From assembly GCA_023823795.1 (NCBI GenBank), contig CP085710.1:3312001-3376000 (forward strand): a stretch of 64,000 bases of DNA, written 5' to 3'. Positions 1-64,000 of this stretch are shown here, piece by piece. This DNA comes from Bacillus sp. F19 (GTDB taxonomy: Bacteria > Bacillota > Bacilli > Bacillales > Bacillaceae). Within the stretch, counting starts at the first letter, position 1. Each line of letters starts with the position of its first letter. Both the position numbers and the translations under genes were made by a program. The notes under the pieces were generated by a model. That model was given only the letters and a program-made list of their open reading frames with translations. It was not told the DNA's origin and made no database searches.

Positions 1-62
1 CTTGACCATACTGATAAAAGGTTGACTTTCAACTAGTAAATTGGATTTAAAGGAGGGTTAAC

Positions 63-539
63 ATGAAAGATGAATTAAGTATAAATATCTATTTAGGTGA
101 AACTGATACTCCGTTTTCAAAATATTATAGCTCAGATGATGTTCACCTAAGCTCTGACCTTGAAGATTTTATTTTGTCAAAGCTACACAGTGGCAAAAGA
201 AAAGAAGTAGAAATATTTTTTTCAGGTCAGAATGATTTTGACGAAAAGTCATTGAAGACTGCCACATTTAACACTTTTTCTAACCTTTTGAACGAAGAGG
301 AATATACATATGCTAGAAATGTCAAAAAGGCTATTGTTTTGTTTGTGATTGGTATTATTGTTGGGGTGATATTCTTGAAGCTTTCAAGCAATCATGCCTA
401 TATTGCAGGAGTATTAAGCATTGTGTGTTGGGTTTTTGTCTGGTCAGGTACAGAGGTTTATTTTTTTGAAAATCAGCAAATTAAACGAAATATTAGAAAA
501 TGCAAGAATATTCTAAATGGTAATGTGCATAAAAAATAG
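63..539 (+). CDS. Hypothetical two-helix membrane protein, 158 aa
   Basis: I do not recognise this protein. The first 85 or so residues are soluble and acidic. Two hydrophobic helices follow at about residues 88-106 and 112-132, and the tail is short and basic. The start is well supported by an AAAGGAGGG ribosome binding site 5-6 bases upstream of the ATG. The gene stands alone and is followed by a strong hairpin terminator at about 651-694. Its function is unknown. By the positive-inside rule the charged N-terminal domain could lie on either side of the membrane. Confidence 0.6.
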   Translation: MKDELSINIYLGETDTPFSKYYSSDDVHLSSDLEDFILSKLHSGKRKEVEIFFSGQNDFDEKSLKTATFNTFSNLLNEEEYTYARNVKKAIVLFVIGIIVGVIFLKLSSNHAYIAGVLSIVCWVFVWSGTEVYFFENQQIKRNIRKCKNILNGNVHKK

Positions 540-616
540 AATTTTAGTAAATATTTATATTTTTTCGGATTCTTTCTTGTGCATTTATTTGGGTTACTGT
601 TTGGAATATAAAAAAG

Positions 617-712
617 CCCAGACCGAAGTCTGGGTAAAAGAGGAAAAAGTAAGACCTGGCAGGGGTTCGCCCCGTCTGCCAGGTCTTTATTTTTGGCTCT
701 TTTCTAAAAGAT
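617..712 (+). terminator. Two stacked hairpins; the second is a strong intrinsic terminator
   Basis: The first hairpin is CCCAGAC-CGAA-GTCTGGG at 617-634, with a GNRA-like loop. The second has arms AAGACCTGGCAG (651-662) and CTGCCAGGTCTT (676-687), an inner GGGG/CCCC stem and a T-rich tail. Its base extends further through imperfect A-tract/T-tract pairing (about 637-712). It probably terminates the upstream membrane-protein gene. Confidence 0.75.
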
Positions 713-792
713 TGTTGCTATTAGAAAAATAAATTGTATAATATTGGTAATAACTGATACGTCTGTTAATATCCTAATTAGGAGGTGTTTAG

Positions 793-1017
793 ATGAAATT
801 AAAGAGCTTCATAGTTACCTTTGGTTCCTTTGTATTGACGACAGGAATGCTTTACCTGGTTGGTCATATGTTTACTATTCCTTGGTTAATGTTCCATCAC
901 GAATATACAGTGAACGGAAACGGCTACTTCATTTCAGCTGGTTCGTTGGTTCCACTAATTATCGGTCTGATTGTATGCTTTTTTGCAGAAAAGATTTATA
1001 TTTACAAGTTCCGATAA
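793..1017 (+). CDS. Small two-helix membrane protein, 74 aa
   Basis: This short hydrophobic protein has helices at about residues 7-25 and 48-66, joined by a hydrophilic loop. An AGGAGGTG ribosome binding site lies 5 bases before the ATG, and a hairpin terminator follows at once. It therefore looks like a real single-gene transcript. I do not recognise the family and assign no function. Confidence 0.55.
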   Translation: MKLKSFIVTFGSFVLTTGMLYLVGHMFTIPWLMFHHEYTVNGNGYFISAGSLVPLIIGLIVCFFAEKIYIYKFR

Positions 1018-1019
1018 AA

Positions 1020-1046
1020 GCTTGGTTGATAATGCCAAGTTTTTTA
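1020..1046 (+). terminator. Intrinsic terminator of the 74-aa membrane protein gene
   Basis: The stem is CTTGG/CCAAG with a 9-base loop, followed by a run of six T on the + strand, starting within a few bases of the stop codon. Confidence 0.65.
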
Positions 1047-1051
1047 AATTC

Positions 1052-1162
1052 TTAATTTGCACGCCAAACCTTCTGAAAAACGTGTTTCACGAACCTCTCC
1101 AATGAAATTGGAAATATCAGCTTTTGGTTCAGGATTTCTGCTAATGACTGCTTTCTTCTCAT
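1052..1162 (-). CDS. Possible 36-aa basic peptide
   Basis: A short reading frame starts at an ATG preceded by GAGGTGAGG at good spacing and begins MRRKQSLAEIL. The opening weakly recalls the small basic FbpB-type peptides of Bacillus (MRRK followed by an S-x-E-hydrophobic motif), but the rest does not match what I remember. No Fur box was seen upstream. It may be chance or a remnant. Confidence 0.25.
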   Translation of the reverse strand: MRRKQSLAEILNQKLIFPISLERFVKHVFQKVWRAN

Positions 1163-1376
1163 TCGCCTCACCTCTTCATTCATTTTAACAGAATAAACGT
1201 TCGTTTTTAAGTGGAACAACCCATAATTAATTATTGGAAATTTTGGTGAGGTTTTTTGAGAAATAGGAGCTGTCTGAGGTTTGGGGAGCGGTTGCCTAAG
1301 AATGAATTCCATGACTTTTATTATGTATTCCGTTCAATTGTGAACCAATGAAATCCATTCTGTTACTCTGCCAATA

Positions 1377-1401
1377 AAAAAAGCAGGCAGCTGCCCGCTT
1401 T
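1377..1401 (-). terminator. Terminator of the IIA-Glc gene
   Basis: On the minus strand GCGGGCAG pairs with CTGCCTGC and is followed by a run of seven T, directly after the stop codon of the IIA gene. Confidence 0.75.
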
Positions 1402-1411
1402 ATGCATTTCG

Positions 1412-1912
1412 TTATTTAACTTTTATTTCAAACACTTTATCCGAGCCGCCTTTAACCTCGCCTAATGGAGATTTTTGCACATTTACTATAATATCGCCGT
1501 TTGTGATGATGATTGGTGTTATGGTGCTCGCTGCTTTTTCTTTAATTAAATTCAGATCAAACGTAATTAATTTATCTCCAGGTTTTACTTTATCGCCCTC
1601 TTTCACAAAAGCTTCAAAGCCTTCCCCGTTCATCGCAACCGTTTCAAGTCCGATATGAAGCAAAATTTCCATGCCAGTCAGGCTTTTAATTCCAATCGCA
1701 TGTTTTGTGTGAAAAAGCTGAATGATTTCTCCTTCAACCGGAGATACAAGGATACCTTCAGAAGGTTCAATTGCCATCCCGTCACCCATCATTTTTTGAG
1801 AAAAGACCGGATCCGGTACATCTTCAAGGTTAAGTAATCTTCCTGTTAGAGGTGCGTAAACCGTTTCTTCTGTTTGCTTTTCAGTCTTTTTTCCAAATAA
1901 TTTTTTCAGCAT
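1412..1912 (-). CDS. ypqE: PTS glucose-family IIA phosphocarrier protein (YpqE-like)
   Basis: This is a cytoplasmic phosphocarrier of the sugar phosphotransferase system. It takes phosphate from HPr and passes it to a IIB domain. The 166-aa product has the EIIA-Glc fold along its whole length, with the [18 protein letters not shown] entry segment. Both active-site histidines are visible, in [10 protein letters not shown] and in [10 protein letters not shown] start at the second ATG because AAAGGAG lies 7 bases before it, while the ATG two codons upstream touches that site. The protein stands alone without IIB/IIC domains, as YpqE does in B. subtilis at this locus. It may therefore phosphorylate permeases that lack their own IIA. 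A terminator follows. Confidence 0.88.
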
Positions 1913-2095
1913 GTTCATTCTCCTTTTCTGCTTTCGTTTCTATTATTAGAAATATCCTGTACCCCTGAATTTAAACGCTTCCCTAAGCCCGTCCCCATCT
2001 TAATCCTCATTATTTAATCACAAAAAGCTTGAATCAAGCAACCAATTCACTGCTTCTTGCATAATTTAGCCTAAAAGAACGGGGAGAGCATAAAA

Positions 2096-2524
2096 ATGAA
2101 TAAGAAAAAACAAAATCCTTTTTATGAGCTCGCAGGACATTTTTTTGGCGACAGCTCTTTTGAACATCATTTAATTGAATTTGAAAAAATGTTTCAGAAA
2201 AAGGCGAACGCATCCTATCTGAAAATTTCTCAGTACGAAGAAAACGGCCATTATTTTGTTAAAGCGGAGCTTCCGGGAATAAAAAAGGATCAAACCCGCA
2301 TTGAACTGTATGAATGCTATTTAACCATCACCATCACCCATCAGGAAGAAATCAACATCCATCACACAGGAGGTTCGAGCGTTTCCCAGACATGCGAGCA
2401 CATCTCTAAAACAGTATTATTGCCTTTTGCCCCCGATAAAAATCAATTATACACAACTTATAAAAACAGCTGTCTGCTGATTTCAATACCTATTGGAGAA
2501 TCTTATCCCCCATCCAAAAATTAA
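2096..2524 (+). CDS. Hsp20-family small heat-shock / spore-coat-like protein
   Basis: The 142-aa protein has an alpha-crystallin domain at about residues 40-135. It can be seen in HYFVKAELPGIKKDQTRIELYECYLTI, near the usual VxAxLPGxxKxDI pattern, and in a C-terminal strand LLISIPI that resembles the I-x-I anchor. ATP-independent chaperones of this type hold unfolded proteins, and some Bacillus members (CotM, CotP, YocM) are spore or salt-stress proteins. It lies just upstream of three short genes that include a CsgA-like sporulation protein, so a sporulation role is plausible but inferred. The ribosome binding site GGGGAGAG is well placed. Confidence 0.75.
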   Translation: MNKKKQNPFYELAGHFFGDSSFEHHLIEFEKMFQKKANASYLKISQYEENGHYFVKAELPGIKKDQTRIELYECYLTITITHQEEINIHHTGGSSVSQTCEHISKTVLLPFAPDKNQLYTTYKNSCLLISIPIGESYPPSKN

Positions 2525-2575
2525 CACTATAATTATGCCTCACCTATAAGAAACTATAGGCAGGAGGTGCAATAC

Positions 2576-2734
2576 ATGAAAAATGAACATACAAAAAGAA
2601 TAAGCGCAGAACCTTCAGATTCCCCAAAGCTTGTGATTAAGACAAATCTGGACTCTTCAACCTCTGCTGAAGAGAATCCCTATTTTACCGGCAGCGATAA
2701 GGAAAAAGTGAAAAAGTACTTTGAGGACCGTTGA
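2576..2734 (+). CDS. Small hydrophilic protein, 52 aa
   Basis: This short open frame is preceded by AGGAGGTG 5 bases from the ATG. It encodes a charged protein ending KVKKYFEDR with no membrane segment or cysteine. It ends 2 bases before the start of the CsgA-like gene, so the two are probably translationally coupled. I do not recognise the family. Its strong ribosome binding site and operon position argue that it is expressed, probably late in sporulation like its neighbour. Confidence 0.5.
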   Translation: MKNEHTKRISAEPSDSPKLVIKTNLDSSTSAEENPYFTGSDKEKVKKYFEDR

Positions 2735-2736
2735 AG

Positions 2737-2988
2737 ATGGATAAATCATTAAGCTATTTGCGCGAGGTACTTTCCAATTATCTGGATGATCATGAAGTAA
2801 GCAGGCATTTATATCAAAAGCTGACTCAACAAGACTATGATGACGAAAAACATTTTGCCCGTGAATTATCTGAAAAAGAACAGTCTTTTTTAAATAAGAT
2901 GCTGCCTCATGAGATTAAGCACGCAATGGGTGAACAGGATTATGTGCGTGTTGATCAGCTCAATGAAGTTTATGAAGAACTGCTGTAG
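2737..2988 (+). CDS. csgA: Sporulation-specific CsgA-like protein (sigma-G regulon)
   Basis: The 83-aa product matches, from memory, B. subtilis CsgA, a small sigma-G-dependent protein of the forespore. Shared elements are the start MDKSLSYLREVLSNYL, the central SFLN...EIKHA segment and the end LNEVYEELL. The ATG is preferred over a TTG two codons upstream because family members begin M-D. The only upstream site is a weak GAGG inside the end of the preceding gene, so coupling is likely. A 49-aa gene follows after 11 bases and shares its terminator. The molecular function of CsgA is not known to me. In B. subtilis the gene lies at a different place, so the cluster has moved. Confidence 0.6.
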   Translation: MDKSLSYLREVLSNYLDDHEVSRHLYQKLTQQDYDDEKHFARELSEKEQSFLNKMLPHEIKHAMGEQDYVRVDQLNEVYEELL

Positions 2989-2999
2989 AGGTGCTAAAA

Positions 3000-3149
3000 A
3001 TGAATGAGTCTGGATTTTCAAATACAAAGCAATACAGCAATACTGATATTGAAAAAGTGAAACAGCTGAATGCACAGTCAGGCCTGTCTTATCAGGAGGT
3101 AAAACGGCTTCTGGCTCTTAAATATGCATCAGATCACAAAGATTCATAA
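3000..3149 (+). CDS. 49-aa protein with a gamma-type SASP-like motif
   Basis: The reading frame starts at an ATG with AGAGGTG upstream, overlapping the end of the CsgA-like gene's stop region. The segment YSNTDIEKVKQLNAQSG recalls the repeat of gamma-type small acid-soluble spore proteins (T-x-x-x-x-V-x-x-x-N-x-Q-S), but only one such unit is present and the C-terminal half (YQEVKRLLALKYA) is different. A spore-core protein is a reasonable guess given the neighbours. The similarity is short and could be chance. The shared terminator follows within 3 bases. Confidence 0.45.
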   Translation: MNESGFSNTKQYSNTDIEKVKQLNAQSGLSYQEVKRLLALKYASDHKDS

Positions 3150-3151
3150 CA

Positions 3152-3189
3152 AAACAAAAACGCGTGCTGATTTTCACGCGTTTTTGTTT
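3152..3189. terminator. Bidirectional terminator between the csgA cluster and the holin-like gene
   Basis: A 15-bp perfect stem, AAACAAAAACGCGTG with its complement, encloses an 8-base loop. It has A-tracts and T-tracts on both sides, so it can stop the convergent transcripts from either strand. Confidence 0.85.
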
Positions 3190-3473
3190 TGTTCATCATT
3201 TCTTTCGACCACTGATTGTTTATATGCCTGATGAGTTGTAATTGCTGCACCTGCAGCAATAAATCCATTTGCAATGCTGCTTACGGAAAAACCAAGTGTA
3301 AAAATGCTTGCGATGATGCCCGCGCCCAGCAAAATCCAGATAATCATCCAATCTTGAACATTAGGAGTCCTTTTTAAGGCATATCCTAAAATCATCAAAG
3401 CTGGTACAACAATAACTAGTTGAGGATGAACACTGATTTGATCAAACACGTTTGAAAGTGCGCCTGTCACCAA
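3174..3473 (-). CDS. Holin-like small membrane protein (phage holin family, Hol44/BhlA-type)
   Basis: The product, about 99 aa, has three hydrophobic stretches and the pattern QLVIVVPALMILGYALKRTP, then DWMIIWILLGAGI, then GFIAAGAAITTHQAYKQS. This fits the phage holin family of superfamily V as I remember it (P-A-L-x-x-x-G-x-x-L-K, later H-Q-x-x-K-Q). Holins make membrane holes for endolysins, but no endolysin or other phage gene is near, so here it is an orphan of unknown role. The start is ambiguous. GAGGTG sits 6 bases before a TTG at 3473, which I chose, while the GTG at 3482 overlaps that site. Confidence 0.6.
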   Translation of the reverse strand: MVTGALSNVFDQISVHPQLVIVVPALMILGYALKRTPNVQDWMIIWILLGAGIIASIFTLGFSVSSIANGFIAAGAAITTHQAYKQSVVERNDEQNKNA

Positions 3474-3518
3474 TTTGAACACCTCTTTTCACTTCTTCCT
3501 TCATGCATGAAATCCTTT

Positions 3519-3968
3519 TTATACCTTAAACATTGATGTAACACCTTTTACGAGGGAACTCATCTGGTTCACAGCACCCATCATCTGCCCCGCAGTATCC
3601 ATCACCTTATTGAAGTCCATTTGTCCGTCCGGTTTTTTAAATTGGGACATAACAGTTGAAATTCCTCCTGCCTGATTTTTAGGATTTGGCACAGGCTTCG
3701 GATAAGGATTGGCATACATGGCTTGCGGGATAGTCTGCGGCTGCTGCGCTGGAAATCCTTGAGCTTGATAGCCATTCATATAAGGCGGCATTTGACCTTG
3801 CTGAAAGTATCCTGGATTTTGCTGCATTTGTTGATAATTATGTTGAACCTGAGGTAAATATGTCGGGCTTTCAAATGGCGGATATCCTTCGTATGGATAG
3901 TAATAGCTAATTCTTGCTTCTCTTTTCCTTCTGCGGTTTTTAAATGAATTTGCTTCGGCTGAATACAT
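3519..3968 (-). CDS. yppG: YppG-like proline/glutamine-rich protein
   Basis: The 149-aa protein has a basic start, a long P/Q/Y/N-rich centre (residues 25-95) with no hydrophobic core, and a conserved-looking C-terminal helix region (QFKKPDGQMDFNKVMDTAGQMMGAVNQMSSLVKGV). This layout and the position upstream of yppF and yppE agree with YppG. Coat-like and surface proteins of Bacillus often have this composition, but the function is not established. AAAGGGG precedes the ATG. Confidence 0.65.
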   Translation of the reverse strand: MYSAEANSFKNRRRKREARISYYYPYEGYPPFESPTYLPQVQHNYQQMQQNPGYFQQGQMPPYMNGYQAQGFPAQQPQTIPQAMYANPYPKPVPNPKNQAGGISTVMSQFKKPDGQMDFNKVMDTAGQMMGAVNQMSSLVKGVTSMFKV

Positions 3969-4151
3969 GATTCATACCCCTTTCAGATACATTAGGCTAT
4001 TTCATAGGTATGCAGAAAAAAGAGCGTCCGTGCTTGTACTTCAAAACGAAAAAATATGTCAACTCTTGTCGGAAGTTTAAATTTTACAAAAAATTAATAT
4101 AAAAAAATGACATGTTACGATATTAGAAAGGGGAATGGGAGGAGATACAAG

Positions 4152-4343
4152 ATGAATTTGCAAAGCATAAAAACAGCATTTTTTGAAGCGAAGCAATTTG
4201 AACCAAAAAGCATGATCGAGCTCCTGAATTTTATTAAAACCAAGTACATCAAAGAGGAATTATCCATCAGCGAGTACCGAACCGCCGTCATGCTGCTTGA
4301 AACGTCTGAAACATCTAATCCCGGACAGGAAGTAAAAATATAG
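4152..4343 (+). CDS. yppF: YppF-like small protein, 63 aa
   Basis: This short, soluble, helical protein is named from position and size beside yppG and yppE. The ATG at 4152 is chosen because GGGAGGAG lies 6 bases upstream; an in-frame ATG 15 codons earlier has no such site. The residues LNFIKTKYIKEELSISEYRTAVMLLE suggest two amphipathic helices. The function is unknown. A terminator follows the stop codon. Confidence 0.6.
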   Translation: MNLQSIKTAFFEAKQFEPKSMIELLNFIKTKYIKEELSISEYRTAVMLLETSETSNPGQEVKI

Positions 4344-4357
4344 CCATTATTTTCTTA

Positions 4358-4387
4358 AACAGAGAGGCGATTCCTTCTCTGTTTTTT
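4358..4387 (+). terminator. Terminator after yppF
   Basis: Arms AACAGAGA and TCTCTGTT close a loop of about ten bases and are followed by six T. Confidence 0.7.
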
Positions 4388-4464
4388 CTTTTAAAATACA
4401 TAATCCTGCTGAATGAAACCATATTATGAAGGACTCTTAAATCAAATACTTGGAGGTTTTCAAT

Positions 4465-4641
4465 ATGGGAAGAGGCAAAGATTTCAATCATAAGAAAAAA
4501 GGGCAGGATATAACGATTTCAAAAAAAGGACAGCCCGTCGCTGCAAAACATTCTAAAGATGTCGAATATGCAATTGAACCTGTTGCAAGTGAAGGAAACC
4601 GTGCTGTCACCTTTCAGGAAGCTCGTGAAATTGATGAATAG
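4465..4641 (+). CDS. Small basic hydrophilic protein, 58 aa
   Basis: The frame begins MGRGKDFNHKKKGQ after TGGAGGT, 7 bases before the ATG. It is lysine-rich at the N-terminus and acidic at the C-terminus, with no membrane segment. It resembles the very short basic proteins scattered in spore-forming Bacillus genomes, but I cannot name the family. It is monocistronic, with its own terminator. Confidence 0.5.
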   Translation: MGRGKDFNHKKKGQDITISKKGQPVAAKHSKDVEYAIEPVASEGNRAVTFQEAREIDE

Positions 4642-4651
4642 ATCGGTTAGG

Positions 4652-4685
4652 CCGGCTCAAGTTTAGCCGGTTTATTGCTTTTTGA
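4652..4685 (+). terminator. Terminator after the 58-aa gene
   Basis: CCGGCT (4652-4657) pairs with AGCCGG (4665-4670), followed by a T-rich tail on the + strand. Confidence 0.6.
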
Positions 4686-4689
4686 TAAC

Positions 4690-4719
4690 AAAAAAAAGCT
4701 CCTCTTCAATTAGGAGCTC
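4690..4719 (-). terminator. Terminator overlapping the 3' end of yppE
   Basis: On the minus strand GAGCTCCT pairs with AGGAGCT and is followed by eight T. The left arm includes the last yppE codons. Confidence 0.7.
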
Positions 4720-5075
4720 TTCATCTGAATGTGTGCAATTACTTGCTCAATCACATAGTCTATGGACTGTTTCATGTTTTTGAATCGAATTGGTTTTGAC
4801 TCCTTATAAAAAGACTGCAGCACAAGCTGTTCGAAATTTTCTACTGTAGAGTCAATTTGAGCTGGAAATAAATATTTTGGTCTTGCCGTGATCCTCCATG
4901 TCAAGACATCTTCTTTCCACTCATTCATAATAGCCATCGCCTCTTCAAACGCAGGCTTTACTTCATTAAAGAAATCAACCTCATCCTTTTTTTTTGCATC
5001 ATTTTCAAATCGGCTGACACATTCGCCTGTTATATGAAGGAGCTTATTTGAGTTTTTCAGAATTTTGGTATTCAT
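4710..5075 (-). CDS. yppE: YppE-like protein (DUF1798)
   Basis: The 121-aa helical protein fits YppE by size, position and the segment MNEWKEDVLTWRITARPKYLFPAQIDST. YppE-family proteins form a helical bundle; no activity is known to me. It lies directly downstream of yppD on the same strand, as in B. subtilis, and its stop codon is inside its terminator hairpin. Confidence 0.7.
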   Translation of the reverse strand: MNTKILKNSNKLLHITGECVSRFENDAKKKDEVDFFNEVKPAFEEAMAIMNEWKEDVLTWRITARPKYLFPAQIDSTVENFEQLVLQSFYKESKPIRFKNMKQSIDYVIEQVIAHIQMKSS

Positions 5076-5142
5076 GCTCTGACACCGCCTCTCTGGGGTA
5101 TCTTACCAAACATGAACAGGAAATTCCATCATCTGCTGGGCA

Positions 5143-5391
5143 TTAGTAACTTAATCGATATCTCGGCTGAACTCTGGAGTTCGTGTCCTCCCTTGTCCCA
5201 TCATCATTCAAGAACTGGCTTGCTTCGGTTAAATGCAAAACAGCGCCTTCCATGTTCTTATATAGTTCTTCTTCACTCTGGCATATCGTTTCTGTTACTC
5301 TTTTTTGTATGGCAAGTTCTAATTTCGTCATCTCTTCATCTAATTCCATCAATAACTTTTCAACAACCATCTTAGGTATGAGGTGCTCCAC
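5143..5391 (-). CDS. yppD: YppD-like protein, 82 aa
   Basis: This small acidic helical protein is encoded upstream of yppE. The GTG start at 5391 is preferred because AAAGGAGGAG lies 7 bases before it. The ATG six codons upstream falls on the ribosome binding site itself. The resulting length is close to that of YppD as I remember it. The function is unknown. The assignment rests on gene order more than on sequence. Confidence 0.5.
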   Translation of the reverse strand: MEHLIPKMVVEKLLMELDEEMTKLELAIQKRVTETICQSEEELYKNMEGAVLHLTEASQFLNDDGTREDTNSRVQPRYRLSY

Positions 5392-5585
5392 GCTGACTCC
5401 TCCTTTCAATCTACAGGTACTATTCGAGAAGCTTTACCTTCCTCCCTTCAAGGGTGACAAAACTAGTTCGTATTCGGCAAAGAAAGAAGAAAATATTGGA
5501 TAAAGCTTAATTTTCGACATCCTCTAATGCGACATTCTGCATGAAATCAATCTGCGTGCAAACAATATTGATAGGAGGTGGCATC

Positions 5586-5687
5586 ATGGCAAAAGAAACG
5601 AAAAAGAAACAGCAAAAACAATCTCAGGCACCATCAAAAAATGACCTGGATAAAAAGCTTGGAGGGCCAAACCGTCCTTCGACATAG
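5586..5687 (+). CDS. sspM: Small acid-soluble spore protein M (SspM)
   Basis: This 33-aa protein begins MAKETKKKQQ and ends DKKLGGPNRPST, which agrees with the C-terminus of B. subtilis SspM as I remember it. SspM is a minor spore-core protein made in the forespore under sigma-G. It sits between yppD and yppC, as in B. subtilis. AGGAGGTGG lies 4-5 bases before the ATG. The stop codon TAG is followed at once by the first unit of a 122-bp repeat, and the gene's last bases (GACATAG) match the junction motif found between repeat units. Confidence 0.85.
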   Translation: MAKETKKKQQKQSQAPSKNDLDKKLGGPNRPST

Positions 5688-5955
5688 AAAAGCGGAATCG
5701 CCCGTTTAGCTCAGGCATGACAGATAAGGATCAGCCAGTAAAGGCGCTTTTTGCCTTTGCTGGATGAGCCGTTCTGGCCGAGGAGTTGGGCGATGGAGCT
5801 GGACATAGAAAAGCGGAATCGCCCGTTTAGCTCCGACAGACAGATAAGAATTCACACGAAAAGTCCGGGTTTGAATTTCCTGAGGGAATTTGTTCTGGCC
5901 GAGGGGCTGGGAGGTAAAGCTGGACAATGTATAACAGCGGAACTGACTGTCTAAC
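5681..5955 (+). repeat. 122-bp structured repeat family, locus A: two tandem units and a stub
   Basis: Unit A1 spans about 5681-5806 and A2 about 5807-5926, and a truncated third start runs to 5955. The unit opens AGAAAAGCGGAATCGCCCG, contains GACAGATAAG and GTTCTGGCCGAGG, and closes GGAGCTGGACAT. The A1 central hairpin is CCAGTAAAGGC...GCCTTTGCTGG. The outer arms ATCGCCC and GGGCGAT are also complementary. This repeat fills the whole interval between sspM and yppC. Confidence 0.85.
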
Positions 5956-5975
5956 TAAACTTGCTTAAGAAAAGA

Positions 5976-6003
5976 AAGCAAGGATCGATTAATCCTTACT
6001 TCT
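5976..6003 (-). terminator. Terminator of yppC
   Basis: On the minus strand GTAAGGAT pairs with ATCCTTGC and is followed by TTTCTTTTCTT. It overlaps the final codons of yppC. Confidence 0.55.
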
Positions 6004-6996
6004 TTTTCCTTTATTGTGCATGTATTCTTTTAACAAAGAAAATGCATGCATCTGATTTTGCTTGTTTATTAGCCACTCTGTCATGTCGAATTCTTTTGGT
6101 GACGGCAGAGGTCCGTACCATTTTTTCATTGACTGGCCATGAAACCAATTTCTTTCTTTTACGTCTAATTGGTGGGAGATCACCGGATAGGATGTTCTTA
6201 AATAGGGTGTTTCTCTTTTTCTTCCATCATTTAAGTATTTTTCATAATCATATCTGGACCCTGTATGGACTGTCCGTTCTGAATAGTCCATAAACCCCTG
6301 ATAATAATCCGGGTGAAAAAGCAGCCACGATAAAGACCTCCCGAGTTTGATGCGGCTTTTCAGTTTTTTAAAATCATAAACAGAAAAACCGAATAATCTG
6401 CCTTCTATAGTAGGGAAAACGACTGTGCTAAAATGAAAGAAGTCCTGAAATAAAAAAAGAGGTGCATGAAAGACCTTTCTCTTAAAAATAGCTTTTTCAA
6501 TAATCGGCTTCTGAATTAAATGCTGTTCGTTAATAATCAGCGAGGTCATTAAATGTTCTATGTTTTTTTTTCTCCAAAACATCTGCCATTCTCTTTTCAT
6601 AAACGGAGAAACATGGAATTCATCAAGCAAGTGAAAAAGAGGATGACCTTTTTGTTTTGAAATCTCATACAGCATGAGCTGGGGATATGCATCGGAGAAA
6701 ATAAGCCAGTTTGCATCCTCATAAGTCAGAAACAATGCTTTTATCATTTTTTTATTTATCATTTTTTGAAACCAAGTACCTTTTAAATCCGTCATACAGT
6801 AGCCGGCATTTCGTGATACCATGCTTGCTAGAAATGCCCATCTTATTTCAGGATTCCTTTTATAATAGCTGTGGTAGCTTTCAGTTCTCGAAATGTTGTC
6901 GTAATTTTTTTTTAATGTCGTATTCTTTATTAGTGCTATAATATTATTTTCCTCCATTGTTCTTTGATTCGATGGCAAATCTTTATCGCTGTGCAT
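5989..6996 (-). CDS. yppC: YppC-like protein (DUF2515)
   Basis: The 335-aa protein fits YppC by length, position and divergent orientation to recU. It is rich in aromatic and basic residues (FHLLDEFHVSPFMKREWQMFW; LGRSLSWLLFHPDYYQGFMDYS) and has no signal peptide. I know no biochemical function for the family. GAGGTG lies 7 bases before the ATG. It ends with a lysine-rich tail that overlaps its terminator. The divergent interval to recU (6997-7133) should carry promoters for both genes. Confidence 0.75.
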   Translation of the reverse strand: MHSDKDLPSNQRTMEENNIIALIKNTTLKKNYDNISRTESYHSYYKRNPEIRWAFLASMVSRNAGYCMTDLKGTWFQKMINKKMIKALFLTYEDANWLIFSDAYPQLMLYEISKQKGHPLFHLLDEFHVSPFMKREWQMFWRKKNIEHLMTSLIINEQHLIQKPIIEKAIFKRKVFHAPLFLFQDFFHFSTVVFPTIEGRLFGFSVYDFKKLKSRIKLGRSLSWLLFHPDYYQGFMDYSERTVHTGSRYDYEKYLNDGRKRETPYLRTSYPVISHQLDVKERNWFHGQSMKKWYGPLPSPKEFDMTEWLINKQNQMHAFSLLKEYMHNKGKRSKD

Positions 6997-7133
6997 ACGA
7001 TCACCTCACTTCTTATAGACTCTCCTGATTGAGGCTGAAGTACACATAGCGTTAACAAAATCGAAACTTTTTCACCATGTCTTTTTCATTTTTTTTGATA
7101 TGATAGTAGTAGTTTTACCTGAGGAGGGAAGAA

Positions 7134-7730
7134 ATGATTTTTCGTTATCCTAACGGAAAAACGTATAACCCGGGAACTGCTCCGCCTAAACAGCGCCAGC
7201 CGAAAGAAACATACAGCAACAGAGGGATGACGCTTGAGGAAGATTTGAATGAGACAAACCGTTATTATTTAGACAGAGGCATCGCTGTCATCCATAAAAA
7301 GCCTACCCCTGTTCAAATAGTAAATGTTGATTTCCCTAATCGGAGTGCCGCTGTCATCCGCGAAGCTTATTTCAAACAGTCATCTACAACGGACTACAAC
7401 GGTGTTTATAAGGGAAAGTATATTGATTTTGAAGCTAAAGAAACCAGGAGCTCCACTTCTTTTCCGCTTCAAAACTTCCATGAACATCAGATCAGGCATA
7501 TGAAAATGGTGCTTGATCAGGGGGGATTATCTTTTGTCATTCTCTCTGCCTTCCAAACATTTTATCTGATGGAAGCAGCCATCCTTCTTGAATTTTGGGA
7601 GAGAAAAGAAAACGGCGGAAGAAAATCAATCACAAAAAAAGAAATTGAATTAACATCCCACCCCATTCCGCTTGGCTATCAGCCCAGAATTGATTATATT
7701 AAAGTATTGGAAAAACTATATTTTCTCTAA
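7134..7730 (+). CDS. recU: Holliday junction resolvase RecU
   Basis: RecU cuts four-way DNA junctions in recombinational repair and chromosome segregation, using an endonuclease fold with a metal-binding acidic cluster. The 198-aa product shows the N-terminal stalk-type segment, then [21 protein letters not shown], which contains the D...E-x-K catalytic residues at about 85-107. GAGGAGG precedes the ATG. It is followed by ponA after 46 bases, the usual recU-ponA pairing in Bacillus. Confidence 0.95.
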
Positions 7731-7776
7731 TCCTTTAGCGAAGCGGATTTTGTAAAATGAAAGGTTGGAAAAAGTA

Positions 7777-10470
7777 ATGTCAGATCAATATAATAGCCGT
7801 GAAGAACGCAGAAAAGCGTTAGCACAAACAAGTAAAAGCAAAAACAATAAACCGAATAAACCAGAACGGGGCTCTCTCTTTAAACGCATCATGTTCATTT
7901 TAGTTTCCATCTGCCTGATCGGCATGATCGCAGGCGGTGTTACTTTTGCAGTGATTGCTGCAGGGGCTCCGAAGCTTGATGAGAAAAAATTAAAGGATTC
8001 CTACTCTTCAACAATCTATGATAAAGAAGGGAATGAAATTTCAGAAGTAGGAGCCCAAAAACGCACCTATATTTCTTATAATGATATTCCCAAAAAATTA
8101 GAAGAAGCTGTACTTGCGACTGAGGACGCCCGTTTTTACGAGCATAGCGGTGTGGATGTCATCCGTCTCGGCGGTGCTGTTGTAGCCAACATTACACAGG
8201 GTTTCGGCTCACAGGGCGGAAGTACCATCACTCAGCAGGTTATTAAAAATTCCTTTTTCACACATGAGAAAACCATTAAAAGAAAAATACAGGAGCTATG
8301 GCTCGCTATTCAATTAGAGCAAAAGTATTCTAAGCATGAGATTCTCGAAATGTATTTAAACAAAATCTATTACCACCCTCAATACTACGGTGTAGGGAAA
8401 GCTGCAGAAGGATTTTACGGAAAAGAATTAAAGGATCTTGAACTTCATGAAGCAGCGATGCTTGCAGGCATTCCGCAAAGCCCGACGAATTTTGATCCTA
8501 GAAAAAATCCTGAAGCAGCAGAAAAAAGACGAAATATCGTCCTTAACTTAATGGTGAAGCAAGGGTTCGTTACAGAACAAGAAGCAGAAGAAGCTAAGAA
8601 AGTGCCTGTGCAGTCAACGCTCGTTCCAGAGAAGGAAAAATCGAATCCTTACAGCGCGTATGTGGAACAAGTTATTGAAGAAGTGAAAGATAAAACGGAT
8701 ATTGATGTAAGTTCAGCGGGTGCAAAAATCTATACAACGATTGATACAGATGCTCAAAAATATGTAGAAGAATTGCTCAATGGCAGTGAAATCAGCTATC
8801 CAGATGACAACTTCCAGGCCGGTGTTACCCTCATTGATACTGAAACCGGCGAAATCCGCGCAATTGGCGGAGGCCGGAACCAGAATGTCGGAGACTTTAA
8901 CTATGCGATTGACACAAGAAGACAACCAGGTTCAACTATTAAGCCAGTGCTTGATTATGGTCCTGCAATCGAATACTTAAAATGGTCAACGTACGAACAA
9001 ATTAAGGACGAACCTTATTCTTACTCAAATGGAGTCAAAATCAATAACTTTGACAGAAGCTTTAAAGGACAAATGTCCATACGTGATGCACTTGCAGAGT
9101 CCCGTAATATTCCTGCTCTTAAAGCCATGCAGGCGGTAGGACCGGATAAAGCACGTGACTTTGCAGCAGGACTTGGCATCCCGCTGGAAGAGGAAATACC
9201 GGAAGCTTATTCGATAGGCGGATTTGATACTGGTGTCTCCCCTCTTCATATGGCAGGAGCCTTTGCTGCATTCGGAAATAACGGTATTTACACAGAGCCT
9301 CACGCAGTAACAAAAGTTGTTTTAAGCGACGGCACAGAAATAGATCTGTCTCCTGAGCCGGAAACTGCCATGAGCGATTATACAGCTTACATGACAACTG
9401 ATATGATGATCTCTGTTGTAGAAGAAGGTACAGGTACAGCTGCCCGGGTACCTGGTGTTACTGTGGCAGGAAAAACAGGAACAACGAACTTTTCTGAAGA
9501 AGACAAACAAAAATACAACGTACCTTCCGGCGGAGCGAAAGACAGCTGGTTTGTTGGATTTACACCAGAATATTCAGCAGCAGTATGGACTGGATATATG
9601 AAAAACGATGAAAAAATGCACTTAACGAAAACAGATCAGCAGGTTGCAAAAAAAATCTTTAAAGAAGTAATTTCAGAGGTTTCAAGCGGTGAAGAAAAAG
9701 ACTTCAAAAAACCGAATTCCGTCGTTAAAGTAACGGTTGAAAATGGTTCTAACCCGCCGAAGTTAGCAAGCAAATATACTCCTGACAGCAAAAAAATCAG
9801 CGAGTACTTTGTAAAAGGAACAGAACCTACAAAGGTGTCAGAGCATTATAAACGTCTTGCTAAACCATCCGGCTTCAAAGTGGATTATGATCAAACAAGC
9901 AATCAAATTACACTCAGCTGGGACTATAAAGATGAATTAAGAGACGCTGTATCATTTGAAATCAGCCAATCTGTGGACGATAGTCCTTCACAAGTAATCA
10001 ATAAAACAAAAGATACAAGTATGGTTATCCCTAATGCTGTTCCAGGTTCGACTTATAAGTTCCAGGTAACGGCAGTAAGCGATGATGACAACTCTAACCG
10101 CAGTGATTCTGCTGCTGCTGTTTTACAGATTCCTGAAGCTATCATAGAAGAGCCTGTTGAACCAGAGGAGCCTGAAGAAGAACCAGGTGAAGGTGAAGGT
10201 GAAGGTGAAGGTGAACTGCCTCCTGGTGAGGAGCTTCCTGGTGAAGAATTGCCTGGCGAAGGTGAACTGCCTCCTGGCGAAGGTGAACTGCCCCCTGGCG
10301 AAGGTGAACTGCCTCCTGGCGAAGGAGATGCTGGCGGCGGTGAGGACGAAGGACAGCCTGGTGAAGGTGAAACACCTCAAGAACCAAGCACCCCGATCGT
10401 TCCAGTTCCTCCAACAAATCCTCCTGGCAACGGGAATGGTAATGGTGATCCAAACGGCGACAACGGATAA
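7777..10470 (+). CDS. ponA: Class A penicillin-binding protein 1A/1B
   Basis: This is a bifunctional peptidoglycan polymerase and cross-linking enzyme. The 897-aa protein has a basic cytoplasmic tail and a membrane helix at about 38-62. Its glycosyltransferase domain (75-250) has EDARFYEH and QGGSTITQQVIKN. Its transpeptidase domain (340-630) has the active-site serine in RQPGSTIKP, then SRN and AGKTGT. A fibronectin type III-like domain follows (about 690-790), then a Glu/Gly/Pro-rich tail of about 100 residues. I start at the ATG at 7777 rather than an in-frame TTG at 7765, which abuts the GAAAGG site. The tail contains 21-bp coding repeats, so its length may differ between strains. Confidence 0.95.
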   Translation: MSDQYNSREERRKALAQTSKSKNNKPNKPERGSLFKRIMFILVSICLIGMIAGGVTFAVIAAGAPKLDEKKLKDSYSSTIYDKEGNEISEVGAQKRTYISYNDIPKKLEEAVLATEDARFYEHSGVDVIRLGGAVVANITQGFGSQGGSTITQQVIKNSFFTHEKTIKRKIQELWLAIQLEQKYSKHEILEMYLNKIYYHPQYYGVGKAAEGFYGKELKDLELHEAAMLAGIPQSPTNFDPRKNPEAAEKRRNIVLNLMVKQGFVTEQEAEEAKKVPVQSTLVPEKEKSNPYSAYVEQVIEEVKDKTDIDVSSAGAKIYTTIDTDAQKYVEELLNGSEISYPDDNFQAGVTLIDTETGEIRAIGGGRNQNVGDFNYAIDTRRQPGSTIKPVLDYGPAIEYLKWSTYEQIKDEPYSYSNGVKINNFDRSFKGQMSIRDALAESRNIPALKAMQAVGPDKARDFAAGLGIPLEEEIPEAYSIGGFDTGVSPLHMAGAFAAFGNNGIYTEPHAVTKVVLSDGTEIDLSPEPETAMSDYTAYMTTDMMISVVEEGTGTAARVPGVTVAGKTGTTNFSEEDKQKYNVPSGGAKDSWFVGFTPEYSAAVWTGYMKNDEKMHLTKTDQQVAKKIFKEVISEVSSGEEKDFKKPNSVVKVTVENGSNPPKLASKYTPDSKKISEYFVKGTEPTKVSEHYKRLAKPSGFKVDYDQTSNQITLSWDYKDELRDAVSFEISQSVDDSPSQVINKTKDTSMVIPNAVPGSTYKFQVTAVSDDDNSNRSDSAAAVLQIPEAIIEEPVEPEEPEEEPGEGEGEGEGELPPGEELPGEELPGEGELPPGEGELPPGEGELPPGEGDAGGGEDEGQPGEGETPQEPSTPIVPVPPTNPPGNGNGNGDPNGDNG
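10185..10326 (+). repeat. Tandem coding repeats in the ponA tail (6-bp and 21-bp units)
   Basis: A GAAGGT microsatellite (about 10185-10214) encodes Gly-Glu pairs. Three 21-bp units at 10255-10275, 10276-10296 and 10297-10317 each encode GEGELPP and differ by a single base. A fourth unit begins at 10318 and diverges. Confidence 0.85.
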
Positions 10471-10479
10471 TACTTTGAA

Positions 10480-10507
10480 CCCCTCTGCTTAGGCAGAGGG
10501 GATTTTT
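10480..10507 (+). terminator. Terminator of ponA
   Basis: CCCCTCTGC, loop TTAG, GCAGAGGGG, then a T run, starting 10 bases after the stop codon. Confidence 0.9.
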
Positions 10508-10629
10508 GTCTGGTGCGTTTTATTGACAATTTTCTGTTGAGAAAAAATGATTGGTTTCCGCTAATAAATAGTTCTTTTCGAAAATAATAAAAATATCACT
10601 AATTATGTTGATTACATTCCTTTCCAAAA

Positions 10630-10675
10630 AAAATAAAAACGCAAGAATCAATGATGATTCTTGCGTTTATTTTTC
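10630..10675. terminator. Terminator at the 3' end of ypoC
   Basis: AAACGCAAGAATCA (10637-10650) is complementary to 10655-10668, with A-tracts to the left and T-tracts to the right. It serves the leftward ypoC transcript and overlaps its stop codon. Confidence 0.8.
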
Positions 10676-11197
10676 CCTGCTTCTCATTGCCCTATTTTTA
10701 TAATACTGCTTAAGCATTTCTTCAATAAGCTGATTGAGCTGAACAAAAGAATGATACTGTTCCGGTTTTAATAGGACATACATCAGTCTTTCAGACGCAT
10801 TTATTGGCTTCACCGAAAAAGCTGAGAAATCATCAGATTTTATATCAAGATCATTTACGGGGCTTTCATTGCTCCAATGAATCAGGCAGATCAGGATTGA
10901 GATCCCCTTGATCATCTCCGCTTTATCGGCTTTTCTTGCATTTGAAAGGATCCTGCTTTTGATTGACTCCTGAATTGAATGCCATTCATCTATTAGGACG
11001 GGAATACTTAATTCAGGGTTTTTCCATGGATAAAAATCAATGGGCACATTTGCTTTAAAACAAATATCAAAATAAAAAGGATTGCATTTTATGATTTCTT
11101 CCACCGCAGGCGAAGAATTTAAAGGAATAGCGTGTTCATCCCTGCAAAAAAACGGCTCATACATAAAGGCCTCTGGCAAATTAATCAATCGCGGCAT
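10667..11197 (-). CDS. ypoC: YpoC-like protein
   Basis: The 176-aa protein is named from its position directly after nth, which it overlaps by 17 bases, in the dnaD-nth-ypoC order of B. subtilis. It has no signal or membrane segment. It is rich in aromatic residues near the N-terminus (FMYEPFFCRDEHAIPL) and ends in a basic tail. The function is unknown. Confidence 0.7.
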   Translation of the reverse strand: MPRLINLPEAFMYEPFFCRDEHAIPLNSSPAVEEIIKCNPFYFDICFKANVPIDFYPWKNPELSIPVLIDEWHSIQESIKSRILSNARKADKAEMIKGISILICLIHWSNESPVNDLDIKSDDFSAFSVKPINASERLMYVLLKPEQYHSFVQLNQLIEEMLKQYYKNRAMRSREK

Positions 11198-11852
11198 TCC
11201 GCACCGTTCCCTTTTTCATTCTTTTTTGCCCTTCACGGCACATGTGAAGCAACGGACATTCCGTGCATTTAGGAGCCTGTGCTTTACAGTGGTATCTTCC
11301 AAAAAAGATGAGTCGATGATGAGTAAGCGACCATTCTTCTTGCGGCACTTTCCGCATAAGTGTTTTTTCTACTTCCAGCACGGAATCTTTCCATTTGCAT
11401 ATAGCAAGTCTCTTGCTGACTCTTTCTACATGCGTATCAACGGCAATAGCAGGGACTCCAAATGCGACTGAAACAACGACATTTGCTGTTTTGCGGCCTA
11501 CACCGGGAAGCTTTGTCAGCTCGTCTCTGTCTTTTGGCACCACTCCCCCATATTCTTCTAAAAGGAGTGTGCAGAGTTTTTGTATGTTTTTAGCTTTGTT
11601 GCGGTATAAACCAATGGATCTGATATCATTTTGGAGCTCTTCAATGGGTACAGATAAATAATCCTCAGGCGTTTTGTATTTTTCAAAAAGCTGTTTCGTC
11701 ACTTTATTGACCAGGACATCTGTACATTGTGCAGAAAGAGCCACCGCGATGACAAGTTCAAAAGGATTGCTATGATTCAGTTCACAATGTGCATCAGGAA
11801 ACAGCTCCCCCATTGTATCAAGAGCTTCTCTGATTTGTTTCTTATTCAGCAT
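11181..11852 (-). CDS. nth: Endonuclease III (DNA glycosylase/AP lyase)
   Basis: Nth removes oxidised pyrimidines and cleaves the abasic site. The 223-aa product has the helix-hairpin-helix LPGVGRKTANVV with its catalytic lysine, the downstream aspartate in AVDTHVERV, and the four iron-sulfur cysteines in the C-x6-C-x2-C-x5-C pattern (CKAQAPKCTECPLLHMC). It lies between dnaD and ypoC on one strand and is probably cotranscribed with both. Confidence 0.95.
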   Translation of the reverse strand: MLNKKQIREALDTMGELFPDAHCELNHSNPFELVIAVALSAQCTDVLVNKVTKQLFEKYKTPEDYLSVPIEELQNDIRSIGLYRNKAKNIQKLCTLLLEEYGGVVPKDRDELTKLPGVGRKTANVVVSVAFGVPAIAVDTHVERVSKRLAICKWKDSVLEVEKTLMRKVPQEEWSLTHHRLIFFGRYHCKAQAPKCTECPLLHMCREGQKRMKKGTVRNAAID

Positions 11853-11895
11853 GAGATCACCTGTTTAATTATTGTTTGAATACATTCCTTGAATT

Positions 11896-12600
11896 TTAAC
11901 TTTCCAGCCAATTATAAAACGGCACTTTTCGTTTGTATTCTTCATCAGATTGATTTTGCTTCTGAGGCTGGGATTGATGCTGACGGAATCGTTTGCCGTA
12001 ATTTCTTGCCTGATCGATTGTCCGGATCCCATTTTTCTTCCACTCAAATAGAATTCTGTCAATATACCTGAAATTAAGTTTACCCGATATGACCGCCTCT
12101 TTTAAAGCTGCTTTTATGATAATCGGATCATGATAATCCTGATCCATCCAGATCGAAAGTGTCTCAACTTCAAAAGGTGAAAGAGGTCTTCCAAATTCAC
12201 TTTCAAATACAGGATACAAATTTACGTTTTCCTGCTGCTGCTTTTCTTCTGTTTTTTTCTCATCTTTCATCAGCAAAAATTCATATATTTTTCCCCATAG
12301 AGGTTTCAGAGAGTACCGTTCGTATTTGATGGAAGCTTGCTCATACTCCTCGATGTCTAAAAATCCTCTTTGCAGCAAGCTTCTGAGAAGGGATGTACAT
12401 GAAGATACAGATATGGACATGTGACTTGATAATTCACTTGGGGTAGGAAACTGATTTCCATTTTGAAGATGGAGATTTACTTGTAAAAGCAAAACGAGCT
12501 CCTCTTCTTTCATTCCAAATTGATGATAATGCATAATTAATGCTGCAGGAACAGATAAAGACCCCTGCTCTTGCATGTTTACAAAATGTTCCTTATTCAT
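11896..12600 (-). CDS. dnaD: DNA replication initiation/restart protein DnaD
   Basis: DnaD works with DnaA, DnaB and PriA to load the helicase at oriC and at restart sites. The 234-aa product has an N-terminal winged-helix domain (about 1-110, with LLRSLLQRGFLDIEEYE) and the C-terminal DnaD/DnaB-like domain with YIDRILFEWKKNGIRT (about 190-205), followed by a Gln/Lys-rich tail. A GAGGTGAC site precedes the ATG. It is separated from asnS by an array of 122-bp repeats. Confidence 0.95.
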   Translation of the reverse strand: MNKEHFVNMQEQGSLSVPAALIMHYHQFGMKEEELVLLLQVNLHLQNGNQFPTPSELSSHMSISVSSCTSLLRSLLQRGFLDIEEYEQASIKYERYSLKPLWGKIYEFLLMKDEKKTEEKQQQENVNLYPVFESEFGRPLSPFEVETLSIWMDQDYHDPIIIKAALKEAVISGKLNFRYIDRILFEWKKNGIRTIDQARNYGKRFRQHQSQPQKQNQSDEEYKRKVPFYNWLES

Positions 12601-12622
12601 AACGAGTCACCTCACCTAAAAT

Positions 12623-12628
12623 AGTATA
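12623..12628 (-). promoter_or_regulatory. Likely extended -10 promoter for dnaD-nth-ypoC
   Basis: On the minus strand TGTTATACT has an extended -10 form, about 25 bases before the dnaD ATG. No clear -35 is seen. It gives the dnaD group its own promoter downstream of the repeat array. Confidence 0.45.
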
Positions 12629-12671
12629 ACATGTCTCAGCAGAAAAACGGTGATGGACTTTCATTCCAATT

Positions 12672-13064
12672 CGAAAAGCGGAGCCGACTGTTCAGCCCCG
12701 ACAGACAGATAAGAATTCACCCGAAAAGTCCGGGTTTGACTTTTTGGGGGAATTTGTTCTGGCCGAGGGGTTAGGAGGTGGAGCTAGACATCACGAAAAG
12801 CGAAGCCGACTGTTCAGCCCCGACAGACAGATAAGAATTCACCCGAAAAGTCCGGGTTTGACTTTTTGGGGGAATTTGTTCTGGCCGAGGGGTTAGGAGG
12901 TGGAGCTAGACATCACGAAAAGCGGAGCCGACTGTTCAGCCCCGACAGACAGATAAGAATTCACCCGAAAAGTCCGGGTTTGACTTTTTGGGGGAATTTG
13001 TTCTGGCCGAGGGGTTAGGAGGCGGAGCTAGACATCACGAAAAGACGAAGCCGACTGTTCAGCA
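12672..13064 (+). repeat. 122-bp structured repeat family, locus B: three near-identical tandem units
   Basis: Units begin at 12672, 12794 and 12916 with an exact 122-bp period, and a truncated fourth starts at 13038. The copies differ at only a few positions (for example GCGGAG/GCGAAG and GGTGG/GGCGG), so amplification is recent. The central hairpin is ATTCACCCGAAAAGTC, loop CGGGTTT, GACTTTTTGGGGGAAT. Arms AGCCCC/GGGGTT flank it. The array fills the gap between asnS and dnaD and is antisense to both. Confidence 0.9.
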
Positions 13065-13117
13065 CTTAAGTATATAAAAATATGGCAATTTAAACCTGTC
13101 ACCGCGAGTCTATAAAC

Positions 13118-13154
13118 AAAATGTGAGCCTCCTATCAAGGAGACTCACATTTAT
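13118..13154 (-). terminator. Terminator of asnS
   Basis: AAATGTGAGCCTCCT and AGGAGACTCACATTT form a 15-bp stem with one mismatch and a 3-base loop, just after the asnS stop codon. Confidence 0.8.
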
Positions 13155-13156
13155 TA

Positions 13157-14449
13157 TTAAGGATATAATCTGTTAAGCAAACGAGGGAATGGAATGGATT
13201 CGCGGACGTGTTCTACGCCGCTGATCCATGCAACTGTGCGCTCAAGGCCAAGACCGAATCCTGAATGCGGAACAGATCCAAATTCACGCAGCTGCAGGTA
13301 CCACTGATAAGCTTCTGGTGATAGATCGTGCTCCACAATGCGCTGCTTTAATAGTTCATGATCATGGATACGCTGTGATCCGCCGATGATCTCTCCGTAT
13401 CCTTCTGGTGCAATTAAGTCTGCGCAAAGCACGACATCGTCGCGGTCTGCAGCAGGCTGCATGTAGAAAGGTTTAATGGCAGTAGGGTAATGAGTTATAA
13501 ATACCGGCTTGTCAAAGCTTTCTGCGATAGCTGTTTCGTGCGGTGCACCAAAATCATCGCCCCATTTAATGTCATCAAATCCTTTTTCATTTAAGAATTT
13601 GATTGCATCGTCGTATGAAATTCGAGGGAATGGCGCTTTGATTTGTTCGAGTTTAGCAGTATCACGTCCAAGGGTTGTCAGTTCAAGCCTGCAGTTTTCA
13701 AGAACGCTTTGCACGATATAAGACACATAGTTCTCCTGTACAACCAGGTTGTCTTCGAATTCATAGAAGGCCATCTCAGGCTCGATCATCCAAAATTCAA
13801 TCAAATGGCGTCTAGTTTTTGATTTTTCAGCACGGAACGTCGGTCCGAATGAAAAGACCTTTCCAAGTGCCATTGCAGCTGCTTCCATGTAAAGTTGACC
13901 GCTTTGTGATAGATATGCATCTTCATCGAAATATTTAGTTGCAAAAAGCTCTGATGTTCCTTCAGGTGCGCTGCCTGTTAAGATAGGCGGATCTACTTTT
14001 GAGAATCCTTCTTTATTGAAGAACTCATAAGTCGCACGGATGATTTCATTTCTGATCTTCATCACAGCATGCTGACGCTTAGAGCGCAGCCATAAATGGC
14101 GATGGTCCATTAAAAATTCTGTGCCATGTTCTTTTGGCGTAATTGGATAGTTCACAGACTCGTGAATCACTTCTATGCCCGTTACCCCTAGCTCGTATCC
14201 GAATGGTGAACGCTCGTCCACTCTGACAATACCTGTTACATAGATAGAAGACTCCTGAGTAATTGATTTTGCTGTCTGGAATACTTCTTCATCTACTTCT
14301 GCTTTTACGACTACGCCCTGGATGAAGCCCGTGCCGTCACGCAATTGCAAAAAGGCAATTTTGCCGCTTGAACGTTTATTCGCAATCCAGGCGCCAATTG
14401 TGACTTCTTTATCTACAAATTTGCTTACTTCTTTGATTGTTGTTTTCAC
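13157..14449 (-). CDS. asnS: Asparaginyl-tRNA synthetase
   Basis: This is a class IIb synthetase that charges tRNA-Asn. The 430-aa product has an N-terminal OB-fold anticodon-binding domain (about 1-105) and the class II core. The core includes [16 protein letters not shown], the motif 2 region [22 protein letters not shown], and the motif 3 [13 protein letters not shown] near the C-terminus. Translation starts at GTG with GGAGGG upstream. A consensus promoter lies 50-80 bases upstream, and a terminator separates it from aspB. The leader is too short for a T-box. Confidence 0.96.
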
Positions 14450-14499
14450 GAAATTGTTCCCTCCAAAAACCGGATCATAAATATATGTATATAGTTGCT

Positions 14500-14528
14500 A
14501 TTATACATTTGTTGCATGCTTCGTTCAA
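14500..14528 (-). promoter_or_regulatory. Sigma-A promoter of asnS
   Basis: On the minus strand TTGAAC, 17-base spacer, TATAAT. The predicted transcript starts about 40 bases before the GTG start codon. Confidence 0.75.
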
Positions 14529-14532
14529 ACAT

Positions 14533-14560
14533 AAATGTGAGCCGTCAAATGACGGCTCAT
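14533..14560 (-). terminator. Hairpin terminator after aspB
   Basis: TGAGCCGTCA and TGACGGCTCA form a perfect 10-bp stem with a 2-base loop. The T-tract is short, so read-through into asnS is possible. Confidence 0.6.
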
Positions 14561-14566
14561 CTTTTA

Positions 14567-15754
14567 TCAATGAACACTGTTTTCTTTTACAAATCGATCA
14601 ATTCTGACTAAAGCTTCTTCTAGTGTATGAAGAGAAGTTGCATATGAAAGCCTTACATTGTCAGGTGCTCCAAAACCGGATCCAGGGACAATCGCCACTT
14701 TTTCTTTTTCAAGCAATGCTTCTACAAAGTCATCTACCTTTGCAAAGCCGGTATTTTCTGCCGCAAGCTTGGCATTAGGGAAAAGATAAAAAGCTCCCTG
14801 AGGCTTTAAGCATGTAATTCCAGGAATCGAAACAAGCTTATCATAAATAATGTTCAGGCGTTCTTCAAATGCTTTTCTCATCTCTTCCACCGGTTCCTGT
14901 GAACCTGCATATGCAGCAATCGATGCATATTGAGCAATTGAAGTCGGATTCGATGTGCTGTGGCTTGCAAGGTTTGTCATTGCTTTAATGATTTGCTCAT
15001 TTCCGGCGGCGTACCCTATTCTCCATCCAGTCATCGAATGCGATTTTGAAACACCGTTAATGATGATTGTCTGCTGCTTTAATTCCTCAGAAATCTCGGC
15101 AATGGATACATGAGCATTTTCGTCATAAATTAATTTTTCATAAATTTCATCTGAAACAATCAGCACATTATGCTGAAGGCAGATGCTTCCCAGCACTTCA
15201 AGCTCTTCTTTTGAATAAAGCATTCCTGTTGGATTGCTCGGAGAGTTAATGATGACAGCCTTCGTTTTATCCGTAATTGCATCTTTAAGCTGATCCGGAG
15301 TCATTTTAAACTGATTCTCTTCGAGCGCGTTAACATATACAGGCACACCATCTGCAAGCTTGACTTGTTCAGGATAGCTTACCCAATAAGGAGCAGGAAT
15401 GATTACTTCATCCCCTTTATTGAGAAGAACTTGAAAAAGTGTGTAGAGAGCATGCTTTGCACCTGTGCAGACGATAATTTCACCCGGTTCATACGTAAGA
15501 TGCTGGTCCTTCTGAAACTTGCCGATAATTTCTTTTTTCAGCTCTGCAAGTCCGCCTGCAGGTGTATATTTTGTCTGCCCTGCATTCATTGAATGAACAG
15601 CTGCATCAATTATATGCTGTGGGGTATTAAAATCAGGCTCCCCAGCTCCAAGTCCAATCACATCATGACCGGCGGCTTTAAGCTCTTTTGCTTTTGCTGT
15701 AATTGCTAAAGTGGATGAAGGTGTTAATGCAGATACTCTATCGGCTAATTTCAT
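14567..15754 (-). CDS. aspB: Aspartate aminotransferase, PLP-dependent
   Basis: AspB interconverts aspartate and 2-oxoglutarate with oxaloacetate and glutamate. The 395-aa class I aminotransferase has the Schiff-base lysine in SKSHSMTGWRIGY (about residue 238). The substrate-binding N-P-S-N-P-T-G segment and the C-terminal arginine region (DNVRLSYA) are also present. It follows ypmB after 12 bases, as in the ypmA-ypmB-aspB-asnS order of B. subtilis. Placing it next to asnS links aspartate supply with asparaginyl-tRNA synthesis. Confidence 0.95.
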   Translation of the reverse strand: MKLADRVSALTPSSTLAITAKAKELKAAGHDVIGLGAGEPDFNTPQHIIDAAVHSMNAGQTKYTPAGGLAELKKEIIGKFQKDQHLTYEPGEIIVCTGAKHALYTLFQVLLNKGDEVIIPAPYWVSYPEQVKLADGVPVYVNALEENQFKMTPDQLKDAITDKTKAVIINSPSNPTGMLYSKEELEVLGSICLQHNVLIVSDEIYEKLIYDENAHVSIAEISEELKQQTIIINGVSKSHSMTGWRIGYAAGNEQIIKAMTNLASHSTSNPTSIAQYASIAAYAGSQEPVEEMRKAFEERLNIIYDKLVSIPGITCLKPQGAFYLFPNAKLAAENTGFAKVDDFVEALLEKEKVAIVPGSGFGAPDNVRLSYATSLHTLEEALVRIDRFVKENSVH

Positions 15755-15766
15755 GGATGTGTCCCC

Positions 15767-16258
15767 CTATTTTTTAATCGCAATATGCTTTCTTAGTTCA
15801 CCATTGCTGAAATTTATTAAATCATATGTATATCGATTTTGATCGTCAATATATTTTACTTCCCAAACCGGTATGGTCTTTTCCATTCCAAGCTTGACAC
15901 TTATCACTTTTTCAGGATTTTGTTCTGCTTTTACAATTTCCAGCGCTTTTTTTTCTGTAATGCCGTCAGCTGCAAGCTTCACCACAGGTTTTTCCTTGCT
16001 GTCCTCAGGAACCCATACGTAAACAGCCTCATTGCTCTTATTCAAGCCTGTTATTACGTAATATTGTTTAAGGCCATTAAATGTTTCAACACTTTCGGCA
16101 TTTTTCAGGTCCGTTTCCTTCAATGCACGTGCAATAGCTTCTTCATGTCCATCGTTTTTTTGAGCCATGGCTGCATGATAAACGTTGATAAAGGCTCCTA
16201 GTGCAACCAGAAGAAAAACGGCTAAAACGCTTGCTCCGATTATTATTTTTTTCCCCAT
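15767..16258 (-). CDS. ypmB: YpmB/TseB-like membrane-anchored protein (DUF5590)
   Basis: The 163-aa protein has one N-terminal membrane helix (about residues 4-25) and an extracellular part with two PepSY-like repeats. One of these is visible in ITEKKALEIVKAEQNPEKVISVKLGMEKTIPVWEVKYID. B. subtilis YpmB (TseB) has been linked to penicillin-binding protein function and tetracycline sensitivity. That role is carried over by family only. It sits between ypmA and aspB. Confidence 0.8.
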   Translation of the reverse strand: MGKKIIIGASVLAVFLLVALGAFINVYHAAMAQKNDGHEEAIARALKETDLKNAESVETFNGLKQYYVITGLNKSNEAVYVWVPEDSKEKPVVKLAADGITEKKALEIVKAEQNPEKVISVKLGMEKTIPVWEVKYIDDQNRYTYDLINFSNGELRKHIAIKK

Positions 16259-16269
16259 GTTTCGAATCC

Positions 16270-16440
16270 CTACGTTCTGTAAATCGTAAATACGGCTTTA
16301 TTTTTATCATCCTGATCAAGTGCAAGCCCAAACATCAAATTTTCTCTCTTCAACGTCCGATTTAACCCATCGACAATTTTATAGAGGTCATCTGAGTGCT
16401 CTACGGTTACGGTTGATAAAATTTCAATTTTACTTTCCAT
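16270..16440 (-). CDS. ypmA: YpmA-like small protein, 56 aa
   Basis: The frame starts MESKIEILSTVTVEHSDDLY after TAGGAGGAA, 7 bases from the ATG, and ends FTIYRT. Its size, position before ypmB and sequence character fit YpmA (DUF4264). It is soluble and may form a small alpha/beta fold. The function is unknown. It is the first gene of the ypmA-ypmB-aspB unit. Confidence 0.75.
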   Translation of the reverse strand: MESKIEILSTVTVEHSDDLYKIVDGLNRTLKRENLMFGLALDQDDKNKAVFTIYRT

Positions 16441-16541
16441 GACCTATTCCTCCTATGCAAAAACAAAAATTGTAACTTATATGTCAGCCTCAAAGGGCAA
16501 CAATAACAAATACAGACAACACGAAGTTGTTTTATGTACCC

Positions 16542-16547
16542 ATTATA
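16542..16547 (-). promoter_or_regulatory. Extended -10 promoter for ypmA-ypmB-aspB
   Basis: The minus strand reads TGTTATAAT with a weak TTCACT 18 bases upstream, about 100 bases before the ypmA ATG. Confidence 0.5.
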
Positions 16548-16599
16548 ACAGTATCATTATCAATTAGTGAAAATAAATTTCCTCCTACCCACACCATTG

Positions 16600-16627
16600 C
16601 CTGTGCTGCTCGCACAGGCTTTTTTTC
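16600..16627 (+). terminator. Hairpin with T-tract on the + strand, opposite to flanking genes
   Basis: GCCTGTGC, 5-base loop, GCACAGGC, then seven T on the + strand. Flanking genes run leftward, so the T-tract is on the wrong side to act as a standard dinG terminator. It could stop antisense transcription entering dinG. Confidence 0.5.
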
Positions 16628-16689
16628 ATATGCCTCTTTTTGTAAGTTTCACAATTTTTTGGGCCTGAGCAAGCTAATGCGTGACGCCG

Positions 16690-19485
16690 TCATTCATTAT
16701 GATTCCAGAGGATAATTTCATTATGAAGGCGCTCCATAGGCTCTACATGGACATCTATGGACGGCAAGGATGCAATAAAGTGTCTGCCGTACTTCGCTTC
16801 AATAATTCGTTTATCAAATACAAAGAGCAGTCCTTTATCCCTATCAGTCCTGACAAGTCTGCCGAAGCCCTGTTTAAATTTCAGGATTGCTTCAGGAAGT
16901 GAATAGTTGTAAAAAGCATTTTCCCCCTGCTTTGTTATCTGTTCGCATTTTGCTGCAACAACTGGATCATCGGGCGGAGAAAAAGGAAGTCTGACGATAA
17001 TCAAAGTTGTCAGTTCATCACCTGGGAAATCCATGCCTTCCCAAAAAGTGCCCGTTCCAAGAAGAATAGCCTGATCAAATTGACGGAAATTCTTTGTAAG
17101 CTTTGAAATGCTGCCGCCTCCCTGACCCATGATCATAAAATCTTCCAGGCTGGAATCGGCCTTTAAGAGCAGGTGTGTTTTTTTCAGCATGTCATAAGCC
17201 GTAAACAATACGAGCAGCTTTCCTTTTGTGGCCTTTGCAATAGTTGAAACATTTTTAGCAATAGCTGCCGTGTATTCATCAAGGGTCACATGCTGCACAG
17301 CTGGAAAATCTGAAGGAATCATTAATTTTGCCTGTTTTTTATAAGCAAACGGCGATTTTATGATAAAGGTCTTCGGATAATAGTCCGCAAGACCAAGTTC
17401 TCTGATCATGTAATCAAATGAATGATCTACAGTCAGGGTAGCTGAAGTCAGAATTACGCTTTTCATCTCTGCGAAAAATCCATCTGCCAATTGTTCAGAT
17501 ACAGAAACGGGCTGTGAATAGACACTGACAGCATTTTTAGCTCCCCTTGATTCAATTTCTATCCATTTGACAGCTTCTAATTGTTCTTTGAAAAAAAGTG
17601 TGTCCAAATCCTTGTATGCAGCCCCGAATTTATCAAGTACGGCAAAATATTCATAAAGAATAAAGGATTCTTCTTCATTATTTATCTTGTGAAAATCTTC
17701 TTTTTGTTTATTCATGATTTTCATTAAATCATGCAGCTGAAATTTCACTCTTGCTGCCACCTCTAAAATGGCAAGCCATTTTCTGCTCTGCTTTTGGTTA
17801 TGTTTAAAACGGTGAGTGATCCTGTTCGTTTGCACTTCTTTTTCATTTTGAAGGACATAGCTGTGCAGGGTGCTGAACAGCACCCCATTGTCTTCTACGA
17901 GCTGTTTTACGATGACATCCATCTCAAGAAAGGTATCATTTAACCCATTCTTCGAAAAAAGATCCTGTGTTCTTCGAAGCAAGCCGTTTGTATACAGGTT
18001 TCCAAGCTGATTTGTTAAAGCCTGCAGGGTTAAATAGTGCATTCTTGTGCCTAAATGTTCGCAAGCGATTCTCTCAAAATGATGTGCTTCATCAATGATC
18101 ACTTCCTCTACATCATCAAGTAAAGGACTTGAAGATGAGATGCTTGAAAGCAAAAGAGAATGATTGGTTATCACAACATCTGCTTTTTTGGCGTTTTCAT
18201 ATGCTCTTTTGAAAAAGCAGCGTGAAAGCCAGGGATTTTTATCTGAATTTGATGATTTCTCATCATAATGAAGTCTTTGCCAGAGCAATTTCCCCCCAGA
18301 AGGCAAATTCAGTTCATCAAAGTCCCCTGTCTCTGTTTCGGTCAGCCATATTAAGAGCTGTGCTTTCGTTAAAATATTATCGTAGTTGTAATCATCTTCA
18401 TGCAGGTATTTTTCGAATTTGCGCAGGCATAAATAATGGGACTTGCCTTTAAGAACCGTCATATGGAAGGGCTGTTCAATGGCTTTTCGGAGCATTGGAA
18501 ATTCTTTTGCCATAACCTGCTGCTGCAAAGCGGTTGTATATGTACTGACTAATACACTTTTTCTTTCAGATATTGCGTAATAAATGACCGGGATTAAATA
18601 GGCAAGCGTTTTTCCGGTTCCTGTACCCGCTTCTATTAACGCATGCTGATGAGATTGAAAGGACTCATAAATTTCCTGCATCATTTTCACTTGCTCAGCC
18701 CGCATTTCATACTGCTGAAATTGTCCTGCAATTGGGCCGTTTCTGCTCATCAGCCGATTTGAAAAGGCCTGAAAATCCTCTGTAAGCCGGCTATCATGAT
18801 CATGAGCTTGTTTGGAATGTTTTTTAATTGCAATTGAGCGAAAGACTTCAATATGCTCAGGTTCACTAAGATTAAGCAGCCTCTCAGATATGATATCTTC
18901 CAGTACATCTTCAATATCGCTGATAAACGAGCGTGATAAACGCTTCAGCGCTTGAAGAGTGGCTGGAGGCAGCCATGCTAATTTTTTTAGAATATGAATA
19001 AACAGCTCCCCAGTTACCTCTGCATCGCTGTCGGCACGATGGGGATTGTCATGCCTGATGTTCAGCTCTTCGCACAGCTCAGACAATTTATAGCTGTCTG
19101 CTCCCGGAAAAACAATTCTTGAGAGCTCAACTGTGTCAAGCACAGGTCCAGTAAATCTCTGCATCCCGCTGCGTTCGAGTTCTTCTTGTATAAAGGAAAG
19201 ATCAAAATGAACGTTATGCGCCACGAAATAAGCATCACTTAAAAGAGCAGAGACTCTTTCAGCAATTTCTTCAAACGGGGCTGCATCCTTTACCATTTCA
19301 TTTGAAATACCGGTTAATTGCTCAATAAAAAGAGGAATTGGCTTCAGCGGATTGACAAAGCTTGAAAAACGCTCTGCCACCTTGCCGTTATCAATCACTA
19401 CGGCTGCAAGCTGAATAATACGATCCCCTTTCTTTGGAGAATTTCCAGTCGTTTCAACATCTATTACAACAAATCTTTGTTTCAT
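16690..19485 (-). CDS. dinG: DinG-family exonuclease/helicase-like protein
   Basis: The 931-aa protein joins an N-terminal DEDD 3'-5' exonuclease domain (FVVIDVETTG at residues 4-13, HNVHFDLSF, and D-x-D in HRADSDAEV) to an XPD-like superfamily 2 module. The module has Walker A EAGTGTGKTLAYLIP (about 285-300), a DEAH box in EVIIDEAHHFE and a C-terminal GTGTFWEGMDFPG / QGFGRLVRT. Related Gram-positive DinG proteins have been reported to act mainly as exonucleases. The ATG at 19485 is used because GAGGTG lies 6 bases before it; an in-frame TTG five codons upstream is part of that site. Only one cysteine of an iron-sulfur cluster motif is obvious. Confidence 0.92.
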   Translation of the reverse strand: MKQRFVVIDVETTGNSPKKGDRIIQLAAVVIDNGKVAERFSSFVNPLKPIPLFIEQLTGISNEMVKDAAPFEEIAERVSALLSDAYFVAHNVHFDLSFIQEELERSGMQRFTGPVLDTVELSRIVFPGADSYKLSELCEELNIRHDNPHRADSDAEVTGELFIHILKKLAWLPPATLQALKRLSRSFISDIEDVLEDIISERLLNLSEPEHIEVFRSIAIKKHSKQAHDHDSRLTEDFQAFSNRLMSRNGPIAGQFQQYEMRAEQVKMMQEIYESFQSHQHALIEAGTGTGKTLAYLIPVIYYAISERKSVLVSTYTTALQQQVMAKEFPMLRKAIEQPFHMTVLKGKSHYLCLRKFEKYLHEDDYNYDNILTKAQLLIWLTETETGDFDELNLPSGGKLLWQRLHYDEKSSNSDKNPWLSRCFFKRAYENAKKADVVITNHSLLLSSISSSSPLLDDVEEVIIDEAHHFERIACEHLGTRMHYLTLQALTNQLGNLYTNGLLRRTQDLFSKNGLNDTFLEMDVIVKQLVEDNGVLFSTLHSYVLQNEKEVQTNRITHRFKHNQKQSRKWLAILEVAARVKFQLHDLMKIMNKQKEDFHKINNEEESFILYEYFAVLDKFGAAYKDLDTLFFKEQLEAVKWIEIESRGAKNAVSVYSQPVSVSEQLADGFFAEMKSVILTSATLTVDHSFDYMIRELGLADYYPKTFIIKSPFAYKKQAKLMIPSDFPAVQHVTLDEYTAAIAKNVSTIAKATKGKLLVLFTAYDMLKKTHLLLKADSSLEDFMIMGQGGGSISKLTKNFRQFDQAILLGTGTFWEGMDFPGDELTTLIIVRLPFSPPDDPVVAAKCEQITKQGENAFYNYSLPEAILKFKQGFGRLVRTDRDKGLLFVFDKRIIEAKYGRHFIASLPSIDVHVEPMERLHNEIILWNHNE

Positions 19486-19542
19486 TTTGATACACCTCAA
19501 TTAATCGAAAAACCAATAACGTTATTTTACCACTTATAAAGC

Positions 19543-19571
19543 AAAATCCCCCAAACAATCGGGGGATTTTT
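19543..19571 (-). terminator. Terminator of panBCD
   Basis: On the minus strand AAATCCCCC, loop, GGGGGATTT, between panD and dinG. Confidence 0.8.
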
Positions 19572-19579
19572 AAAAATTT

Positions 19580-19963
19580 TTATAGGATGGTTGCCGCAGG
19601 CTCCTGACCGAGGAGCTCGACAATCTGATTTTTTTCATTCATGATGGCAACCTTAGGTTTATGATCATGAACTTTTTCCTCAGCTACCATTGCATACGAA
19701 ATAATAATAACAACATCATCTTCTTGAACAAGCCTTGCTGCTGCCCCGTTCAGGCAAACAACACCAGACCCTCGCGGACCAGGGATGATATATGTTTCAA
19801 ATCGTGCGCCATTATTGTTGTTGACGATTTGAACTTTTTCATTCGGAAGCATATCAACGGCATCCAGAATATCTTCATCAATTGTGATGCTGCCGACATA
19901 ATTCAAGTTTGCTTCTGTGACTCTTGCACGATGAATTTTTCCCTTCATCATTGTACGGAACAT
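19580..19963 (-). CDS. panD: Aspartate 1-decarboxylase, pyruvoyl-dependent
   Basis: PanD makes beta-alanine from aspartate for pantothenate synthesis. The 127-aa proenzyme has the self-cleavage site Gly24-Ser25 in NYVGSITID, which yields the pyruvoyl group, and the substrate residues around [11 protein letters not shown] and [10 protein letters not shown]. The ATG at 19963 is used because GGAGGAG lies 7 bases upstream; an earlier GTG is within that site. It is the last gene of panBCD, 39 bases after panC. Confidence 0.96.
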
Positions 19964-20002
19964 TAAAATCTCCTCCACTGCTGTTCTCTATCTAAAAAAA
20001 TT

Positions 20003-20860
20003 TCATTCGTTATCATTTAATTCGATTGTAATATTATCAATTAGCCTTGCTTTTGTAAATCTGACAGCAATTGCAAGGATAATCTTCCCCTTCAATTCCG
20101 CCAAAGCCTCAAGTTCAGGATAAGAATAGATCTCGACATAATCAATCACGCCAGCTGTATGAGCGGACAAATAGGATGACACCGATTCAATGACCGCTGA
20201 CGTTGATTTTTCCCCTTTAAGCATCATATCTTTTCCTGTCTGCAGGGCTTTATAAAGATTCGGGGCCTGTTTTCTTTCTTCTTCAGTTAAAAAAACGTTG
20301 CGGGAGCTTTTCGCAAGGCCATCTTCTTCCCTTACTGTCTGAATCGGAACGAGCTCAACAGGGAAATGAAAGTCTGAAATGAGCCCGCTGACAACAGCTA
20401 CCTGCTGGGCATCCTTCATTCCGAAATATGCGCGGTCAGGACCGACCAGGTTAAATAGCTTAGTTAGCACAGTTGCTACTCCGTCAAAGTGGCCAGCTCT
20501 TGATTTTCCGCATAAAACGTCAGTCCGCTTTTCCACTCTTACTGTAACGGAAGGCTCATTTTTGTACATTTCGTTAACTGATGGGGCAAAGATATAATCT
20601 GCCCCCGCCTCTTTTGCAAGCTGTGAATCCCTCTCCAAATTTCTCGGATAGGAATCAAAATCCTCATTCTCTCCAAATTGAAGAGGATTTACGAAAATGC
20701 TGATAATCAGGATCTCATTCTGGCTTCTTGCTTCGTGTATTAATTTCAAATGTCCTTCATGAAGAAAGCCCATGGTTGGGACAAAGCCAATCGTCTGCTG
20801 TGATTTCTTATGGTCTTTCATTGTCTGCTGCAGTTCTTTTATCGTGGTAATGATTTTCAT
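20003..20860 (-). CDS. panC: Pantothenate synthetase
   Basis: PanC joins pantoate and beta-alanine with ATP to give pantothenate. The 285-aa product shows the nucleotidyltransferase motifs [15 protein letters not shown] (HIGH-like, residues 27-40) and LAKSSRN (KMSKS-like), and [13 protein letters not shown]. Its start overlaps the panB stop by 4 bases, so the two are translationally coupled. Confidence 0.97.
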
Positions 20861-21699
20861 TTAGCTTGCGTACCTCCATATAAGGACTGAAGTTCATCAT
20901 CCTTCATCGTGAAGGTATGTTTTTGTTCAGGAAATTGTCTGCTTTTTACCTCTTGAACGTATTCATTCAAAGAAGTTTTTATTTGACCTCCGATGTTTGT
21001 GTATTGCTTAACAAATTTCGGCACACGGTTCACACCGTATCCCAGTACATCATGATAAACAAGCACTTGTCCATCTGTTTCTGCTCCTGCACCGATTCCG
21101 ATGACAGGTATATTTAATCTATTTGAAATTTCTGAAGCGAGCTGCCTTGGTACACATTCAAGCACTAAAGCAATTGCGCCTGCTTCTTCGCACTGTTTTG
21201 AGTCATGAATTAATTTTTTTGCACTTTCTGCATCTTTCGCCTGTACCTTATAACCGCCAAGTACACCAACTGACTGCGGAGTAAGCCCTAAATGGGCAAC
21301 GACAGGCACCCCTGCTGTTGTAAGCGCTTCAATGATTGGCAGCACATCATCAGCGCCTTCAACCTTTACAGCATGTGCCCCGCTTTGCTGCATAATTTCA
21401 GCTGCATTTTTTAAAGATTGCTCTTTTGAAAAGTGATAAGACATAAAAGGCATATCTGTCACAATGAAAGTAGATGGCGCGCCTCTTTTGACAGCCTTTG
21501 TGTGATGAATCATATCGCTTACTGTAACCGGCACTGTAGAATCATAACCGAGTACAACCATGCCAAGGGAATCACCGACTAAAATCATATCCACTCCAGA
21601 CTCTTCTGCAAGCTTAGCTGAAGGAAAATCGTATGCTGTTAGCATCACAATCGGTTCATGCTGCTGCTTCATTTTCATAAAATCTAATCTTGTTTTCAT
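20857..21699 (-). CDS. panB: Ketopantoate hydroxymethyltransferase
   Basis: PanB transfers a hydroxymethyl group from methylene-tetrahydrofolate to 2-oxoisovalerate, the first committed step to pantothenate. The 280-aa TIM-barrel protein shows [29 protein letters not shown] near the N-terminus with metal-binding aspartates, and [14 protein letters not shown] near residue 200. The ATG at 21699 has GGGAGGGG just upstream. The frame is open for 22 more codons, but that stretch crosses the leader terminator. It is the first gene of panBCD, downstream of a structured leader. Confidence 0.96.
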
Positions 21700-21748
21700 T
21701 TTTTCCCCTCCCATTAATTGCAGAGGAATTTCGTAACCGAAAAGACAT

Positions 21749-21777
21749 GAAAAAACCTTCTTCAAATAGGAAGAAGG
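21749..21777 (-). terminator. Intrinsic terminator in the panB leader
   Basis: On the minus strand CCTTCTTC, loop, GAAGAAGG, then six T, about 50 bases before the panB start codon. Its position inside the leader makes it an attenuator candidate rather than an operon end. Confidence 0.8.
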
Positions 21778-21907
21778 ATTATACTCATCGTATCCAGCCG
21801 GTTGTTCATCCCTCTGTCCCAGTCCGCATTCCGGATCAAGGCAGAACTTTTATAAAAAATGTAATAAAACTTAGTGCAGGTGCAGTTCCAGCTAAGGATA
21901 CTACCCG
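21778..21907 (-). ncRNA. Structured panB leader, possibly a pan RNA motif
   Basis: Between a likely promoter and the leader terminator lie about 130 bases of GC-richer, hairpin-forming sequence. One stem is CTTAG/CTAAG around GGAACTGCACCTGC. Firmicutes are known to carry a conserved pan RNA motif before pantothenate genes. I assign this one by context and cannot confirm its consensus by eye. A T-box or S-box is unlikely, because no specifier or T-box sequence is evident. Confidence 0.5.
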
Positions 21908-21913
21908 ACAAGA

Positions 21914-21919
21914 ATTATA
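21914..21919 (-). promoter_or_regulatory. -10 element of the panBCD promoter
   Basis: A perfect TATAAT on the minus strand gives a leader of about 208 bases before panB. The -35 region is poor, which suggests weak or regulated initiation. Confidence 0.55.
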
Positions 21920-21987
21920 ACAGAAAATAAAACGGGATACCACTTTATTAGGCTCATGTTAAAAGGAATATTATTGGCTAAAACTTA

Positions 21988-22971
21988 CTAAGACTGAATT
22001 TCGATATCAGCAGAATATATTTTTTCAATGTTGCCTTCGTTTGTTTCTAGAAGCAGCACACCTTCATCATCTATTCCGATGGCACGCCCGCGAATTGTAC
22101 CCTGAAGAGTTCTTGCAATCAGATTTTTATTGAGGCTGATGGCATAGCTTTCCCATAACAGCTTTACAGGTTTAAATCCATGAATTAAATAGCTGGTATA
22201 GAGCTTTTCAAAATTCTTCATTATGGCCTGAATAACCTGTGCTCTGTCAGCTGGCTCACCTGTTTCTGCAGCAATTGAGGTTGCGATTGCCTGCAGCTCC
22301 TCGGGAAATTGATCCATAGTGTGATTGACATTCATCCCGACACCGATGATTACGGAATGGACTCTGTCTGCTTCTGCCTGAAGTTCCGTCAGGATGCCGA
22401 CAATTTTTTTGCCGTTTATGAGAATATCATTCGGCCACTTGATTTCTGGTGTTAGGCCTGTCACTTCTTCAATCGCCTGGATAAGTGCGACAGCAGTCAG
22501 CAGCGTTAATTGCGGGGTTTTGTTAATCGGAATCTTTGGTCTTAAAATCATGCTCATCCAAATACCTGTCTGCTTCGGAGAGTACCACGCTCTTGCCAGT
22601 CTGCCTCTCCCGCTTGTCTGCTGATCCGCTACGACAATTGTCCCTTCCTCCGCTCCATTTCCCGCTAATGTGTGGGCAATTTTTTGCGTCGAGGAAATAA
22701 CCTCTTCAAAATGAATATGACGGCCCATAAATTCTGTCTTCAGTCCAAGCTGTATTTCATTGCCGCTGATTTTGTCAGGCTTATGAGTGATCCTGTAGCC
22801 GCGCTTTCTCACAGCCTCAAGCTCATACCCTTCGCTTCTTAAATCTTCAATATGCTTCCAGACTGCCGTTCTTGAGCAGCCAAGTGTTTCACTTAGTTTT
22901 TGACCGGATAGAAATTCTCCTTCAGCTTCTGAAAAAGCCTGCAACAATCGTGTTCTTAGATCAGATTGCAC
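21988..22971 (-). CDS. birA: Biotin operon repressor / biotin-protein ligase
   Basis: BirA activates biotin as biotinyl-AMP, attaches it to carboxylases, and represses biotin genes. The 327-aa product has an N-terminal winged helix-turn-helix (LSETLGCSRTAVWKHIEDLRSEGY, about 23-46), so it is the repressor-type enzyme. Its ligase domain has the biotinyl-AMP loop QTSGRGRLARAWYSP and KWPNDILINGKKIVGIL with the catalytic lysine. Its start overlaps the cca stop by 16 bases. Confidence 0.96.
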   Translation of the reverse strand: MQSDLRTRLLQAFSEAEGEFLSGQKLSETLGCSRTAVWKHIEDLRSEGYELEAVRKRGYRITHKPDKISGNEIQLGLKTEFMGRHIHFEEVISSTQKIAHTLAGNGAEEGTIVVADQQTSGRGRLARAWYSPKQTGIWMSMILRPKIPINKTPQLTLLTAVALIQAIEEVTGLTPEIKWPNDILINGKKIVGILTELQAEADRVHSVIIGVGMNVNHTMDQFPEELQAIATSIAAETGEPADRAQVIQAIMKNFEKLYTSYLIHGFKPVKLLWESYAISLNKNLIARTLQGTIRGRAIGIDDEGVLLLETNEGNIEKIYSADIEIQS

Positions 22972-24155
22972 GATCTTAACATCTCCTTAATAGCTTCCTT
23001 GCTGTTTTCGACGTCATCGTTCACAACGGCAAGCTCAATCTTTTTAAGTAATTCACCCATCCACGGGCCAGGCTTTTGACTGCTGATCTGCATCAGGTCA
23101 GCTCCGCCAATCGCGAGTTCATTTTTAGAGTGAATCGGCAGACTTTTATAGAATGCTTGAAGCTCTGCCATTCGCCCTTGGGTCATCGTTTCTCCTTTTA
23201 TTAAACAATAAACGGCTTCCACTTCAAGAGTGCATGGCAAGCCTGCATCGTAAACGGACCGCCTTGTCAAATCACCCTCCTTGCGTTTCTGCAAATAAAC
23301 GATGTTTTTCGCAATCAACCCGATTTGGCGGTTTGAAAGCTTCCATTTCCTTAAAAATGCTTCAATGCTGCTTATTTCTAAAACATCCAGCAATGCTGTC
23401 CATCGTTCTTCATTTGAAGACAAGCCGTTGATCGGCAGGATACTAGCATTCAGCAGCATTTGTTTTTTCCCTTTTAAACCTGGAAGGTAATCGATGATAC
23501 CAGTATCCGCCACAAGCTTCATCGCCTGACTGCTTCCTTCACCGGCCATGATTTTTTCAAACTCTGCCGTTTTTCGCTCGACAGATATATTTTCAAGCAA
23601 TGGCACTTTTTCGCAAATTGCCTCAAGTGTTTCTCTGCTTAAAGAAAATCCGAGCTGGCTGACAAATCTGACCGCTCTCATCATTCTTAACGCATCTTCG
23701 GAAAAACGCTCATGCGGACTGCCTACTGTTGTAATCAGCTTAGCTTTGGCATGTTTTTTGCCTTGAAAAAAATCAATAATGGATCCTGCATCATCCATCG
23801 CCATTGCATTAACGGTAAAATCCCGTCTTTTCAAATCTTCTTTCAGGGAAGAAACAAATGTGACCCCCCTTGGTCTGCGGTTGTCTTCATAAGCAGACTC
23901 CGTTCTGAAAGTCGTAATTTCATAATGGATGCCATTCACAATTGCAATCATTGTTCCATGCTCTGAACCAATATCAATTGTTTTCTCAAATAAAGCTTTC
24001 ACCTGATCCGGGGTTGCAGAAGATGCGATATCTACATCTTTTATTTCTTTTTTAAGCAGCAGATCTCTTACAGAACCGCCGACAAAATAGGCTTCAAAAC
24101 CATGTTCTTTTAACCTTTTTATAACTGGAAGAGCCTCTTGAAATTCTTTATTCAT
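22956..24155 (-). CDS. cca: CCA-adding tRNA nucleotidyltransferase
   Basis: This enzyme builds or repairs the CCA end of tRNAs without a template. The 399-aa class II protein has GGSVRDLLL and the metal-binding DVDIASSA near residues 25-45. It also has [12 protein letters not shown], the amino-acid template for CTP and ATP selection (the E-D-x-x-R region lies near [13 protein letters not shown]), and a helical C-terminal half. I start at 24155, with AGGTGAGCAGG just upstream. The reading frame is open further but has no ribosome site. It overlaps bshA by 8 bases. Confidence 0.95.
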
Positions 24156-25293
24156 CCTGCTCACCTGAAGATAGGAGGCTATAGTACAGATCCTCATACT
24201 GTTTGACAATAATGCTTGAATGAAACTCTTCCTTTGCAACTCTCATCGATTCTGCAGCCATTCGGCTGTACAGCTGTTTGTCCGTCAGAATAGAAGTTGT
24301 TTTCTCAGTGATCGTTTTAATATCTCCTACGTCACATAAGAAACCGGACATTCCGTCTCTAATCACTTCAGGAATGCCTCCAATGTTTGTCGCAACACAA
24401 GGAACTCCGCAGGCCATTGCCTCTAAGAGGACAAGTCCAAAGCTCTCTTTTTCAGATAGAAGGAGCTTTACATCACTAATGGAATATAACTCTTCCAAGT
24501 GATTTTGCTTTCCAAGAAAAAGGACGTTTTCTTGGATCCCAAGTTCCCTGACCAGCTTGCACACAGATGTCATTTCAGGACCGTCGCCTACAAGCAGAAG
24601 CTTTGATTTTACATTTTCTAAAACACGAGCAAACACACGGACAACATCCTGGACACGTTTCACCTGCCGGAAATTAGAGACATGGATGATGACCTTTTCG
24701 TCTTCTGAAATTCCATACTCGCTTTTTAAATGGGCAGCGTTCTTTTTTTGATAAATGCGTTCATCAATAAAATTATAAACGGTCTGAATTTTTTTATCAG
24801 GATTCAGCAGATCATAGGTTTGGTCAGCAAGTGCTCTAGATACAGCTGTAACCGAATCAGATGCTTCAATGCCAAACTTGATCATATTTGAAAGCGATAA
24901 ATCATGTCCTAAAACCGTAATATCCGTTCCGTGCAGAGTAGTGACAATCTTTAGGTGATCGCCTGTCATTTGTTTGGCCAAGTGCGCGCAAATGGCATGT
25001 GGAACAGCATAGTGGACATGAAACAGGTCCAGTTCTTCCCGCTTTGCAACTTCGGCCATTTTACTTGCAAGGGCAAGATCGTACGGGGGATGTTTAAAGA
25101 CAGAGTACTGATTAACCTCTACTTCATGGAAAAAAATATTATGATACATTTTGTTTAATCGGAACGGTCTGCTTGTTGTGACAAAATGTATCTCATGTCC
25201 ATTTTCAGCTAGCTTTTTTCCAAGCTCCGTTGCTACCACGCCTGAACCACCCACTGTAGGGTAGCAGGTTATGCCTATTTTTAATTTCTTCAT
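24148..25293 (-). CDS. bshA: Bacillithiol glycosyltransferase BshA
   Basis: BshA joins UDP-GlcNAc and L-malate, the first step to the thiol cofactor bacillithiol. The 381-aa GT4-family enzyme has the N-terminal [20 protein letters not shown], the HVHYAVPHA segment, and the C-terminal donor-binding [19 protein letters not shown] with the conserved E-x7-E. It lies between cca and bshB1 and overlaps bshB1 by 4 bases, the ypjH-ypjG arrangement of B. subtilis, so steps one and two are cotranslated. Confidence 0.95.
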
Positions 25294-26030
25294 AAACTGT
25301 CCCCTATTAAATCTTTGTCGAGCAAAATCGGGGATTTTGTTAAAAATCCCTCTGCGTACTTAACGCCAGCCTCTTTGCCGAATAAGCGCTCACGGCTCTC
25401 AACACTTTCTATATAACCATTAATTAATGGCGTGTTTAATGAAGTATCACTTTTAATGAACTGACTTTCATATGCTCTTAAACTAGAGAGTTTTTTCTCC
25501 ATTGTTTCAGTGATATCCACCACAAAATCAGGCTTGTGGTACCCATTAATCATGTAATAGTAGAGGCGGTTTACTCGATGAGGCAAAAGACCACCGGGTT
25601 CCCTCACCTTTTTTACACCTGCTGAAAAGCTCGCTTCTTCCACCAATTTCGCACAATTTCCATGATCTGGATGACGGTCTTCGAACCACGGAACAAACAC
25701 AAGCCGCGGCTTATATTCCCGAATAACCGATACGATCTTTTCAATATATTGTTCTTTCAGGAATAGGCCTCTGTCAGGCATGTTGAGAAAAATCCGTTTA
25801 TGTATGCCGAGAATACTTGATGCCCGTTCTGCTTCTTCCTGCCTGAGCTTTACTGTTCCATTGGATGAAAGCTCTGCTTCTGTTAAATCGCATATCCCAA
25901 TTTTATAACCTTGCTCTGCGTATTTTGCAAGAGTTCCTCCCATCCCGATTTCGGCATCATCAGGATGAGCTCCAAAGGCAAGGATATCAAGTTTATTCTT
26001 TTCCATAGTCGTCATCGATTTCTTTGTCAT
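25290..26030 (-). CDS. bshB1: Bacillithiol deacetylase BshB1
   Basis: BshB1 removes the acetyl group from GlcNAc-malate to give GlcN-malate, the second step of bacillithiol synthesis. The 246-aa LmbE-like protein has the zinc ligands in [13 protein letters not shown] and in [13 protein letters not shown] keep the upstream ATG at 26030 because GGAGAT lies 9 bases before it; later ATGs have no such site. This makes the gene overlap mgsA by 38 bases. Confidence 0.93.
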
Positions 26031-26421
26031 TTACAATTGATCTCCATTTCAAATCACCGCGTTCGAGTCCATGAATAAGGATTTCAGCAGTTCCCATGTT
26101 TGTCGCTAGCGGAACGGCATATACATCACATAAACGGATAAGAGCTGTAACATCAGGCTCATGTGGCTGTGCTGTCAGCGGATCTCGGAAAAAGATGACC
26201 ATATCCATTGCATTGTTTGCGATGCAGGCTCCAATTTCCTGATCGCCGCCGAGAGGGCCTGATTGAAAACGGTGGATACTGAGTCCGGTAGCTTCGGATA
26301 CTTTAAAACCGGTAGTTCCTGTTGCATATAGCTTGTGCTTCTCAAGGATTCCTTTATAAGCAAGCGTAAATTGAATTAAATCATTTTTTTTCTTATCGTG
26401 AGCTATGAGTGCAATATTCAT
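25993..26421 (-). CDS. mgsA: Methylglyoxal synthase
   Basis: MgsA converts dihydroxyacetone phosphate to methylglyoxal, a bypass of lower glycolysis when phosphate is short. The 142-aa product shows [11 protein letters not shown] at the start, the TGTTG phosphate loop, [11 protein letters not shown], and [15 protein letters not shown] with the catalytic Asp and His. The gene adjoins the bacillithiol genes, which is sensible because methylglyoxal is detoxified through bacillithiol. It lies 13 bases after dapB. Confidence 0.96.
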
Positions 26422-26434
26422 CAGACATTCCCCT

Positions 26435-27232
26435 TTAGTCGATTAAATTTTCAAGCCCGTATACCAATACATCAAGTTTCATAACCTGCTCCACACATAA
26501 TTTCACGCCCGACATGAAGGATACCCGATTAAAAGAATCGTGACGGATGGACAAAGTCTGCCCGTCCCCTCCAAACAAGACTTCCTGATGGGCGACAAGT
26601 CCAGGCAGGCGGATGCTGTGAACATGAATTCCCTGATAATTCGCTCCCCTTGCTCCCTCTAATGTTTCTTTTTCGTCAGGATGGCCCTGTTCTTTTGCCT
26701 CTCTCACCACAGAAATCATTTCGGCTGTTTTAAGACCTGTTCCAGACGGTGCATCAAGCTTTTGATCATGATGCATTTCGAGGATTTCTACGTCACTGAA
26801 GTATTTTGCAGCCATTTGTGAGAATTTCATCATTAGAATAGCTCCAATTGCAAAGTTTGGTGCAATAATAGCACCAATTCCCCTGTCTTCTGTAAGCTCT
26901 TCAAGCTCTTTTAAATCTGCATCTGAAAATCCAGTCGTTCCCACAACAGGTCTTACGCCATATTCAAGTGCCTTCTTTGTATGAATTTTTCCGATTTCAG
27001 GTGTTGTTAAGTCAATTAAAACGTCTGGCTTCGTCTCGGAAAAACATTTCTCAATATCTGTGTAGATAATGGCGTCACTTTTAAAATCATCTGCTTCACT
27101 GAGCTTTTGCCCTTCATATTTGTGATCAATTACACCGGCAAGCGAAAAGTGTGCTGTTTCCTCTACAAGCTTTACTGCTTCTCTTCCCATTCTTCCCCTA
27201 GGGCCTGCAATTACAATTTTGATTGTTTCCAT
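26435..27232 (-). CDS. dapB: 4-hydroxy-tetrahydrodipicolinate reductase
   Basis: DapB reduces the DapA product in lysine and diaminopimelate synthesis, which feeds both cell wall and spore dipicolinate. The 265-aa product has the NAD(P) loop [12 protein letters not shown] (about residues 9-20). It also has the catalytic [18 protein letters not shown] with the conserved histidines and lysine, and a C-terminal [14 protein letters not shown]. It follows ypjD after 12 bases. Confidence 0.97.
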
Positions 27233-27244
27233 GTCTGTTTCTCC

Positions 27245-27574
27245 TTAAGAATCTTTTTTTGTCCAGCGGTCTTTGTCTCTAGTATTAAATTTTTTCATCA
27301 CAAGATTATGAGCTTCTTCAAGATCAATATTTAAGGAATTGGCAAGACAAATTAACACAAATAGAATGTCGCCTGCTTCTTCCTCTATCTTTTTTTCCTG
27401 TTCTGTCTGCTTTTTTGGTTTTTCACCGTATGTATGATTTATTTCACGGGCGAGTTCGCCCATTTCTTCTGTTAGCCTTGCCATCATGGCAAGCGGGCTG
27501 AAATAGCCTTCTTTAAACTGCCCGATATAGTCGTCAACTTCTTTTTGAAGATCTTTCATCGTTTTATTGCTCAT
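27245..27574 (-). CDS. ypjD: MazG-like nucleotide pyrophosphohydrolase YpjD
   Basis: The 109-aa helical protein has the MazG/dUTPase-like metal motif: LTEEMGELAREINH (E-x-x-E) and, further on, EEEAGDILFVLICLAN (E-x-x-D). Such enzymes hydrolyse NTPs or dNTPs to the monophosphate and pyrophosphate. The natural substrate of YpjD is not known to me. It appears to be the first gene of the leftward ypjD-dapB-mgsA-bshB1-bshA-cca-birA run. Confidence 0.85.
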   Translation of the reverse strand: MSNKTMKDLQKEVDDYIGQFKEGYFSPLAMMARLTEEMGELAREINHTYGEKPKKQTEQEKKIEEEAGDILFVLICLANSLNIDLEEAHNLVMKKFNTRDKDRWTKKDS

Positions 27575-27659
27575 GATTCTTCACCTCTTCTTTATTCCTT
27601 TCCATGTTAGCGGGTCAGAGCCTTTTTGACAAATTATTTGGTATTGTTTCAGGCTCAGA

Positions 27660-27688
27660 TTGCACCTTTTGCTTCCATCATCTATAAT
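27660..27688 (+). promoter_or_regulatory. Sigma-A promoter of ypjC
   Basis: TTGCAC, 17-base spacer, TATAAT, ending about 38 bases before the chosen ypjC start. Confidence 0.65.
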
Positions 27689-27726
27689 ATTATCGCTAAG
27701 ACTTAGAGCAGAGGATGATGTACAGC

Positions 27727-28599
27727 ATGTTCAATCAGTTAAAAATACGAAATATTTTCTTTATTTTACTCGGATCAGCTATATTTGCGTTTGGTCTAGT
27801 TCATTTTAACATGCAGAACAATTTGGCTGAAGGCGGTTTTACCGGAATTACCCTGCTTTTATATTTTATTTTCAATATCGACCCTTCCATTTCAAATCTC
27901 GTGCTGAACATTCCGATTTTTTTTATCGGCTGGAAGCTGCTTGGCAGAACAACCTTCCTCTATACCATAATTGGAACTGTCTCATTATCCGTTTTTCTAT
28001 GGCTTTTTCAGCGATTCCAGATTTATATGCCGCTAAAAGACGACCTGACTCTAGCCGCTTTATTTGCAGGAGTTTTTATCGGTGTTGGGCTTGGAATCAT
28101 CTTCAGATACGGCGGAACAACCGGCGGAGTAGACATCATTGCAAGGCTTGTACATAAATATAAAGGCGTCAGCATGGGCAAAACGATGTTCATGTTTGAT
28201 TTTGTAGTCATTGCTCTCTCTCTTGTCACATATTTATCCTATAAGGAAGCGATGTATACATTAGTGGCGGTATTTATTGCGGCGAAAGTCATTGACTTTA
28301 TGCAGGAAGGTGCTTATGCAGCCAAAGGAGCCACCATCATATCTGAGCGAAACGGGGAGATTGCTGATAAAATCATGCAGGAGATGGACCGCGGTGTAAC
28401 CATCTTAAAAGGTCAGGGTTCTTTCACTAAAATGGACCGCAACGTTTTATATTGCGTGGTCGGCAAAAATGAAATTGTCCGCCTTAAAACGGTCATTACC
28501 TCTGTTGATCCCCATGCATTTGTCGCAGTAAGCGATGTTCACGATGTGCTTGGCGAGGGATTTACATTAGATGCTGATAAAAATCCAATTCACCGTTAA
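27727..28599 (+). CDS. ypjC: YitT-family membrane protein YpjC
   Basis: The 290-aa protein has five or six hydrophobic helices in the first 190 residues. It carries the family motif NNLAEGGFTGI (about 27-37) and GGTTGGVDIIARL in the membrane part, and a soluble C-terminal DUF2179 domain (EIADKIMQEMDRGVTILKG...). YitT-type proteins have unknown transport or sensing roles. Of three in-frame ATGs I use 27727, since GAGG lies 12 bases upstream and abuts the first one. Confidence 0.8.
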   Translation: MFNQLKIRNIFFILLGSAIFAFGLVHFNMQNNLAEGGFTGITLLLYFIFNIDPSISNLVLNIPIFFIGWKLLGRTTFLYTIIGTVSLSVFLWLFQRFQIYMPLKDDLTLAALFAGVFIGVGLGIIFRYGGTTGGVDIIARLVHKYKGVSMGKTMFMFDFVVIALSLVTYLSYKEAMYTLVAVFIAAKVIDFMQEGAYAAKGATIISERNGEIADKIMQEMDRGVTILKGQGSFTKMDRNVLYCVVGKNEIVRLKTVITSVDPHAFVAVSDVHDVLGEGFTLDADKNPIHR

Positions 28600-28621
28600 T
28601 ACATTTTAAACAATCCATTCA

Positions 28622-28652
28622 AGCAAAAAAGCCTCTTCCGGAGGCTTTTTAT
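28622..28652. terminator. Bidirectional terminator between ypjC and ypjB
   Basis: AAAGCCTC, loop TTCC, GGAGGCTTT, flanked by an A-tract and a T-tract, placed between convergent genes. Confidence 0.85.
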
Positions 28653-29458
28653 TTATTCAAATCACGTTCACGATTCACTTTATCCTTCTCGCCTCTGTAC
28701 TTCCGCCATCCAGTATACGAAAGGGATAAAAAGATAATGCTGCCAGTTGAAATCATAACCCACAATAATGAAGGATCTGCATCGTCCTCTTTTACCCGAT
28801 TAAACAAATTCTGCAATTCCTCCTCCATCAGTGCAAGCTGATTGACTTGAGACTCAACTGGAATTTGAGTGAAAATAGCATCTTCTACAACAGATCTATG
28901 GGCATCCATCCTCTTAAGCTGTTCTGAATCGAGATCCATCATCATACTAGGATAGACTGTTTCGTATAGAGAGACAAATTCATCCCAGTTCTGCTGAAAA
29001 GATTGGTGATCTCCAATTTTTACATCACCCTTCACTTGAGAAAAAGCCGACATGACGGGCTCTTCCATAGAGCTCCATAAAGGCTGATGCTCAGATGCTG
29101 CTGCATCCACCACAAGTCTCAGCTGAATAAGCGCTCTTACTTTCTCATCAGAAGTTATGCCGGTCTCCTGGAGCATTTTGGCTGCTGTTTGCTGTGATGC
29201 AGATATTGTGCGAATATCTCTTGCTGAAATACTGCCGTCATCTTTTAAAGTCTTTTCAAACTCTCTTTGAAAAAACTCAACAAGCTGAAGTGATTCTTCA
29301 AAACGGTTTTGCTTTGACAGCTGAAGAGCTGTATCTGAGAGTTTATTTAAATCGTCCCATTCACCCGTGTGATTTGCCTGATGATCAGCTAAAGCCCAAT
29401 AAGGAAGTGCGACTATCAATATGACGAAAAACGCTATCACGATTTTTCTTTTTTTCAT
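28649..29458 (-). CDS. ypjB: Sporulation-associated membrane protein YpjB
   Basis: The 269-aa protein has an N-terminal signal or anchor helix (about 5-24), a long helical extracytoplasmic domain (about 30-225) and a second membrane helix near the C-terminus (VMISTGSIIFLSLSYTGW) with a basic tail. This layout and the position between ypjA and ypjC fit YpjB, which is annotated as a sporulation protein. Its molecular action is unknown. Confidence 0.75.
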   Translation of the reverse strand: MKKRKIVIAFFVILIVALPYWALADHQANHTGEWDDLNKLSDTALQLSKQNRFEESLQLVEFFQREFEKTLKDDGSISARDIRTISASQQTAAKMLQETGITSDEKVRALIQLRLVVDAAASEHQPLWSSMEEPVMSAFSQVKGDVKIGDHQSFQQNWDEFVSLYETVYPSMMMDLDSEQLKRMDAHRSVVEDAIFTQIPVESQVNQLALMEEELQNLFNRVKEDDADPSLLWVMISTGSIIFLSLSYTGWRKYRGEKDKVNRERDLNK

Positions 29459-29554
29459 CCTTGTCCCTCCTACAGCTTCTACTAAAAAAGTATGAAAAAG
29501 TGGACAAGGTTAGACCACCTTTTTCACTCAAACATCAAAAGGCACGGTCTGCTG

Positions 29555-30169
29555 TTAAAGAAAATTTAATTTGAGGGAATTCTTTCTTACGACCAAATAG
29601 TATGCGAGATAAATGGAGATAAGGCTCAGCCAAAATGTAAAATATCCGATTTCAGGCAAATAATTCATCAGAACACTGTATTTTGGCATCATGCCAAACA
29701 CATAGTCTATGATTTCGTTATGCAGAGTCCATACAGAAGCAGCAATTAAATGCCATGCCTTGAATCTGTAATATGGGGCATACAACAGCCCCTGAACAGC
29801 CATGCCGAGATGAGAAAGAATGAGCATATAACCGACCGGATCAAGCACACCTGTCTCATTAAGCACCAGAAGGTTCATCACAACTGCCCAAATACCGTAC
29901 TTAAAAAGAGTAATAATGGCAAGGGCTTCAATCAGGGGGAGATTTTTCTTAAATAAAAACCCAAGCATGACGATTGTGAAAAAAAGACTCGCTGTTGGAC
30001 TGTCAGGGACAAATGGAAGAAATATAGGCGGTGTCTCATAAAGCTGATAACGGTACCAATAATACCCATAAATCGTTCCAAATAAATTAACAGTGAACAT
30101 CATAAACAAAAAAGGCTGTTTAACAAGCAGATATTGAAACCACTTCATGTTTTGTTCAACTTCTTTCAT
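29555..30169 (-). CDS. ypjA: YpjA-like multi-helix membrane protein (DUF1405)
   Basis: The product has six or seven hydrophobic helices across about 200 residues and charged short loops, with YYWYRYQLYETPPIFLPFVPDSPTA between the first two. The family is conserved in Bacillus next to qcr but has no known function. The start is uncertain: 30169 and 30148 are ATG options, and a TTG lies at 30175, none with a strong ribosome site. It follows qcrC and its terminator. Confidence 0.75.
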   Translation of the reverse strand: MKEVEQNMKWFQYLLVKQPFLFMMFTVNLFGTIYGYYWYRYQLYETPPIFLPFVPDSPTASLFFTIVMLGFLFKKNLPLIEALAIITLFKYGIWAVVMNLLVLNETGVLDPVGYMLILSHLGMAVQGLLYAPYYRFKAWHLIAASVWTLHNEIIDYVFGMMPKYSVLMNYLPEIGYFTFWLSLISIYLAYYLVVRKNSLKLNFL

Positions 30170-30198
30170 TCTCAAATATGTATCTATCCTTAAACGTA

Positions 30199-30228
30199 GA
30201 AAAAAAGCTGACTATTCGTCAGCTTTTC
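30199..30228 (-). terminator. Terminator of the qcrABC operon
   Basis: On the minus strand AAAAGCTGAC, loop, GTCAGCTTTT with further T residues, directly after the qcrC stop codon. Confidence 0.8.
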
Positions 30229-30230
30229 AT

Positions 30231-30998
30231 TTATTTTGATGTAACACTAGAAACAAACTCAGAAAGGACTTTTAATTCTTCATCCGTGCCTTTGAAAATA
30301 CCAGCAGGCATTCCACCTTGTCCCTCTTTTGCAATCTTAGCAATTTCTTCTGGTTTTAATCCATTATCTACTAATGAAGGACCAGCAGCTCCGCCTGCTA
30401 AGGTATCGCCATGACAAGAAACACACGTTTGTTCAGTGAAAATTTTGTACCCTTCTGATTCTTTGTCTATTTCAGCTTCAGCCTTAATTTTCCCTTGTTC
30501 AGCAGCTGCTTCCCAGTCATGAGTCGCAACGGATTCCCAAGTTAAAAAAATAGTAGCTGAAACTGCAAGAAGCATCATACCAACAGCAACAGGACGTTTT
30601 GAAGGCCTGCGTTCTGGTCCGCGGTCAATAAACGGTGCAAGAAGCAGTGCTCCAAATGCAAGTCCTGGCATAATAAATGCGCCAATAACTGTATATGGAC
30701 CAGCAGCATATGTGTATTTCAGCAATTGATATAAGAATAAGAAGTACCAGTCCGGCAATGGAATATATCCAGTGTCAGTCGGATCTGCAACACGTTCAAG
30801 CGGCGATGGATGCGCCACAGTCAAACATAGGTATCCAATCAGGAAAACGGCTCCGACAAGCCACTCTTTTAAGAGGAAGTTCGGCCAGAACGCTTCCGTT
30901 TTACCCGGGTATTCAGAATAATCTTTTGGAATATTCGGTTTTCTTTCAGCTGGAATACGTGAATCTCCAACAAATTTCATCCCTTTTCCGCGATGCAT
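30231..30998 (-). CDS. qcrC: Menaquinol:cytochrome c reductase, cytochrome b/c subunit
   Basis: QcrC combines a subunit IV-like membrane part with a C-terminal cytochrome c domain, and passes electrons from the complex to cytochrome c oxidase. The 255-aa protein has about three membrane helices (residues 45-165) with the subunit IV-like PDWYFLFLYQLLKYTY. The haem-binding CVSCH at about residue 205 and a distal methionine (GGMPAGIF) complete the cytochrome domain. It is the last gene of qcrABC. Confidence 0.96.
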   Translation of the reverse strand: MHRGKGMKFVGDSRIPAERKPNIPKDYSEYPGKTEAFWPNFLLKEWLVGAVFLIGYLCLTVAHPSPLERVADPTDTGYIPLPDWYFLFLYQLLKYTYAAGPYTVIGAFIMPGLAFGALLLAPFIDRGPERRPSKRPVAVGMMLLAVSATIFLTWESVATHDWEAAAEQGKIKAEAEIDKESEGYKIFTEQTCVSCHGDTLAGGAAGPSLVDNGLKPEEIAKIAKEGQGGMPAGIFKGTDEELKVLSEFVSSVTSK

Positions 30999-31073
30999 GA
31001 TTTCCCCTCCTTCTTTGGCAGTTCCGCAAACGAAGTCCGTTTCACTTGCGGTTAATTATTTTAATCAATTATT

Positions 31074-31748
31074 TTATAGAGGTCCAGATATACCCTGCTT
31101 TCGAATCATGATGAAGTGAGCTCCCATTAACCCAAACAGTGCTGCAGGAAGGAAGAACACATGAATGGCAAAGAAACGAGTCAATGTCTGTGCACCGACG
31201 ATTTCAGGGTGGCCTGCAAGCAATGTTTTCACTTGAGTGCCGATAAGCGGTGTGGCTTCAGCTATTTGAAGTCCAACTTTTGTGGCAAATAGCGCTTTCA
31301 TATCCCAAGGCAATAAATAACCTGTGAAACCCAACCCTAACATAACGAAGAAAATTAAAACGCCAACTACCCAGTTAAGTTCACGAGGCTTTTTGTAGGC
31401 ACCCTGGAAGAATACCCGCAAAGTATGTAGGAACATCATAACGATAACGAGACTCGCTCCCCAGTGATGCATGCCGCGGACAATTTGTCCGAAAGCGACT
31501 TCATTTTGCAGGTAATAAACAGATTCCCATGCATTTTTAATATCGGGAACATAATACATCGTTAAAAACATACCTGATAAAACCTGAATAACTGTTACAA
31601 AGAACGTCAGTCCGCCAAAGCAGTAAACGAAAGCTGAAAAATGGTGCGCCGGATTTACGTGTTCTGGCACTTCATGGTCAGCTATATCTCTCCACATAGG
31701 CGTAATATCTAAACGTTCATCAACCCAATCATAAATTTTGTTTAACAT
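31074..31748 (-). CDS. qcrB: Menaquinol:cytochrome c reductase, cytochrome b subunit
   Basis: QcrB is the cytochrome b6-like core with four membrane helices. It binds two b haems through paired histidines, seen in GMHHWGASLVIVMMFLHTLRVFF and TRFFAIHVFFLPAALFGLMGAHF, and oxidises menaquinol. The 224-aa length is that of the short, b6-type protein. It starts 3 bases after the qcrA stop codon. Menaquinone for this complex is made in part by the hepST-menG genes at 54-57 kb. Confidence 0.97.
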   Translation of the reverse strand: MLNKIYDWVDERLDITPMWRDIADHEVPEHVNPAHHFSAFVYCFGGLTFFVTVIQVLSGMFLTMYYVPDIKNAWESVYYLQNEVAFGQIVRGMHHWGASLVIVMMFLHTLRVFFQGAYKKPRELNWVVGVLIFFVMLGLGFTGYLLPWDMKALFATKVGLQIAEATPLIGTQVKTLLAGHPEIVGAQTLTRFFAIHVFFLPAALFGLMGAHFIMIRKQGISGPL

Positions 31749-31751
31749 TGA

Positions 31752-32261
31752 TTACGCCTCCTTTCGCGGTTTAGCTGAACCAAGATACAAAAATCCATCT
31801 TTCACTTCATTGACGAATACATCGAGTGGAGCAAGCGGCGGTGTGCCAGGTACATTTGTACCGTCTTTTTCATAGCGCCCATAGTGGCAAGGACAAAAGA
31901 ATTGGTTAGGATTTTCAGGGTCACTGTTCCAGTTAACCGTGCATCCTAAATGTTTACATACAGGAGAAAGAGCAACTATATCCCCTTTGTCATTTTTAAA
32001 AACCCATGCTGATCTAGGTTCATCAGACTTGTGCCAGGCATCAACTTGTTTAATTTTAAAATTAAATCGTTGAGGTTCTTTAGTAATTTCATCTACATTC
32101 ACTACCTGCACAAGATCTTGCTCTTCAACCTTGCCCAGTACAGGGTCGAGCGCAAAGCGAACCATTGGCATTAGCATACCCGCAGCCATGAAACCGCCTA
32201 CACCTGTCAGCGTATAGTTGAGAAATTGTCGTCTTGAAACCCGATGTTTTTTCTCGCTCAT
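31752..32261 (-). CDS. qcrA: Menaquinol:cytochrome c reductase, Rieske iron-sulfur subunit
   Basis: QcrA carries the 2Fe-2S centre that takes the first electron from menaquinol. The protein, about 169 aa, has a twin-arginine-like signal anchor (SRRQFLNYTLTGVGGFMAAGML) and the two cluster motifs CKHLGCTVNW and CPCHYG near residues 110 and 130. Two adjacent ATGs exist, and I prefer the second for its spacing to GGGGGG. A sigma-A-type promoter is found about 70 bases upstream. Confidence 0.96.
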   Translation of the reverse strand: MSEKKHRVSRRQFLNYTLTGVGGFMAAGMLMPMVRFALDPVLGKVEEQDLVQVVNVDEITKEPQRFNFKIKQVDAWHKSDEPRSAWVFKNDKGDIVALSPVCKHLGCTVNWNSDPENPNQFFCPCHYGRYEKDGTNVPGTPPLAPLDVFVNEVKDGFLYLGSAKPRKEA

Positions 32262-32335
32262 CATTTTCCCCCCTCTATCTTAAGCTGAAGTCCGTCAGGA
32301 CATACGATAAAACCATATAAAACTAGGACATTCTC

Positions 32336-32364
32336 ATGATATATCAATCTTCCAGTAAGGTCAA
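32336..32364 (-). promoter_or_regulatory. Sigma-A-type promoter of qcrABC
   Basis: On the minus strand TTGACC, 17-base spacer, TATCAT, about 75 bases before qcrA. Confidence 0.65.
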
Positions 32365-32402
32365 TATTATCCTTTTTTGGAACTTTAAAAATGTAAGGGT
32401 TT

Positions 32403-32858
32403 TTATGAAACCCTCCAAGATTGTAAGAAAATGTTCAAAATTTGACGCACTTGATCCTCAATCATTTTCCTTTTCAGGGACTCGTCCATATGTTCCATAG
32501 GAATTGGAGGAAGATAGATCACGCTGTCCTTATGCGGACCGCCTTCATTTCGCCACAATTCATCGCTCGTCACGAAAAAAATATGCTTGAAATTGTCCTT
32601 TAATTCATGATACCATTGTAAAATTGTTTTTTCACTGTCATGCATTTGTCCTGATATGTACGTGCAGGCTGGAAGCAAAAAAACTCTTCCTTTAAGCTGG
32701 CGTTCAAGGTCTTCTGTGATCAGTGATGTATACTCTCCCTCTCCCGCCAAAGATTTCAGATTATTTCCAAATCCTATTTGAACAAGCGGGATTATGGCGG
32801 TATCTACATATTCTTTTGACTGAAGAAACATGTTTGTGTCTTCTGATGTCCATTTCAT
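32403..32858 (-). CDS. ypiF: YpiF-like protein (DUF2487)
   Basis: The 151-aa soluble protein has the alternating pattern of a small alpha/beta fold (TAIIPLVQIGFG; GRVFLLPACTYIS; HIFFVTSDELW). It lies immediately upstream of qcrA on the same strand, as YpiF does. The function is unknown. In this genome its usual neighbour ypiB is displaced by the amylase gene. Confidence 0.75.
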   Translation of the reverse strand: MKWTSEDTNMFLQSKEYVDTAIIPLVQIGFGNNLKSLAGEGEYTSLITEDLERQLKGRVFLLPACTYISGQMHDSEKTILQWYHELKDNFKHIFFVTSDELWRNEGGPHKDSVIYLPPIPMEHMDESLKRKMIEDQVRQILNIFLQSWRVS

Positions 32859-32957
32859 GACTTACATCTCCCTCTGCTTATTATGTAATAATTATATAGG
32901 TATTATTTGTGTTTGTTAATAAGGTTTTGAAATTGTGACAGATATTGGCTTTTCAGC

Positions 32958-33137
32958 TCATTGTGAAGAACCTTTTGTTCCAAAATCAGTCTTATCAATT
33001 CTTACTTTAAATGTTATTTCTGCTTCGCTGAATTTCTTATCCCATTGCTTTCCATACTTTCTCCAATATGAAGGATGCTGATTTTTAACATACTGAAAGA
33101 GACCGGCCACACCTGTCTTATACTCGTGCTGAAGCAT
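32958..33137 (-). CDS. Possible short gene or gene remnant, about 59 aa
   Basis: The frame encodes MLQHEYKTGVAGLFQYVKNQ and then a W/K-rich stretch. It has no good ribosome binding site and sits between the amylase terminator and ypiF. The frame extends to an ATG at 33158, but that ATG is inside the terminator stem. It could be the remains of a gene brought in with the amylase. No family is recognised. Confidence 0.3.
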   Translation of the reverse strand: MLQHEYKTGVAGLFQYVKNQHPSYWRKYGKQWDKKFSEAEITFKVRIDKTDFGTKGSSQ

Positions 33138-33139
33138 AA

Positions 33140-33170
33140 AAACTAAAAGCCCCTTCATTTTAGAAGGGGC
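33140..33170 (-). terminator. Terminator of the amylase gene
   Basis: On the minus strand GCCCCTTC, loop, GAAGGGGC, then TTTTAGTTTTT, starting a few bases after the stop codon. Confidence 0.85.
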
Positions 33171-33177
33171 TGTATTT

Positions 33178-36100
33178 TTAAGTTTTTTGGTATTTTTTTC
33201 TAAACAAAATCGTTCCCAATATCAGCAAGAGAGCTCCTATCACCATGTAAGTATAGGTATTTGTCGATGTCGCAGGAAGCTTATTGTTTTCATTCTTCGA
33301 ATCTGTTTCACCTGCTGTTTTGCTTTCTGAGAGATGTTCATTGGATGTATTTGGGCCCTGAACTGTTTCGTTTTCTTCATCAATGTCAATCGGACCCGGA
33401 GGATTTTCCCCTTCTGCCGGAGGCTCAGTCCTTTCATTTTCAAGAGATAAAATGAATGTACCTCCAAGCTCCCGATCCACTAAGTCAACCGTTACTTGCT
33501 GTTCACTGGAAACCTTGTATTTTTTACCGCTGTATAAATCAATAACATCAGCTACTTTTTCAAATGGCACATCAATTGTTATCTGCTGATCTTCTTCTGT
33601 CGTGTTTAATCCGATAACCAGAGATTGATCTTTGTATTCTCTTTTGAAGACAAGGTATCCATCTTCATTGCTGCCTGCTACTTTTGTCCGATCTCCTTTT
33701 GCAAAAATGCTTGAATAGTCTTTACGGATGTTTAATAGCTTCTGGTAGTGAGTTAACAGATCATTATTTTCCGTATTGTCCCAGTCAAGATTGTATCGAT
33801 TTTCATTAAACTCGCCTTTATCCATGTCGCCAGCGTGTTTTCCAGTTTGCCCAAGCTCTTCTCCGTAATAGATAACCGGCTGTCCTTTGGCTGTTATTTG
33901 AAGAGCAGCAGCAATTTTCTGCTTGCTTTTATCTCCGCCTGCGTGCGCCAGCAAGAAACCGTCTTCATCATGGCTGCTCAGGAACTGTCCCATTGTCGCT
34001 GTGTTCGAGAGCTTGCCGCCCCGCTCCTCAAGTCTTGCTTCAACAGCTTCAATCTCACCATTAATAAAATCTCTTGCTTCGTATTTAAAATTGAAATCCA
34101 GCAGAGAATCCATCTGTCCGCTGTTTAAATAGCCGCCTGTATTATCAATGCCGCCGCCATAATACTCCCCAATTAGTTTAAAATCAGGATTTACTTTAGT
34201 CAGTTCATTTTTAAATGCTTTCCATGTTGTCTCTTCCACATGTTTCACAGTGTCTACCCGGAAGTAGTCAATTGCATTTCCTTTTTTGGTTTTGTGCGAT
34301 GCCCACGCTGTCTGCCAGTCAATGATTTGCTCTCTTACAGCCGGATCTTCTGTAATCAGGTCCGGCAGTCCGGCAAGCTCGCCTTTTATGACATCCGTCC
34401 CTCCGCTGCGAAGCATACCTTTGAAGCGTTCACGATCTTCATCCAGAGGAAAGTTGGGGATGTTCTGTTCATTCTTGTCCGTTTCTTTTAATCCATAGCC
34501 GGTATGATTCAATACAACATCGACCATAATCTTTATATTTCGTTCATGTGCCTTATCAAGTAATTCATTCAAATCTTCCATCTTGCCAAGGTGTTCATCA
34601 AGCTTTGAGAAGTCCTTTGCCCAATATCCGTGGTAACCGTATTGATTGCCGTTTTTATTATGACGAAGATCCCAATCAATATTATCCACAATTGGAGTAA
34701 TCCAGATTGTATTAATGCCAAGATCATCAAGATAGTCAAGCTTTTCGGTTATACCTTTAAAATCTCCGCCGTGATACGATTCAGGATGATTCACATCATA
34801 TCCTTCATTATTGGGATCGTTATTCCCTTTGTCGCCATCATTGAACCGGTCAGTCAGCATAAAATAAATTCTTGCCTCGTCCCAGTCAAAATCTCCTTCT
34901 CCTCCGGAAACTCTTGGTTTTACTGAAATCGCTGCTGTTGTTGTATGTTTGTTGCCAAATTCATCAACAGCTGTAACCGGAATTTCTTTATCACCGGCAG
35001 GCACCGAACCCTTTACTGACAAAGTCACTTCTTTTAATTGAGGATCGATCTGCAAGGCATCCGGTCCTCCAATAGATGAGGCATCAGCATACATATCTGA
35101 AAACAGGATTTTCTCCTGATCAGATTTTATATCCAAACTCAAGACGGCATTCTGATTGGATGTCACTTCTTTTGGAGATACAGCTGCTTTCATCTTTACT
35201 TTTGGAATAACGTAGTCGATATATGATTTTTCATAATATAGATCTGTTACTTCTTTCGTTGTTCCGCCCATTGTGACAAGATACTTGTATTCGTACTTAC
35301 CCTCTTTTGGCAGATCAAATGTATATAAGAAATATTCATTTTTCTCATCATATTTCATGTCAAATTGCTTTCCGTCAATTTTTAATTTTACATGATCAAT
35401 ATCAGACATCGCATTGTTTTCGAATAGCTCCTGATCGCGATAGAAGAATGTTGCTTTTCCTTCCGATATGACAGGACCCTTTATCGCTGGAATTGTGTGA
35501 AACTCACCCTTTCCGCTTTCTACAAACACTTTTGTCATCGGCTGTGTGGGATCTGTTTCAATATATCTGTCTTGATCATATGGATCCTTTACAGCCCAGT
35601 CCTGACCTTTTCGAATGACAAATCCTATGTTCGTTGCCTCCGCTCCTATTTCAAACTTTGAAACGGCACCTTTATCAGTCTCATCAGTAAACAGCTTTTC
35701 GCCATCTTCAAGTCCCGTTTGCCAAGTCCATATATTCCAGCCGTCATAATCGGCGTCCTCTCTGGAATACGTAAACAGTACATACCTTTTAACCGGACTG
35801 TTCAACTCACTTGTTTTAAAAGAAAGCGAGAGATCCTGCTCTAATGCTGTTCCTGATTTTTCTCCGGTGATGAATTGCTTTGGAACAGTCAGCGTATAGT
35901 CTTGCGCTTTTTGCAGAATCTCAGGAACTATTTTCAGCTGGTTTGCATCCGCAGTAATTTCTGACTTTACAGCCTGTCCACCATTTTCTTTAAGGGAAAT
36001 GCTATTCGGCAGCTCCAGTTTTATAGACTCATTAAACGTCAGGATAATTGGTGAAGTTGTTTTAACATCCGCAGCTCCATCAGCAGGTGCTGCTGAAGTA

Positions 36101-36861
36101 AGTTCAAGCTGTTTTGCATCGATGATTCCTTTCATGGTATATTCAGCGCTATAGACAGATTGCTTATTTGAATAATCTTTTTCATTCCATGAACCTGCAG
36201 TAGTATTTCCGCTTGCCTCAGGGCTTACATCAAATGCACCATGTTCAGCAGCAGTATTTCCGCTTAATACGGCAATTGCTTTTAGTGCATCATTATTTTC
36301 AAGCCCCAGTTCACTTAATGGGATTCTTCCTTCAAATCCCTTCGTGCGGTCAGAAGCGAACTGTGCACCTTTGATATTTTCCCAAGTGGAAAGTCTGGGA
36401 TGATTAAAATCATCAGCACTGTATAACGCAGCTTCCGCTATTTCACGATCATTCTTTATTCTTGAAACGATATGAAACTGAGGTTTTGCATCTGTACCTC
36501 CAAAATGGAATGGTGCTCCCCATGGATTTCCTTGCACATTAGAATCTTCGTTATTTACGTTTAATGCCAGATTCATGAACATGCCATTGTCGCCCCAGTT
36601 TGGGACATTTTTAGCATCGACCCAGTAATAGAGAAACTGGCTGTCATTTTTCAGATGGACATCTCCGAGATGAAATCCTTCATATCCCGGGTTTGAAGAT
36701 GATGCAAGCGGTTCTATTCCTGTCCAGTCATCATCGTTTCCATCAACCGTAATCACATTCTGTTCAGCAGCGGCAAACGCCTGCCAAGAACTCATTACAC
36801 CACTGGACAGAAGCAGAATAATTAACAGAATGGATGTCCATTTCCTTCTCATTCTCTTCAT
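33178..36861 (-). CDS. Secreted, cell-wall-anchored GH13 alpha-amylase/pullulanase-type enzyme
   Basis: The 1,227-aa multidomain glycosidase has a signal peptide (about 1-31), an N-terminal DOMON/carbohydrate-binding-like region (about 35-240), and an Ig-like domain (about 255-350). A CBM41-like starch-binding segment (about 355-470) and a further beta-rich module lead to a GH13 barrel from about 655. The barrel shows the GH13 motifs VDVVLNHTG, FRVDTVKHV (nucleophile Asp), IGEYYG (acid/base Glu) and SSHDEDG. The end is a Pro/Glu linker and an LPATS sorting signal with hydrophobic helix and basic tail, so a sortase probably fixes it to peptidoglycan. The gene interrupts the ypiF-ypiB order. 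A CRE-like site precedes it. Confidence 0.9.
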   Translation of the reverse strand: MKRMRRKWTSILLIILLLSSGVMSSWQAFAAAEQNVITVDGNDDDWTGIEPLASSSNPGYEGFHLGDVHLKNDSQFLYYWVDAKNVPNWGDNGMFMNLALNVNNEDSNVQGNPWGAPFHFGGTDAKPQFHIVSRIKNDREIAEAALYSADDFNHPRLSTWENIKGAQFASDRTKGFEGRIPLSELGLENNDALKAIAVLSGNTAAEHGAFDVSPEASGNTTAGSWNEKDYSNKQSVYSAEYTMKGIIDAKQLELTSAAPADGAADVKTTSPIILTFNESIKLELPNSISLKENGGQAVKSEITADANQLKIVPEILQKAQDYTLTVPKQFITGEKSGTALEQDLSLSFKTSELNSPVKRYVLFTYSREDADYDGWNIWTWQTGLEDGEKLFTDETDKGAVSKFEIGAEATNIGFVIRKGQDWAVKDPYDQDRYIETDPTQPMTKVFVESGKGEFHTIPAIKGPVISEGKATFFYRDQELFENNAMSDIDHVKLKIDGKQFDMKYDEKNEYFLYTFDLPKEGKYEYKYLVTMGGTTKEVTDLYYEKSYIDYVIPKVKMKAAVSPKEVTSNQNAVLSLDIKSDQEKILFSDMYADASSIGGPDALQIDPQLKEVTLSVKGSVPAGDKEIPVTAVDEFGNKHTTTAAISVKPRVSGGEGDFDWDEARIYFMLTDRFNDGDKGNNDPNNEGYDVNHPESYHGGDFKGITEKLDYLDDLGINTIWITPIVDNIDWDLRHNKNGNQYGYHGYWAKDFSKLDEHLGKMEDLNELLDKAHERNIKIMVDVVLNHTGYGLKETDKNEQNIPNFPLDEDRERFKGMLRSGGTDVIKGELAGLPDLITEDPAVREQIIDWQTAWASHKTKKGNAIDYFRVDTVKHVEETTWKAFKNELTKVNPDFKLIGEYYGGGIDNTGGYLNSGQMDSLLDFNFKYEARDFINGEIEAVEARLEERGGKLSNTATMGQFLSSHDEDGFLLAHAGGDKSKQKIAAALQITAKGQPVIYYGEELGQTGKHAGDMDKGEFNENRYNLDWDNTENNDLLTHYQKLLNIRKDYSSIFAKGDRTKVAGSNEDGYLVFKREYKDQSLVIGLNTTEEDQQITIDVPFEKVADVIDLYSGKKYKVSSEQQVTVDLVDRELGGTFILSLENERTEPPAEGENPPGPIDIDEENETVQGPNTSNEHLSESKTAGETDSKNENNKLPATSTNTYTYMVIGALLLILGTILFRKKYQKT

Positions 36862-36917
36862 CCCATTTCCTCCTTTTGCTGTAAGCGAAATCGGTTGCGC
36901 TGTTTAGTTGCTACACA

Positions 36918-36931
36918 TATAAACGATTACA
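36918..36931 (-). promoter_or_regulatory. CcpA-type catabolite responsive element (cre) upstream of the amylase
   Basis: The minus strand reads TGTAATCGTTTATA and matches the cre consensus TGWAANCGNTNWCA at 13 of 14 positions. A second, weaker match (TGTAAGCGAAATCG, 12 of 14) lies about 50 bases nearer the gene. This suggests glucose repression. Confidence 0.6.
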
Positions 36932-36991
36932 ATTATCAATGATATTTTGTCATGTTTCGACCGATAAATCAATTGAAAATTCTGAATAAAA

Positions 36992-37028
36992 GATTAAAAA
37001 AAGAACCTCATCTAATGGAGGTTCTTCC
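36992..37028 (-). terminator. Terminator of ypiB
   Basis: AAGAACCTC and GAGGTTCTT form the stem, with seven T on the minus strand, directly after the ypiB stop codon. Confidence 0.85.
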
Positions 37029-37568
37029 TTATTTCAAACATTTCAGTTTTTCAGTCAAGCTTTCAAATGCTTCTTTATCCTGGCGGTCAAGTGCGTCATC
37101 AATCATTTGAAGTAATTTTTCTTTTTGGAACGTTTGAATCGATTGCTCTAATATGCGTTCAGCTACTACACGGTCTTTTTCATTAATGTTGAGATGTTTC
37201 GGCATAAATGGATTGGCTTCAAGCACTGCTGCATAATTCGGCGATTGATAAGCCGAGCGGAAGTTGAGCTGAATGAACAGATCCTCGTCTTTATTTAACC
37301 GAATGTCATGGAAGGATTTTTCTGCATCCGTTGTCATGACATTTTCTTTGTAAAAACGAAACGGCACTTCCTCTACGCAGTGGGTTGACATGATAATCCC
37401 GCGCGGACAATATTGGGCCTGCTCAACGAAATGCACTTTTTCCATCAGCGTGTCGTGACTCATTAAGTAATTCAAAATCCAAACACATTCTCGTCTTTTC
37501 AACTGATAATGATTTAAAAACCACCTGATAAAATCCTTCTTCTCAATGACAGATACAGGGGCCATCAT
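37029..37568 (-). CDS. ypiB: YpiB-like protein (UPF0302, with IDEAL domain)
   Basis: The protein, about 179 aa, matches YpiB as I remember it: [29 protein letters not shown] near the N-terminus and a C-terminal IDEAL-type segment ([21 protein letters not shown]). Homologues have been implicated in quality control of cytochrome and lipopolysaccharide-type pathways, but no firm activity is known. Of several close ATGs I prefer 37568 for its spacing to GGAGGG. It forms a unit with ypiA upstream. Confidence 0.85.
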
Positions 37569-37649
37569 ATGCATTTCCCTCCTCTGCTAACTGTAGATTC
37601 TTATTCTTAAAGTTCAACAGATCCTAGGTGAAATCCTTCCGATTGGACG

Positions 37650-38918
37650 TTAAAAATCATTTTCTAATTGTATCAAAATCTCTTCGATTTCGACATTCGC
37701 CGGATCATGCTTTAATGCCTGGCGGAACATTTCCCTGGCGGCGGCGCGATTTCCGTCCTCTAGCAAGTAATAACCGTACTCTGTAAGAAAATCTGGTTCT
37801 TCCTTGAAGAAATTATATGCTCGCTGGTAATGGTTTAATGCATCCGAATATTGCTCTGTTTCATGATAAGCTCGTGCTAATTTGCGGTCATATTCAGGAT
37901 CTTCCTCGCCGTACCTCATCACTTCTTTCAGACAGTCAATAACCTCTTCATATTTTTGCTCCTGCATATAAATATTTGTCAGTGTAATGGTTGCTTCGAC
38001 ATGCCCTGGATCAATGGCAATGGCTTGCTGAAGCAAGGCTGATGCTTCGTTTGGCTCATTATTTTTTAAAGCGATTTTCCCACCGTAAACATAAAGCTCT
38101 TTATTATACTCATCTGCCTTCAACCCGTCTTTTACTGTTTCAAGACTTTCCTTCAGCATGCCTTCTTCTTCATATGCTTTTGCTAAATATAAATAAAGAG
38201 ATGTATATTCATGATCGAGCTCTTTTAATTTTAAAAACTGATCAATTGCTGTCTTGGGATAATTTGCTTGAAGTGCTGTAAATCCATAACCGAACAACGT
38301 GTGCAAATCTACTTGTTGATCGACTGCTTTTTCATAGTACGGAAGAGCTTCTTCAAATTCACCTGAAGCACTGATCGATTCTGCAAGCCTTTGATAGACA
38401 TTGACTCCAGTTATAACTGTATGCTCTTTTAATACATCTGTAAAATAGGGTATGGCTTTGTGATAATGCCCCTGATGAAAATATAGTTCACCAAGAGCAA
38501 AGTCGATCACAGGTTCATTCGGCACCATTTTTTTGGCAGACAGCAGCTTTTGTTCACTTACTTCATTTAATCCCTGCATTTGATACAAATCAGCAGAAAG
38601 GATCAAAGCCTGAACATAAGCGGGGTCTGTTTCAGGGATTGTGCCCAGCAGTTCAATTGCTTTTTCTTCTTCGTCCATATCTATATAGACTTCTGCTAAA
38701 AATACCGTAACCTCAGATTCTTCCGGGTACAATAAATGCATGTCTTCCATTATATTCAGCGCATGCTCCGTATTGCCCCATTGGTAGTATTTTTCCGCAA
38801 GCAGAAATTTTTCTTCATCATGCAGAGTCTTCTCAAGTCCTGAAAGTTTTTTTAGGCCTTCTTCAGCTTGTCCTGACTCAACTAATTCTATTGCTTCAAT
38901 TAGTGAATTTTTCAACAT
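37650..38918 (-). CDS. ypiA: Tetratricopeptide-repeat protein YpiA
   Basis: The 422-aa protein is built almost wholly of about ten TPR-like helical hairpins (for example AEVYIDMDEEEKAIELLGTIPETDPAYV and LARAYHETEQYSDALNHYQRAYNFF). It has no signal peptide and is probably a cytoplasmic scaffold. It lies between aroA and ypiB as in B. subtilis, except that an extra 297-aa gene separates it from aroA here. Its partner is not known. Confidence 0.88.
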   Translation of the reverse strand: MLKNSLIEAIELVESGQAEEGLKKLSGLEKTLHDEEKFLLAEKYYQWGNTEHALNIMEDMHLLYPEESEVTVFLAEVYIDMDEEEKAIELLGTIPETDPAYVQALILSADLYQMQGLNEVSEQKLLSAKKMVPNEPVIDFALGELYFHQGHYHKAIPYFTDVLKEHTVITGVNVYQRLAESISASGEFEEALPYYEKAVDQQVDLHTLFGYGFTALQANYPKTAIDQFLKLKELDHEYTSLYLYLAKAYEEEGMLKESLETVKDGLKADEYNKELYVYGGKIALKNNEPNEASALLQQAIAIDPGHVEATITLTNIYMQEQKYEEVIDCLKEVMRYGEEDPEYDRKLARAYHETEQYSDALNHYQRAYNFFKEEPDFLTEYGYYLLEDGNRAAAREMFRQALKHDPANVEIEEILIQLENDF

Positions 38919-38942
38919 GTAACGCCCTTTCCAAGGAAATCC

Positions 38943-39836
38943 TTATGGGACAGCATTTGCAGCAAACCTGCCCGACATGGAGAATTCACACAACTCTCCA
39001 AATCCAGGCTTTATGCAAACTTTTTCATCCACTTTGATCAGCTGTCCCTTATGAATCGTAAATTTAGGAATATGATTATGATACCCGCTAGCGGACATTT
39101 CTTCAACTGAATTGAATCCATTTCGCACAAAGAGGTTATAATCAACTTCGCCGCCGATCCTGATATCTCCTTTTTCAGGATATATCCCGATTTTCATTAA
39201 AAGTGATTTTTCAAGCGGTTCATGTTCTGTGGGACAGTCTGGTTCTGCGGACATTCGGTGTCTATCCATCAATGCAGCGAACTGTTTTCTCCTTTTATCT
39301 GAATGTATTCCGGTCCATTGAGGCAGGAATGTCATCGGGAATCCGTATATGCTGCCGCGGATCCATTCCCATGGAAAATCAGCGATTGAATCTTCTGGAT
39401 GAATTTCTAAAATGAGGAGTGGAATTTTATTTTTTTTGCAGCTAATGAGCAATGATGGGGTCAATCTTTTCAGCGGAACTTTCACACCGATGCAGTAATC
39501 GATTGGAGAATTGATCATCATTTGTTTCTTTTTGCGAATGGCTTCGGGGAGATCCCGTTCATATTCTGTCTGGGCAATGGCTATTACAGTGGTACAGCCT
39601 TTTACAATCAGTTTTTCTGTGAAAGTTCGTTTTATTTCTGAAAAAGAACCTCCAATAGAAAAATCAAGCATCACATGTCCAGATGTTAACAGATAGTCCG
39701 CAGCATTCATTTTCATGCAAGTCATCCGCTGCAGCGAAGGACTCATGTAATCAATTTTGTTGTTTCGAATTAGAATCGAGGTCTTAACGATTGCGCCATT
39801 TTTTAAAACATTTGCATCTTCGATAAGATAGGCCAA
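38943..39836 (-). CDS. Degenerate amidohydrolase/dihydroorotase-like protein
   Basis: The 297-aa protein opens like an amidohydrolase (IEDANVLKNGAIVKTSILIRNNKIDYMSPS) and carries later barrel-like strands. The usual P-G-x-I-D-x-H-x-H metal motif is replaced by TSGHVMLDFSIGG, and no later metal ligands are clear. It may be a catalytically dead relative with a new role, or a decaying gene, though the frame is intact. It sits between aroA and ypiA, a place where B. subtilis has no gene that I recall. No symbol is assigned. Confidence 0.5.
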   Translation of the reverse strand: MAYLIEDANVLKNGAIVKTSILIRNNKIDYMSPSLQRMTCMKMNAADYLLTSGHVMLDFSIGGSFSEIKRTFTEKLIVKGCTTVIAIAQTEYERDLPEAIRKKKQMMINSPIDYCIGVKVPLKRLTPSLLISCKKNKIPLLILEIHPEDSIADFPWEWIRGSIYGFPMTFLPQWTGIHSDKRRKQFAALMDRHRMSAEPDCPTEHEPLEKSLLMKIGIYPEKGDIRIGGEVDYNLFVRNGFNSVEEMSASGYHNHIPKFTIHKGQLIKVDEKVCIKPGFGELCEFSMSGRFAANAVP

Positions 39837-39912
39837 CGCCTTTCATCCCTCCCTTACAACCTTCTTAAGACAAGCTATGAAGGGAAGGCGAAGGATATGA
39901 CAATTAATGAAG

Positions 39913-39952
39913 AAACCTGCAGGTAAACTTTTATCCTGCAGGCATTTTTCCT
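39913..39952. terminator. Hairpin terminator downstream of aroA
   Basis: Two copies of the palindrome CCTGCAGG separated by 11 bases form the stem. T-rich sequence lies on the + side and TTTCTTC on the minus side. It probably ends the aromatic supraoperon. Confidence 0.6.
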
Positions 39953-39991
39953 GAGTGAAGTAGTAAGTTTAAAAGTTTGCTAATTAGTTCT

Positions 39992-40045
39992 GGCTCCACC
40001 GCCCAACTCCTCGGCCTGAGCTTAACGGGCACTTCCGCTTTTCTT
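39992..40045 (-). repeat. 122-bp repeat family, locus D: internally deleted copy fused to the aroA end
   Basis: Read on the minus strand, AGAAAAGCGGAAGTGCCCG is followed directly by the closing half, GGCCGAGGAGTTGGGCGGTG. The central hairpin is missing. The first half encodes the last residues of AroA (KKSGSAR) and its stop codon. Confidence 0.75.
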
Positions 40046-41338
40046 ATCAGCGAGCTGATTTAAGTGATCAAAAAATTGCGGATAGGATACATTGATTGCT
40101 TCATGACCTGACAATGAAACGTCTCCTTCTGATATAAGGGCAGCAACTGCCAGCATCATACCGATTCTATGATCCCCATGGCTTGATACCGAAGCTGAAG
40201 TTCTTAAGGCCTGCTTGCCCCGGATAATCATGCCGTCATCTGTCGGCTCAATATCCGCTCCAAGCTTCTTAAGCTCCTGTACTACCGTATCAATACGGTT
40301 TGTTTCTTTCACCTTTAGCTCACTTGCATCTTTAATGATTGTATCCCCATCAGCTTGAGTGGCAAGCAAAGCAATAACGGGAATTTCATCGATCAATCGC
40401 GGAATCAGTTCACCTGATATCACTGTTCCTTTTAATTTAGATGCTGAAATCGTTAAATCCGCAACCGGCTCATGGGCGTGAGATCCTTTCTCTACAATCG
40501 TTAAATCCGCACCCATTTTTTTAAGAACTTCAATAATCCCAATTCTGGTGGGATTAATCCCTACATTTTTCAGCGTAATGGTACTGTCTGGAACAATTGC
40601 ACCTGCTACTAAGAAAAAGGCTGCGGAAGAAATATCACCAGGAACCTGAATGGATGCAGCCTTAAGAGACTGACCTCCGATAATTTCTGCCGATAGATCC
40701 TCTTCCTTCACTTCAACACCGAAAGCTCTAAGCATTCTTTCCGTATGATCTCTTGATTTATGCGGTTCTGTTACTCTTGTTTTTTCATTTTTTGCCTGAA
40801 GCCCTGCAAGCAGAATAGCTGACTTTACTTGAGCGCTTGCTACAGGTGATACATAGTCTAATCCTTTAAGTGTGCCTCCGCGAATGGAAATAGGCGTGTA
40901 ATTGCCGTTTTGTCTGCCATCAATAGACGCACCCATTTCTCTTAGCGGATCAGTGACACGTGTCATCGGCCTTTTAGCAATAGATTCATCGCCGATGATG
41001 CAGGCATGGAATGGCCGTCCAGCTAAAATGCCCAGCATTAGACGGGTAGTTGTTCCTGAATTGCCGACATCCAATAATTCTTCAGGTTCCCTGAGGGCAT
41101 CAATTCCTTTTCCGTAGACTTTCACCTTCTCTCCGTCCTGTTCTATTTCAACGCCCATTTGTCTGAAGCAGGCAATGGTGGATAAACAGTCTGCTCCAGC
41201 AAGGAAATTTTCAATAACTGTCTCACCATTTGCAAGAGCTCCGAACATGACCGCTCTATGCGAAATGGATTTATCACCGGGAATAGCAATTTCACCGCTT
41301 AAAGTCTCTGCTCTTCGCAATTTCTTTTCATTTGACAT
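40022..41338 (-). CDS. aroA: 5-enolpyruvylshikimate-3-phosphate synthase
   Basis: This enzyme adds the enolpyruvyl group of PEP to shikimate 3-phosphate, the sixth step of the shikimate pathway and the glyphosate target. The gene is called aroE in B. subtilis. The 438-aa product shows [17 protein letters not shown] (about 20-36), the [12 protein letters not shown] loop, and [13 protein letters not shown] near the end. AGAGGTG precedes the ATG. The C-terminal tail KKSGSAR is encoded by an intergenic repeat unit rather than by family sequence, so the gene's original end was probably overwritten. It is the last gene of the supraoperon. Confidence 0.96.
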
Positions 41339-41352
41339 GCTGATTCACCTCT

Positions 41353-42465
41353 TTAACTGAAAAATGTTTTGTAGTCTGTATATTTCTCGATGCATTTTTG
41401 AGCCCGTTCACGGTCGACATCCGTCTGAAAGCTTAATCTCAGCACTCCATAGATTTCTTCACGTGTTTCGATAATCCGAATGTTCGTAATGCTGATTTCC
41501 TCCATTGCAAGGTAACCTGTAATTTCAGAAATGACCCCGGGATAATCCGGAACGTCCACATATAAATCGTAAAAAGAAGGAATCGCGCCTTTTTCTCTCA
41601 TTGGCAGGCCATCTCTAAAATCCTTAGCCTCCTGAAAATACAAAAATAATGCATCTCCGTCAAGTTCATCCACAAGCTCTCTGACACGGTCCATTTCGTA
41701 TTGCCAGTCATCAAATAAAGCAAGCAGCTTCTCTTTATTATGAAGGAGTATATCTCTCCACATTGCAGGGCTGCTTGATGCAATCCTCGTGATATCCCTG
41801 AATCCGCCGGCTGCCAGACGTTTTATGACAGGATGATTGTCTTCAAATCTTCCTGCCTGGTGAACAAGACTCGCTGCGACGATATGCGGAAAATGACTGA
41901 TGATGCCAGTAACCTCGTCATGTTCAGCTGGAGTCATTTCAACAAAATGAGCTTTTGTTCCTTTTAGAACGTTCTGAAGGATGCCAAGCGATTCTCTGGA
42001 GGTATGCTCCATTGGTGTCAGGATATAAAACGCATTTTCAAAAAGGTGGGCTTTTGCCGCAATAACCCCTGATTTATGTGATCCGGCCATCGGATGTCCT
42101 CCGATAAACTGCACACTGCCCCCGAAAACAGAAGCTGCGTGCTTGCTGATTTTTTGTTTTGTGCTGCCTACATCCGTAATAATGACACTTTCTTTTAATG
42201 AAAGTGAACTTAATGCGGCGATAATAGACAAAGTCTGTTCAACCGGAGTAGCAAGAATAATTAAATCGGCTGTCTCTATGCCGTCGAATTGACCTGCGGC
42301 TATTTCATCAATGACGGTCAGAGTCTTTGCGATTTCAGCCTGGCTTTGATTAATATCATATCCAACAATCGTTATGGCAGGAAACTCCTGCTTAATTGCA
42401 AGAGCGATAGAACCGCCTATTAACCCTAATCCTACTATATGTATTTTTTCGATCTGCTGTTCCAT
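41353..42465 (-). CDS. tyrA: Prephenate dehydrogenase
   Basis: TyrA oxidises and decarboxylates prephenate to 4-hydroxyphenylpyruvate for tyrosine. The 370-aa protein has an N-terminal NAD fold (IVGLGLIGGSIALAI, residues 9-24), the catalytic-domain motifs GGHPMAGSHKSG and ISHFPHIVAASLV, and a C-terminal ACT domain (about 298-366, VDVPDYPGVISEITGYLA) that gives feedback control. It follows hisC, from which it is separated by one copy of the 122-bp repeat and a hairpin. Confidence 0.96.
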   Translation of the reverse strand: MEQQIEKIHIVGLGLIGGSIALAIKQEFPAITIVGYDINQSQAEIAKTLTVIDEIAAGQFDGIETADLIILATPVEQTLSIIAALSSLSLKESVIITDVGSTKQKISKHAASVFGGSVQFIGGHPMAGSHKSGVIAAKAHLFENAFYILTPMEHTSRESLGILQNVLKGTKAHFVEMTPAEHDEVTGIISHFPHIVAASLVHQAGRFEDNHPVIKRLAAGGFRDITRIASSSPAMWRDILLHNKEKLLALFDDWQYEMDRVRELVDELDGDALFLYFQEAKDFRDGLPMREKGAIPSFYDLYVDVPDYPGVISEITGYLAMEEISITNIRIIETREEIYGVLRLSFQTDVDRERAQKCIEKYTDYKTFFS

Positions 42466-42494
42466 TTCTTATCACCTTCAGTTGCAGTATGTAT

Positions 42495-42617
42495 AGGAAA
42501 AGCGTAATCGCCCGTTTAGCCCGGGCATGATAGATAAGTCCGGCAGAAAAGTCCGGGTCTGATGACTTTTTTGACGGATTTGTTCTGACTGAGAAGCTGG
42601 GCGATCGTGCTAGACAT
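42495..42617 (+). repeat. 122-bp structured repeat family, locus C: single unit
   Basis: One complete unit lies between hisC and tyrA, antisense to both. Its central hairpin is TCCGGCAGAAAAGTC...GACTTTTTTGACGGA, and the outer arms are ATCGCCC and GGGCGAT. Relative to loci A and B several stem pairs have changed on both arms. Confidence 0.85.
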
Positions 42618-42651
42618 CAAAGTATATCCTTTATATTTCCTATAGTTATAA

Positions 42652-42676
42652 GAAAGAGGTGATTAAGATCACCTCT
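42652..42676 (-). terminator. Hairpin after hisC
   Basis: AAGAGGTGAT and ATCACCTCTT form a 10-bp stem with a 3-base loop. The following T-tract is short (TTCTT), so it may only partly terminate before tyrA-aroA. Confidence 0.6.
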
Positions 42677-42680
42677 TCTG

Positions 42681-43763
42681 TTATGAAATCAATTCTGTTA
42701 AAATCTGCAGAATCTCTTCGTTTTGTTCTTTCGTTCCGATCGTGATGCGGATAGACGTCGGAAATCCGAGTGCTTTACCGGAACGGACGATATAGCCTTT
42801 TTCCAGGAGCGCCTGAAATACTTCATCAGCATCGCGGTTAAAATCAATCAGAATAAAGTTTCCTTCTGAAGGATAGTAGGATAGGCCGTGTTCTTTGCTG
42901 AATTGATAAAATTGTTCCAGACCCTGTTTATTTTTTTCTGCACATTGTTTAATGAACTCCTGGTCACTTAAAGCATGCAGAGCTGCAGTTTGCCCTAAAC
43001 GGTTCGTATTAAAAGGCTCTCTTGCAGGTTCGATGCTTTTGATTAACTCCTTGTTCGCAATTCCATATCCGACGCGGAGTGCTGCAAGACCGTATGCTTT
43101 TGAGAATGTGCGCAGAATCATGACGTTTTTATATTCTTTAATTAATGTCAGCGTTTCTGGAAAATCAGAGGCTGTCACATATTCATAGTAAGCTTCATCC
43201 AGAATAACCAGCACATGCTCAGGAACCTTATTCATAAAGGGATGCAAAGACTGCTCGTTAATATAAGTGCCTGTAGGATTGTTGGGTGAACAGAGCCAAA
43301 TGACCTTTGTTTGTTCATCAATTGCTGCAAGCATGGAGTCAAGATCGTGATTTCCATTAATCAGCGGAATTTCCTTAATATCTGCGTCTTCGATGACGGC
43401 ATTGTGGCGGTATTGAGGAAATGTCGGTGTTGCCATCACTGTATTTGTCCCTTTTTTCAAAAATGCTCGGCAAATGATCTGAACAATTTCATCGGATCCA
43501 TTTCCAAAAATAATTTCGTTTTCCTCTACTTTTAAAAAACGTGCCAGTGTTTCACGGAGCAGTGCACTGTAGCCGTCTGGGTACATAGCAAGCTGATTCA
43601 GTTCATCCTGAATCGCTTTTTTCGCACGTTCTGAGCTGCCGTATGGGTTTTCGTTGGAAGCGAGCTTCACAATGTGAGTTAAGTTAAATTCTTTTTTTAC
43701 CTCTTCAATTGGTTTTCCCGGCTGATACGGTTTTAAGTTTGTAAGCTGATCTTTAATTTGCAT
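42681..43763 (-). CDS. hisC: Histidinol-phosphate / aromatic aminotransferase
   Basis: HisC transaminates imidazole acetol phosphate in histidine synthesis. In Bacillus it also makes phenylalanine and tyrosine from their keto acids, which explains its place in the aromatic supraoperon. The 360-aa PLP enzyme shows SNENPYG, the N-P-T-G-T motif and the PLP lysine in [17 protein letters not shown] (about residue 222). It lies 55 bases after trpA. Confidence 0.96.
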
Positions 43764-43818
43764 GAATGGACACCTCTTCTGTTATAAAAGCGAAAACTTT
43801 ATTCGCTTACTGCTCATT

Positions 43819-44637
43819 TCATCCTGTTTTTACTTTAGCATCTGAAACAAATGAGCCCGCTTTTTCTTCAAACTCAAGCAGCGCAGCATCCAGTGAGTCA
43901 GCCTCTTTCAATTTTGAAGATAACCTCTCTATTTCTTCTATTAATGCGCTCCCAACAACAACTCCGTCACATACCTTCGTCAGTTCTTCTACATGTTCCC
44001 TTGATGAAACACCAAAACCGACAACGACAGGGACTGAAGCTTCTCGGTTTACCTCACTCAGAAAATCGAAAATGCGCTGATCAAACGTCTTTCTCGATCC
44101 CGTTACACCTAACGATGAAACACAGTATAGAAAGCCTTCAGCACTTGATACAATTTTCTTTAGCCGCAAAGCAGAAGTAGGGGCAACCATTGAAATAAAC
44201 GTGACTCCATGCTGCTTGCAGGACTCTCTTAACTCCCCGCTCTCCTCAAAAGGAAGATCTGGAATCAGCAGTCCGTCTATTGTGTTTTTCTCCGCTAAAG
44301 AAAAGAAGGATTCTTTTCCTAATTGTAACACAGGATTATAATACGTAAAAAGAATTATTGGAATAGTTAGACCTCTTTCACGCATGGAGGGTACAAGTTC
44401 CATGGCTTTTACGATATTCATTCCTTCTGACAGCGCTCTTTGTGAAGCCCTCTGGATGACAGGCCCGTCCGCAAGGGGATCTGAATATGGAATGCCGAGT
44501 TCAATAGCTGCAGCTCCAGCCTTCTGAAGAGTAAGAGCGAGCCCGATTGTAGCTTCGCCATTCGGGTCGCCTGCTGTAATAAATGGGATAAATAATTTCT
44601 TATTTTGCTCCAGCTGCTTCTGCAAGTATTCCTGCAT
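43819..44637 (-). CDS. trpA: Tryptophan synthase alpha chain
   Basis: TrpA cleaves indole-3-glycerol phosphate and channels indole to TrpB. The 272-aa TIM-barrel protein has the catalytic Glu in [16 protein letters not shown] (about 52) with Asp nearby, [11 protein letters not shown], and the phosphate loops. I start at the ATG at 44637; an ATG six codons upstream contains the GGGAG site. The gene overlaps trpB by 38 bases. Confidence 0.95.
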
Positions 44638-45829
44638 TCTTATCGCTCCCTTCAAGTGAACTCATTAGTGTATGAACATCTTTGTCTCCCCGTCCTGATA
44701 GACAGATGAGCAGCGTTTCGTCCGGATCCATTTCCTGCGCAAGCTGGAATGCTTTTGCGAGAGCATGAGCAGTTTCAATAGCCGCAAGAATTCCTTCTTC
44801 CTTAGCTAAGCTGGTTAACGCTTCTAATGCCTCATCGTCTGTTACACTCTCATATTTCACTCGGCCGGTGTCTGCAAGGTGCGCATGCTCAGGTCCTATT
44901 CCAGGGTAATCAAGCCCTGCAGATATAGAATATGGTTCAATAATCTGTCCGTACTGATCCTGCAAAAGATACGTGAGTGAACCATGAATAACCCCTTTTG
45001 TGCCCTTAGTGATTGTTGCAGCATGGAGAGGTGTATCAACGCCTTTACCGGCAGCTTCTACTCCTACTAGGTCAACATCTTCTTCAATGAAGGCTGCAAA
45101 CATGCCGATCGCATTGCTTCCTCCGCCGACACATGCAACCACTTTATCAGGAAGGCAGTCCATTCTTTCAGCCAGCTGCTGCTTTGCCTCATCTCCTATT
45201 ACTCTTTGAAACTCTCTGACCATTTGCGGATAGGGATGAGGTCCGACTACTGAACCAATCATATAGAAATGATCCTCGCAATGCTGGACCCAGTATCTGA
45301 TCGCCTCGTTTGTAGCATCCTTCAGTGTTTTATTGCCGCTGTGAACAGGAATGACTTCTGCCCCGAGCAGTTTCATCCGAAAGACATTGAGCTGCTGTCT
45401 CATGACATCTTCTTCACCCATAAAGACTTTGCATTCCAGTCCAAACTTTGCTGCAACCGTTGCTGCCGCAACACCGTGCTGGCCTGCACCAGTCTCTGCG
45501 ATGATCTTTGTTTTCCCCATTTTCTGTGCAAGCAGGGCTTGCCCAATCGCATTATTGATTTTGTGGGCGCCAGTATGGTTAAGATCCTCGCGTTTCAAGA
45601 AAATTTTTGCTCCGCCAAGTTTTTTCGTCACGTTTTCGGCATACGTCAATGTTGTAGGCCTTCCGGAATATTCAAATAGAAGACGTTGGTATTCATTCAT
45701 AAATGCAGGATCTGCCACCGCTTCTGCAAATGCCTCTTGCAGCTCCTCAAGCGGCTGCATTAGCGTTTCAGGTACATACTTTCCTCCAAAATCTCCGAAT
45801 CTGCCAAATTCATCTGGAAACTGATACAT
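44600..45829 (-). CDS. trpB: Tryptophan synthase beta chain
   Basis: TrpB condenses indole with serine to give tryptophan in an alpha2-beta2 complex. The 409-aa PLP enzyme begins with [14 protein letters not shown] and has the PLP lysine in [17 protein letters not shown] (about 91), [11 protein letters not shown], and the phosphate-binding [10 protein letters not shown]. It overlaps the end of trpF by 20 bases. Confidence 0.97.
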
Positions 45830-46466
45830 GGTGATTCACCCTTTCTTCTAGCCTTGTCAACAAGGTCTCATCTTTTTTTCCTTTTTGTTCAATCCCGCTT
45901 GAAATATCGATTCCCGGCGGATGAAGCCCGAGCAGCTGATGAATATTGTCAGGAGCAATGCCTCCTGCAATAAAGAGTGTTTTGTTCAATTTCTGAGCTG
46001 CCTGTATATAACATGGTACATTTGACCAATCAAACGTCAGTCCTGTTCCTCCGAAAGCACCTTTGACTTTAGAATCAATCACAAAGCCATCCGCTGCATC
46101 TGCATATAATCTCATATCAGACAGAGTTCCCTCATAGTGTGGCAATGCCTTCCATACTCTCCGATTAAAATGATGCTTGATTTCAGCTACTTCGCTGACT
46201 GTCTCAGAGCCATGGCATTGAATGACATCAATTGGGAGCTTTTTCATTATATCTTCTATTTCATTCAGGCTGGCATTTACAAAAATCGCAACTAACTGTT
46301 TATCCTTTATATCAACTGAATCAAGCCATTCTTTTACCTGATGGGCTTGCACCCTGCGCTTACTTTCGGCAAAGATAAGTCCGAGATAGTCTGCATTTGA
46401 CCCGCTTGTCATTTTTAAATCTTCCAAAGAACGATTTCCGCAAAGCTTAATCAAAGGTCTATTCAT
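45810..46466 (-). CDS. trpF: Phosphoribosylanthranilate isomerase
   Basis: TrpF isomerises phosphoribosylanthranilate in tryptophan synthesis. The 218-aa barrel protein starts [13 protein letters not shown] with the catalytic cysteine. It also has [21 protein letters not shown] and the phosphate-binding [11 protein letters not shown] and DISSGIE. GGAGAAG lies just before the ATG at 46466, inside the end of trpC, giving an 8-base overlap. Confidence 0.95.
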
Positions 46467-47220
46467 TTTCTTCTCCGTACAGGGCTTTGATGGCAGATGT
46501 TTGATCATTCTCCCGCATGAGTGATTCTCCGACTAAAATGGCATTAGCGCCTTCTTGCTGAACAGTCTTAACATCTTCAAATGTAAAAATCCCGCTTTCA
46601 CTTACAAGCAGTGTATCTTTCGGAACGGATCTGCTTATCGTCATTATTTGATGGATATCAGTCTTAAAGGTTGAAAGATCTCTATTATTCACACCAAGTA
46701 TTTCTGGGGTGAACGCAGGCAGAAGCTTTTCCAGAACTGCCAGAGAATGCACTTCCACTAAAACAGCCATGCCCAGCTCATATGCATGCAAATACAGTTC
46801 GTGCAGCTCTCTTGCTGCAAGTGCCTCTCCTATTAAGAGGATGGCATCTGCTCCTATATTCTTGGATTCCTCTACTTGCTTGTGATCAATAATGAAATCC
46901 TTTCTTAAAACAGGGAGACTGACTTCTTTCTTAATTTCAGCTATAAAATCACGATGGCCCTGAAAAAAGCTTTCATCCGTTAAAACAGAGAGACAATCGG
47001 CTTTTCCAGCTTCATATGCTATTGCAATTTCCACCGGATGAAAGTTTTCTTTAATGACCCCTTTAGAGGGAGATGCCTTCTTTACTTCTGCAATTAAAGC
47101 AGGTTTTCTGTTTGATTGCTTCAAGGCATTGTAAAATGACCGTTCAGAAACGTTTTTTCTTTCAGGAATAGTAAGCGAAAGGACTTCTTCCCGTTTCTTT
47201 TCAAGAATTTTAGTAAGCAT
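46459..47220 (-). CDS. trpC: Indole-3-glycerol phosphate synthase
   Basis: TrpC closes the indole ring. The 253-aa barrel protein has the catalytic lysine in ALIAEVKKASPSKG (about 50), VLRKDFIIDHKQV, and the phosphate-binding LVSESGI and AILVGESLM. AAGGAGGAG precedes the ATG at 47220, and the start overlaps trpD by 11 bases. In-frame codons further upstream belong to trpD. Confidence 0.96.
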   Translation of the reverse strand: MLTKILEKKREEVLSLTIPERKNVSERSFYNALKQSNRKPALIAEVKKASPSKGVIKENFHPVEIAIAYEAGKADCLSVLTDESFFQGHRDFIAEIKKEVSLPVLRKDFIIDHKQVEESKNIGADAILLIGEALAARELHELYLHAYELGMAVLVEVHSLAVLEKLLPAFTPEILGVNNRDLSTFKTDIHQIMTISRSVPKDTLLVSESGIFTFEDVKTVQQEGANAILVGESLMRENDQTSAIKALYGEENE

Positions 47221-48229
47221 ATTGCTCCTCCTTCTTACTTTGAAGACGGGCGAGCTGACGATAGGCTGTGCCATTTTCGATTGCGTCCGCCGCTTTTTTC
47301 ACTCCATCAGCCAATGAATCAGTCTTGCCTGCTACATATAAAGCAGCACCAGCATTCAGTGCAACAATGTCTGCTGCTGCCCCTTCGCGTTTCCCCTCGA
47401 ACACATCGAGAATCAGTTTTGCGCTTTCCGCCGGACTCTCAACCTGGATATCTTTTAATTCGCCGCGCTCAAGACCCATCTCTTCAGGGTTTATTTCATA
47501 ACGGTCAATCTTGCCTTTTTTCAGTTCAACAATATCTGTTACACCTGTAATGCTGCATTCGTCAAGGCCATCTCTTCCGGTTACAAGAAGAACATGCTCT
47601 GAGCCAAGTACGCGAAGGGCATAGGCTATTTTCTCTGCATACTCTGTAGAAAACACCCCCATCACCTGGCGCTTCGCATTGGCAGGATTTGCTAATGGAC
47701 CAAGTAGATTAAAGACCGTTCTAAAGCCGATTTCCTGCCTTGGACTTACGGCGTGCTTCATTGAAGAATGGTAGATTGGCGCGAATAGAAAACTCATATC
47801 ATAAGCCTGCAGAGCGAGCTTCGCTTCATCCGGTGTTGTTTGAATGGAGATTCCAAGCTGTTCAAGCACATCTGCACTGCCGCTTTTGGATGAGATTGCA
47901 CGATTGCCGTGTTTTGCTACTTTTGCTCCGAGAGAAGATGCAAGAATGGCTGATGCAGTCGAGATATTAAATGTCGATGCCCCATCTCCCCCTGTACCGC
48001 ACGTATCAATCAGATCCTCTGCATAATCAATGCGAGTCATATGCTGTTTCATTGCTTTTGCAAAACCGACAAGCTCGTCAACCGTTTCGCCGCGGAATCT
48101 TAATATGGAAATAAAACTTGCGATTTGGCTGGAAGTGGCTTTTCCCTCCATTACCTGATTCATGGCAGCAGTTGCTTCTTCTTCTGTCAGCGTGTGGCCT
48201 TCAATGCATTTGCTGAGTAATGTTTTCAT
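47210..48229 (-). CDS. trpD: Anthranilate phosphoribosyltransferase
   Basis: TrpD transfers phosphoribose to anthranilate. The 339-aa product has the PRPP-binding DTCGTGGDGASTFN (about 75-88), KHGNRAISSKSGSADVLE, and the metal site DGLDE. Its start overlaps the trpE stop by 4 bases. As in other bacilli there is no trpG gene in the operon, so the glutaminase subunit must come from elsewhere. Confidence 0.97.
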   Translation of the reverse strand: MKTLLSKCIEGHTLTEEEATAAMNQVMEGKATSSQIASFISILRFRGETVDELVGFAKAMKQHMTRIDYAEDLIDTCGTGGDGASTFNISTASAILASSLGAKVAKHGNRAISSKSGSADVLEQLGISIQTTPDEAKLALQAYDMSFLFAPIYHSSMKHAVSPRQEIGFRTVFNLLGPLANPANAKRQVMGVFSTEYAEKIAYALRVLGSEHVLLVTGRDGLDECSITGVTDIVELKKGKIDRYEINPEEMGLERGELKDIQVESPAESAKLILDVFEGKREGAAADIVALNAGAALYVAGKTDSLADGVKKAADAIENGTAYRQLARLQSKKEEQYAY

Positions 48230-49746
48230 TTTTGAGCCTCCTCCTTTTTGCCAAACACTTTTTCAGCAAGTTCAATCGTTTTGATTAAGGCACTTGCTTT
48301 ATTTCGCGTCTCTTTCCATTCAAGTTCTGGCTTTGAATCAGCTACTATTCCAGCTCCTGCCTGAACATAGGCTTTTCCGCCCTGCAACGCAATCGTCCTG
48401 ATCGTAATACATGAATCAATATTCCCGTCAAAGCCAATATAAGCGATGCACCCTGCATAAGCGTTTCTTGCTGTTGGCTCAAGCTCCTGCAAAATCTGCA
48501 TGGCACGGACTTTCGGGGCACCTGATACCGTTCCGGCAGGGAAAGATGACAGCAGGGCATCAATTGGATGTGTGCCGGTTTTTAATCGGCCGGTCACCTT
48601 TGAAATTAAATGCATCACGTGTGAAAATCGTCCGAGCTCCATTAACACCGGAGTTTTGACTGTCCCGTAATCTGCAACTCTCCCAATATCATTTCTTGCA
48701 AGGTCCACAAGCATATAATGCTCTGCTTTTTCCTTTTCATCGCTGCGCAGATCTTCCTCGAGACGCAGATCCTCTTCTTCTGTCTTTCCGCGTTTTCTGG
48801 TCCCTGCAATCGGATGGATTTCCAAGTAGCCGTCCTGCACGTAGATCAGTCTTTCCGGAGAACTGCCGATCAGCTCAGTCTCATCAAATTTAATGTAGAA
48901 CATATAGGGCGAGGGATTCACAACCCTCAGCATTCGATATAAATCGAAGCCTTTGGCCGTAATCGGCACTTCAAATCTCTGAGAAAGAACTCCCTGAAAG
49001 ATATCGCCTGCTTTGATGTATTCTTTGATTTTTTCAACTGAATTCAGAAAATCATCTTTTTCAAAATTGGAGTTTACTCCTTCGAACGAAACAGATGCCT
49101 GATCCATCGGAGAGAGCATCAAATCATTGAAGTCTCTTTTTTCGGTCAATTGTGAGATCAGCTGATTGATTTTAGCTTCAGCAATCTCATAGACTGCGCG
49201 CTTGCCTGCTTCTGATTCTTTTCCAGATAGACGTTCGTAATGGATAAAAGAGAGTGTTTTATCAATATGATCGAACGCTATCATCGTATGGCAAACGAAT
49301 AATAAGCACTTTTTAAAATTTAAATCTTGATTGTCATGCTTTTGAACTCGTTCAAACATCGTGACAGAATCATATCCTAAATAGCCTACGGCTCCCCCTG
49401 CAAAAGGAATATCAAGATCTGGAAGCTTTACTTTTAAATAGCCATCCATCCAGAGGAAGATTTCTTTCAAAGAAGATGATTCATAGATTGTTTTTCTTTG
49501 CTTGGATCTCACACAGTAACGGTCATTTTCTTCCTCAATGAACAAAAAAGGATTTAACCCAATAAATGAATAACGTGACCACGACGATTCTTCATCTTTG
49601 CTTTCTAATAAATACACCGCTTCATCTTCAAACACTTTGAAGAGCTGAATCGGGGTGAACGTATCAACTTGAAAAGACTTAATAACAGGTATTGTTTGAT
49701 AGCTCATACTATCTTGTTTAAATGAGGCAAAATCGGTATGAAACAT
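48226..49746 (-). CDS. trpE: Anthranilate synthase component I
   Basis: TrpE converts chorismate to anthranilate with ammonia from a glutaminase partner. The 506-aa protein has the chorismate-binding domain with GDIFQGVLSQRFEVP, SSPERLI, HPIAGTRKRGK and RNDIGRVADYGTV, and ends with YVQAGAGIVADSKPE. The likely tryptophan feedback site is LLESKDEES near residue 50. It is the first gene of trpEDCFBA, behind the TRAP-controlled leader, and GGAGGAG precedes its ATG. Confidence 0.97.
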   Translation of the reverse strand: MFHTDFASFKQDSMSYQTIPVIKSFQVDTFTPIQLFKVFEDEAVYLLESKDEESSWSRYSFIGLNPFLFIEEENDRYCVRSKQRKTIYESSSLKEIFLWMDGYLKVKLPDLDIPFAGGAVGYLGYDSVTMFERVQKHDNQDLNFKKCLLFVCHTMIAFDHIDKTLSFIHYERLSGKESEAGKRAVYEIAEAKINQLISQLTEKRDFNDLMLSPMDQASVSFEGVNSNFEKDDFLNSVEKIKEYIKAGDIFQGVLSQRFEVPITAKGFDLYRMLRVVNPSPYMFYIKFDETELIGSSPERLIYVQDGYLEIHPIAGTRKRGKTEEEDLRLEEDLRSDEKEKAEHYMLVDLARNDIGRVADYGTVKTPVLMELGRFSHVMHLISKVTGRLKTGTHPIDALLSSFPAGTVSGAPKVRAMQILQELEPTARNAYAGCIAYIGFDGNIDSCITIRTIALQGGKAYVQAGAGIVADSKPELEWKETRNKASALIKTIELAEKVFGKKEEAQK

Positions 49747-49817
49747 AAGTACTCACTCCTCCAGCATTGTGGAGAATAAGTATTTAGGAGGTTTTAAGCG
49801 GAAACGCTGCGGTAAAA

Positions 49818-49852
49818 AGAAAAAACCCAAAAACAAAGAATCTGTTTTTGGG
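49818..49852 (-). terminator. trp operon leader attenuator (intrinsic terminator)
   Basis: CCCAAAAACA and TGTTTTTGGG form a 10-bp stem with a 7-base loop and a run of T on the minus strand, about 70 bases before trpE. Upstream, GGGTAG (49905-49910) can pair with CTACCC (49848-49853) to form a competing antiterminator. Confidence 0.88.
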
Positions 49853-49884
49853 TAGTCTTAACCGTAACGGAAAATATAAAAGAC

Positions 49885-49976
49885 CTCAGCTAAACTCATT
49901 CTCGGCTACCCTAAACTCATGCTAAACTAGTTCCTTTTTGACTAAACTGATCTGACTTTCTCACTATACTCATCTA
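49885..49976 (-). promoter_or_regulatory. TRAP-binding (G/U)AG triplet array in the trp leader
   Basis: On the minus strand 16 NAG triplets occur every 5-6 bases, in a run of seven and a run of nine separated by a 12-base gap. Fourteen are GAG or UAG and two are CAG. TRAP is an 11-mer ring that binds about eleven such triplets when tryptophan is bound. The second run overlaps the antiterminator segment, so TRAP binding would favour the terminator. The TRAP gene mtrB is at 57072. Confidence 0.88.
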
Positions 49977-49990
49977 ACGAACTGGAACAT

Positions 49991-50010
49991 ATTAGAAGCT
50001 CTCTTCTAAT
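49991..50010 (-). promoter_or_regulatory. 5' stem-loop of the trp leader
   Basis: ATTAGAAG and CTTCTAAT form an 8-bp stem with a 4-base loop, about ten bases after the predicted transcription start. The B. subtilis leader has a similar 5' hairpin that helps TRAP bind. Confidence 0.7.
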
Positions 50011-50027
50011 TTCTATTCTTGGGGTTT

Positions 50028-50056
50028 ATCTTAATACACATGCTGTTTTCTGTCAA
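50028..50056 (-). promoter_or_regulatory. trp operon promoter
   Basis: On the minus strand TTGACA, 17-base spacer, TAAGAT. The predicted leader is about 275 bases. The promoter lies directly after the aroH stop codon. Confidence 0.8.
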
Positions 50057-50126
50057 CGAAATGATGTTTCCTCCGAAGGGACATTTATGCTCATCATAGT
50101 AAATAGATAAACTGATCTAGGGGCAC

Positions 50127-50513
50127 TCATTTAAATGCTGATTTTATTCTTTCACCTGTTAAATCAGGTCTTAACACAATCGCATTCCCCTGGTAAACAT
50201 GCTTTACTTCTTTTTGATTTAGGCCGGTCTGTACAGTCATCATGACCCTGATGCACTTTTCAAGACTTCCTGCTACAGGGATTTCCTGCATGCACATGAC
50301 AGGGACATATTCCCAGCCATCAAAGTTTCGCAGAGCTTTTGCTGGAAACACCGCATCTAAATCCCCTGTCATTGAGAGCAGGACAGATGCGACATCTTCA
50401 GGATCTACATTGTTTTTTTCAATCATTTCTAAAAGCAGAGCTTCAGTTGCTTTGATGATTAGAGCTTCATCATTAAGTTCAACTGTTGCAGCCCCTCTAA
50501 TTGCACGAATCAA
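50127..50513 (-). CDS. aroH: Chorismate mutase, AroH class
   Basis: AroH rearranges chorismate to prephenate, toward phenylalanine and tyrosine. The 128-aa protein matches the trimeric AroH type: IRAIRGAATVE at the start, FPAKALRNFDGWEYVPVMCMQE, and CIRVMMTVQTGL with the active-site arginine. I choose the TTG start at 50513, because GGAGGG lies 5 bases upstream and the family begins M-I-R-x-I-R-G. The TTGA overlaps the aroB stop codon, so translation is coupled. Confidence 0.92.
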   Translation of the reverse strand: MIRAIRGAATVELNDEALIIKATEALLLEMIEKNNVDPEDVASVLLSMTGDLDAVFPAKALRNFDGWEYVPVMCMQEIPVAGSLEKCIRVMMTVQTGLNQKEVKHVYQGNAIVLRPDLTGERIKSAFK

Positions 50514-51598
50514 ACTGATCCCTCCTGTCTCCATGTTTCTAGCAAGGATCTTAATTGATCTCTTTCGAAAGGAGAAATTTCTGGTGCTCCGACGGTTCTT
50601 AACAAAACCATAGTGATCGTCCCGGAATGCGACTTTTTATCTTTTAGCATTCTGCTGATTAACGCATCAGTAGATAAGTTTTCCGGAACTTCAACTGGAA
50701 AGCCTAATTCTTTAAACCACTTTTTGATTTTTTCATAAGGAAGATTCAATTTATAAACCCTCCCGCTGAGCCAAATCGCAAAAAGCATACCTATGGCAAC
50801 ACCATCTCCGTGGCTGATCTTTCCATATCCTTCTTCTGCTTCAATCGCATGTCCCAGGGTATGGCCAAAGTTCAGATGAGCTCTCACACCAGTTTCCTTT
50901 TCATCTGCTTTTACGACTGCCGCTTTGACACGAATACCTTCAATAATCATATGCTGAAGTTTTTCATCAATTAGATCATCAAGAACAGAAATTTCAGCAG
51001 TCAGCCAATGATAGAAATCAGCATTTCCAATCAGTCCATGCTTAATTACTTCAGCAAAGCCAGAACGAAGCTCATGACGTGGCAATGTTGATAAAAAAGC
51101 CAGATCATAAATGACCGCACGGGGCTGATAAAACGCACCGATCATATTCTTTCCTTCTGGATGGTTAATGGCGACTTTTCCTCCGACGGCACTATCGTGT
51201 GCAAGCAGAGTAGTCGGAAGCTGAATAAACGGGATGCCTCTCATGTATGTTGCAGCAGCAAAACCAGCCAAGTCACCAATGACTCCTCCGCCGAATGCAA
51301 GAATGAGAGATTTCCGGTCAAGTCCAAGTTTAAGAGCGAATGATTGAATATCATAAAAAGATTCAAATGATTTATATTCTTCCCCGCTCGGTACAATGTA
51401 GACTTCCGCTTTGTAAGAACTCCTCAGTACTTTCAGCAGCTGTTCACCATACAGGCTTTGAACAGCTGAATCAGCTATAATCAGTATGCTTGTAGGCTTA
51501 ATTTCCCCTATTTGTTCAACAAGCTTTGTTTCAATGATATTTCTTCCAACTGAAACAGGATATGATCCGGAAGCAGTTTCAATAAGCAAATTCTTCAT
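50510..51598 (-). CDS. aroB: 3-dehydroquinate synthase
   Basis: AroB closes the first ring of the shikimate pathway using NAD and a metal. The 362-aa product shows the NAD-binding GGGVIGDLAGFAAATYMRG, PTTLLAHDSAVGGKVAINH, the metal ligand E in FAEVIKHGLIG, and HLNFGHTLGHAIE. Its ATG shares one base with the aroC stop codon. Confidence 0.97.
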   Translation of the reverse strand: MKNLLIETASGSYPVSVGRNIIETKLVEQIGEIKPTSILIIADSAVQSLYGEQLLKVLRSSYKAEVYIVPSGEEYKSFESFYDIQSFALKLGLDRKSLILAFGGGVIGDLAGFAAATYMRGIPFIQLPTTLLAHDSAVGGKVAINHPEGKNMIGAFYQPRAVIYDLAFLSTLPRHELRSGFAEVIKHGLIGNADFYHWLTAEISVLDDLIDEKLQHMIIEGIRVKAAVVKADEKETGVRAHLNFGHTLGHAIEAEEGYGKISHGDGVAIGMLFAIWLSGRVYKLNLPYEKIKKWFKELGFPVEVPENLSTDALISRMLKDKKSHSGTITMVLLRTVGAPEISPFERDQLRSLLETWRQEGSV

Positions 51599-52770
51599 TA
51601 GAACTTCCTCGCATACTCGCGCATTTCCTGAACGTGCTCACGAATCGAATCCATCCGGTCTGAACCGAACTGTTCAAGAACCGCATTCGCAATTTCCCAT
51701 GCCACAACTGCTTCAGCGACAACACTTGCAGCCGGGACTGCACAGCTGTCAGACCGTTCAATGCTTGCTGAAAAAGGCTCTTTCGTTTCAATATCCACAC
51801 TTTGAAGCGGTTTATAAAGAGTTGGAATCGGCTTCATGACCCCTCTGACCACAATCGGCATACCAGTAGACATTCCGCCTTCTAAACCGCCTAAACGATT
51901 TGTCTTGCGGGAGTATCCTGTCTCTTCACTCCAAATAATTTCGTCATGTACTTCACTGCCAAATCTTCGGGCAGCTTCAAAGCCAATACCAAATTCAACA
52001 CCTTTAAAAGCATTGATGCTCACGATGGCTGCTGCAATTTTCGAATCAAGCTTGCGGTCGAAATGGACGTAGCTTCCTACTCCTGCAGGCATTCCTTCTA
52101 CAATGACTTCCACAACACCGCCAATAGAATCGCCGTTGCTTTTTGCATCATCAATGGCCTGCATCATTTTCACTGCAGCATTCTCATCCAGGCAGCGCAC
52201 AGGTGATCCCTCTGTGATCCGCTGTAACTCTTCTATCGAAGAATACTCTGTTTTTTCAGCTTTGATGGATCCTATTTCCACTACATGACCTGCCACTTTA
52301 ATGCCAAGTTCTGCCAATAATTTCTTTGCAACTGCGCCCACCGCAACTCTGACCGTTGTTTCACGGGCTGAAGAGCGTTCAAGCACGTTGCGTATATCTC
52401 TGTGGCCATATTTAATAGCACCGTTTAAATCTGCATGGCCAGGACGAGGACGGCTTATTTGACGTTTAATATCTTTTTCTTCGCCATCTTCCAAAGGCTC
52501 AATGCCCATTATTTTCGTCCAATGTTTCCAATCATTATTTTCAACAACAAGTGCGATTGGAGAGCCCAGTGCTTTTCCATGACGGATTCCGCTTGTGATC
52601 TGAACCTCGTCCTTCTCGATCTGCATTCTTCTTCCTCTTCCATGACCCTTTTGTCTGCGCGTAAGATCAAGGTTAATATCCTCTGCGGTAATAGACAGAC
52701 CCGCCGGTACTCCTTCAATAATCGCGGTTAATTGCGGTCCATGTGATTCTCCTGCTGTTAAGTATCTCAT
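51598..52770 (-). CDS. aroC: Chorismate synthase
   Basis: Chorismate synthase makes chorismate, the branch point for tryptophan, tyrosine, phenylalanine, folate and menaquinone. The gene is called aroF in B. subtilis. The 390-aa flavin-dependent enzyme shows the signature [18 protein letters not shown] (residues 7-24), [12 protein letters not shown], and [14 protein letters not shown]. It heads the aroC-aroB-aroH genes upstream of trp. Its leader holds a tandem 15-bp direct repeat. Confidence 0.97.
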
Positions 52771-52799
52771 CTAAAGCTCTCCCTTCAGCGCACTAACGC

Positions 52800-52834
52800 T
52801 TTTAAGTAACACTAAATTATTTTAAGTAACACTA
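52800..52834 (-). repeat. Tandem 15-bp direct repeat in the aroC upstream region
   Basis: TTTTAAGTAACACTA occurs exactly at 52800-52814 and again at 52820-52834, a 20-bp period. It lies between a TATAGT -10-like element (about 52836-52841 on the minus strand) and the aroC ATG. It may be an operator or leader element. Confidence 0.7.
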
Positions 52835-52871
52835 TATCATATGTAGAGGCAATTGAATAGGAAGTTTACGG

Positions 52872-53634
52872 CTAGATTTTCTTGTAAAAAAAAGTACCTG
52901 CTGATTCCAGATTATATTGATCGCTGTAAAAAATCAGTTCTGTACTCCCTATAAAAAAGATTCCCCTGTTTTTTTATGCCTTTGAAAACTTGTTATAGAG
53001 CAAATTTTATGCATCTTCTGTAAAATAAATCAGCACGTTTCGGCAAACGATTAAATCAAATACTTTTTCAAAAGGGTCTGAGAGCAGATTGTGTTTATTA
53101 AATTGTACCGTCTCAATAATTTCTTTACTAATTTGATAGCCTGCCCCATCCTGAGTAAAATATTTGCGTTTCATCTCTTCCGGCAGCTCAGAAAGGCTTC
53201 TTTCCGGATAAATTCCAAGCTTTGCTCTCGCCATGACATGTCTAAATCTGTTGCGAGGATATTAATAGACCGCAATGGCAAATATTTTGACAGAATCATC
53301 GCTATCGTAAAAGGCTCTTCACCGATTCAACAGGCTGCACTCCATATTTTCAGCGGGCGGGATCTGTTTAGCATACAGGCAGCAATTCAGTCTCTAAAAG
53401 ATCCCAGCGCTTTTTATTTCTATAAAACTCTGTTACGTTAATGGTTATTCTGTCCAAAAGCTCATAGAGCAGCTTCTTCTCTCTTTGTATTGCTGAATAA
53501 TACTCTTTAAAATCCTTAAATCCCCTTTTCAAATAAAGAGAGGTAATTCATCTTTTCATTTGTGCCTCTTTATAAAGGGCAAGATCTATTCCTGTTAACT
53601 TTTTAAACTCTTTCTGAAATTGCATATAATCCAT
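52872..53634 (-). pseudogene. cheR: cheR chemotaxis methyltransferase pseudogene
   Basis: Fragments in all three minus frames reconstruct a near full-length CheR: MDYMQFQKEFKKLTGIDLALYKEAQMKR, then TINVTEFYRNKKRWDLLETELLP, then LKIWSAAC*IGEEPFTIAM, then FDLIVCRNVLIYFTEDA*, then GIFFIGSTELIF. At least four in-frame stop codons and two frameshifts break it. CheR methylates chemoreceptors and sits at this exact place, between the chorismate synthase gene and ndk, in B. subtilis. The start has a GGAGAG site. The similarity still extends end to end, so the loss is fairly recent. Confidence 0.9.
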
Positions 53635-53773
53635 CTTTCTCAACTCTCCTGCAGAAATTCCTCTATGTACAGTATATCGGAAATTGATAGATTCTTGTGA
53701 GGTACGGATAAAAAAATCTGAAAACTCATAAAGATTCGCGTGAGAAGTTTTAATAGGAGGGAATATTTGAATA

Positions 53774-53804
53774 TGGAAAAAGCCAGCATTTCTGCTGGCT
53801 TTAA
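53774..53804 (-). terminator. Terminator of ndk
   Basis: AAAGCCAGCA and TGCTGGCTTT form a 10-bp stem with a 4-base loop and further T residues on the minus strand. Confidence 0.85.
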
Positions 53805-53809
53805 GCGGA

Positions 53810-54256
53810 TTAATAAATCCAAGTATGAATAGCTTTGTCGTATTCTACTAATTCTTCTTGTTTGAAGAAAAGGTTAATTTCGCGCTCTGCACTTTCAGGT
53901 GAATCGGAACCGTGGATAATGTTTTTTCCGACGAATAAACCATAGTCGCCTCTGATTGTACCCGGCAATGCTTCGGATGGTTTTGTTTTGCCCATCATCG
54001 TGCGTGAGATCTCAATCACATTTTCCCCTTCCCAAACCATAGCGAAAACTGGTCCGGAAGTTATAAAATCAACAAGTTCCCCAAAGAATGGCTTCCCGTT
54101 GTGTTCTCCGTAATGCTGCTCTGCAAGTCCAACTGGAATTTGCATTAATTTTGCCCCAACTAATTGTAAGCCCTTACTTTCGAATCTGGAAATAATTTCC
54201 CCGATAAGCTGACGCTGAACGCCATCAGGTTTGACCATCATAAATGTTTTTTCCAT
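53810..54256 (-). CDS. ndk: Nucleoside diphosphate kinase
   Basis: Ndk transfers phosphate between nucleoside tri- and diphosphates through a histidine. The 148-aa product starts with [12 protein letters not shown] and has [25 protein letters not shown] with the active-site His (about 115). It lies between hepT and cheR, the B. subtilis order. Confidence 0.97.
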
Positions 54257-54357
54257 CTTAATTTCTCCACCCCGCGATTGTTATGTATGGGCTTTCATGC
54301 CCCATGGAAATCGTATCATTTTTTCACTCTTTTCGCAATCGTATGGTGCGGAGGAAT

Positions 54358-55320
54358 TTAAAATTTTCTTTTTCCAATATATTTTGCAATATTGGATAAG
54401 GCAGATCTTGCTCTATTTTTCGGCAATTGGTTTAAAATGCTGAACCCTTTCTGAAGATACATGTCACTCACTTGGATGGACCGTTCAATTGCATTCGAAG
54501 ATGAGATGACATCGATAATTTCCGCCATTTCCGCTTGGGGCGTATCACTAGTTACCTTGCTGATTTTCTTTTTCAACTCGGGATTTTCCATTGCGTAAAG
54601 CACGGGAAGGGTAATGTTGCCCTGAAGCAAGTCTCCGCCAACTGGCTTTCCAAGCTCTTCTTCTGTAGAGGTAAAATCAAGAATATCATCTGTAATTTGA
54701 AAGGACATTCCTACATAGTAGCCGAAATGAAATAATTTTTTATGTATGGATTCGGGAACACCGCCGGCAATCGCTCCAAGCTGACAGCTGGCAGCAATTA
54801 ATAACGCTGTTTTCCGTTTTATGCGTCTTAAATAAACACGCAGATTCTGGTCAAAATCATACTTGTCTTTTATTTGTTCTATTTCACCAAGCGAAACTTC
54901 AACAATCGTTTTTGAGAGAATCTGATGAGCCGCAATATTTTCTAAAGATGTCATAATCTCAAGAGATCTTGCAAATAAATAATCCCCTGTATACATTGCA
55001 ATGCGGTTATCCCACTTTGCTTTAATTGTCGGTTTCCCGCGTCTGAGCTCGGCATCGTCAATCACATCATCATGCACCAAAGATGCCATATGAATAATTT
55101 CTAGAGCGATGGCCACTTTTTTTACTTTATCGATATCATATTCGCCAAACATGGCAGAAAGCAATACAAAAACAGGGCGGATGCGCTTTCCCCCTGCCTG
55201 AAGAAGGTGAAGCCCTGCCTCGCTTAGCAAAGGCTCTGTTGAGCTTACCGTTTGTTCAAGTTCCTGTTCAATCAGATCAAGATCTGCATTTAAGAACGAA
55301 TACGCCATTTTAAATTTCAT
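54358..55320 (-). CDS. hepT: Heptaprenyl diphosphate synthase, catalytic component II
   Basis: HepT, with HepS, makes the C35 side chain of menaquinone-7. The 320-aa trans-prenyltransferase has both aspartate-rich motifs, SLVHDDVIDDAELRRGKPT (about 75) and QITDDILDFT (about 210), and GGKRIRPVFVLL near residue 45. It ends KYIGKRKF like its B. subtilis counterpart. Its partner hepS is two genes upstream. Confidence 0.97.
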   Translation of the reverse strand: MKFKMAYSFLNADLDLIEQELEQTVSSTEPLLSEAGLHLLQAGGKRIRPVFVLLSAMFGEYDIDKVKKVAIALEIIHMASLVHDDVIDDAELRRGKPTIKAKWDNRIAMYTGDYLFARSLEIMTSLENIAAHQILSKTIVEVSLGEIEQIKDKYDFDQNLRVYLRRIKRKTALLIAASCQLGAIAGGVPESIHKKLFHFGYYVGMSFQITDDILDFTSTEEELGKPVGGDLLQGNITLPVLYAMENPELKKKISKVTSDTPQAEMAEIIDVISSSNAIERSIQVSDMYLQKGFSILNQLPKNRARSALSNIAKYIGKRKF

Positions 55321-55453
55321 TCAATTCACCTAAATACTCGCATTTTTAAAACATGGCTGTTTCATAATATTGTTGTGATTCGTGCTTGAATATGTCCGAA
55401 GTCTTCCATTATGAAGCAGACTTTCAGCATTAATAAACAACAAAACTGCTAAA

Positions 55454-56149
55454 TCATTTACAGCCGAGATGCATTGCAGCTACGCCGCCTGTAAAAGGCT
55501 TCACGTCCACATCTTTAAAGCCTGCATCTTTGAACATTTGTGCAAGCTCCCGCATTCCGGGAAAATCCCTAGCTGATTCCTGCAGCCATGAATATTCATT
55601 ATAGCTTTTAGCAAACAGTTTCCCAAAAACAGGCATCACAAATCGGAAGTAACCATAGTAAAGCTGCTTAAATCCGATCATGGTAGGCTGTGAGGTTTCC
55701 AGGCAGACTACTTTTCCGCCCGGCTTTACAACACGGTGCATTTCCTTAAGCACAGTCATATAGTCAGGAACATTCCGAAGTCCAAAACCAATCGTAACAT
55801 AATCAAACGTGTTATCTTCAAATGGAAGTTCCATGGCATTGCCGTGAATTAATTCAATATTAGAGAAATTTTTTATTTTCTCTCTGCCAATCTTCAGCAT
55901 ATTATTGCTGAAATCAAGGCCAATCGCTCTGCCCTTCTCCCCAACTGCATCAGCCATAGCAATAGTCCAGTCTGCTGTACCGCAGCAAACATCCAGGGCA
56001 ATCGAACCTTGTTTGACATTCATTCGTTTCATTGTTTCCCGGCGCCAGGCAATATGGCGCTGAAAACTGATGACCGAATTCATCTTATCGTAGTTTTTAT
56101 ATATTTTTTCAAATACAGAATGGACTCTTTCTTCTTTCGACTGCTGCAT
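55454..56149 (-). CDS. menG: Demethylmenaquinone methyltransferase
   Basis: This enzyme methylates demethylmenaquinone, the last step of menaquinone synthesis (also named menH or ubiE). The 231-aa SAM-dependent enzyme has the binding loop [16 protein letters not shown] (about 48), [12 protein letters not shown], and the family motifs FGLRNVPD and [14 protein letters not shown]. It lies between hepS and hepT, so three menaquinone genes form one unit. Confidence 0.96.
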
Positions 56150-56150
56150 T

Positions 56151-57044
56151 TCATAAACCTTCTTCCGCGAGCGTAGTATACCTTATATCCTGATTATACT
56201 TGAATGATTGCAATCTTGCTAACAGGACTTTCTGCAGAGAAGACGGCTGCTGAAAACAGTTTTCTAAAAGGTCGGCTGTCTCTTCGAAATAACGGTTGCA
56301 GAACTCTTTTAAATACACGCCGGTAAATTCGATTGTGCCGATATTTTTCTTCTTTTTCTCCAAATTTCTCATGATGGATAAAGATTCTGCGCTGTATCTG
56401 TTTTTCTCAAGCGTCAGCCGTTTGTATGACAGATATTTAGTCGTCAGCTTAGAGAATAAGCCTGCCTGAAAATAGTCAGAAACATGCTGAAAAATAGCTG
56501 TTTCTACTTTTATAATACTTGCAACGAATGAATCAAAATCACTTACAGTCTCTTCGTACAGGCGAATTTTATGTTCGTTAATCTCTTTTATTGCCGTTGC
56601 TAACGTTCGAATCATTCCAATGTCCTGCATTTCTGATAATAACGCGTAATACAGAGCGCTGAAGTAGTCTCCTGCAAGAACAATCAGCTGTCTTTGCATG
56701 AACTCTTCTTGCTTTAAATGAAAGGAAGTGGATACTTCATCATGAGTATCAAGGGCAATTTGCACAAGCATCGCTGTAATTATGTAGTTCTCTTTTTTTT
56801 CAACTGGAAGATCAATCTGATCGAACAAAGCATAGAAGAGGAGCAGTTTATCTTCATCAATAACAGGAGAAGGTATATATTTTGCTAAAAATGGATGAGT
56901 GAGCTTTAAGTGTAACGCGTCTTTTATCTTAGCCATTTGTACATAGATGTCTTGCAAATGAATCACCCTTGTCCCCATGTAAATAGATATTTTTTCGAAA
57001 AAGCCAGCAACAGCAACAAACATTTTCAGCTGAATACTACTCAT
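56151..57044 (-). CDS. hepS: Heptaprenyl diphosphate synthase, component I
   Basis: HepS is the small regulatory partner of HepT. It lacks the aspartate-rich catalytic motifs but sets product length. The 297-aa helical protein has DTHDEVS and [20 protein letters not shown], as expected for the family. Its stop is 2 bases from the menG start, and mtrB lies 27 bases upstream. Confidence 0.9.
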
Positions 57045-57071
57045 TATACCATATCTGCAGAGCTCAGAAAA

Positions 57072-57299
57072 TTATCTTCTGGAGTCGCTTTCTATTTCTC
57101 CGTAGCTTGTTTGAATAATGGCTTTCCCTCTTATCTTAATAGCAGATGTGTGTTCTGTAAATTGGGCAATCATTACCTCGCCTTTATCCAGCTTCTCTGA
57201 ATGATGAAATCTAGTATCCGATCCGCGGGTCAGACCGATGACATTCACTCCATCCTCTACCGCTTTTATCACTAAAAAATCATTTGTGTTGTCTTTCAT
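57072..57299 (-). CDS. mtrB: Trp RNA-binding attenuation protein (TRAP)
   Basis: TRAP forms an 11-subunit ring that binds tryptophan and then wraps trp leader RNA. The 75-aa protein has the typical core [35 protein letters not shown] and [18 protein letters not shown], with the RNA-contacting lysine and arginine residues. It sits between folE and hepS as in B. subtilis. Its target, the triplet array before trpE, lies at 49885-49976. Confidence 0.97.
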
Positions 57300-57317
57300 A
57301 TGTTCACCCCCGAACCC

Positions 57318-57884
57318 TTATTCTTTAATAAATGATAATACTTCAGCTCTGGCTGCAGGATCTTTCACAAAAACCCCTCTGACAGCGGATGTGATCGTTT
57401 TGCTTCCCGGCTTTTTGACTCCGCGCATTGTCATGCACATATGTTCAGCTTCTACAACCACCATTACGCCATGAGGTTCTAGAGAATCAACAATGCTCTC
57501 TGCAATCGTCGAGGTAATTCTCTCTTGAAGCTGAGGTCTTCTGCAAACTGCTTCCACAGCTCTGGCAAGCTTGCTCAGCCCTGTTACTTTTCCGCCTTTT
57601 GGTATGTATGCAATGTGAGCCTTTCCAAAAAACGGAACCAGGTGATGCTCACACATAGAATGAAATGGAATATCCTTGACTAGCACAAGTTCTTCATGGT
57701 CTTCTCCGAACACCGTTTTAAAATGTTCTTTTGGATCTTCGTTAAGTCCTGAGAATACTTCGGCATACATTTTAGCAACACGTTTGGGAGTATCAAGAAG
57801 CCCTTCGCGATTTGGATCTTCCCCGATCGCCTCAAGTATGAGCCTTACTGCCTCTTCGATCTGCTGTGTATTAATTTGCCCCAT
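57318..57884 (-). CDS. folE: GTP cyclohydrolase I
   Basis: FolE makes dihydroneopterin triphosphate from GTP for folate (mtrA in B. subtilis). The 188-aa enzyme has [10 protein letters not shown], the zinc ligands in [18 protein letters not shown] and the downstream [12 protein letters not shown] start at 57884, where TAGGAGGA lies 7 bases upstream; the frame is open further but has no site. It is the first gene of folE-mtrB-hepS-menG-hepT. Confidence 0.96.
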
Positions 57885-57919
57885 AAATATCCTCCTAAAA
57901 AACAATATATTTGATACAG

Positions 57920-57949
57920 ATTCTAGCATATGTAAGAGATTAAAAGCAA
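57920..57949 (-). promoter_or_regulatory. Promoter of folE-mtrB
   Basis: On the minus strand TTGCTT, 18-base spacer, TAGAAT with an extended TGC before it, about 35 bases upstream of the folE ATG. Confidence 0.6.
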
Positions 57950-58021
57950 AGAATGATGTATCTTGTGAAGTTTATAAGAGAGAGGATGTCAGGCTCATAT
58001 CTGCAATTTGTGCCAGAACAA

Positions 58022-58048
58022 AGGAAAAGCCCCTATAAAAGGGGCTAT
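58022..58048 (-). terminator. Terminator of hbs
   Basis: AGCCCCTTTTATAGGGGCT hairpin followed by TTTTCCTTT on the minus strand. Confidence 0.75.
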
Positions 58049-58100
58049 CCATGGCATCATTGTGTATGTAATTTATGCATCATACACGGGTAAGAGCACA

Positions 58101-58379
58101 TTATTTTCCAGCAACAGCGTCTTTAAGAGCTTTACCTGGTTTGAACGCAGGCACTTTGCTTGCTGCGATTTCGATTTCTTCGCCAGTTTGTGGGTTGCGT
58201 CCTTTACGTGCCGCGCGCTCACGTACTTCGAAGTTACCAAAACCGATCAATTGTACTTTATCACCGTTTTTAAGTGCATCCAAAAGTGTATCGAAAACAG
58301 CATCAACAGCTTTCGTTGCATCTTTTTTTGATAATTCGCTAGCTTCTGCTACCGCGTTGATTAGTTCTGTTTTATTCAT
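58101..58379 (-). CDS. hbs: DNA-binding protein HU
   Basis: HU is the main nucleoid protein and bends DNA without sequence preference. The 92-aa product begins [21 protein letters not shown] and has the family signature [22 protein letters not shown] with the arm prolines. I start at 58379, where GGGAGGAGGTG lies a few bases upstream; the longer open frame runs into the leader. A consensus promoter lies about 120 bases upstream. Confidence 0.97.
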
Positions 58380-58499
58380 GCCTTTCACCTCCTCCCAAAG
58401 ATTGATTGTTAAGCAATAAAAGCATTCTGTTATTTTCATTTCTTCACAGATTATGCAGAATCTATACATGATAGATAAGCATTTACTGTTAACACGCTA

Positions 58500-58528
58500 A
58501 TCTTATACGATTAACGGCTATAATTCAA
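58500..58528 (-). promoter_or_regulatory. Promoter of hbs
   Basis: On the minus strand TTGAAT, 17-base spacer, TAAGAT, giving a leader of about 115 bases. Confidence 0.6.
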
Positions 58529-58855
58529 TGATTTTCCGCATGAATATTGGGTTTCTAGGAAGAATCGACCAATACAGAAAATAATTTCTGATAGTAGATT
58601 AACATATCCTTTTTCGCTAAGCAAGGAGAAACCTTTATAAAACCTATATAAATCAATAATTGAAGGTGATTTCAGCGAACGTGCATTCCCACCTGGAACT
58701 TATTTCACAAAAAAATAGTAGAAGAGGTAAATATTATTTTGGAATATGTAAAACTTATTAAAAACACTAATACATATTGAGAAAGAAGTAAACATTAATT
58801 TTATTAAAATAAAATTTTGTAAGCTAATTGTCATCGAAATGAAAACTATTTTTAA
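58529..58855. other. AT-rich gap between the hbs promoter and the spoIVA terminator
   Basis: About 330 bases of AT-rich sequence. A 62-codon open frame here (58700-58888) is isoleucine/phenylalanine-rich, has no ribosome site and overlaps the spoIVA terminator. I see no supported gene or RNA. Upstream hbs promoters may lie here. Confidence 0.5.
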
Positions 58856-58890
58856 AGACAAAAAGATGACCACTTTTTTTGTGGTCATCT
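58856..58890 (-). terminator. Terminator of spoIVA
   Basis: AGATGACCAC and GTGGTCATCT form a 10-bp stem with a 7-base loop, followed by TTTTTG on the minus strand. Confidence 0.85.
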
Positions 58891-58905
58891 GTTCTTTTTC
58901 CTATT

Positions 58906-60384
58906 CTATAGGATAATCGCGATTAAACCGCCAGAGCCTTCGTTAATCATGCGTTCGAGCGTTTCTTTCAGCTTATATCTTGCATTTTCAGGCATTAATG
59001 AAAGTTTTGCCTGAATTCCTTCCCTCACGATTGAACTCAGACTGCGTCCGAAAATATCGGAATTCCAGATCGACAGCGGGTTATCTTCAAAATCCTGCAT
59101 CAAGTATCGAACCAGTTCTTCACTTTGTTTTTCTGTTCCGATAATTGGAGCAAATTCTGACTCCACATCAACTTTTATCATATGAATCGATGGGGCCACA
59201 GCTTTTAACCGGACTCCGAATCTTGCACCCTGCCTGATAATTTCCGGTTCATCAAGGCTCATGTCGCTGAGTGCAGGCGCTGCAATGCCATAGCCTGTTT
59301 GTTTTACCATTCTAAGCGCATCCGATACTTGATCATATTCCGCTTTTGCATATGCAAAGTCCTGCATAAGCTGCAGCAAGTGATCTTTCCCGCGGATTTC
59401 TACTCCAACAACCTCTTTTAAAATTTGATCATATAAATCATCAGGCGCATACAGGTCAATTTCAGCGATCCCCTGCCCCATTTCAATGCCTGCAAGGCTT
59501 GCCCGGTCAATGAAGTCATATTCACTGAAATAACCTACCACACGATCAACATCTCTTAGCCTTTTGATATCCTGGACCGTGTCTTTGACTGCTTCCTGAT
59601 AGCTTTCCCGCAGCCAGTGATTGTCGCGTAGAACCATTACCCAGCTAGGCAGATTCACATTTACCTCAAGCACCGGGAACTCATACAGCGCTTCACGGAG
59701 AACGTTCATGACATCTGTCTCGCGGATACTTTCAACACTCATCGCAAGGACCGGAATGTCATATTTTTCACTGAGCTGTCTCCGGAGTGTTTCTGTTTCA
59801 GGATGATAAGGCTGAACCGTATTAATAATCATAATGAAAGGTTTTCCGACTTCCTTTAATTCCTCGATAACCCGTTCTTCAGCTTCAATGTAATCCCTTC
59901 TTGGGATTTCGCCAATTGAACCGTCTGTCGTAATGACGACACCGATAGTTGAATGCTCCTGAATCACCTTGCGGGTGCCGATTTCAGCCGCTTCATGGAA
60001 AGGAATCGGCTCCTCATACCACGGAGTATTGATCATTCTTGGTCCATTTTCGTCTTCATACCCTTTTGCTCCAGGTACTGTATAACCAACGCAATCTACC
60101 AATCTAATATTGACGTCAAGTCCCTCTTCAACATGGATCGAAACCGCTTGATTCGGAACAAATTTAGGCTCTGTCGTCATGATGGTTTTTCCAGCAGCAC
60201 TTTGCGGCAGCTCATCCTGTGCCCGTGCCTTATCTGCTTCATTATCAATATTCGGAAGCACGACTTGCTCCATGAACTTTTTGATAAAAGTAGATTTGCC
60301 TGTTCTTACTGCTCCCACTACTCCAAGATAGATATCGCCGCCGGTGCGCTCTGCGATATCTTTAAAAATATCTACCTTTTCCAA
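58906..60384 (-). CDS. spoIVA: Spore coat morphogenetic ATPase SpoIVA
   Basis: SpoIVA polymerises on the forespore surface using ATP and forms the base layer of the spore coat. The 492-aa product is very close to B. subtilis SpoIVA, with Walker A GVVGAVRTGKSTFIKKF (about 21-37), RLVDCVGYTVPGAKGYEDENG, and the conserved C-terminus GGLIAIIL. Translation appears to start at TTG, with GGGAGGGGATCAC at good spacing. A sigma-E-like promoter is seen about 70 bases upstream, which fits mother-cell expression. Confidence 0.97.
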   Translation of the reverse strand: MEKVDIFKDIAERTGGDIYLGVVGAVRTGKSTFIKKFMEQVVLPNIDNEADKARAQDELPQSAAGKTIMTTEPKFVPNQAVSIHVEEGLDVNIRLVDCVGYTVPGAKGYEDENGPRMINTPWYEEPIPFHEAAEIGTRKVIQEHSTIGVVITTDGSIGEIPRRDYIEAEERVIEELKEVGKPFIMIINTVQPYHPETETLRRQLSEKYDIPVLAMSVESIRETDVMNVLREALYEFPVLEVNVNLPSWVMVLRDNHWLRESYQEAVKDTVQDIKRLRDVDRVVGYFSEYDFIDRASLAGIEMGQGIAEIDLYAPDDLYDQILKEVVGVEIRGKDHLLQLMQDFAYAKAEYDQVSDALRMVKQTGYGIAAPALSDMSLDEPEIIRQGARFGVRLKAVAPSIHMIKVDVESEFAPIIGTEKQSEELVRYLMQDFEDNPLSIWNSDIFGRSLSSIVREGIQAKLSLMPENARYKLKETLERMINEGSGGLIAIIL

Positions 60385-60454
60385 GTGATCCCCTCCCGAT
60401 CATAGGCTTCTTGGGTTATTGACCGTCTGCTTCTTCGTGTTTTAGGACACTATA

Positions 60455-60484
60455 TATTTATGACGTTGTCCTATTTATTTATGA
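60455..60484 (-). promoter_or_regulatory. Sigma-E-like promoter of spoIVA
   Basis: On the minus strand TCATAAA, 15-base spacer, CATAAATA, near the sigma-E consensus. The decamer GTCATAAATA occurs twice, 21 bases apart, covering both elements. Confidence 0.55.
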
Positions 60485-60537
60485 CAGTGATCTGAAATTT
60501 TTTTCATTTCATTTTTCTTATATGATTGTAAAAAATG

Positions 60538-60578
60538 AAAAACCCTTCTTTCAGAGTTTATTTCTCTTAAGAAGGGTT
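60538..60578 (-). terminator. Terminator of yphF
   Basis: AACCCTTCTT and AAGAAGGGTT form the stem, with an inner AGAG/CTCT pair and T residues on the minus strand. Confidence 0.8.
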
Positions 60579-60584
60579 CATGAC

Positions 60585-61307
60585 TTATTTATCTAAAAAG
60601 ACAGGTTCATTTTTTTCATTGACTGTATAAGGCAATGAAAATGCAGGTACAAACGGAGAATCCTCAACCAAAAGATTGCGTATGTCTTCACCTTTTGCGG
60701 CTGTATTTTTCTTTTCGCTTAATACTTTGTACAAATCAATGCGGTAATCAACGTATACTTCCCCGGTATTATCAATGACAAAAGGCAGTGTTTCGCCGGA
60801 ATAAGGGCTTACAGCATGAGGAGCTTCCTCATAGCCAAGCTTCTTGTAGTCTAGGGTAAACACGTTTTCAGCTACAACCTCTTTATAAGGCGGATAGCCG
60901 CCGTTCGATGCTTTATACACATTTAACCTCGTTTTTAGATCACGTATTGCTTCTGAGATTCTGAGGTCAATCAGTTTTACCGTTGGGTTTTCCTCAACAT
61001 CAACAAGCACATACAAATAAACTCCGCCGCTTTCATAGGATGTTCCAGGCGGTTCAGCCATGTATTTCGGCACAAGCTTGGCGAAATCAACCGGGTATTT
61101 CTGATAAATAGGCGTTTTCATATCTCTTGTTTTAATCGGAAGCAGCCCACCGGAATCTTCTTTAAACCGGTCAACCGTGTTTTGAACTCCTGCAATCTGA
61201 TCTTCATAGGGAACCTGATTCTGGCTTAGCTCCTGATCAGGATACAAGCAGCCTGAGAGCAGTGTCATTATTAAAAAAACAGGTAACAAAGAAGCAAGCT
61301 TTTTCAT
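60585..61307 (-). CDS. yphF: YphF-like lipoprotein
   Basis: The 240-aa protein has a lipoprotein signal, LLPVFLIMTLLSGC, with the lipidated cysteine at about residue 20, and a soluble domain facing outward. Two similar-looking halves (YPVDFAKLVPKYM and FTLDYKKLGYEEAPHAVSPYSGE) suggest an internal duplication. The function is unknown. It follows yphE, between spoIVA and gpsA. Confidence 0.8.
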   Translation of the reverse strand: MKKLASLLPVFLIMTLLSGCLYPDQELSQNQVPYEDQIAGVQNTVDRFKEDSGGLLPIKTRDMKTPIYQKYPVDFAKLVPKYMAEPPGTSYESGGVYLYVLVDVEENPTVKLIDLRISEAIRDLKTRLNVYKASNGGYPPYKEVVAENVFTLDYKKLGYEEAPHAVSPYSGETLPFVIDNTGEVYVDYRIDLYKVLSEKKNTAAKGEDIRNLLVEDSPFVPAFSLPYTVNEKNEPVFLDK

Positions 61308-61334
61308 GAAAATCTTCCTTTATAGTGAAGTTCT

Positions 61335-61535
61335 TTATTCATTAACAGGCCCGCTGAAAACAACGAAAATAATCAACAATCCTGCCAGAATCATAAAAAA
61401 ATAGGCAATTGCGGCAAAAGCAATCTTTAAAAACCCTTTCATTTTAAATCTGCTGAAATAGATTGATATAATCGCAACAAACATAAACCCCATTGAAGCG
61501 AGAGCAATCCACATCTTCATCAACCCTGGACTCAT
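61335..61535 (-). CDS. yphE: YphE-like small membrane protein (DUF2768)
   Basis: The 66-aa protein has two membrane helices (about 7-26 and 36-60) joined by a short basic loop FSRFKMKG. GGGGAGGT lies 6 bases before the ATG. Size and position fit YphE. The family is restricted to spore-formers in my recollection, but its role is unknown. Confidence 0.75.
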   Translation of the reverse strand: MSPGLMKMWIALASMGFMFVAIISIYFSRFKMKGFLKIAFAAIAYFFMILAGLLIIFVVFSGPVNE

Positions 61536-61574
61536 TACCTTACCTCCCCTTATTATCCGAAAAATATTATATCA

Positions 61575-62180
61575 CAAGAAATGCGGAATCGCCTGTTTAC
61601 TTAGAAAAGCAGAACCGACTGCTTAGCTCCGACAGACAGATAAGGAGCAGACTGGAAAGTCCGGGTTTGACTTTTCAGGCTGATCCGTTCTGGCCGAGGA
61701 GTTAGGAGGTGGAGCTGGACAATATGAACAGTGGAGCAAACAGTTTGACTCAGACAGACAGATAAGGAGCAGACTGGAAAGTCCGGGTTTGACTTTTCAG
61801 GCTGATCCGTTCTGGCCGAGGAGTTAGGAGGTGGAGCTGGACAATATGAACAGTGGAGCAAACAGTTCGACTCAGACAGACAGATAAGGATCCGACAGAA
61901 AAGTCCGGGTTTGACTTTTCAGGCTGATCCGTTCTGGCCGAGGAGCTGGGCGATGGAGCTGGACATCAAGAAATGCGGAATCGCCTGTTTACTTAGAAAA
62001 GCGGAACCGACTGCTTAGCTCCGACAGACAGATAAGGAGCAGACTGGAAAGTCTGGGTTTGACTTTTCAGGCTGATCCGTTCTGGCAGAGGAGTTAGGAG
62101 GTGGAGCTGGACAATATGAACAGTGGAGCAAACAGTTCGACTCAGACAGACAGATAAGGATCCGACAGAAAAGTCCGGGT
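61575..62180 (+). repeat. 122-bp structured repeat family, locus E: largest tandem array
   Basis: The GACAGACAGAT landmark recurs at 61631, 61753, 61875, 62023 and 62145, spacings of 122, 122, 148 and 122. The 148 step holds an extra stub opening AAGAAATGCGGAATCGCC, also seen at the array start, so a block of units has been duplicated. The fifth unit is cut after AAGTCCGGGT at 62180. The central hairpin in the first unit is CAGACTGGAAAGTC, CGGGTTT, GACTTTTCAGGCTG. The array is antisense to yphE and gpsA. Confidence 0.9.
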
Positions 62181-62213
62181 ATATCATTTCTGCGCTAAAA
62201 CTTCGATTCTGGT

Positions 62214-62410
62214 ACAGCCGGAAATTATAATTTAGCCAAATTCGCCTATTTATTAGCCAAAATCTCATTTTATTTTGCCGTTTTCCGATTTTATTTAGTC
62301 GATTTTGCATTTATTATAGCTTTACAGTTTTTTAATATAGCCGTTTTGCATCTTATTAAGCCGCACTGGGCAATATTTAGCTGATATCCTGATTTTCTAG
62401 CCGAGTTCGG
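62214..62410. repeat. AT-rich array of ten degenerate ~21-bp units
   Basis: An AGCC-like core recurs at 62216, 62234, 62255, 62276, 62297, 62318, 62339, 62359, 62379 and 62399. The spacings are 18, six of 21, then three of 20. The approximate unit is TTTATTTAGCCGATTTTGC. Neighbouring units share the phase more strictly than the sequence. No open frame spans the array. Confidence 0.8.
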
Positions 62411-62515
62411 GTTATAATCACCATAAAAAGATGAATCAGCAACTTAGCCGTTCACTCTGCTTCTCTATGTATGCCATACTTCCAAGAAACACAATGGCTT
62501 ATCCCTTTTCATAAC
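62411..62515. other. Intergenic sequence with no recognised feature
   Basis: About 100 bases between the 21-bp array and the gpsA-side hairpin. I see no gene, repeat or clear promoter. Confidence 0.4.
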
Positions 62516-62572
62516 AAAAAAAACCGAAGTAAAGAGGGGGCAGCTTTACTTCAGCCATGTTTTACTTCGGAC
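62516..62572 (-). terminator. Long hairpin terminator downstream of gpsA
   Basis: On the minus strand CCGAAGTAAAA pairs with TTTACTTCGG and is followed by eight T. The loop contains a further GAAGTAAAG copy, so two alternative stems are possible. It is about 260 bases after the gpsA stop codon, so the gpsA transcript would have a long 3' tail. Confidence 0.7.
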
Positions 62573-62834
62573 TAATCGGAACCCATTGATTAGAGCAACT
62601 CATAATTTACTACGATGCATTTTATGCGAATTTCAGAGCATTTGCATCCTCTAATGCCTATTTTTAAAGATAAAGTAAGCCATTTTAAAGGGCAGAGAGG
62701 AAACGTAAGTATGTGATTCAATGCTTTAGTGTGATTCACGCATTTGCACCTAGTGGTCCGTTTCATGAGTAAGATTGTTATTCTTTCACAAACTCAAGCT
62801 ATTCTATGCATTTCCCGGCCTTGTGCCACAAGAG
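62573..62834. other. Non-coding stretch between the hairpin and gpsA
   Basis: About 260 bases with scattered GCATTT/AAATGC words and an imperfect inverted repeat (GATGCA...TGCATC near 62613-62647). No gene, promoter or RNA is supported. Confidence 0.4.
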
Positions 62835-63869
62835 TCAGCTGCGATTTCCACTAATATTCACAAGATCTTCCATTTCGTTTGTTTTCACTCTGGCCATGAG
62901 GGAATCAACGGCATCTTTTACTTCTTTATCGTTGAATAAGACATCATATAGAGCTTCTGTAATCGGCATTTTCACTTCATATTTTTGGGCAAGCTGATAG
63001 GCTGCCTTAGTCGTTCTGACGCCCTCTACGACCATGCCCATGTTTTCAAGAACATCCTCAAGCTTTTTGCCTTTTCCAAGCAAATTGCCGGCTCTCCAGT
63101 TTCTTGAGTGAACGCTTGTACAAGTAACTATTAAGTCTCCTATACCTGTGAGTCCCGAAAACGTTAACGGATTCCCGCCCATTATACTGCCAAGGCGCGC
63201 TATTTCAGCAAGGCCTCTCGTAATAAGAGCAGCTTTGGCATTATCTCCGTAACCGAGACCGTCCGTTATTCCTGCTGCAAGTGCAATGATATTTTTCAGA
63301 GCTCCGCCAATCTCAACCCCTATGACATCAGGGTTTGTATACACTCTGAAATGCTGATTCATAAATAAATCCTGAATAAGCTCTGCTGCTTCAAGGTTAT
63401 CGGATGATGATGTTACCGTTGTCGGCTGTCTCAAGCTCACCTCTTCAGCATGGCTTGGCCCTGATAAAACCACTACATCCTGAAGGAGGTTAACAGGAAC
63501 TTCCTCTTTAATAATTTCAGATATGCGCATGAGGGAATCAGGCTCAATTCCTTTGCTTACATGGACAATCGTCAATTTATGATCTATCACTTCTATGACA
63601 TCCTGAAGAACTTCTCTTATTGCTTTAGTCGGAACAGCCAAAACCGCGATATTTACTGAATTCAGTGCTTCAGCTAAATCTGTATAGCCTTTGATAGCAT
63701 CTGAAAGCTCTACATCAGGCAAATATTTTTGATTCCGGTGTGTTTCATTAATTTGTAAAATCAGCTCTTGGCGATGCCCCCATAGTCTTACTTCGTGATT
63801 ATTATCTGCTAGTACAATACTAAGCGCTGTTCCCCAGCTGCCTGCACCAAGAACGGCAATTCGTTCCAT
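62835..63869 (-). CDS. gpsA: Glycerol-3-phosphate dehydrogenase (NAD(P)+)
   Basis: GpsA reduces dihydroxyacetone phosphate to glycerol 3-phosphate for phospholipid and teichoic acid synthesis. The 344-aa product has the NAD loop VLGAGSWGTALSIVLADNNHEV (residues 5-26), HVSKGIE, the catalytic lysine in EIGGALKNIIALAAG, and the C-terminal GMVVEGVRTTKAAYQL. It lies 17 bases after the end of der, so the two genes are probably cotranscribed. Confidence 0.97.
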   Translation of the reverse strand: MERIAVLGAGSWGTALSIVLADNNHEVRLWGHRQELILQINETHRNQKYLPDVELSDAIKGYTDLAEALNSVNIAVLAVPTKAIREVLQDVIEVIDHKLTIVHVSKGIEPDSLMRISEIIKEEVPVNLLQDVVVLSGPSHAEEVSLRQPTTVTSSSDNLEAAELIQDLFMNQHFRVYTNPDVIGVEIGGALKNIIALAAGITDGLGYGDNAKAALITRGLAEIARLGSIMGGNPLTFSGLTGIGDLIVTCTSVHSRNWRAGNLLGKGKKLEDVLENMGMVVEGVRTTKAAYQLAQKYEVKMPITEALYDVLFNDKEVKDAVDSLMARVKTNEMEDLVNISGNRS

Positions 63870-63886
63870 CCCTATTCACCCCTATT

Positions 63887-64000
63887 ATTTTCTGGCTCTT
63901 GCGAAAATCTTAATTGGCGTGCCTTCAAAACCAAATGCATCGCGGATTCTGTTTTGCAGGAATCGCTCATATGAAAAATGCATTAATTCTGGTTCGTTAA
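63887..64000 (-). CDS. der: GTPase Der, 3' end only (cut by the window edge)
   Basis: The last 37 codons of a leftward gene end with [30 protein letters not shown]. This is the end of the KH-like domain of the ribosome-assembly GTPase Der (YphC/EngA), which precedes gpsA in B. subtilis. The rest of the gene lies beyond the window. Confidence 0.9.

Follow-up and report, generated by a model that had tools for sequence, protein, structure and literature searches.

The window, i.e. the whole 64,000-nt stretch of the Bacillus sp. F19 chromosome analysed here, carries one repeat family with a period of 122 bp at five places. The first-pass annotation had proposed a single family, and nhmmer and repeat finding recover it at all five. 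Array A, on the plus strand, consists of unit 1 with a class I hairpin (5687–5807) and unit 2 with a class II hairpin (5808–5927), both placed by nhmmer and alignment, followed by a trailing partial head (5928–5956) that is a weak nhmmer match (E 2.5); at this trailing-head site, the ortholog in G006 keeps the head alone. Unit 1 starts where a small plus-strand ORF, judged by eye, ends with its TAG stop codon.

Array B, also on the plus strand, has three units (12673–12794, 12795–12916, and 12917–13038; repeat finding and nhmmer) and a trailing partial head (13039–13065) recognized from the sequence and from G001 and G007, where a head alone occupies the site. The place at 39992–40045 is counted as a family member in the form of a minus-strand solo-copy remnant that lacks the central hairpin, and a full copy stands there in G002 and G006. 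Solo copy C (42497–42620, plus strand, nhmmer) is the same insertion in both of these relatives. Array E, again on the plus strand, has 4 full units within 61604–62117, a fifth that is truncated, and two head pieces of 26 nt. The leading head piece (61578–61603; sequence and nhmmer) precedes units 1–3 (61604–61725, 61726–61847, and 61848–61969; repeat finding and nhmmer), the second (61970–61995; sequence) precedes unit 4 (61996–62117; repeat finding and nhmmer), and unit 5 (62118–62194; nhmmer) covers model positions 1–77.

Family extent and the two branches

The own genome holds at least 150 family matches. Among the matches listed all are chromosomal, and the 507-kb second contig has none of the 150. 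Copies are mostly intergenic and dispersed over ~100 loci. In the Bacillaceae genomes searched, the family is present in 37/37 genomes across five genera, and in a sixth genus of the same family it occurs in 3 of 44 genomes, with one match apiece. Searches with window positions 12673–12916 against 50,697 phage records and 72,556 plasmid records returned no match at E 1e-5, and a phage or plasmid origin of the repeats was rejected on the zero matches in both collections. Class and flank counts for the own genome refer to the 112 loci that scored 50 or more in nhmmer and spanned no fewer than 80 positions of the model, the weaker members of the 186 own-genome copies being set aside; copies counted are those in stretches retrieved around search matches, and gene calls come from a simple in-house ORF scorer.

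The family splits into two branches, namely solo MITE-like copies (S) and arrays made of a head plus n units (T). The T layout is a fixed head (GAAAAGCGGA...), 0–7 units of ~122 bp, and then a partial next head, so that the 5' end is fixed and the 3' end variable. The unit foot is GAAAAGCG. The consensus of 20 S copies preselected by their tail pattern has the possible terminal inverted repeats ATAAGAAA / TTTCTTAT, and a looser tail pattern matches 36 of the 63 S loci; the T branch has no S-type tail. With its ends ATAAGAAA...TTTCTTAT, the S branch looks like an old MITE. By eye, T locus 57788 has a 9-nt direct repeat, and no consistent target-site duplication appears at the other T loci inspected; among S loci, no cleanly empty counterpart site came to light. 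In a second genus, the tandem layout of 122–123 bp and the ends are retained, and the inner module differs. The first-pass annotation was silent on the two branches, on replication orientation, and on unit turnover.

A conserved fold, oriented with replication

Compensatory base changes under retained pairing, which had been described from the copies in the window, are borne out on new alignments of tandem and solo types when compared with shuffles. Among 48 tandem-type units (from a list of 61), both sides change in 14 of 34 pairs, vs. a mean of 9.9 in shuffles with 3 of 500 reaching 14, and 140 cells show both-side change vs. 49 in shuffles. The 31 solo-type units (from a list of 44) give both-side change in 15 of 34 pairs (6.6 in shuffles) and in 51 cells (17 in shuffles). 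The nested paired arms reported earlier hold in general, except that the outer arm of one class is not plain Watson–Crick; it reads CCGACT/AGGAGG with tandem G.A/A.G, and among the pairing changes is one in which G-C/C-G is replaced in concert by tandem G.A/A.G. Aligned units also display a G.T vs. A.C asymmetry, and their outer arms stay matched although modules shuffle. Because of this covariation, the asymmetry, and the matched arms despite module shuffling, comparison of the aligned sequences supports selection acting on one folded strand. Of the earlier proposal of selection on RNA or single-stranded DNA structure, the folded strand thus stands, and RNA is disfavored by the orientation data.

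Relative to replication, 100 of the 112 own-genome loci share one orientation, and the same direction is seen at 101/115 and 77/95 loci in two congeners. For these assignments, dnaA lies at C1:1 of the own genome, and in most sampled stretches the two arms differ in the sign of GC skew and in the strand that carries the genes; both flip from the 2.30 Mb stretch to the 2.70 Mb stretch, and the 2.91 Mb stretch is mixed. Termini were placed at the strand switch (own genome ~2.35 Mb, G002 2.145 Mb, G003 2.0 Mb), and arms in G002, G003, G008, and G022 were assigned from presumed origin positions. One orientation count in G002 and G003 used only matches of at least 60 bits (89/135 and 89/122), and another used all 135 and 122. 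Arrays conform more often (50/52) than single loci do (228/270; P = 0.026). S loci are also biased (54/63), and the difference in bias between S and T is not significant (P = 0.22). Exceptions include two arrays in opposite orientation in G003 and 7 of 31 loci in the second genus, where the bias is found as well.

Loci flanked by leading-strand genes are antisense to both neighbors in 50 of 54 cases, and those flanked by lagging-strand genes are sense in 4 of 4; other thresholds give 49/53 and 5/5. The idea that orientation merely follows that of the neighboring genes was rejected on this comparison of tandem-leading with tandem-lagging flanks (P = 0.00016, with only 4 lagging loci). Since leading-flanked loci are antisense to both neighbors, the orientation data favor single-stranded DNA at the fork over RNA. 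The retained hairpin fold and the shared replication orientation suggest that the family exists at the replication fork in the form of folded single-stranded DNA. Fold energies, calculated for at most 2 units per locus and units of at least 100 nt, show that the as-written fold is stabler in 61/61 conforming T units and in 42/49 conforming S units. It is also stabler in 24/24 units of the second genus (picked from 30 retrieved loci). Where a copy conforms, the strand that folds better is thus the nascent lagging one. Wrong-orientation copies are not weaker hairpins (P = 0.93), and weaker hairpins as the reason for exceptional orientation were rejected on this lack of an energy difference.

Unit turnover and candidate enzymes

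Relatives that are 95–98% identical differ in unit number and unit type at fixed loci. For example, the orthologs of locus B hold 0, 1, or 3 units between shared flanks, and four loci have units only 71–80% alike between flanks that are 95–97% alike. Both flanks were found in retrieved relatives for 16 of 113 own loci, one of which (3942300) is ambiguous. At comparable own-genome loci, no insertion is wholly absent from G002 or G006 (95–98% identical).

The suggested check for transposase-like (TnpA/REP-type) genes in carriers does not yield a shared enzyme. Y1_Tnp has 0 matches in the own genome and is absent from 6/8 congeners, the own genome included; RVT_1 is absent from 4/8 (G001, G003, G004, and G005), and G001 and G005 lack both. 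A Y1/IS200 element was rejected because the enzyme is not common to carriers, and a retroelement (group II or retro-type) because some carriers lack reverse transcriptase. Of the mobile element copied through a folded intermediate that was proposed from the window, the folded strand is supported, and the copying is not borne out, with no insertion wholly missing from G002 or G006 at the comparable loci and with neither enzyme universal.

Explanations and related systems

We tentatively favor, at a little under even confidence, a non-autonomous, mostly intergenic, hairpin-forming DNA repeat family oriented with replication, whose arrays are kept and changed at the fork. We infer an old repeat that is retained and reshuffled by slippage and recombination via folded single-stranded DNA. 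Maintenance and change of arrays would happen at the replication fork, where the stronger-folding strand, as nascent lagging strand, may favor slippage that adds or keeps units. In the opposite orientation, the stronger hairpin would lie on the lagging template and favor unit loss, and recombination among the many copies could exchange units. Excerpts of PMC3310812 describe a comparable polarity for CTG/CAG repeats, i.e. expansion when the strong hairpin former is in the nascent lagging strand and contraction when it is in the lagging template, with some yeast assays cited there giving the opposite. Both are structure-prone tandem repeats with gain and loss dependent on replication polarity (PMC3310812, in excerpt), but units here are 122 bp, at ~100 dispersed loci, and covary. 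Slippage alone is insufficient for the orientation, because the non-expanding solo copies are also biased.

An unlikely alternative worth weighing is insertion of a mobile element at the fork in single-stranded form (IS200/IS605- or REP-like Y1, or another fork-directed transposase), with orientation as the insertion record. The strong bias, the folded strand, the mostly intergenic copies, and the fixed 5' and variable 3' ends of T loci all fit, and IS608 and ISDra2 offer a precedent in targeting the lagging strand template (PMC6006769, in excerpt). However, the better-folding strand is the complement of that template, Y1_Tnp is missing from most congeners, target-site duplications are inconsistent by eye, and none of the 150 listed matches is on the second contig, nor any match in the plasmid and phage collections. 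Somewhat speculatively, and rather doubtfully, units might instead be single-stranded DNA cassettes of a dedicated recombination or fork system, in which a host factor would read the folded unit, together with its conserved tail–head junction (GGAGCTGGACA...GAAAAGCG), while these are on the nascent lagging strand, and would add, excise, or exchange units chromosome-wide wherever a head marks the locus. A chromosomal site that serves replication or repair proteins (in re-priming, restart, or strand choice) and is kept by selection would fit the bias in two genera, the layout and ends retained in the second genus despite its differing inner module, and the zero matches off the chromosome among the matches listed and collections searched. 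T heads also carry AAGCGG, a hexamer that would match primosome assembly sites of E. coli, although it was not found in the literature looked up for a primosome link; fast change in copy number and unit content and the near absence from one genus make this reading improbable.

An RNA element, whether UTR structure, small RNA, or attenuator, would explain the covariation. Where a sense gene lies upstream (37 loci), 26 heads are at most 6 nt past its stop codon, vs. a mean of 2.3 and a maximum of 7 by random placement, so that a 3' UTR begins with a copy in some cases; 2 of these 26 reach into the ORF, by 11 and 23 nt. Against an RNA element, leading-flanked loci are antisense to both genes and no Rfam family corresponds: at gathering score the repeats in the window and two own-genome stretches have no match, the only matches in the searched stretches being pan (RF01749) and an L31 leader, both away from repeats. 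An RNA leader or small RNA was rejected on these two grounds, and we regard an RNA role in general as quite improbable. Least credible of all is copying by target-primed reverse transcription, with the head primed from the nascent lagging 3' end and the tail variably truncated. It would produce the fixed 5' and variable 3' ends, and the as-written strand would be both cDNA and nascent lagging strand, yet the best fold is on the cDNA strand rather than the RNA, RVT_1 is missing from half of the 8 congeners, and G001 and G005 have neither enzyme.

No named repeat family could be matched. Streptococcus BOX elements are likewise stable stem-loop repeats of modular build, in which internal modules recur; by description they differ from this family, whose whole 122-bp unit is tandem and replication-oriented. 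Integron attC sites are long imperfect hairpins that act as single-stranded DNA; they share conserved ends and a variable middle with these hairpins, but no gene cassettes lie between the units here. REP hairpins, in excerpts of PMC6006769, are 21–65 nt long with a canonical GT[AG]G foot and a cognate Y1 transposase. The REP/BIME/REPIN and TnpA_REP systems resemble this family as clustered, intergenic palindromic repeats with a folded single strand, and differ in that units here are 122 bp with the foot GAAAAGCG, without a 21–65 nt hairpin with 5' GT[AG]G, in a genome without Y1_Tnp. The bcr1–bcr3 repeats of the Bacillus cereus group are likewise intergenic, MITE-like, and mostly chromosomal; excerpts give bcr1 a mean of 39 copies and a maximum of 130 and restrict bcr1–bcr3 to that group, tied to TTTAT motifs (PMC6542083, PMC3446304), and bcr1 is a stem-loop family of conserved structure in PMC2267715, which, in excerpt, tabulates such families for B. 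anthracis, B. halodurans, and others. These excerpted descriptions of bcr1–bcr3 are without tandem unit arrays or replication orientation, and the present family is set apart from bcr1, the PMC2267715 families, and BOX by description only, not by sequence. Titles and abstract openings on bcr1 and on replication-oriented or dispersed Bacillus repeats do not describe it, and a covariance model is now at hand for a family without description in that literature.

The usual explanation for dispersed repeats in bacteria is a transposase or a function as RNA. In this family one DNA strand has the conserved fold, orientation tracks replication and not transcription, arrays gain, lose, and swap units among close relatives, and neither candidate enzyme family examined is common to all carriers. 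The family thus offers a natural multi-locus test bed for folded single-stranded DNA at bacterial forks. As a minor observation, heads carry AGCGG, the sequence of Chi, but on the complement of the gene-rich strand, and a link to Chi or to B. subtilis SRS was set aside for that reason.

Copies and branches of the repeat family

The window sits at 3312001-3376000 of C1, the chromosome of Bacillus sp. F19 (5,085,462 bp), which is accompanied by a second contig, C2 (507,307 bp). The first-pass annotation had assigned five places in the window to one repeat family, and re-reading, repeat finding and a profile search recovered all of them. Four of the five hold one and the same 122-bp unit, either solo or in tandem; the place at 39992-40045 is a minus-strand solo copy lacking the central hairpin, as two relatives carry a full copy there. 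Using a covariance model built from 30 units, the best 150 of 1954 candidates in the F19 genome scored as matches, all on C1. No repeat copy is found on C2 among these 150 matches listed, and the chance of such a zero under random placement is ~6e-7 for copies and 6e-5 for loci, both figures depending on this capped list. None of the 150 best matches falls within a ~0.67-Mb stretch of the chromosome around the presumed terminus (~2.03-2.70 Mb).

We distinguish two branches. S copies are solo, start with ...TTAATAAGAAAAGCG and finish with ATGCGCAAAATTTTATACTTTCTTAT, which gives them short inverted ends (20 copies, picked by tail pattern). T loci consist of a head followed by n units and often by a partial next head of varying length, a trailing-head pattern that fits 25 of 49 T loci. 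In F19, n equals 1 at 30 T loci and 2-7 at 19, and heads with no units (n = 0) are found in relatives. The tandem layout, at 122-123 bp, and the ends recur in a related genus, where the inner module comes in two alternatives. In two genomes of this genus (G008 and G022), a second repeat, GGTTCTGCTAAGTGCGCGGCGTCCTGCCGCAA, comes directly after the trailing heads of repeat copies, at L227 and other loci.

Fold and compensatory change

The structural reading of the first-pass annotation is supported by pairing and by cells changed on both sides in the T and S alignments. Specifically, 48 T units share a 34-pair structure with pairing in 89.4% of cells, and 31 S units are paired in 89.1%. Double-change cells number 140 in T, where shuffling gives 49 and sliding no more than 32, and 51 in S, where the figures are 17 and at most 18, while 14 pairs are altered on both sides in T vs 9.9 in shuffles (3 of 500 shuffles reach 14); these shuffle counts are not probabilities, the sequences being related to each other.

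The fold also has a preferred strand. On the as-written strand, i.e. the one on which the family motifs read as listed, G.T outnumbers A.C by 104 to 21 in T and by 88 to 27 in S. DNA folding energy is lower on this strand in 61/61 T units and 42/49 S units among conforming copies (those with the as-written strand opposed to the leading direction at their locus), and in 12/12 non-conforming units too. The same is true of 24/24 units of the related genus, a selection from the 30 loci retrieved there.

The outer arm of the 48 T units is G-C/C-G in 17, tandem G.A/A.G in 22, mixed G.A/C-G in 3 and otherwise in 6. Head class in T is associated with the hairpin's outer part (P = 0.001) but not with the class of the stem that closes the loop and lies between the two arms (P = 0.38); matched outer arms therefore survive module shuffling.

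Orientation and replication

C1 starts at dnaA; in most of the stretches sampled, its two arms have opposite gene strands and GC skews. We find that 100/112 F19 loci are conforming, as are 101/115 and 77/95 in the congeners G002 and G003, the F19 count being of nhmmer loci and the other two of all model hits merged into loci. By score class, 35/39, 28/31 and 38/43 conform in F19; G003 is the weakest genome, with 14/19 conforming at 100-120 bits (P = 0.07). Arrays of at least two units conform in 19/19 (F19), 16/16 (G002) and 15/17 (G003) cases and single loci in 81/93, 85/99 and 62/78, so that orientation is stricter in arrays (50/52 vs 228/270, P = 0.026, with F19 and congener loci defined slightly differently). 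The difference between T (46/49) and S (54/63) in F19 is not significant (P = 0.22).

Genes of F19 are co-oriented with replication in 80.5% of cases, and the repeats are oppositely directed. Loci flanked by two leading-strand genes are antisense to both in 50/54 cases and those flanked by two lagging-strand genes are sense to both in 4/4; orientation therefore tracks replication and not transcription, the lagging-flank group being small (4 loci). In G008 and G022, the same rule holds for 24/31 loci (P = 0.008), a count made by eye after the strand switch had been set from these data. In a conforming copy, replication geometry would thus make the as-written strand a template for leading-strand synthesis and, when nascent, a part of the lagging strand.

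Turnover, mobility and surroundings

Unit number and class vary at fixed loci. For example, locus B has three units of hairpin class II in F19 and G006 (98% identical nearby), one class I unit in G002 (95%) and a head only in G001 and G007 (91%). Locus A has two units in F19, one in G002 and only a head in G006, which also keeps a mere ~17-nt head where F19 locus 3497962 has one unit. At four loci, unit identity is 71-80% while the flanks are at 95-97%; units at other loci are at 95-98%. Solo copies keep their position and several, at 82-96% identity, have diverged beyond their flanks, which include coding sequence and are no clean control. Of 113 F19 loci, 16 were comparable, and in none of these did we see an insertion that a 95-98% identical relative lacked altogether.

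Alongside the fold, strand, orientation and turnover that we observe, fork-based slippage and ectopic recombination may keep and alter the arrays. This mechanism would predict that arrays persist only where the nascent lagging strand carries the stronger hairpin, and the stricter orientation of arrays agrees with this. The polarity predicted is that most often reported for CTG/CAG expansion, i.e. with a strong hairpin in the nascent lagging strand, according to PMC3310812, which also cites yeast assays with opposite polarity. Against this mechanism, S copies show orientation bias as well, and non-conforming exceptions fold no worse (P = 0.93). The initial observation holds and is reinforced. 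Regarding the two readings initially offered for the family, selection on structure is supported, and copying as a mobile element is not demonstrated; of the enzyme families Y1_Tnp (transposase) and RVT_1 (reverse transcriptase), the only two considered, the former is present in 2/8 and the latter in 4/8 genomes of the genus.

By asnS, the nearest neighbours listed for F19 share 84-87% protein identity and include species of Cytobacillus, Robertmurraya, Litchfieldia, Anoxybacillus and Bacillus, a list that may omit the record of F19 itself. One search matched the family in 32 of 41 genomes. The wider search of Bacillaceae proposed by the first-pass annotation gave matches in 40/81, comprising 37/37 in five genera and 3/44 in a sixth, with a single match each. 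Phage and plasmid records gave no match to the repeat, nor did Rfam in the stretches scanned. The family is apparently undescribed, with an unusual replication-strand rule, within the known kind of structured dispersed bacterial repeats.

Among 37 F19 loci with a gene upstream in the as-written sense, 26 heads lie at most 6 nt past the stop codon, two of them reaching into the ORF, by 11 and 23 nt. Placed at random in the same gaps, heads come this close 2.3 times on average and 7 times at the most (1000 draws). The head frequently provides TAA or TAG, or comes straight after one. One possibility is that this placement reflects survival of insertions or deletions that end at the coding end.

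The window also carries a pan motif (RF01749) at 21810-21907 on the minus strand, and 21-bp coding tandem repeats (10201-10370) in a 901-aa ORF, close to its 3' end; by gene order this ORF is a probable ponA homologue. Several repeat loci are followed by short, AT-rich repeats with the pattern TTTATTAGCCGATTTT / CAGCCGTTTTC, at 62180-62400 of the window and near 357.9k, 690.4k, 889.7k and 3883.5k of the F19 genome.
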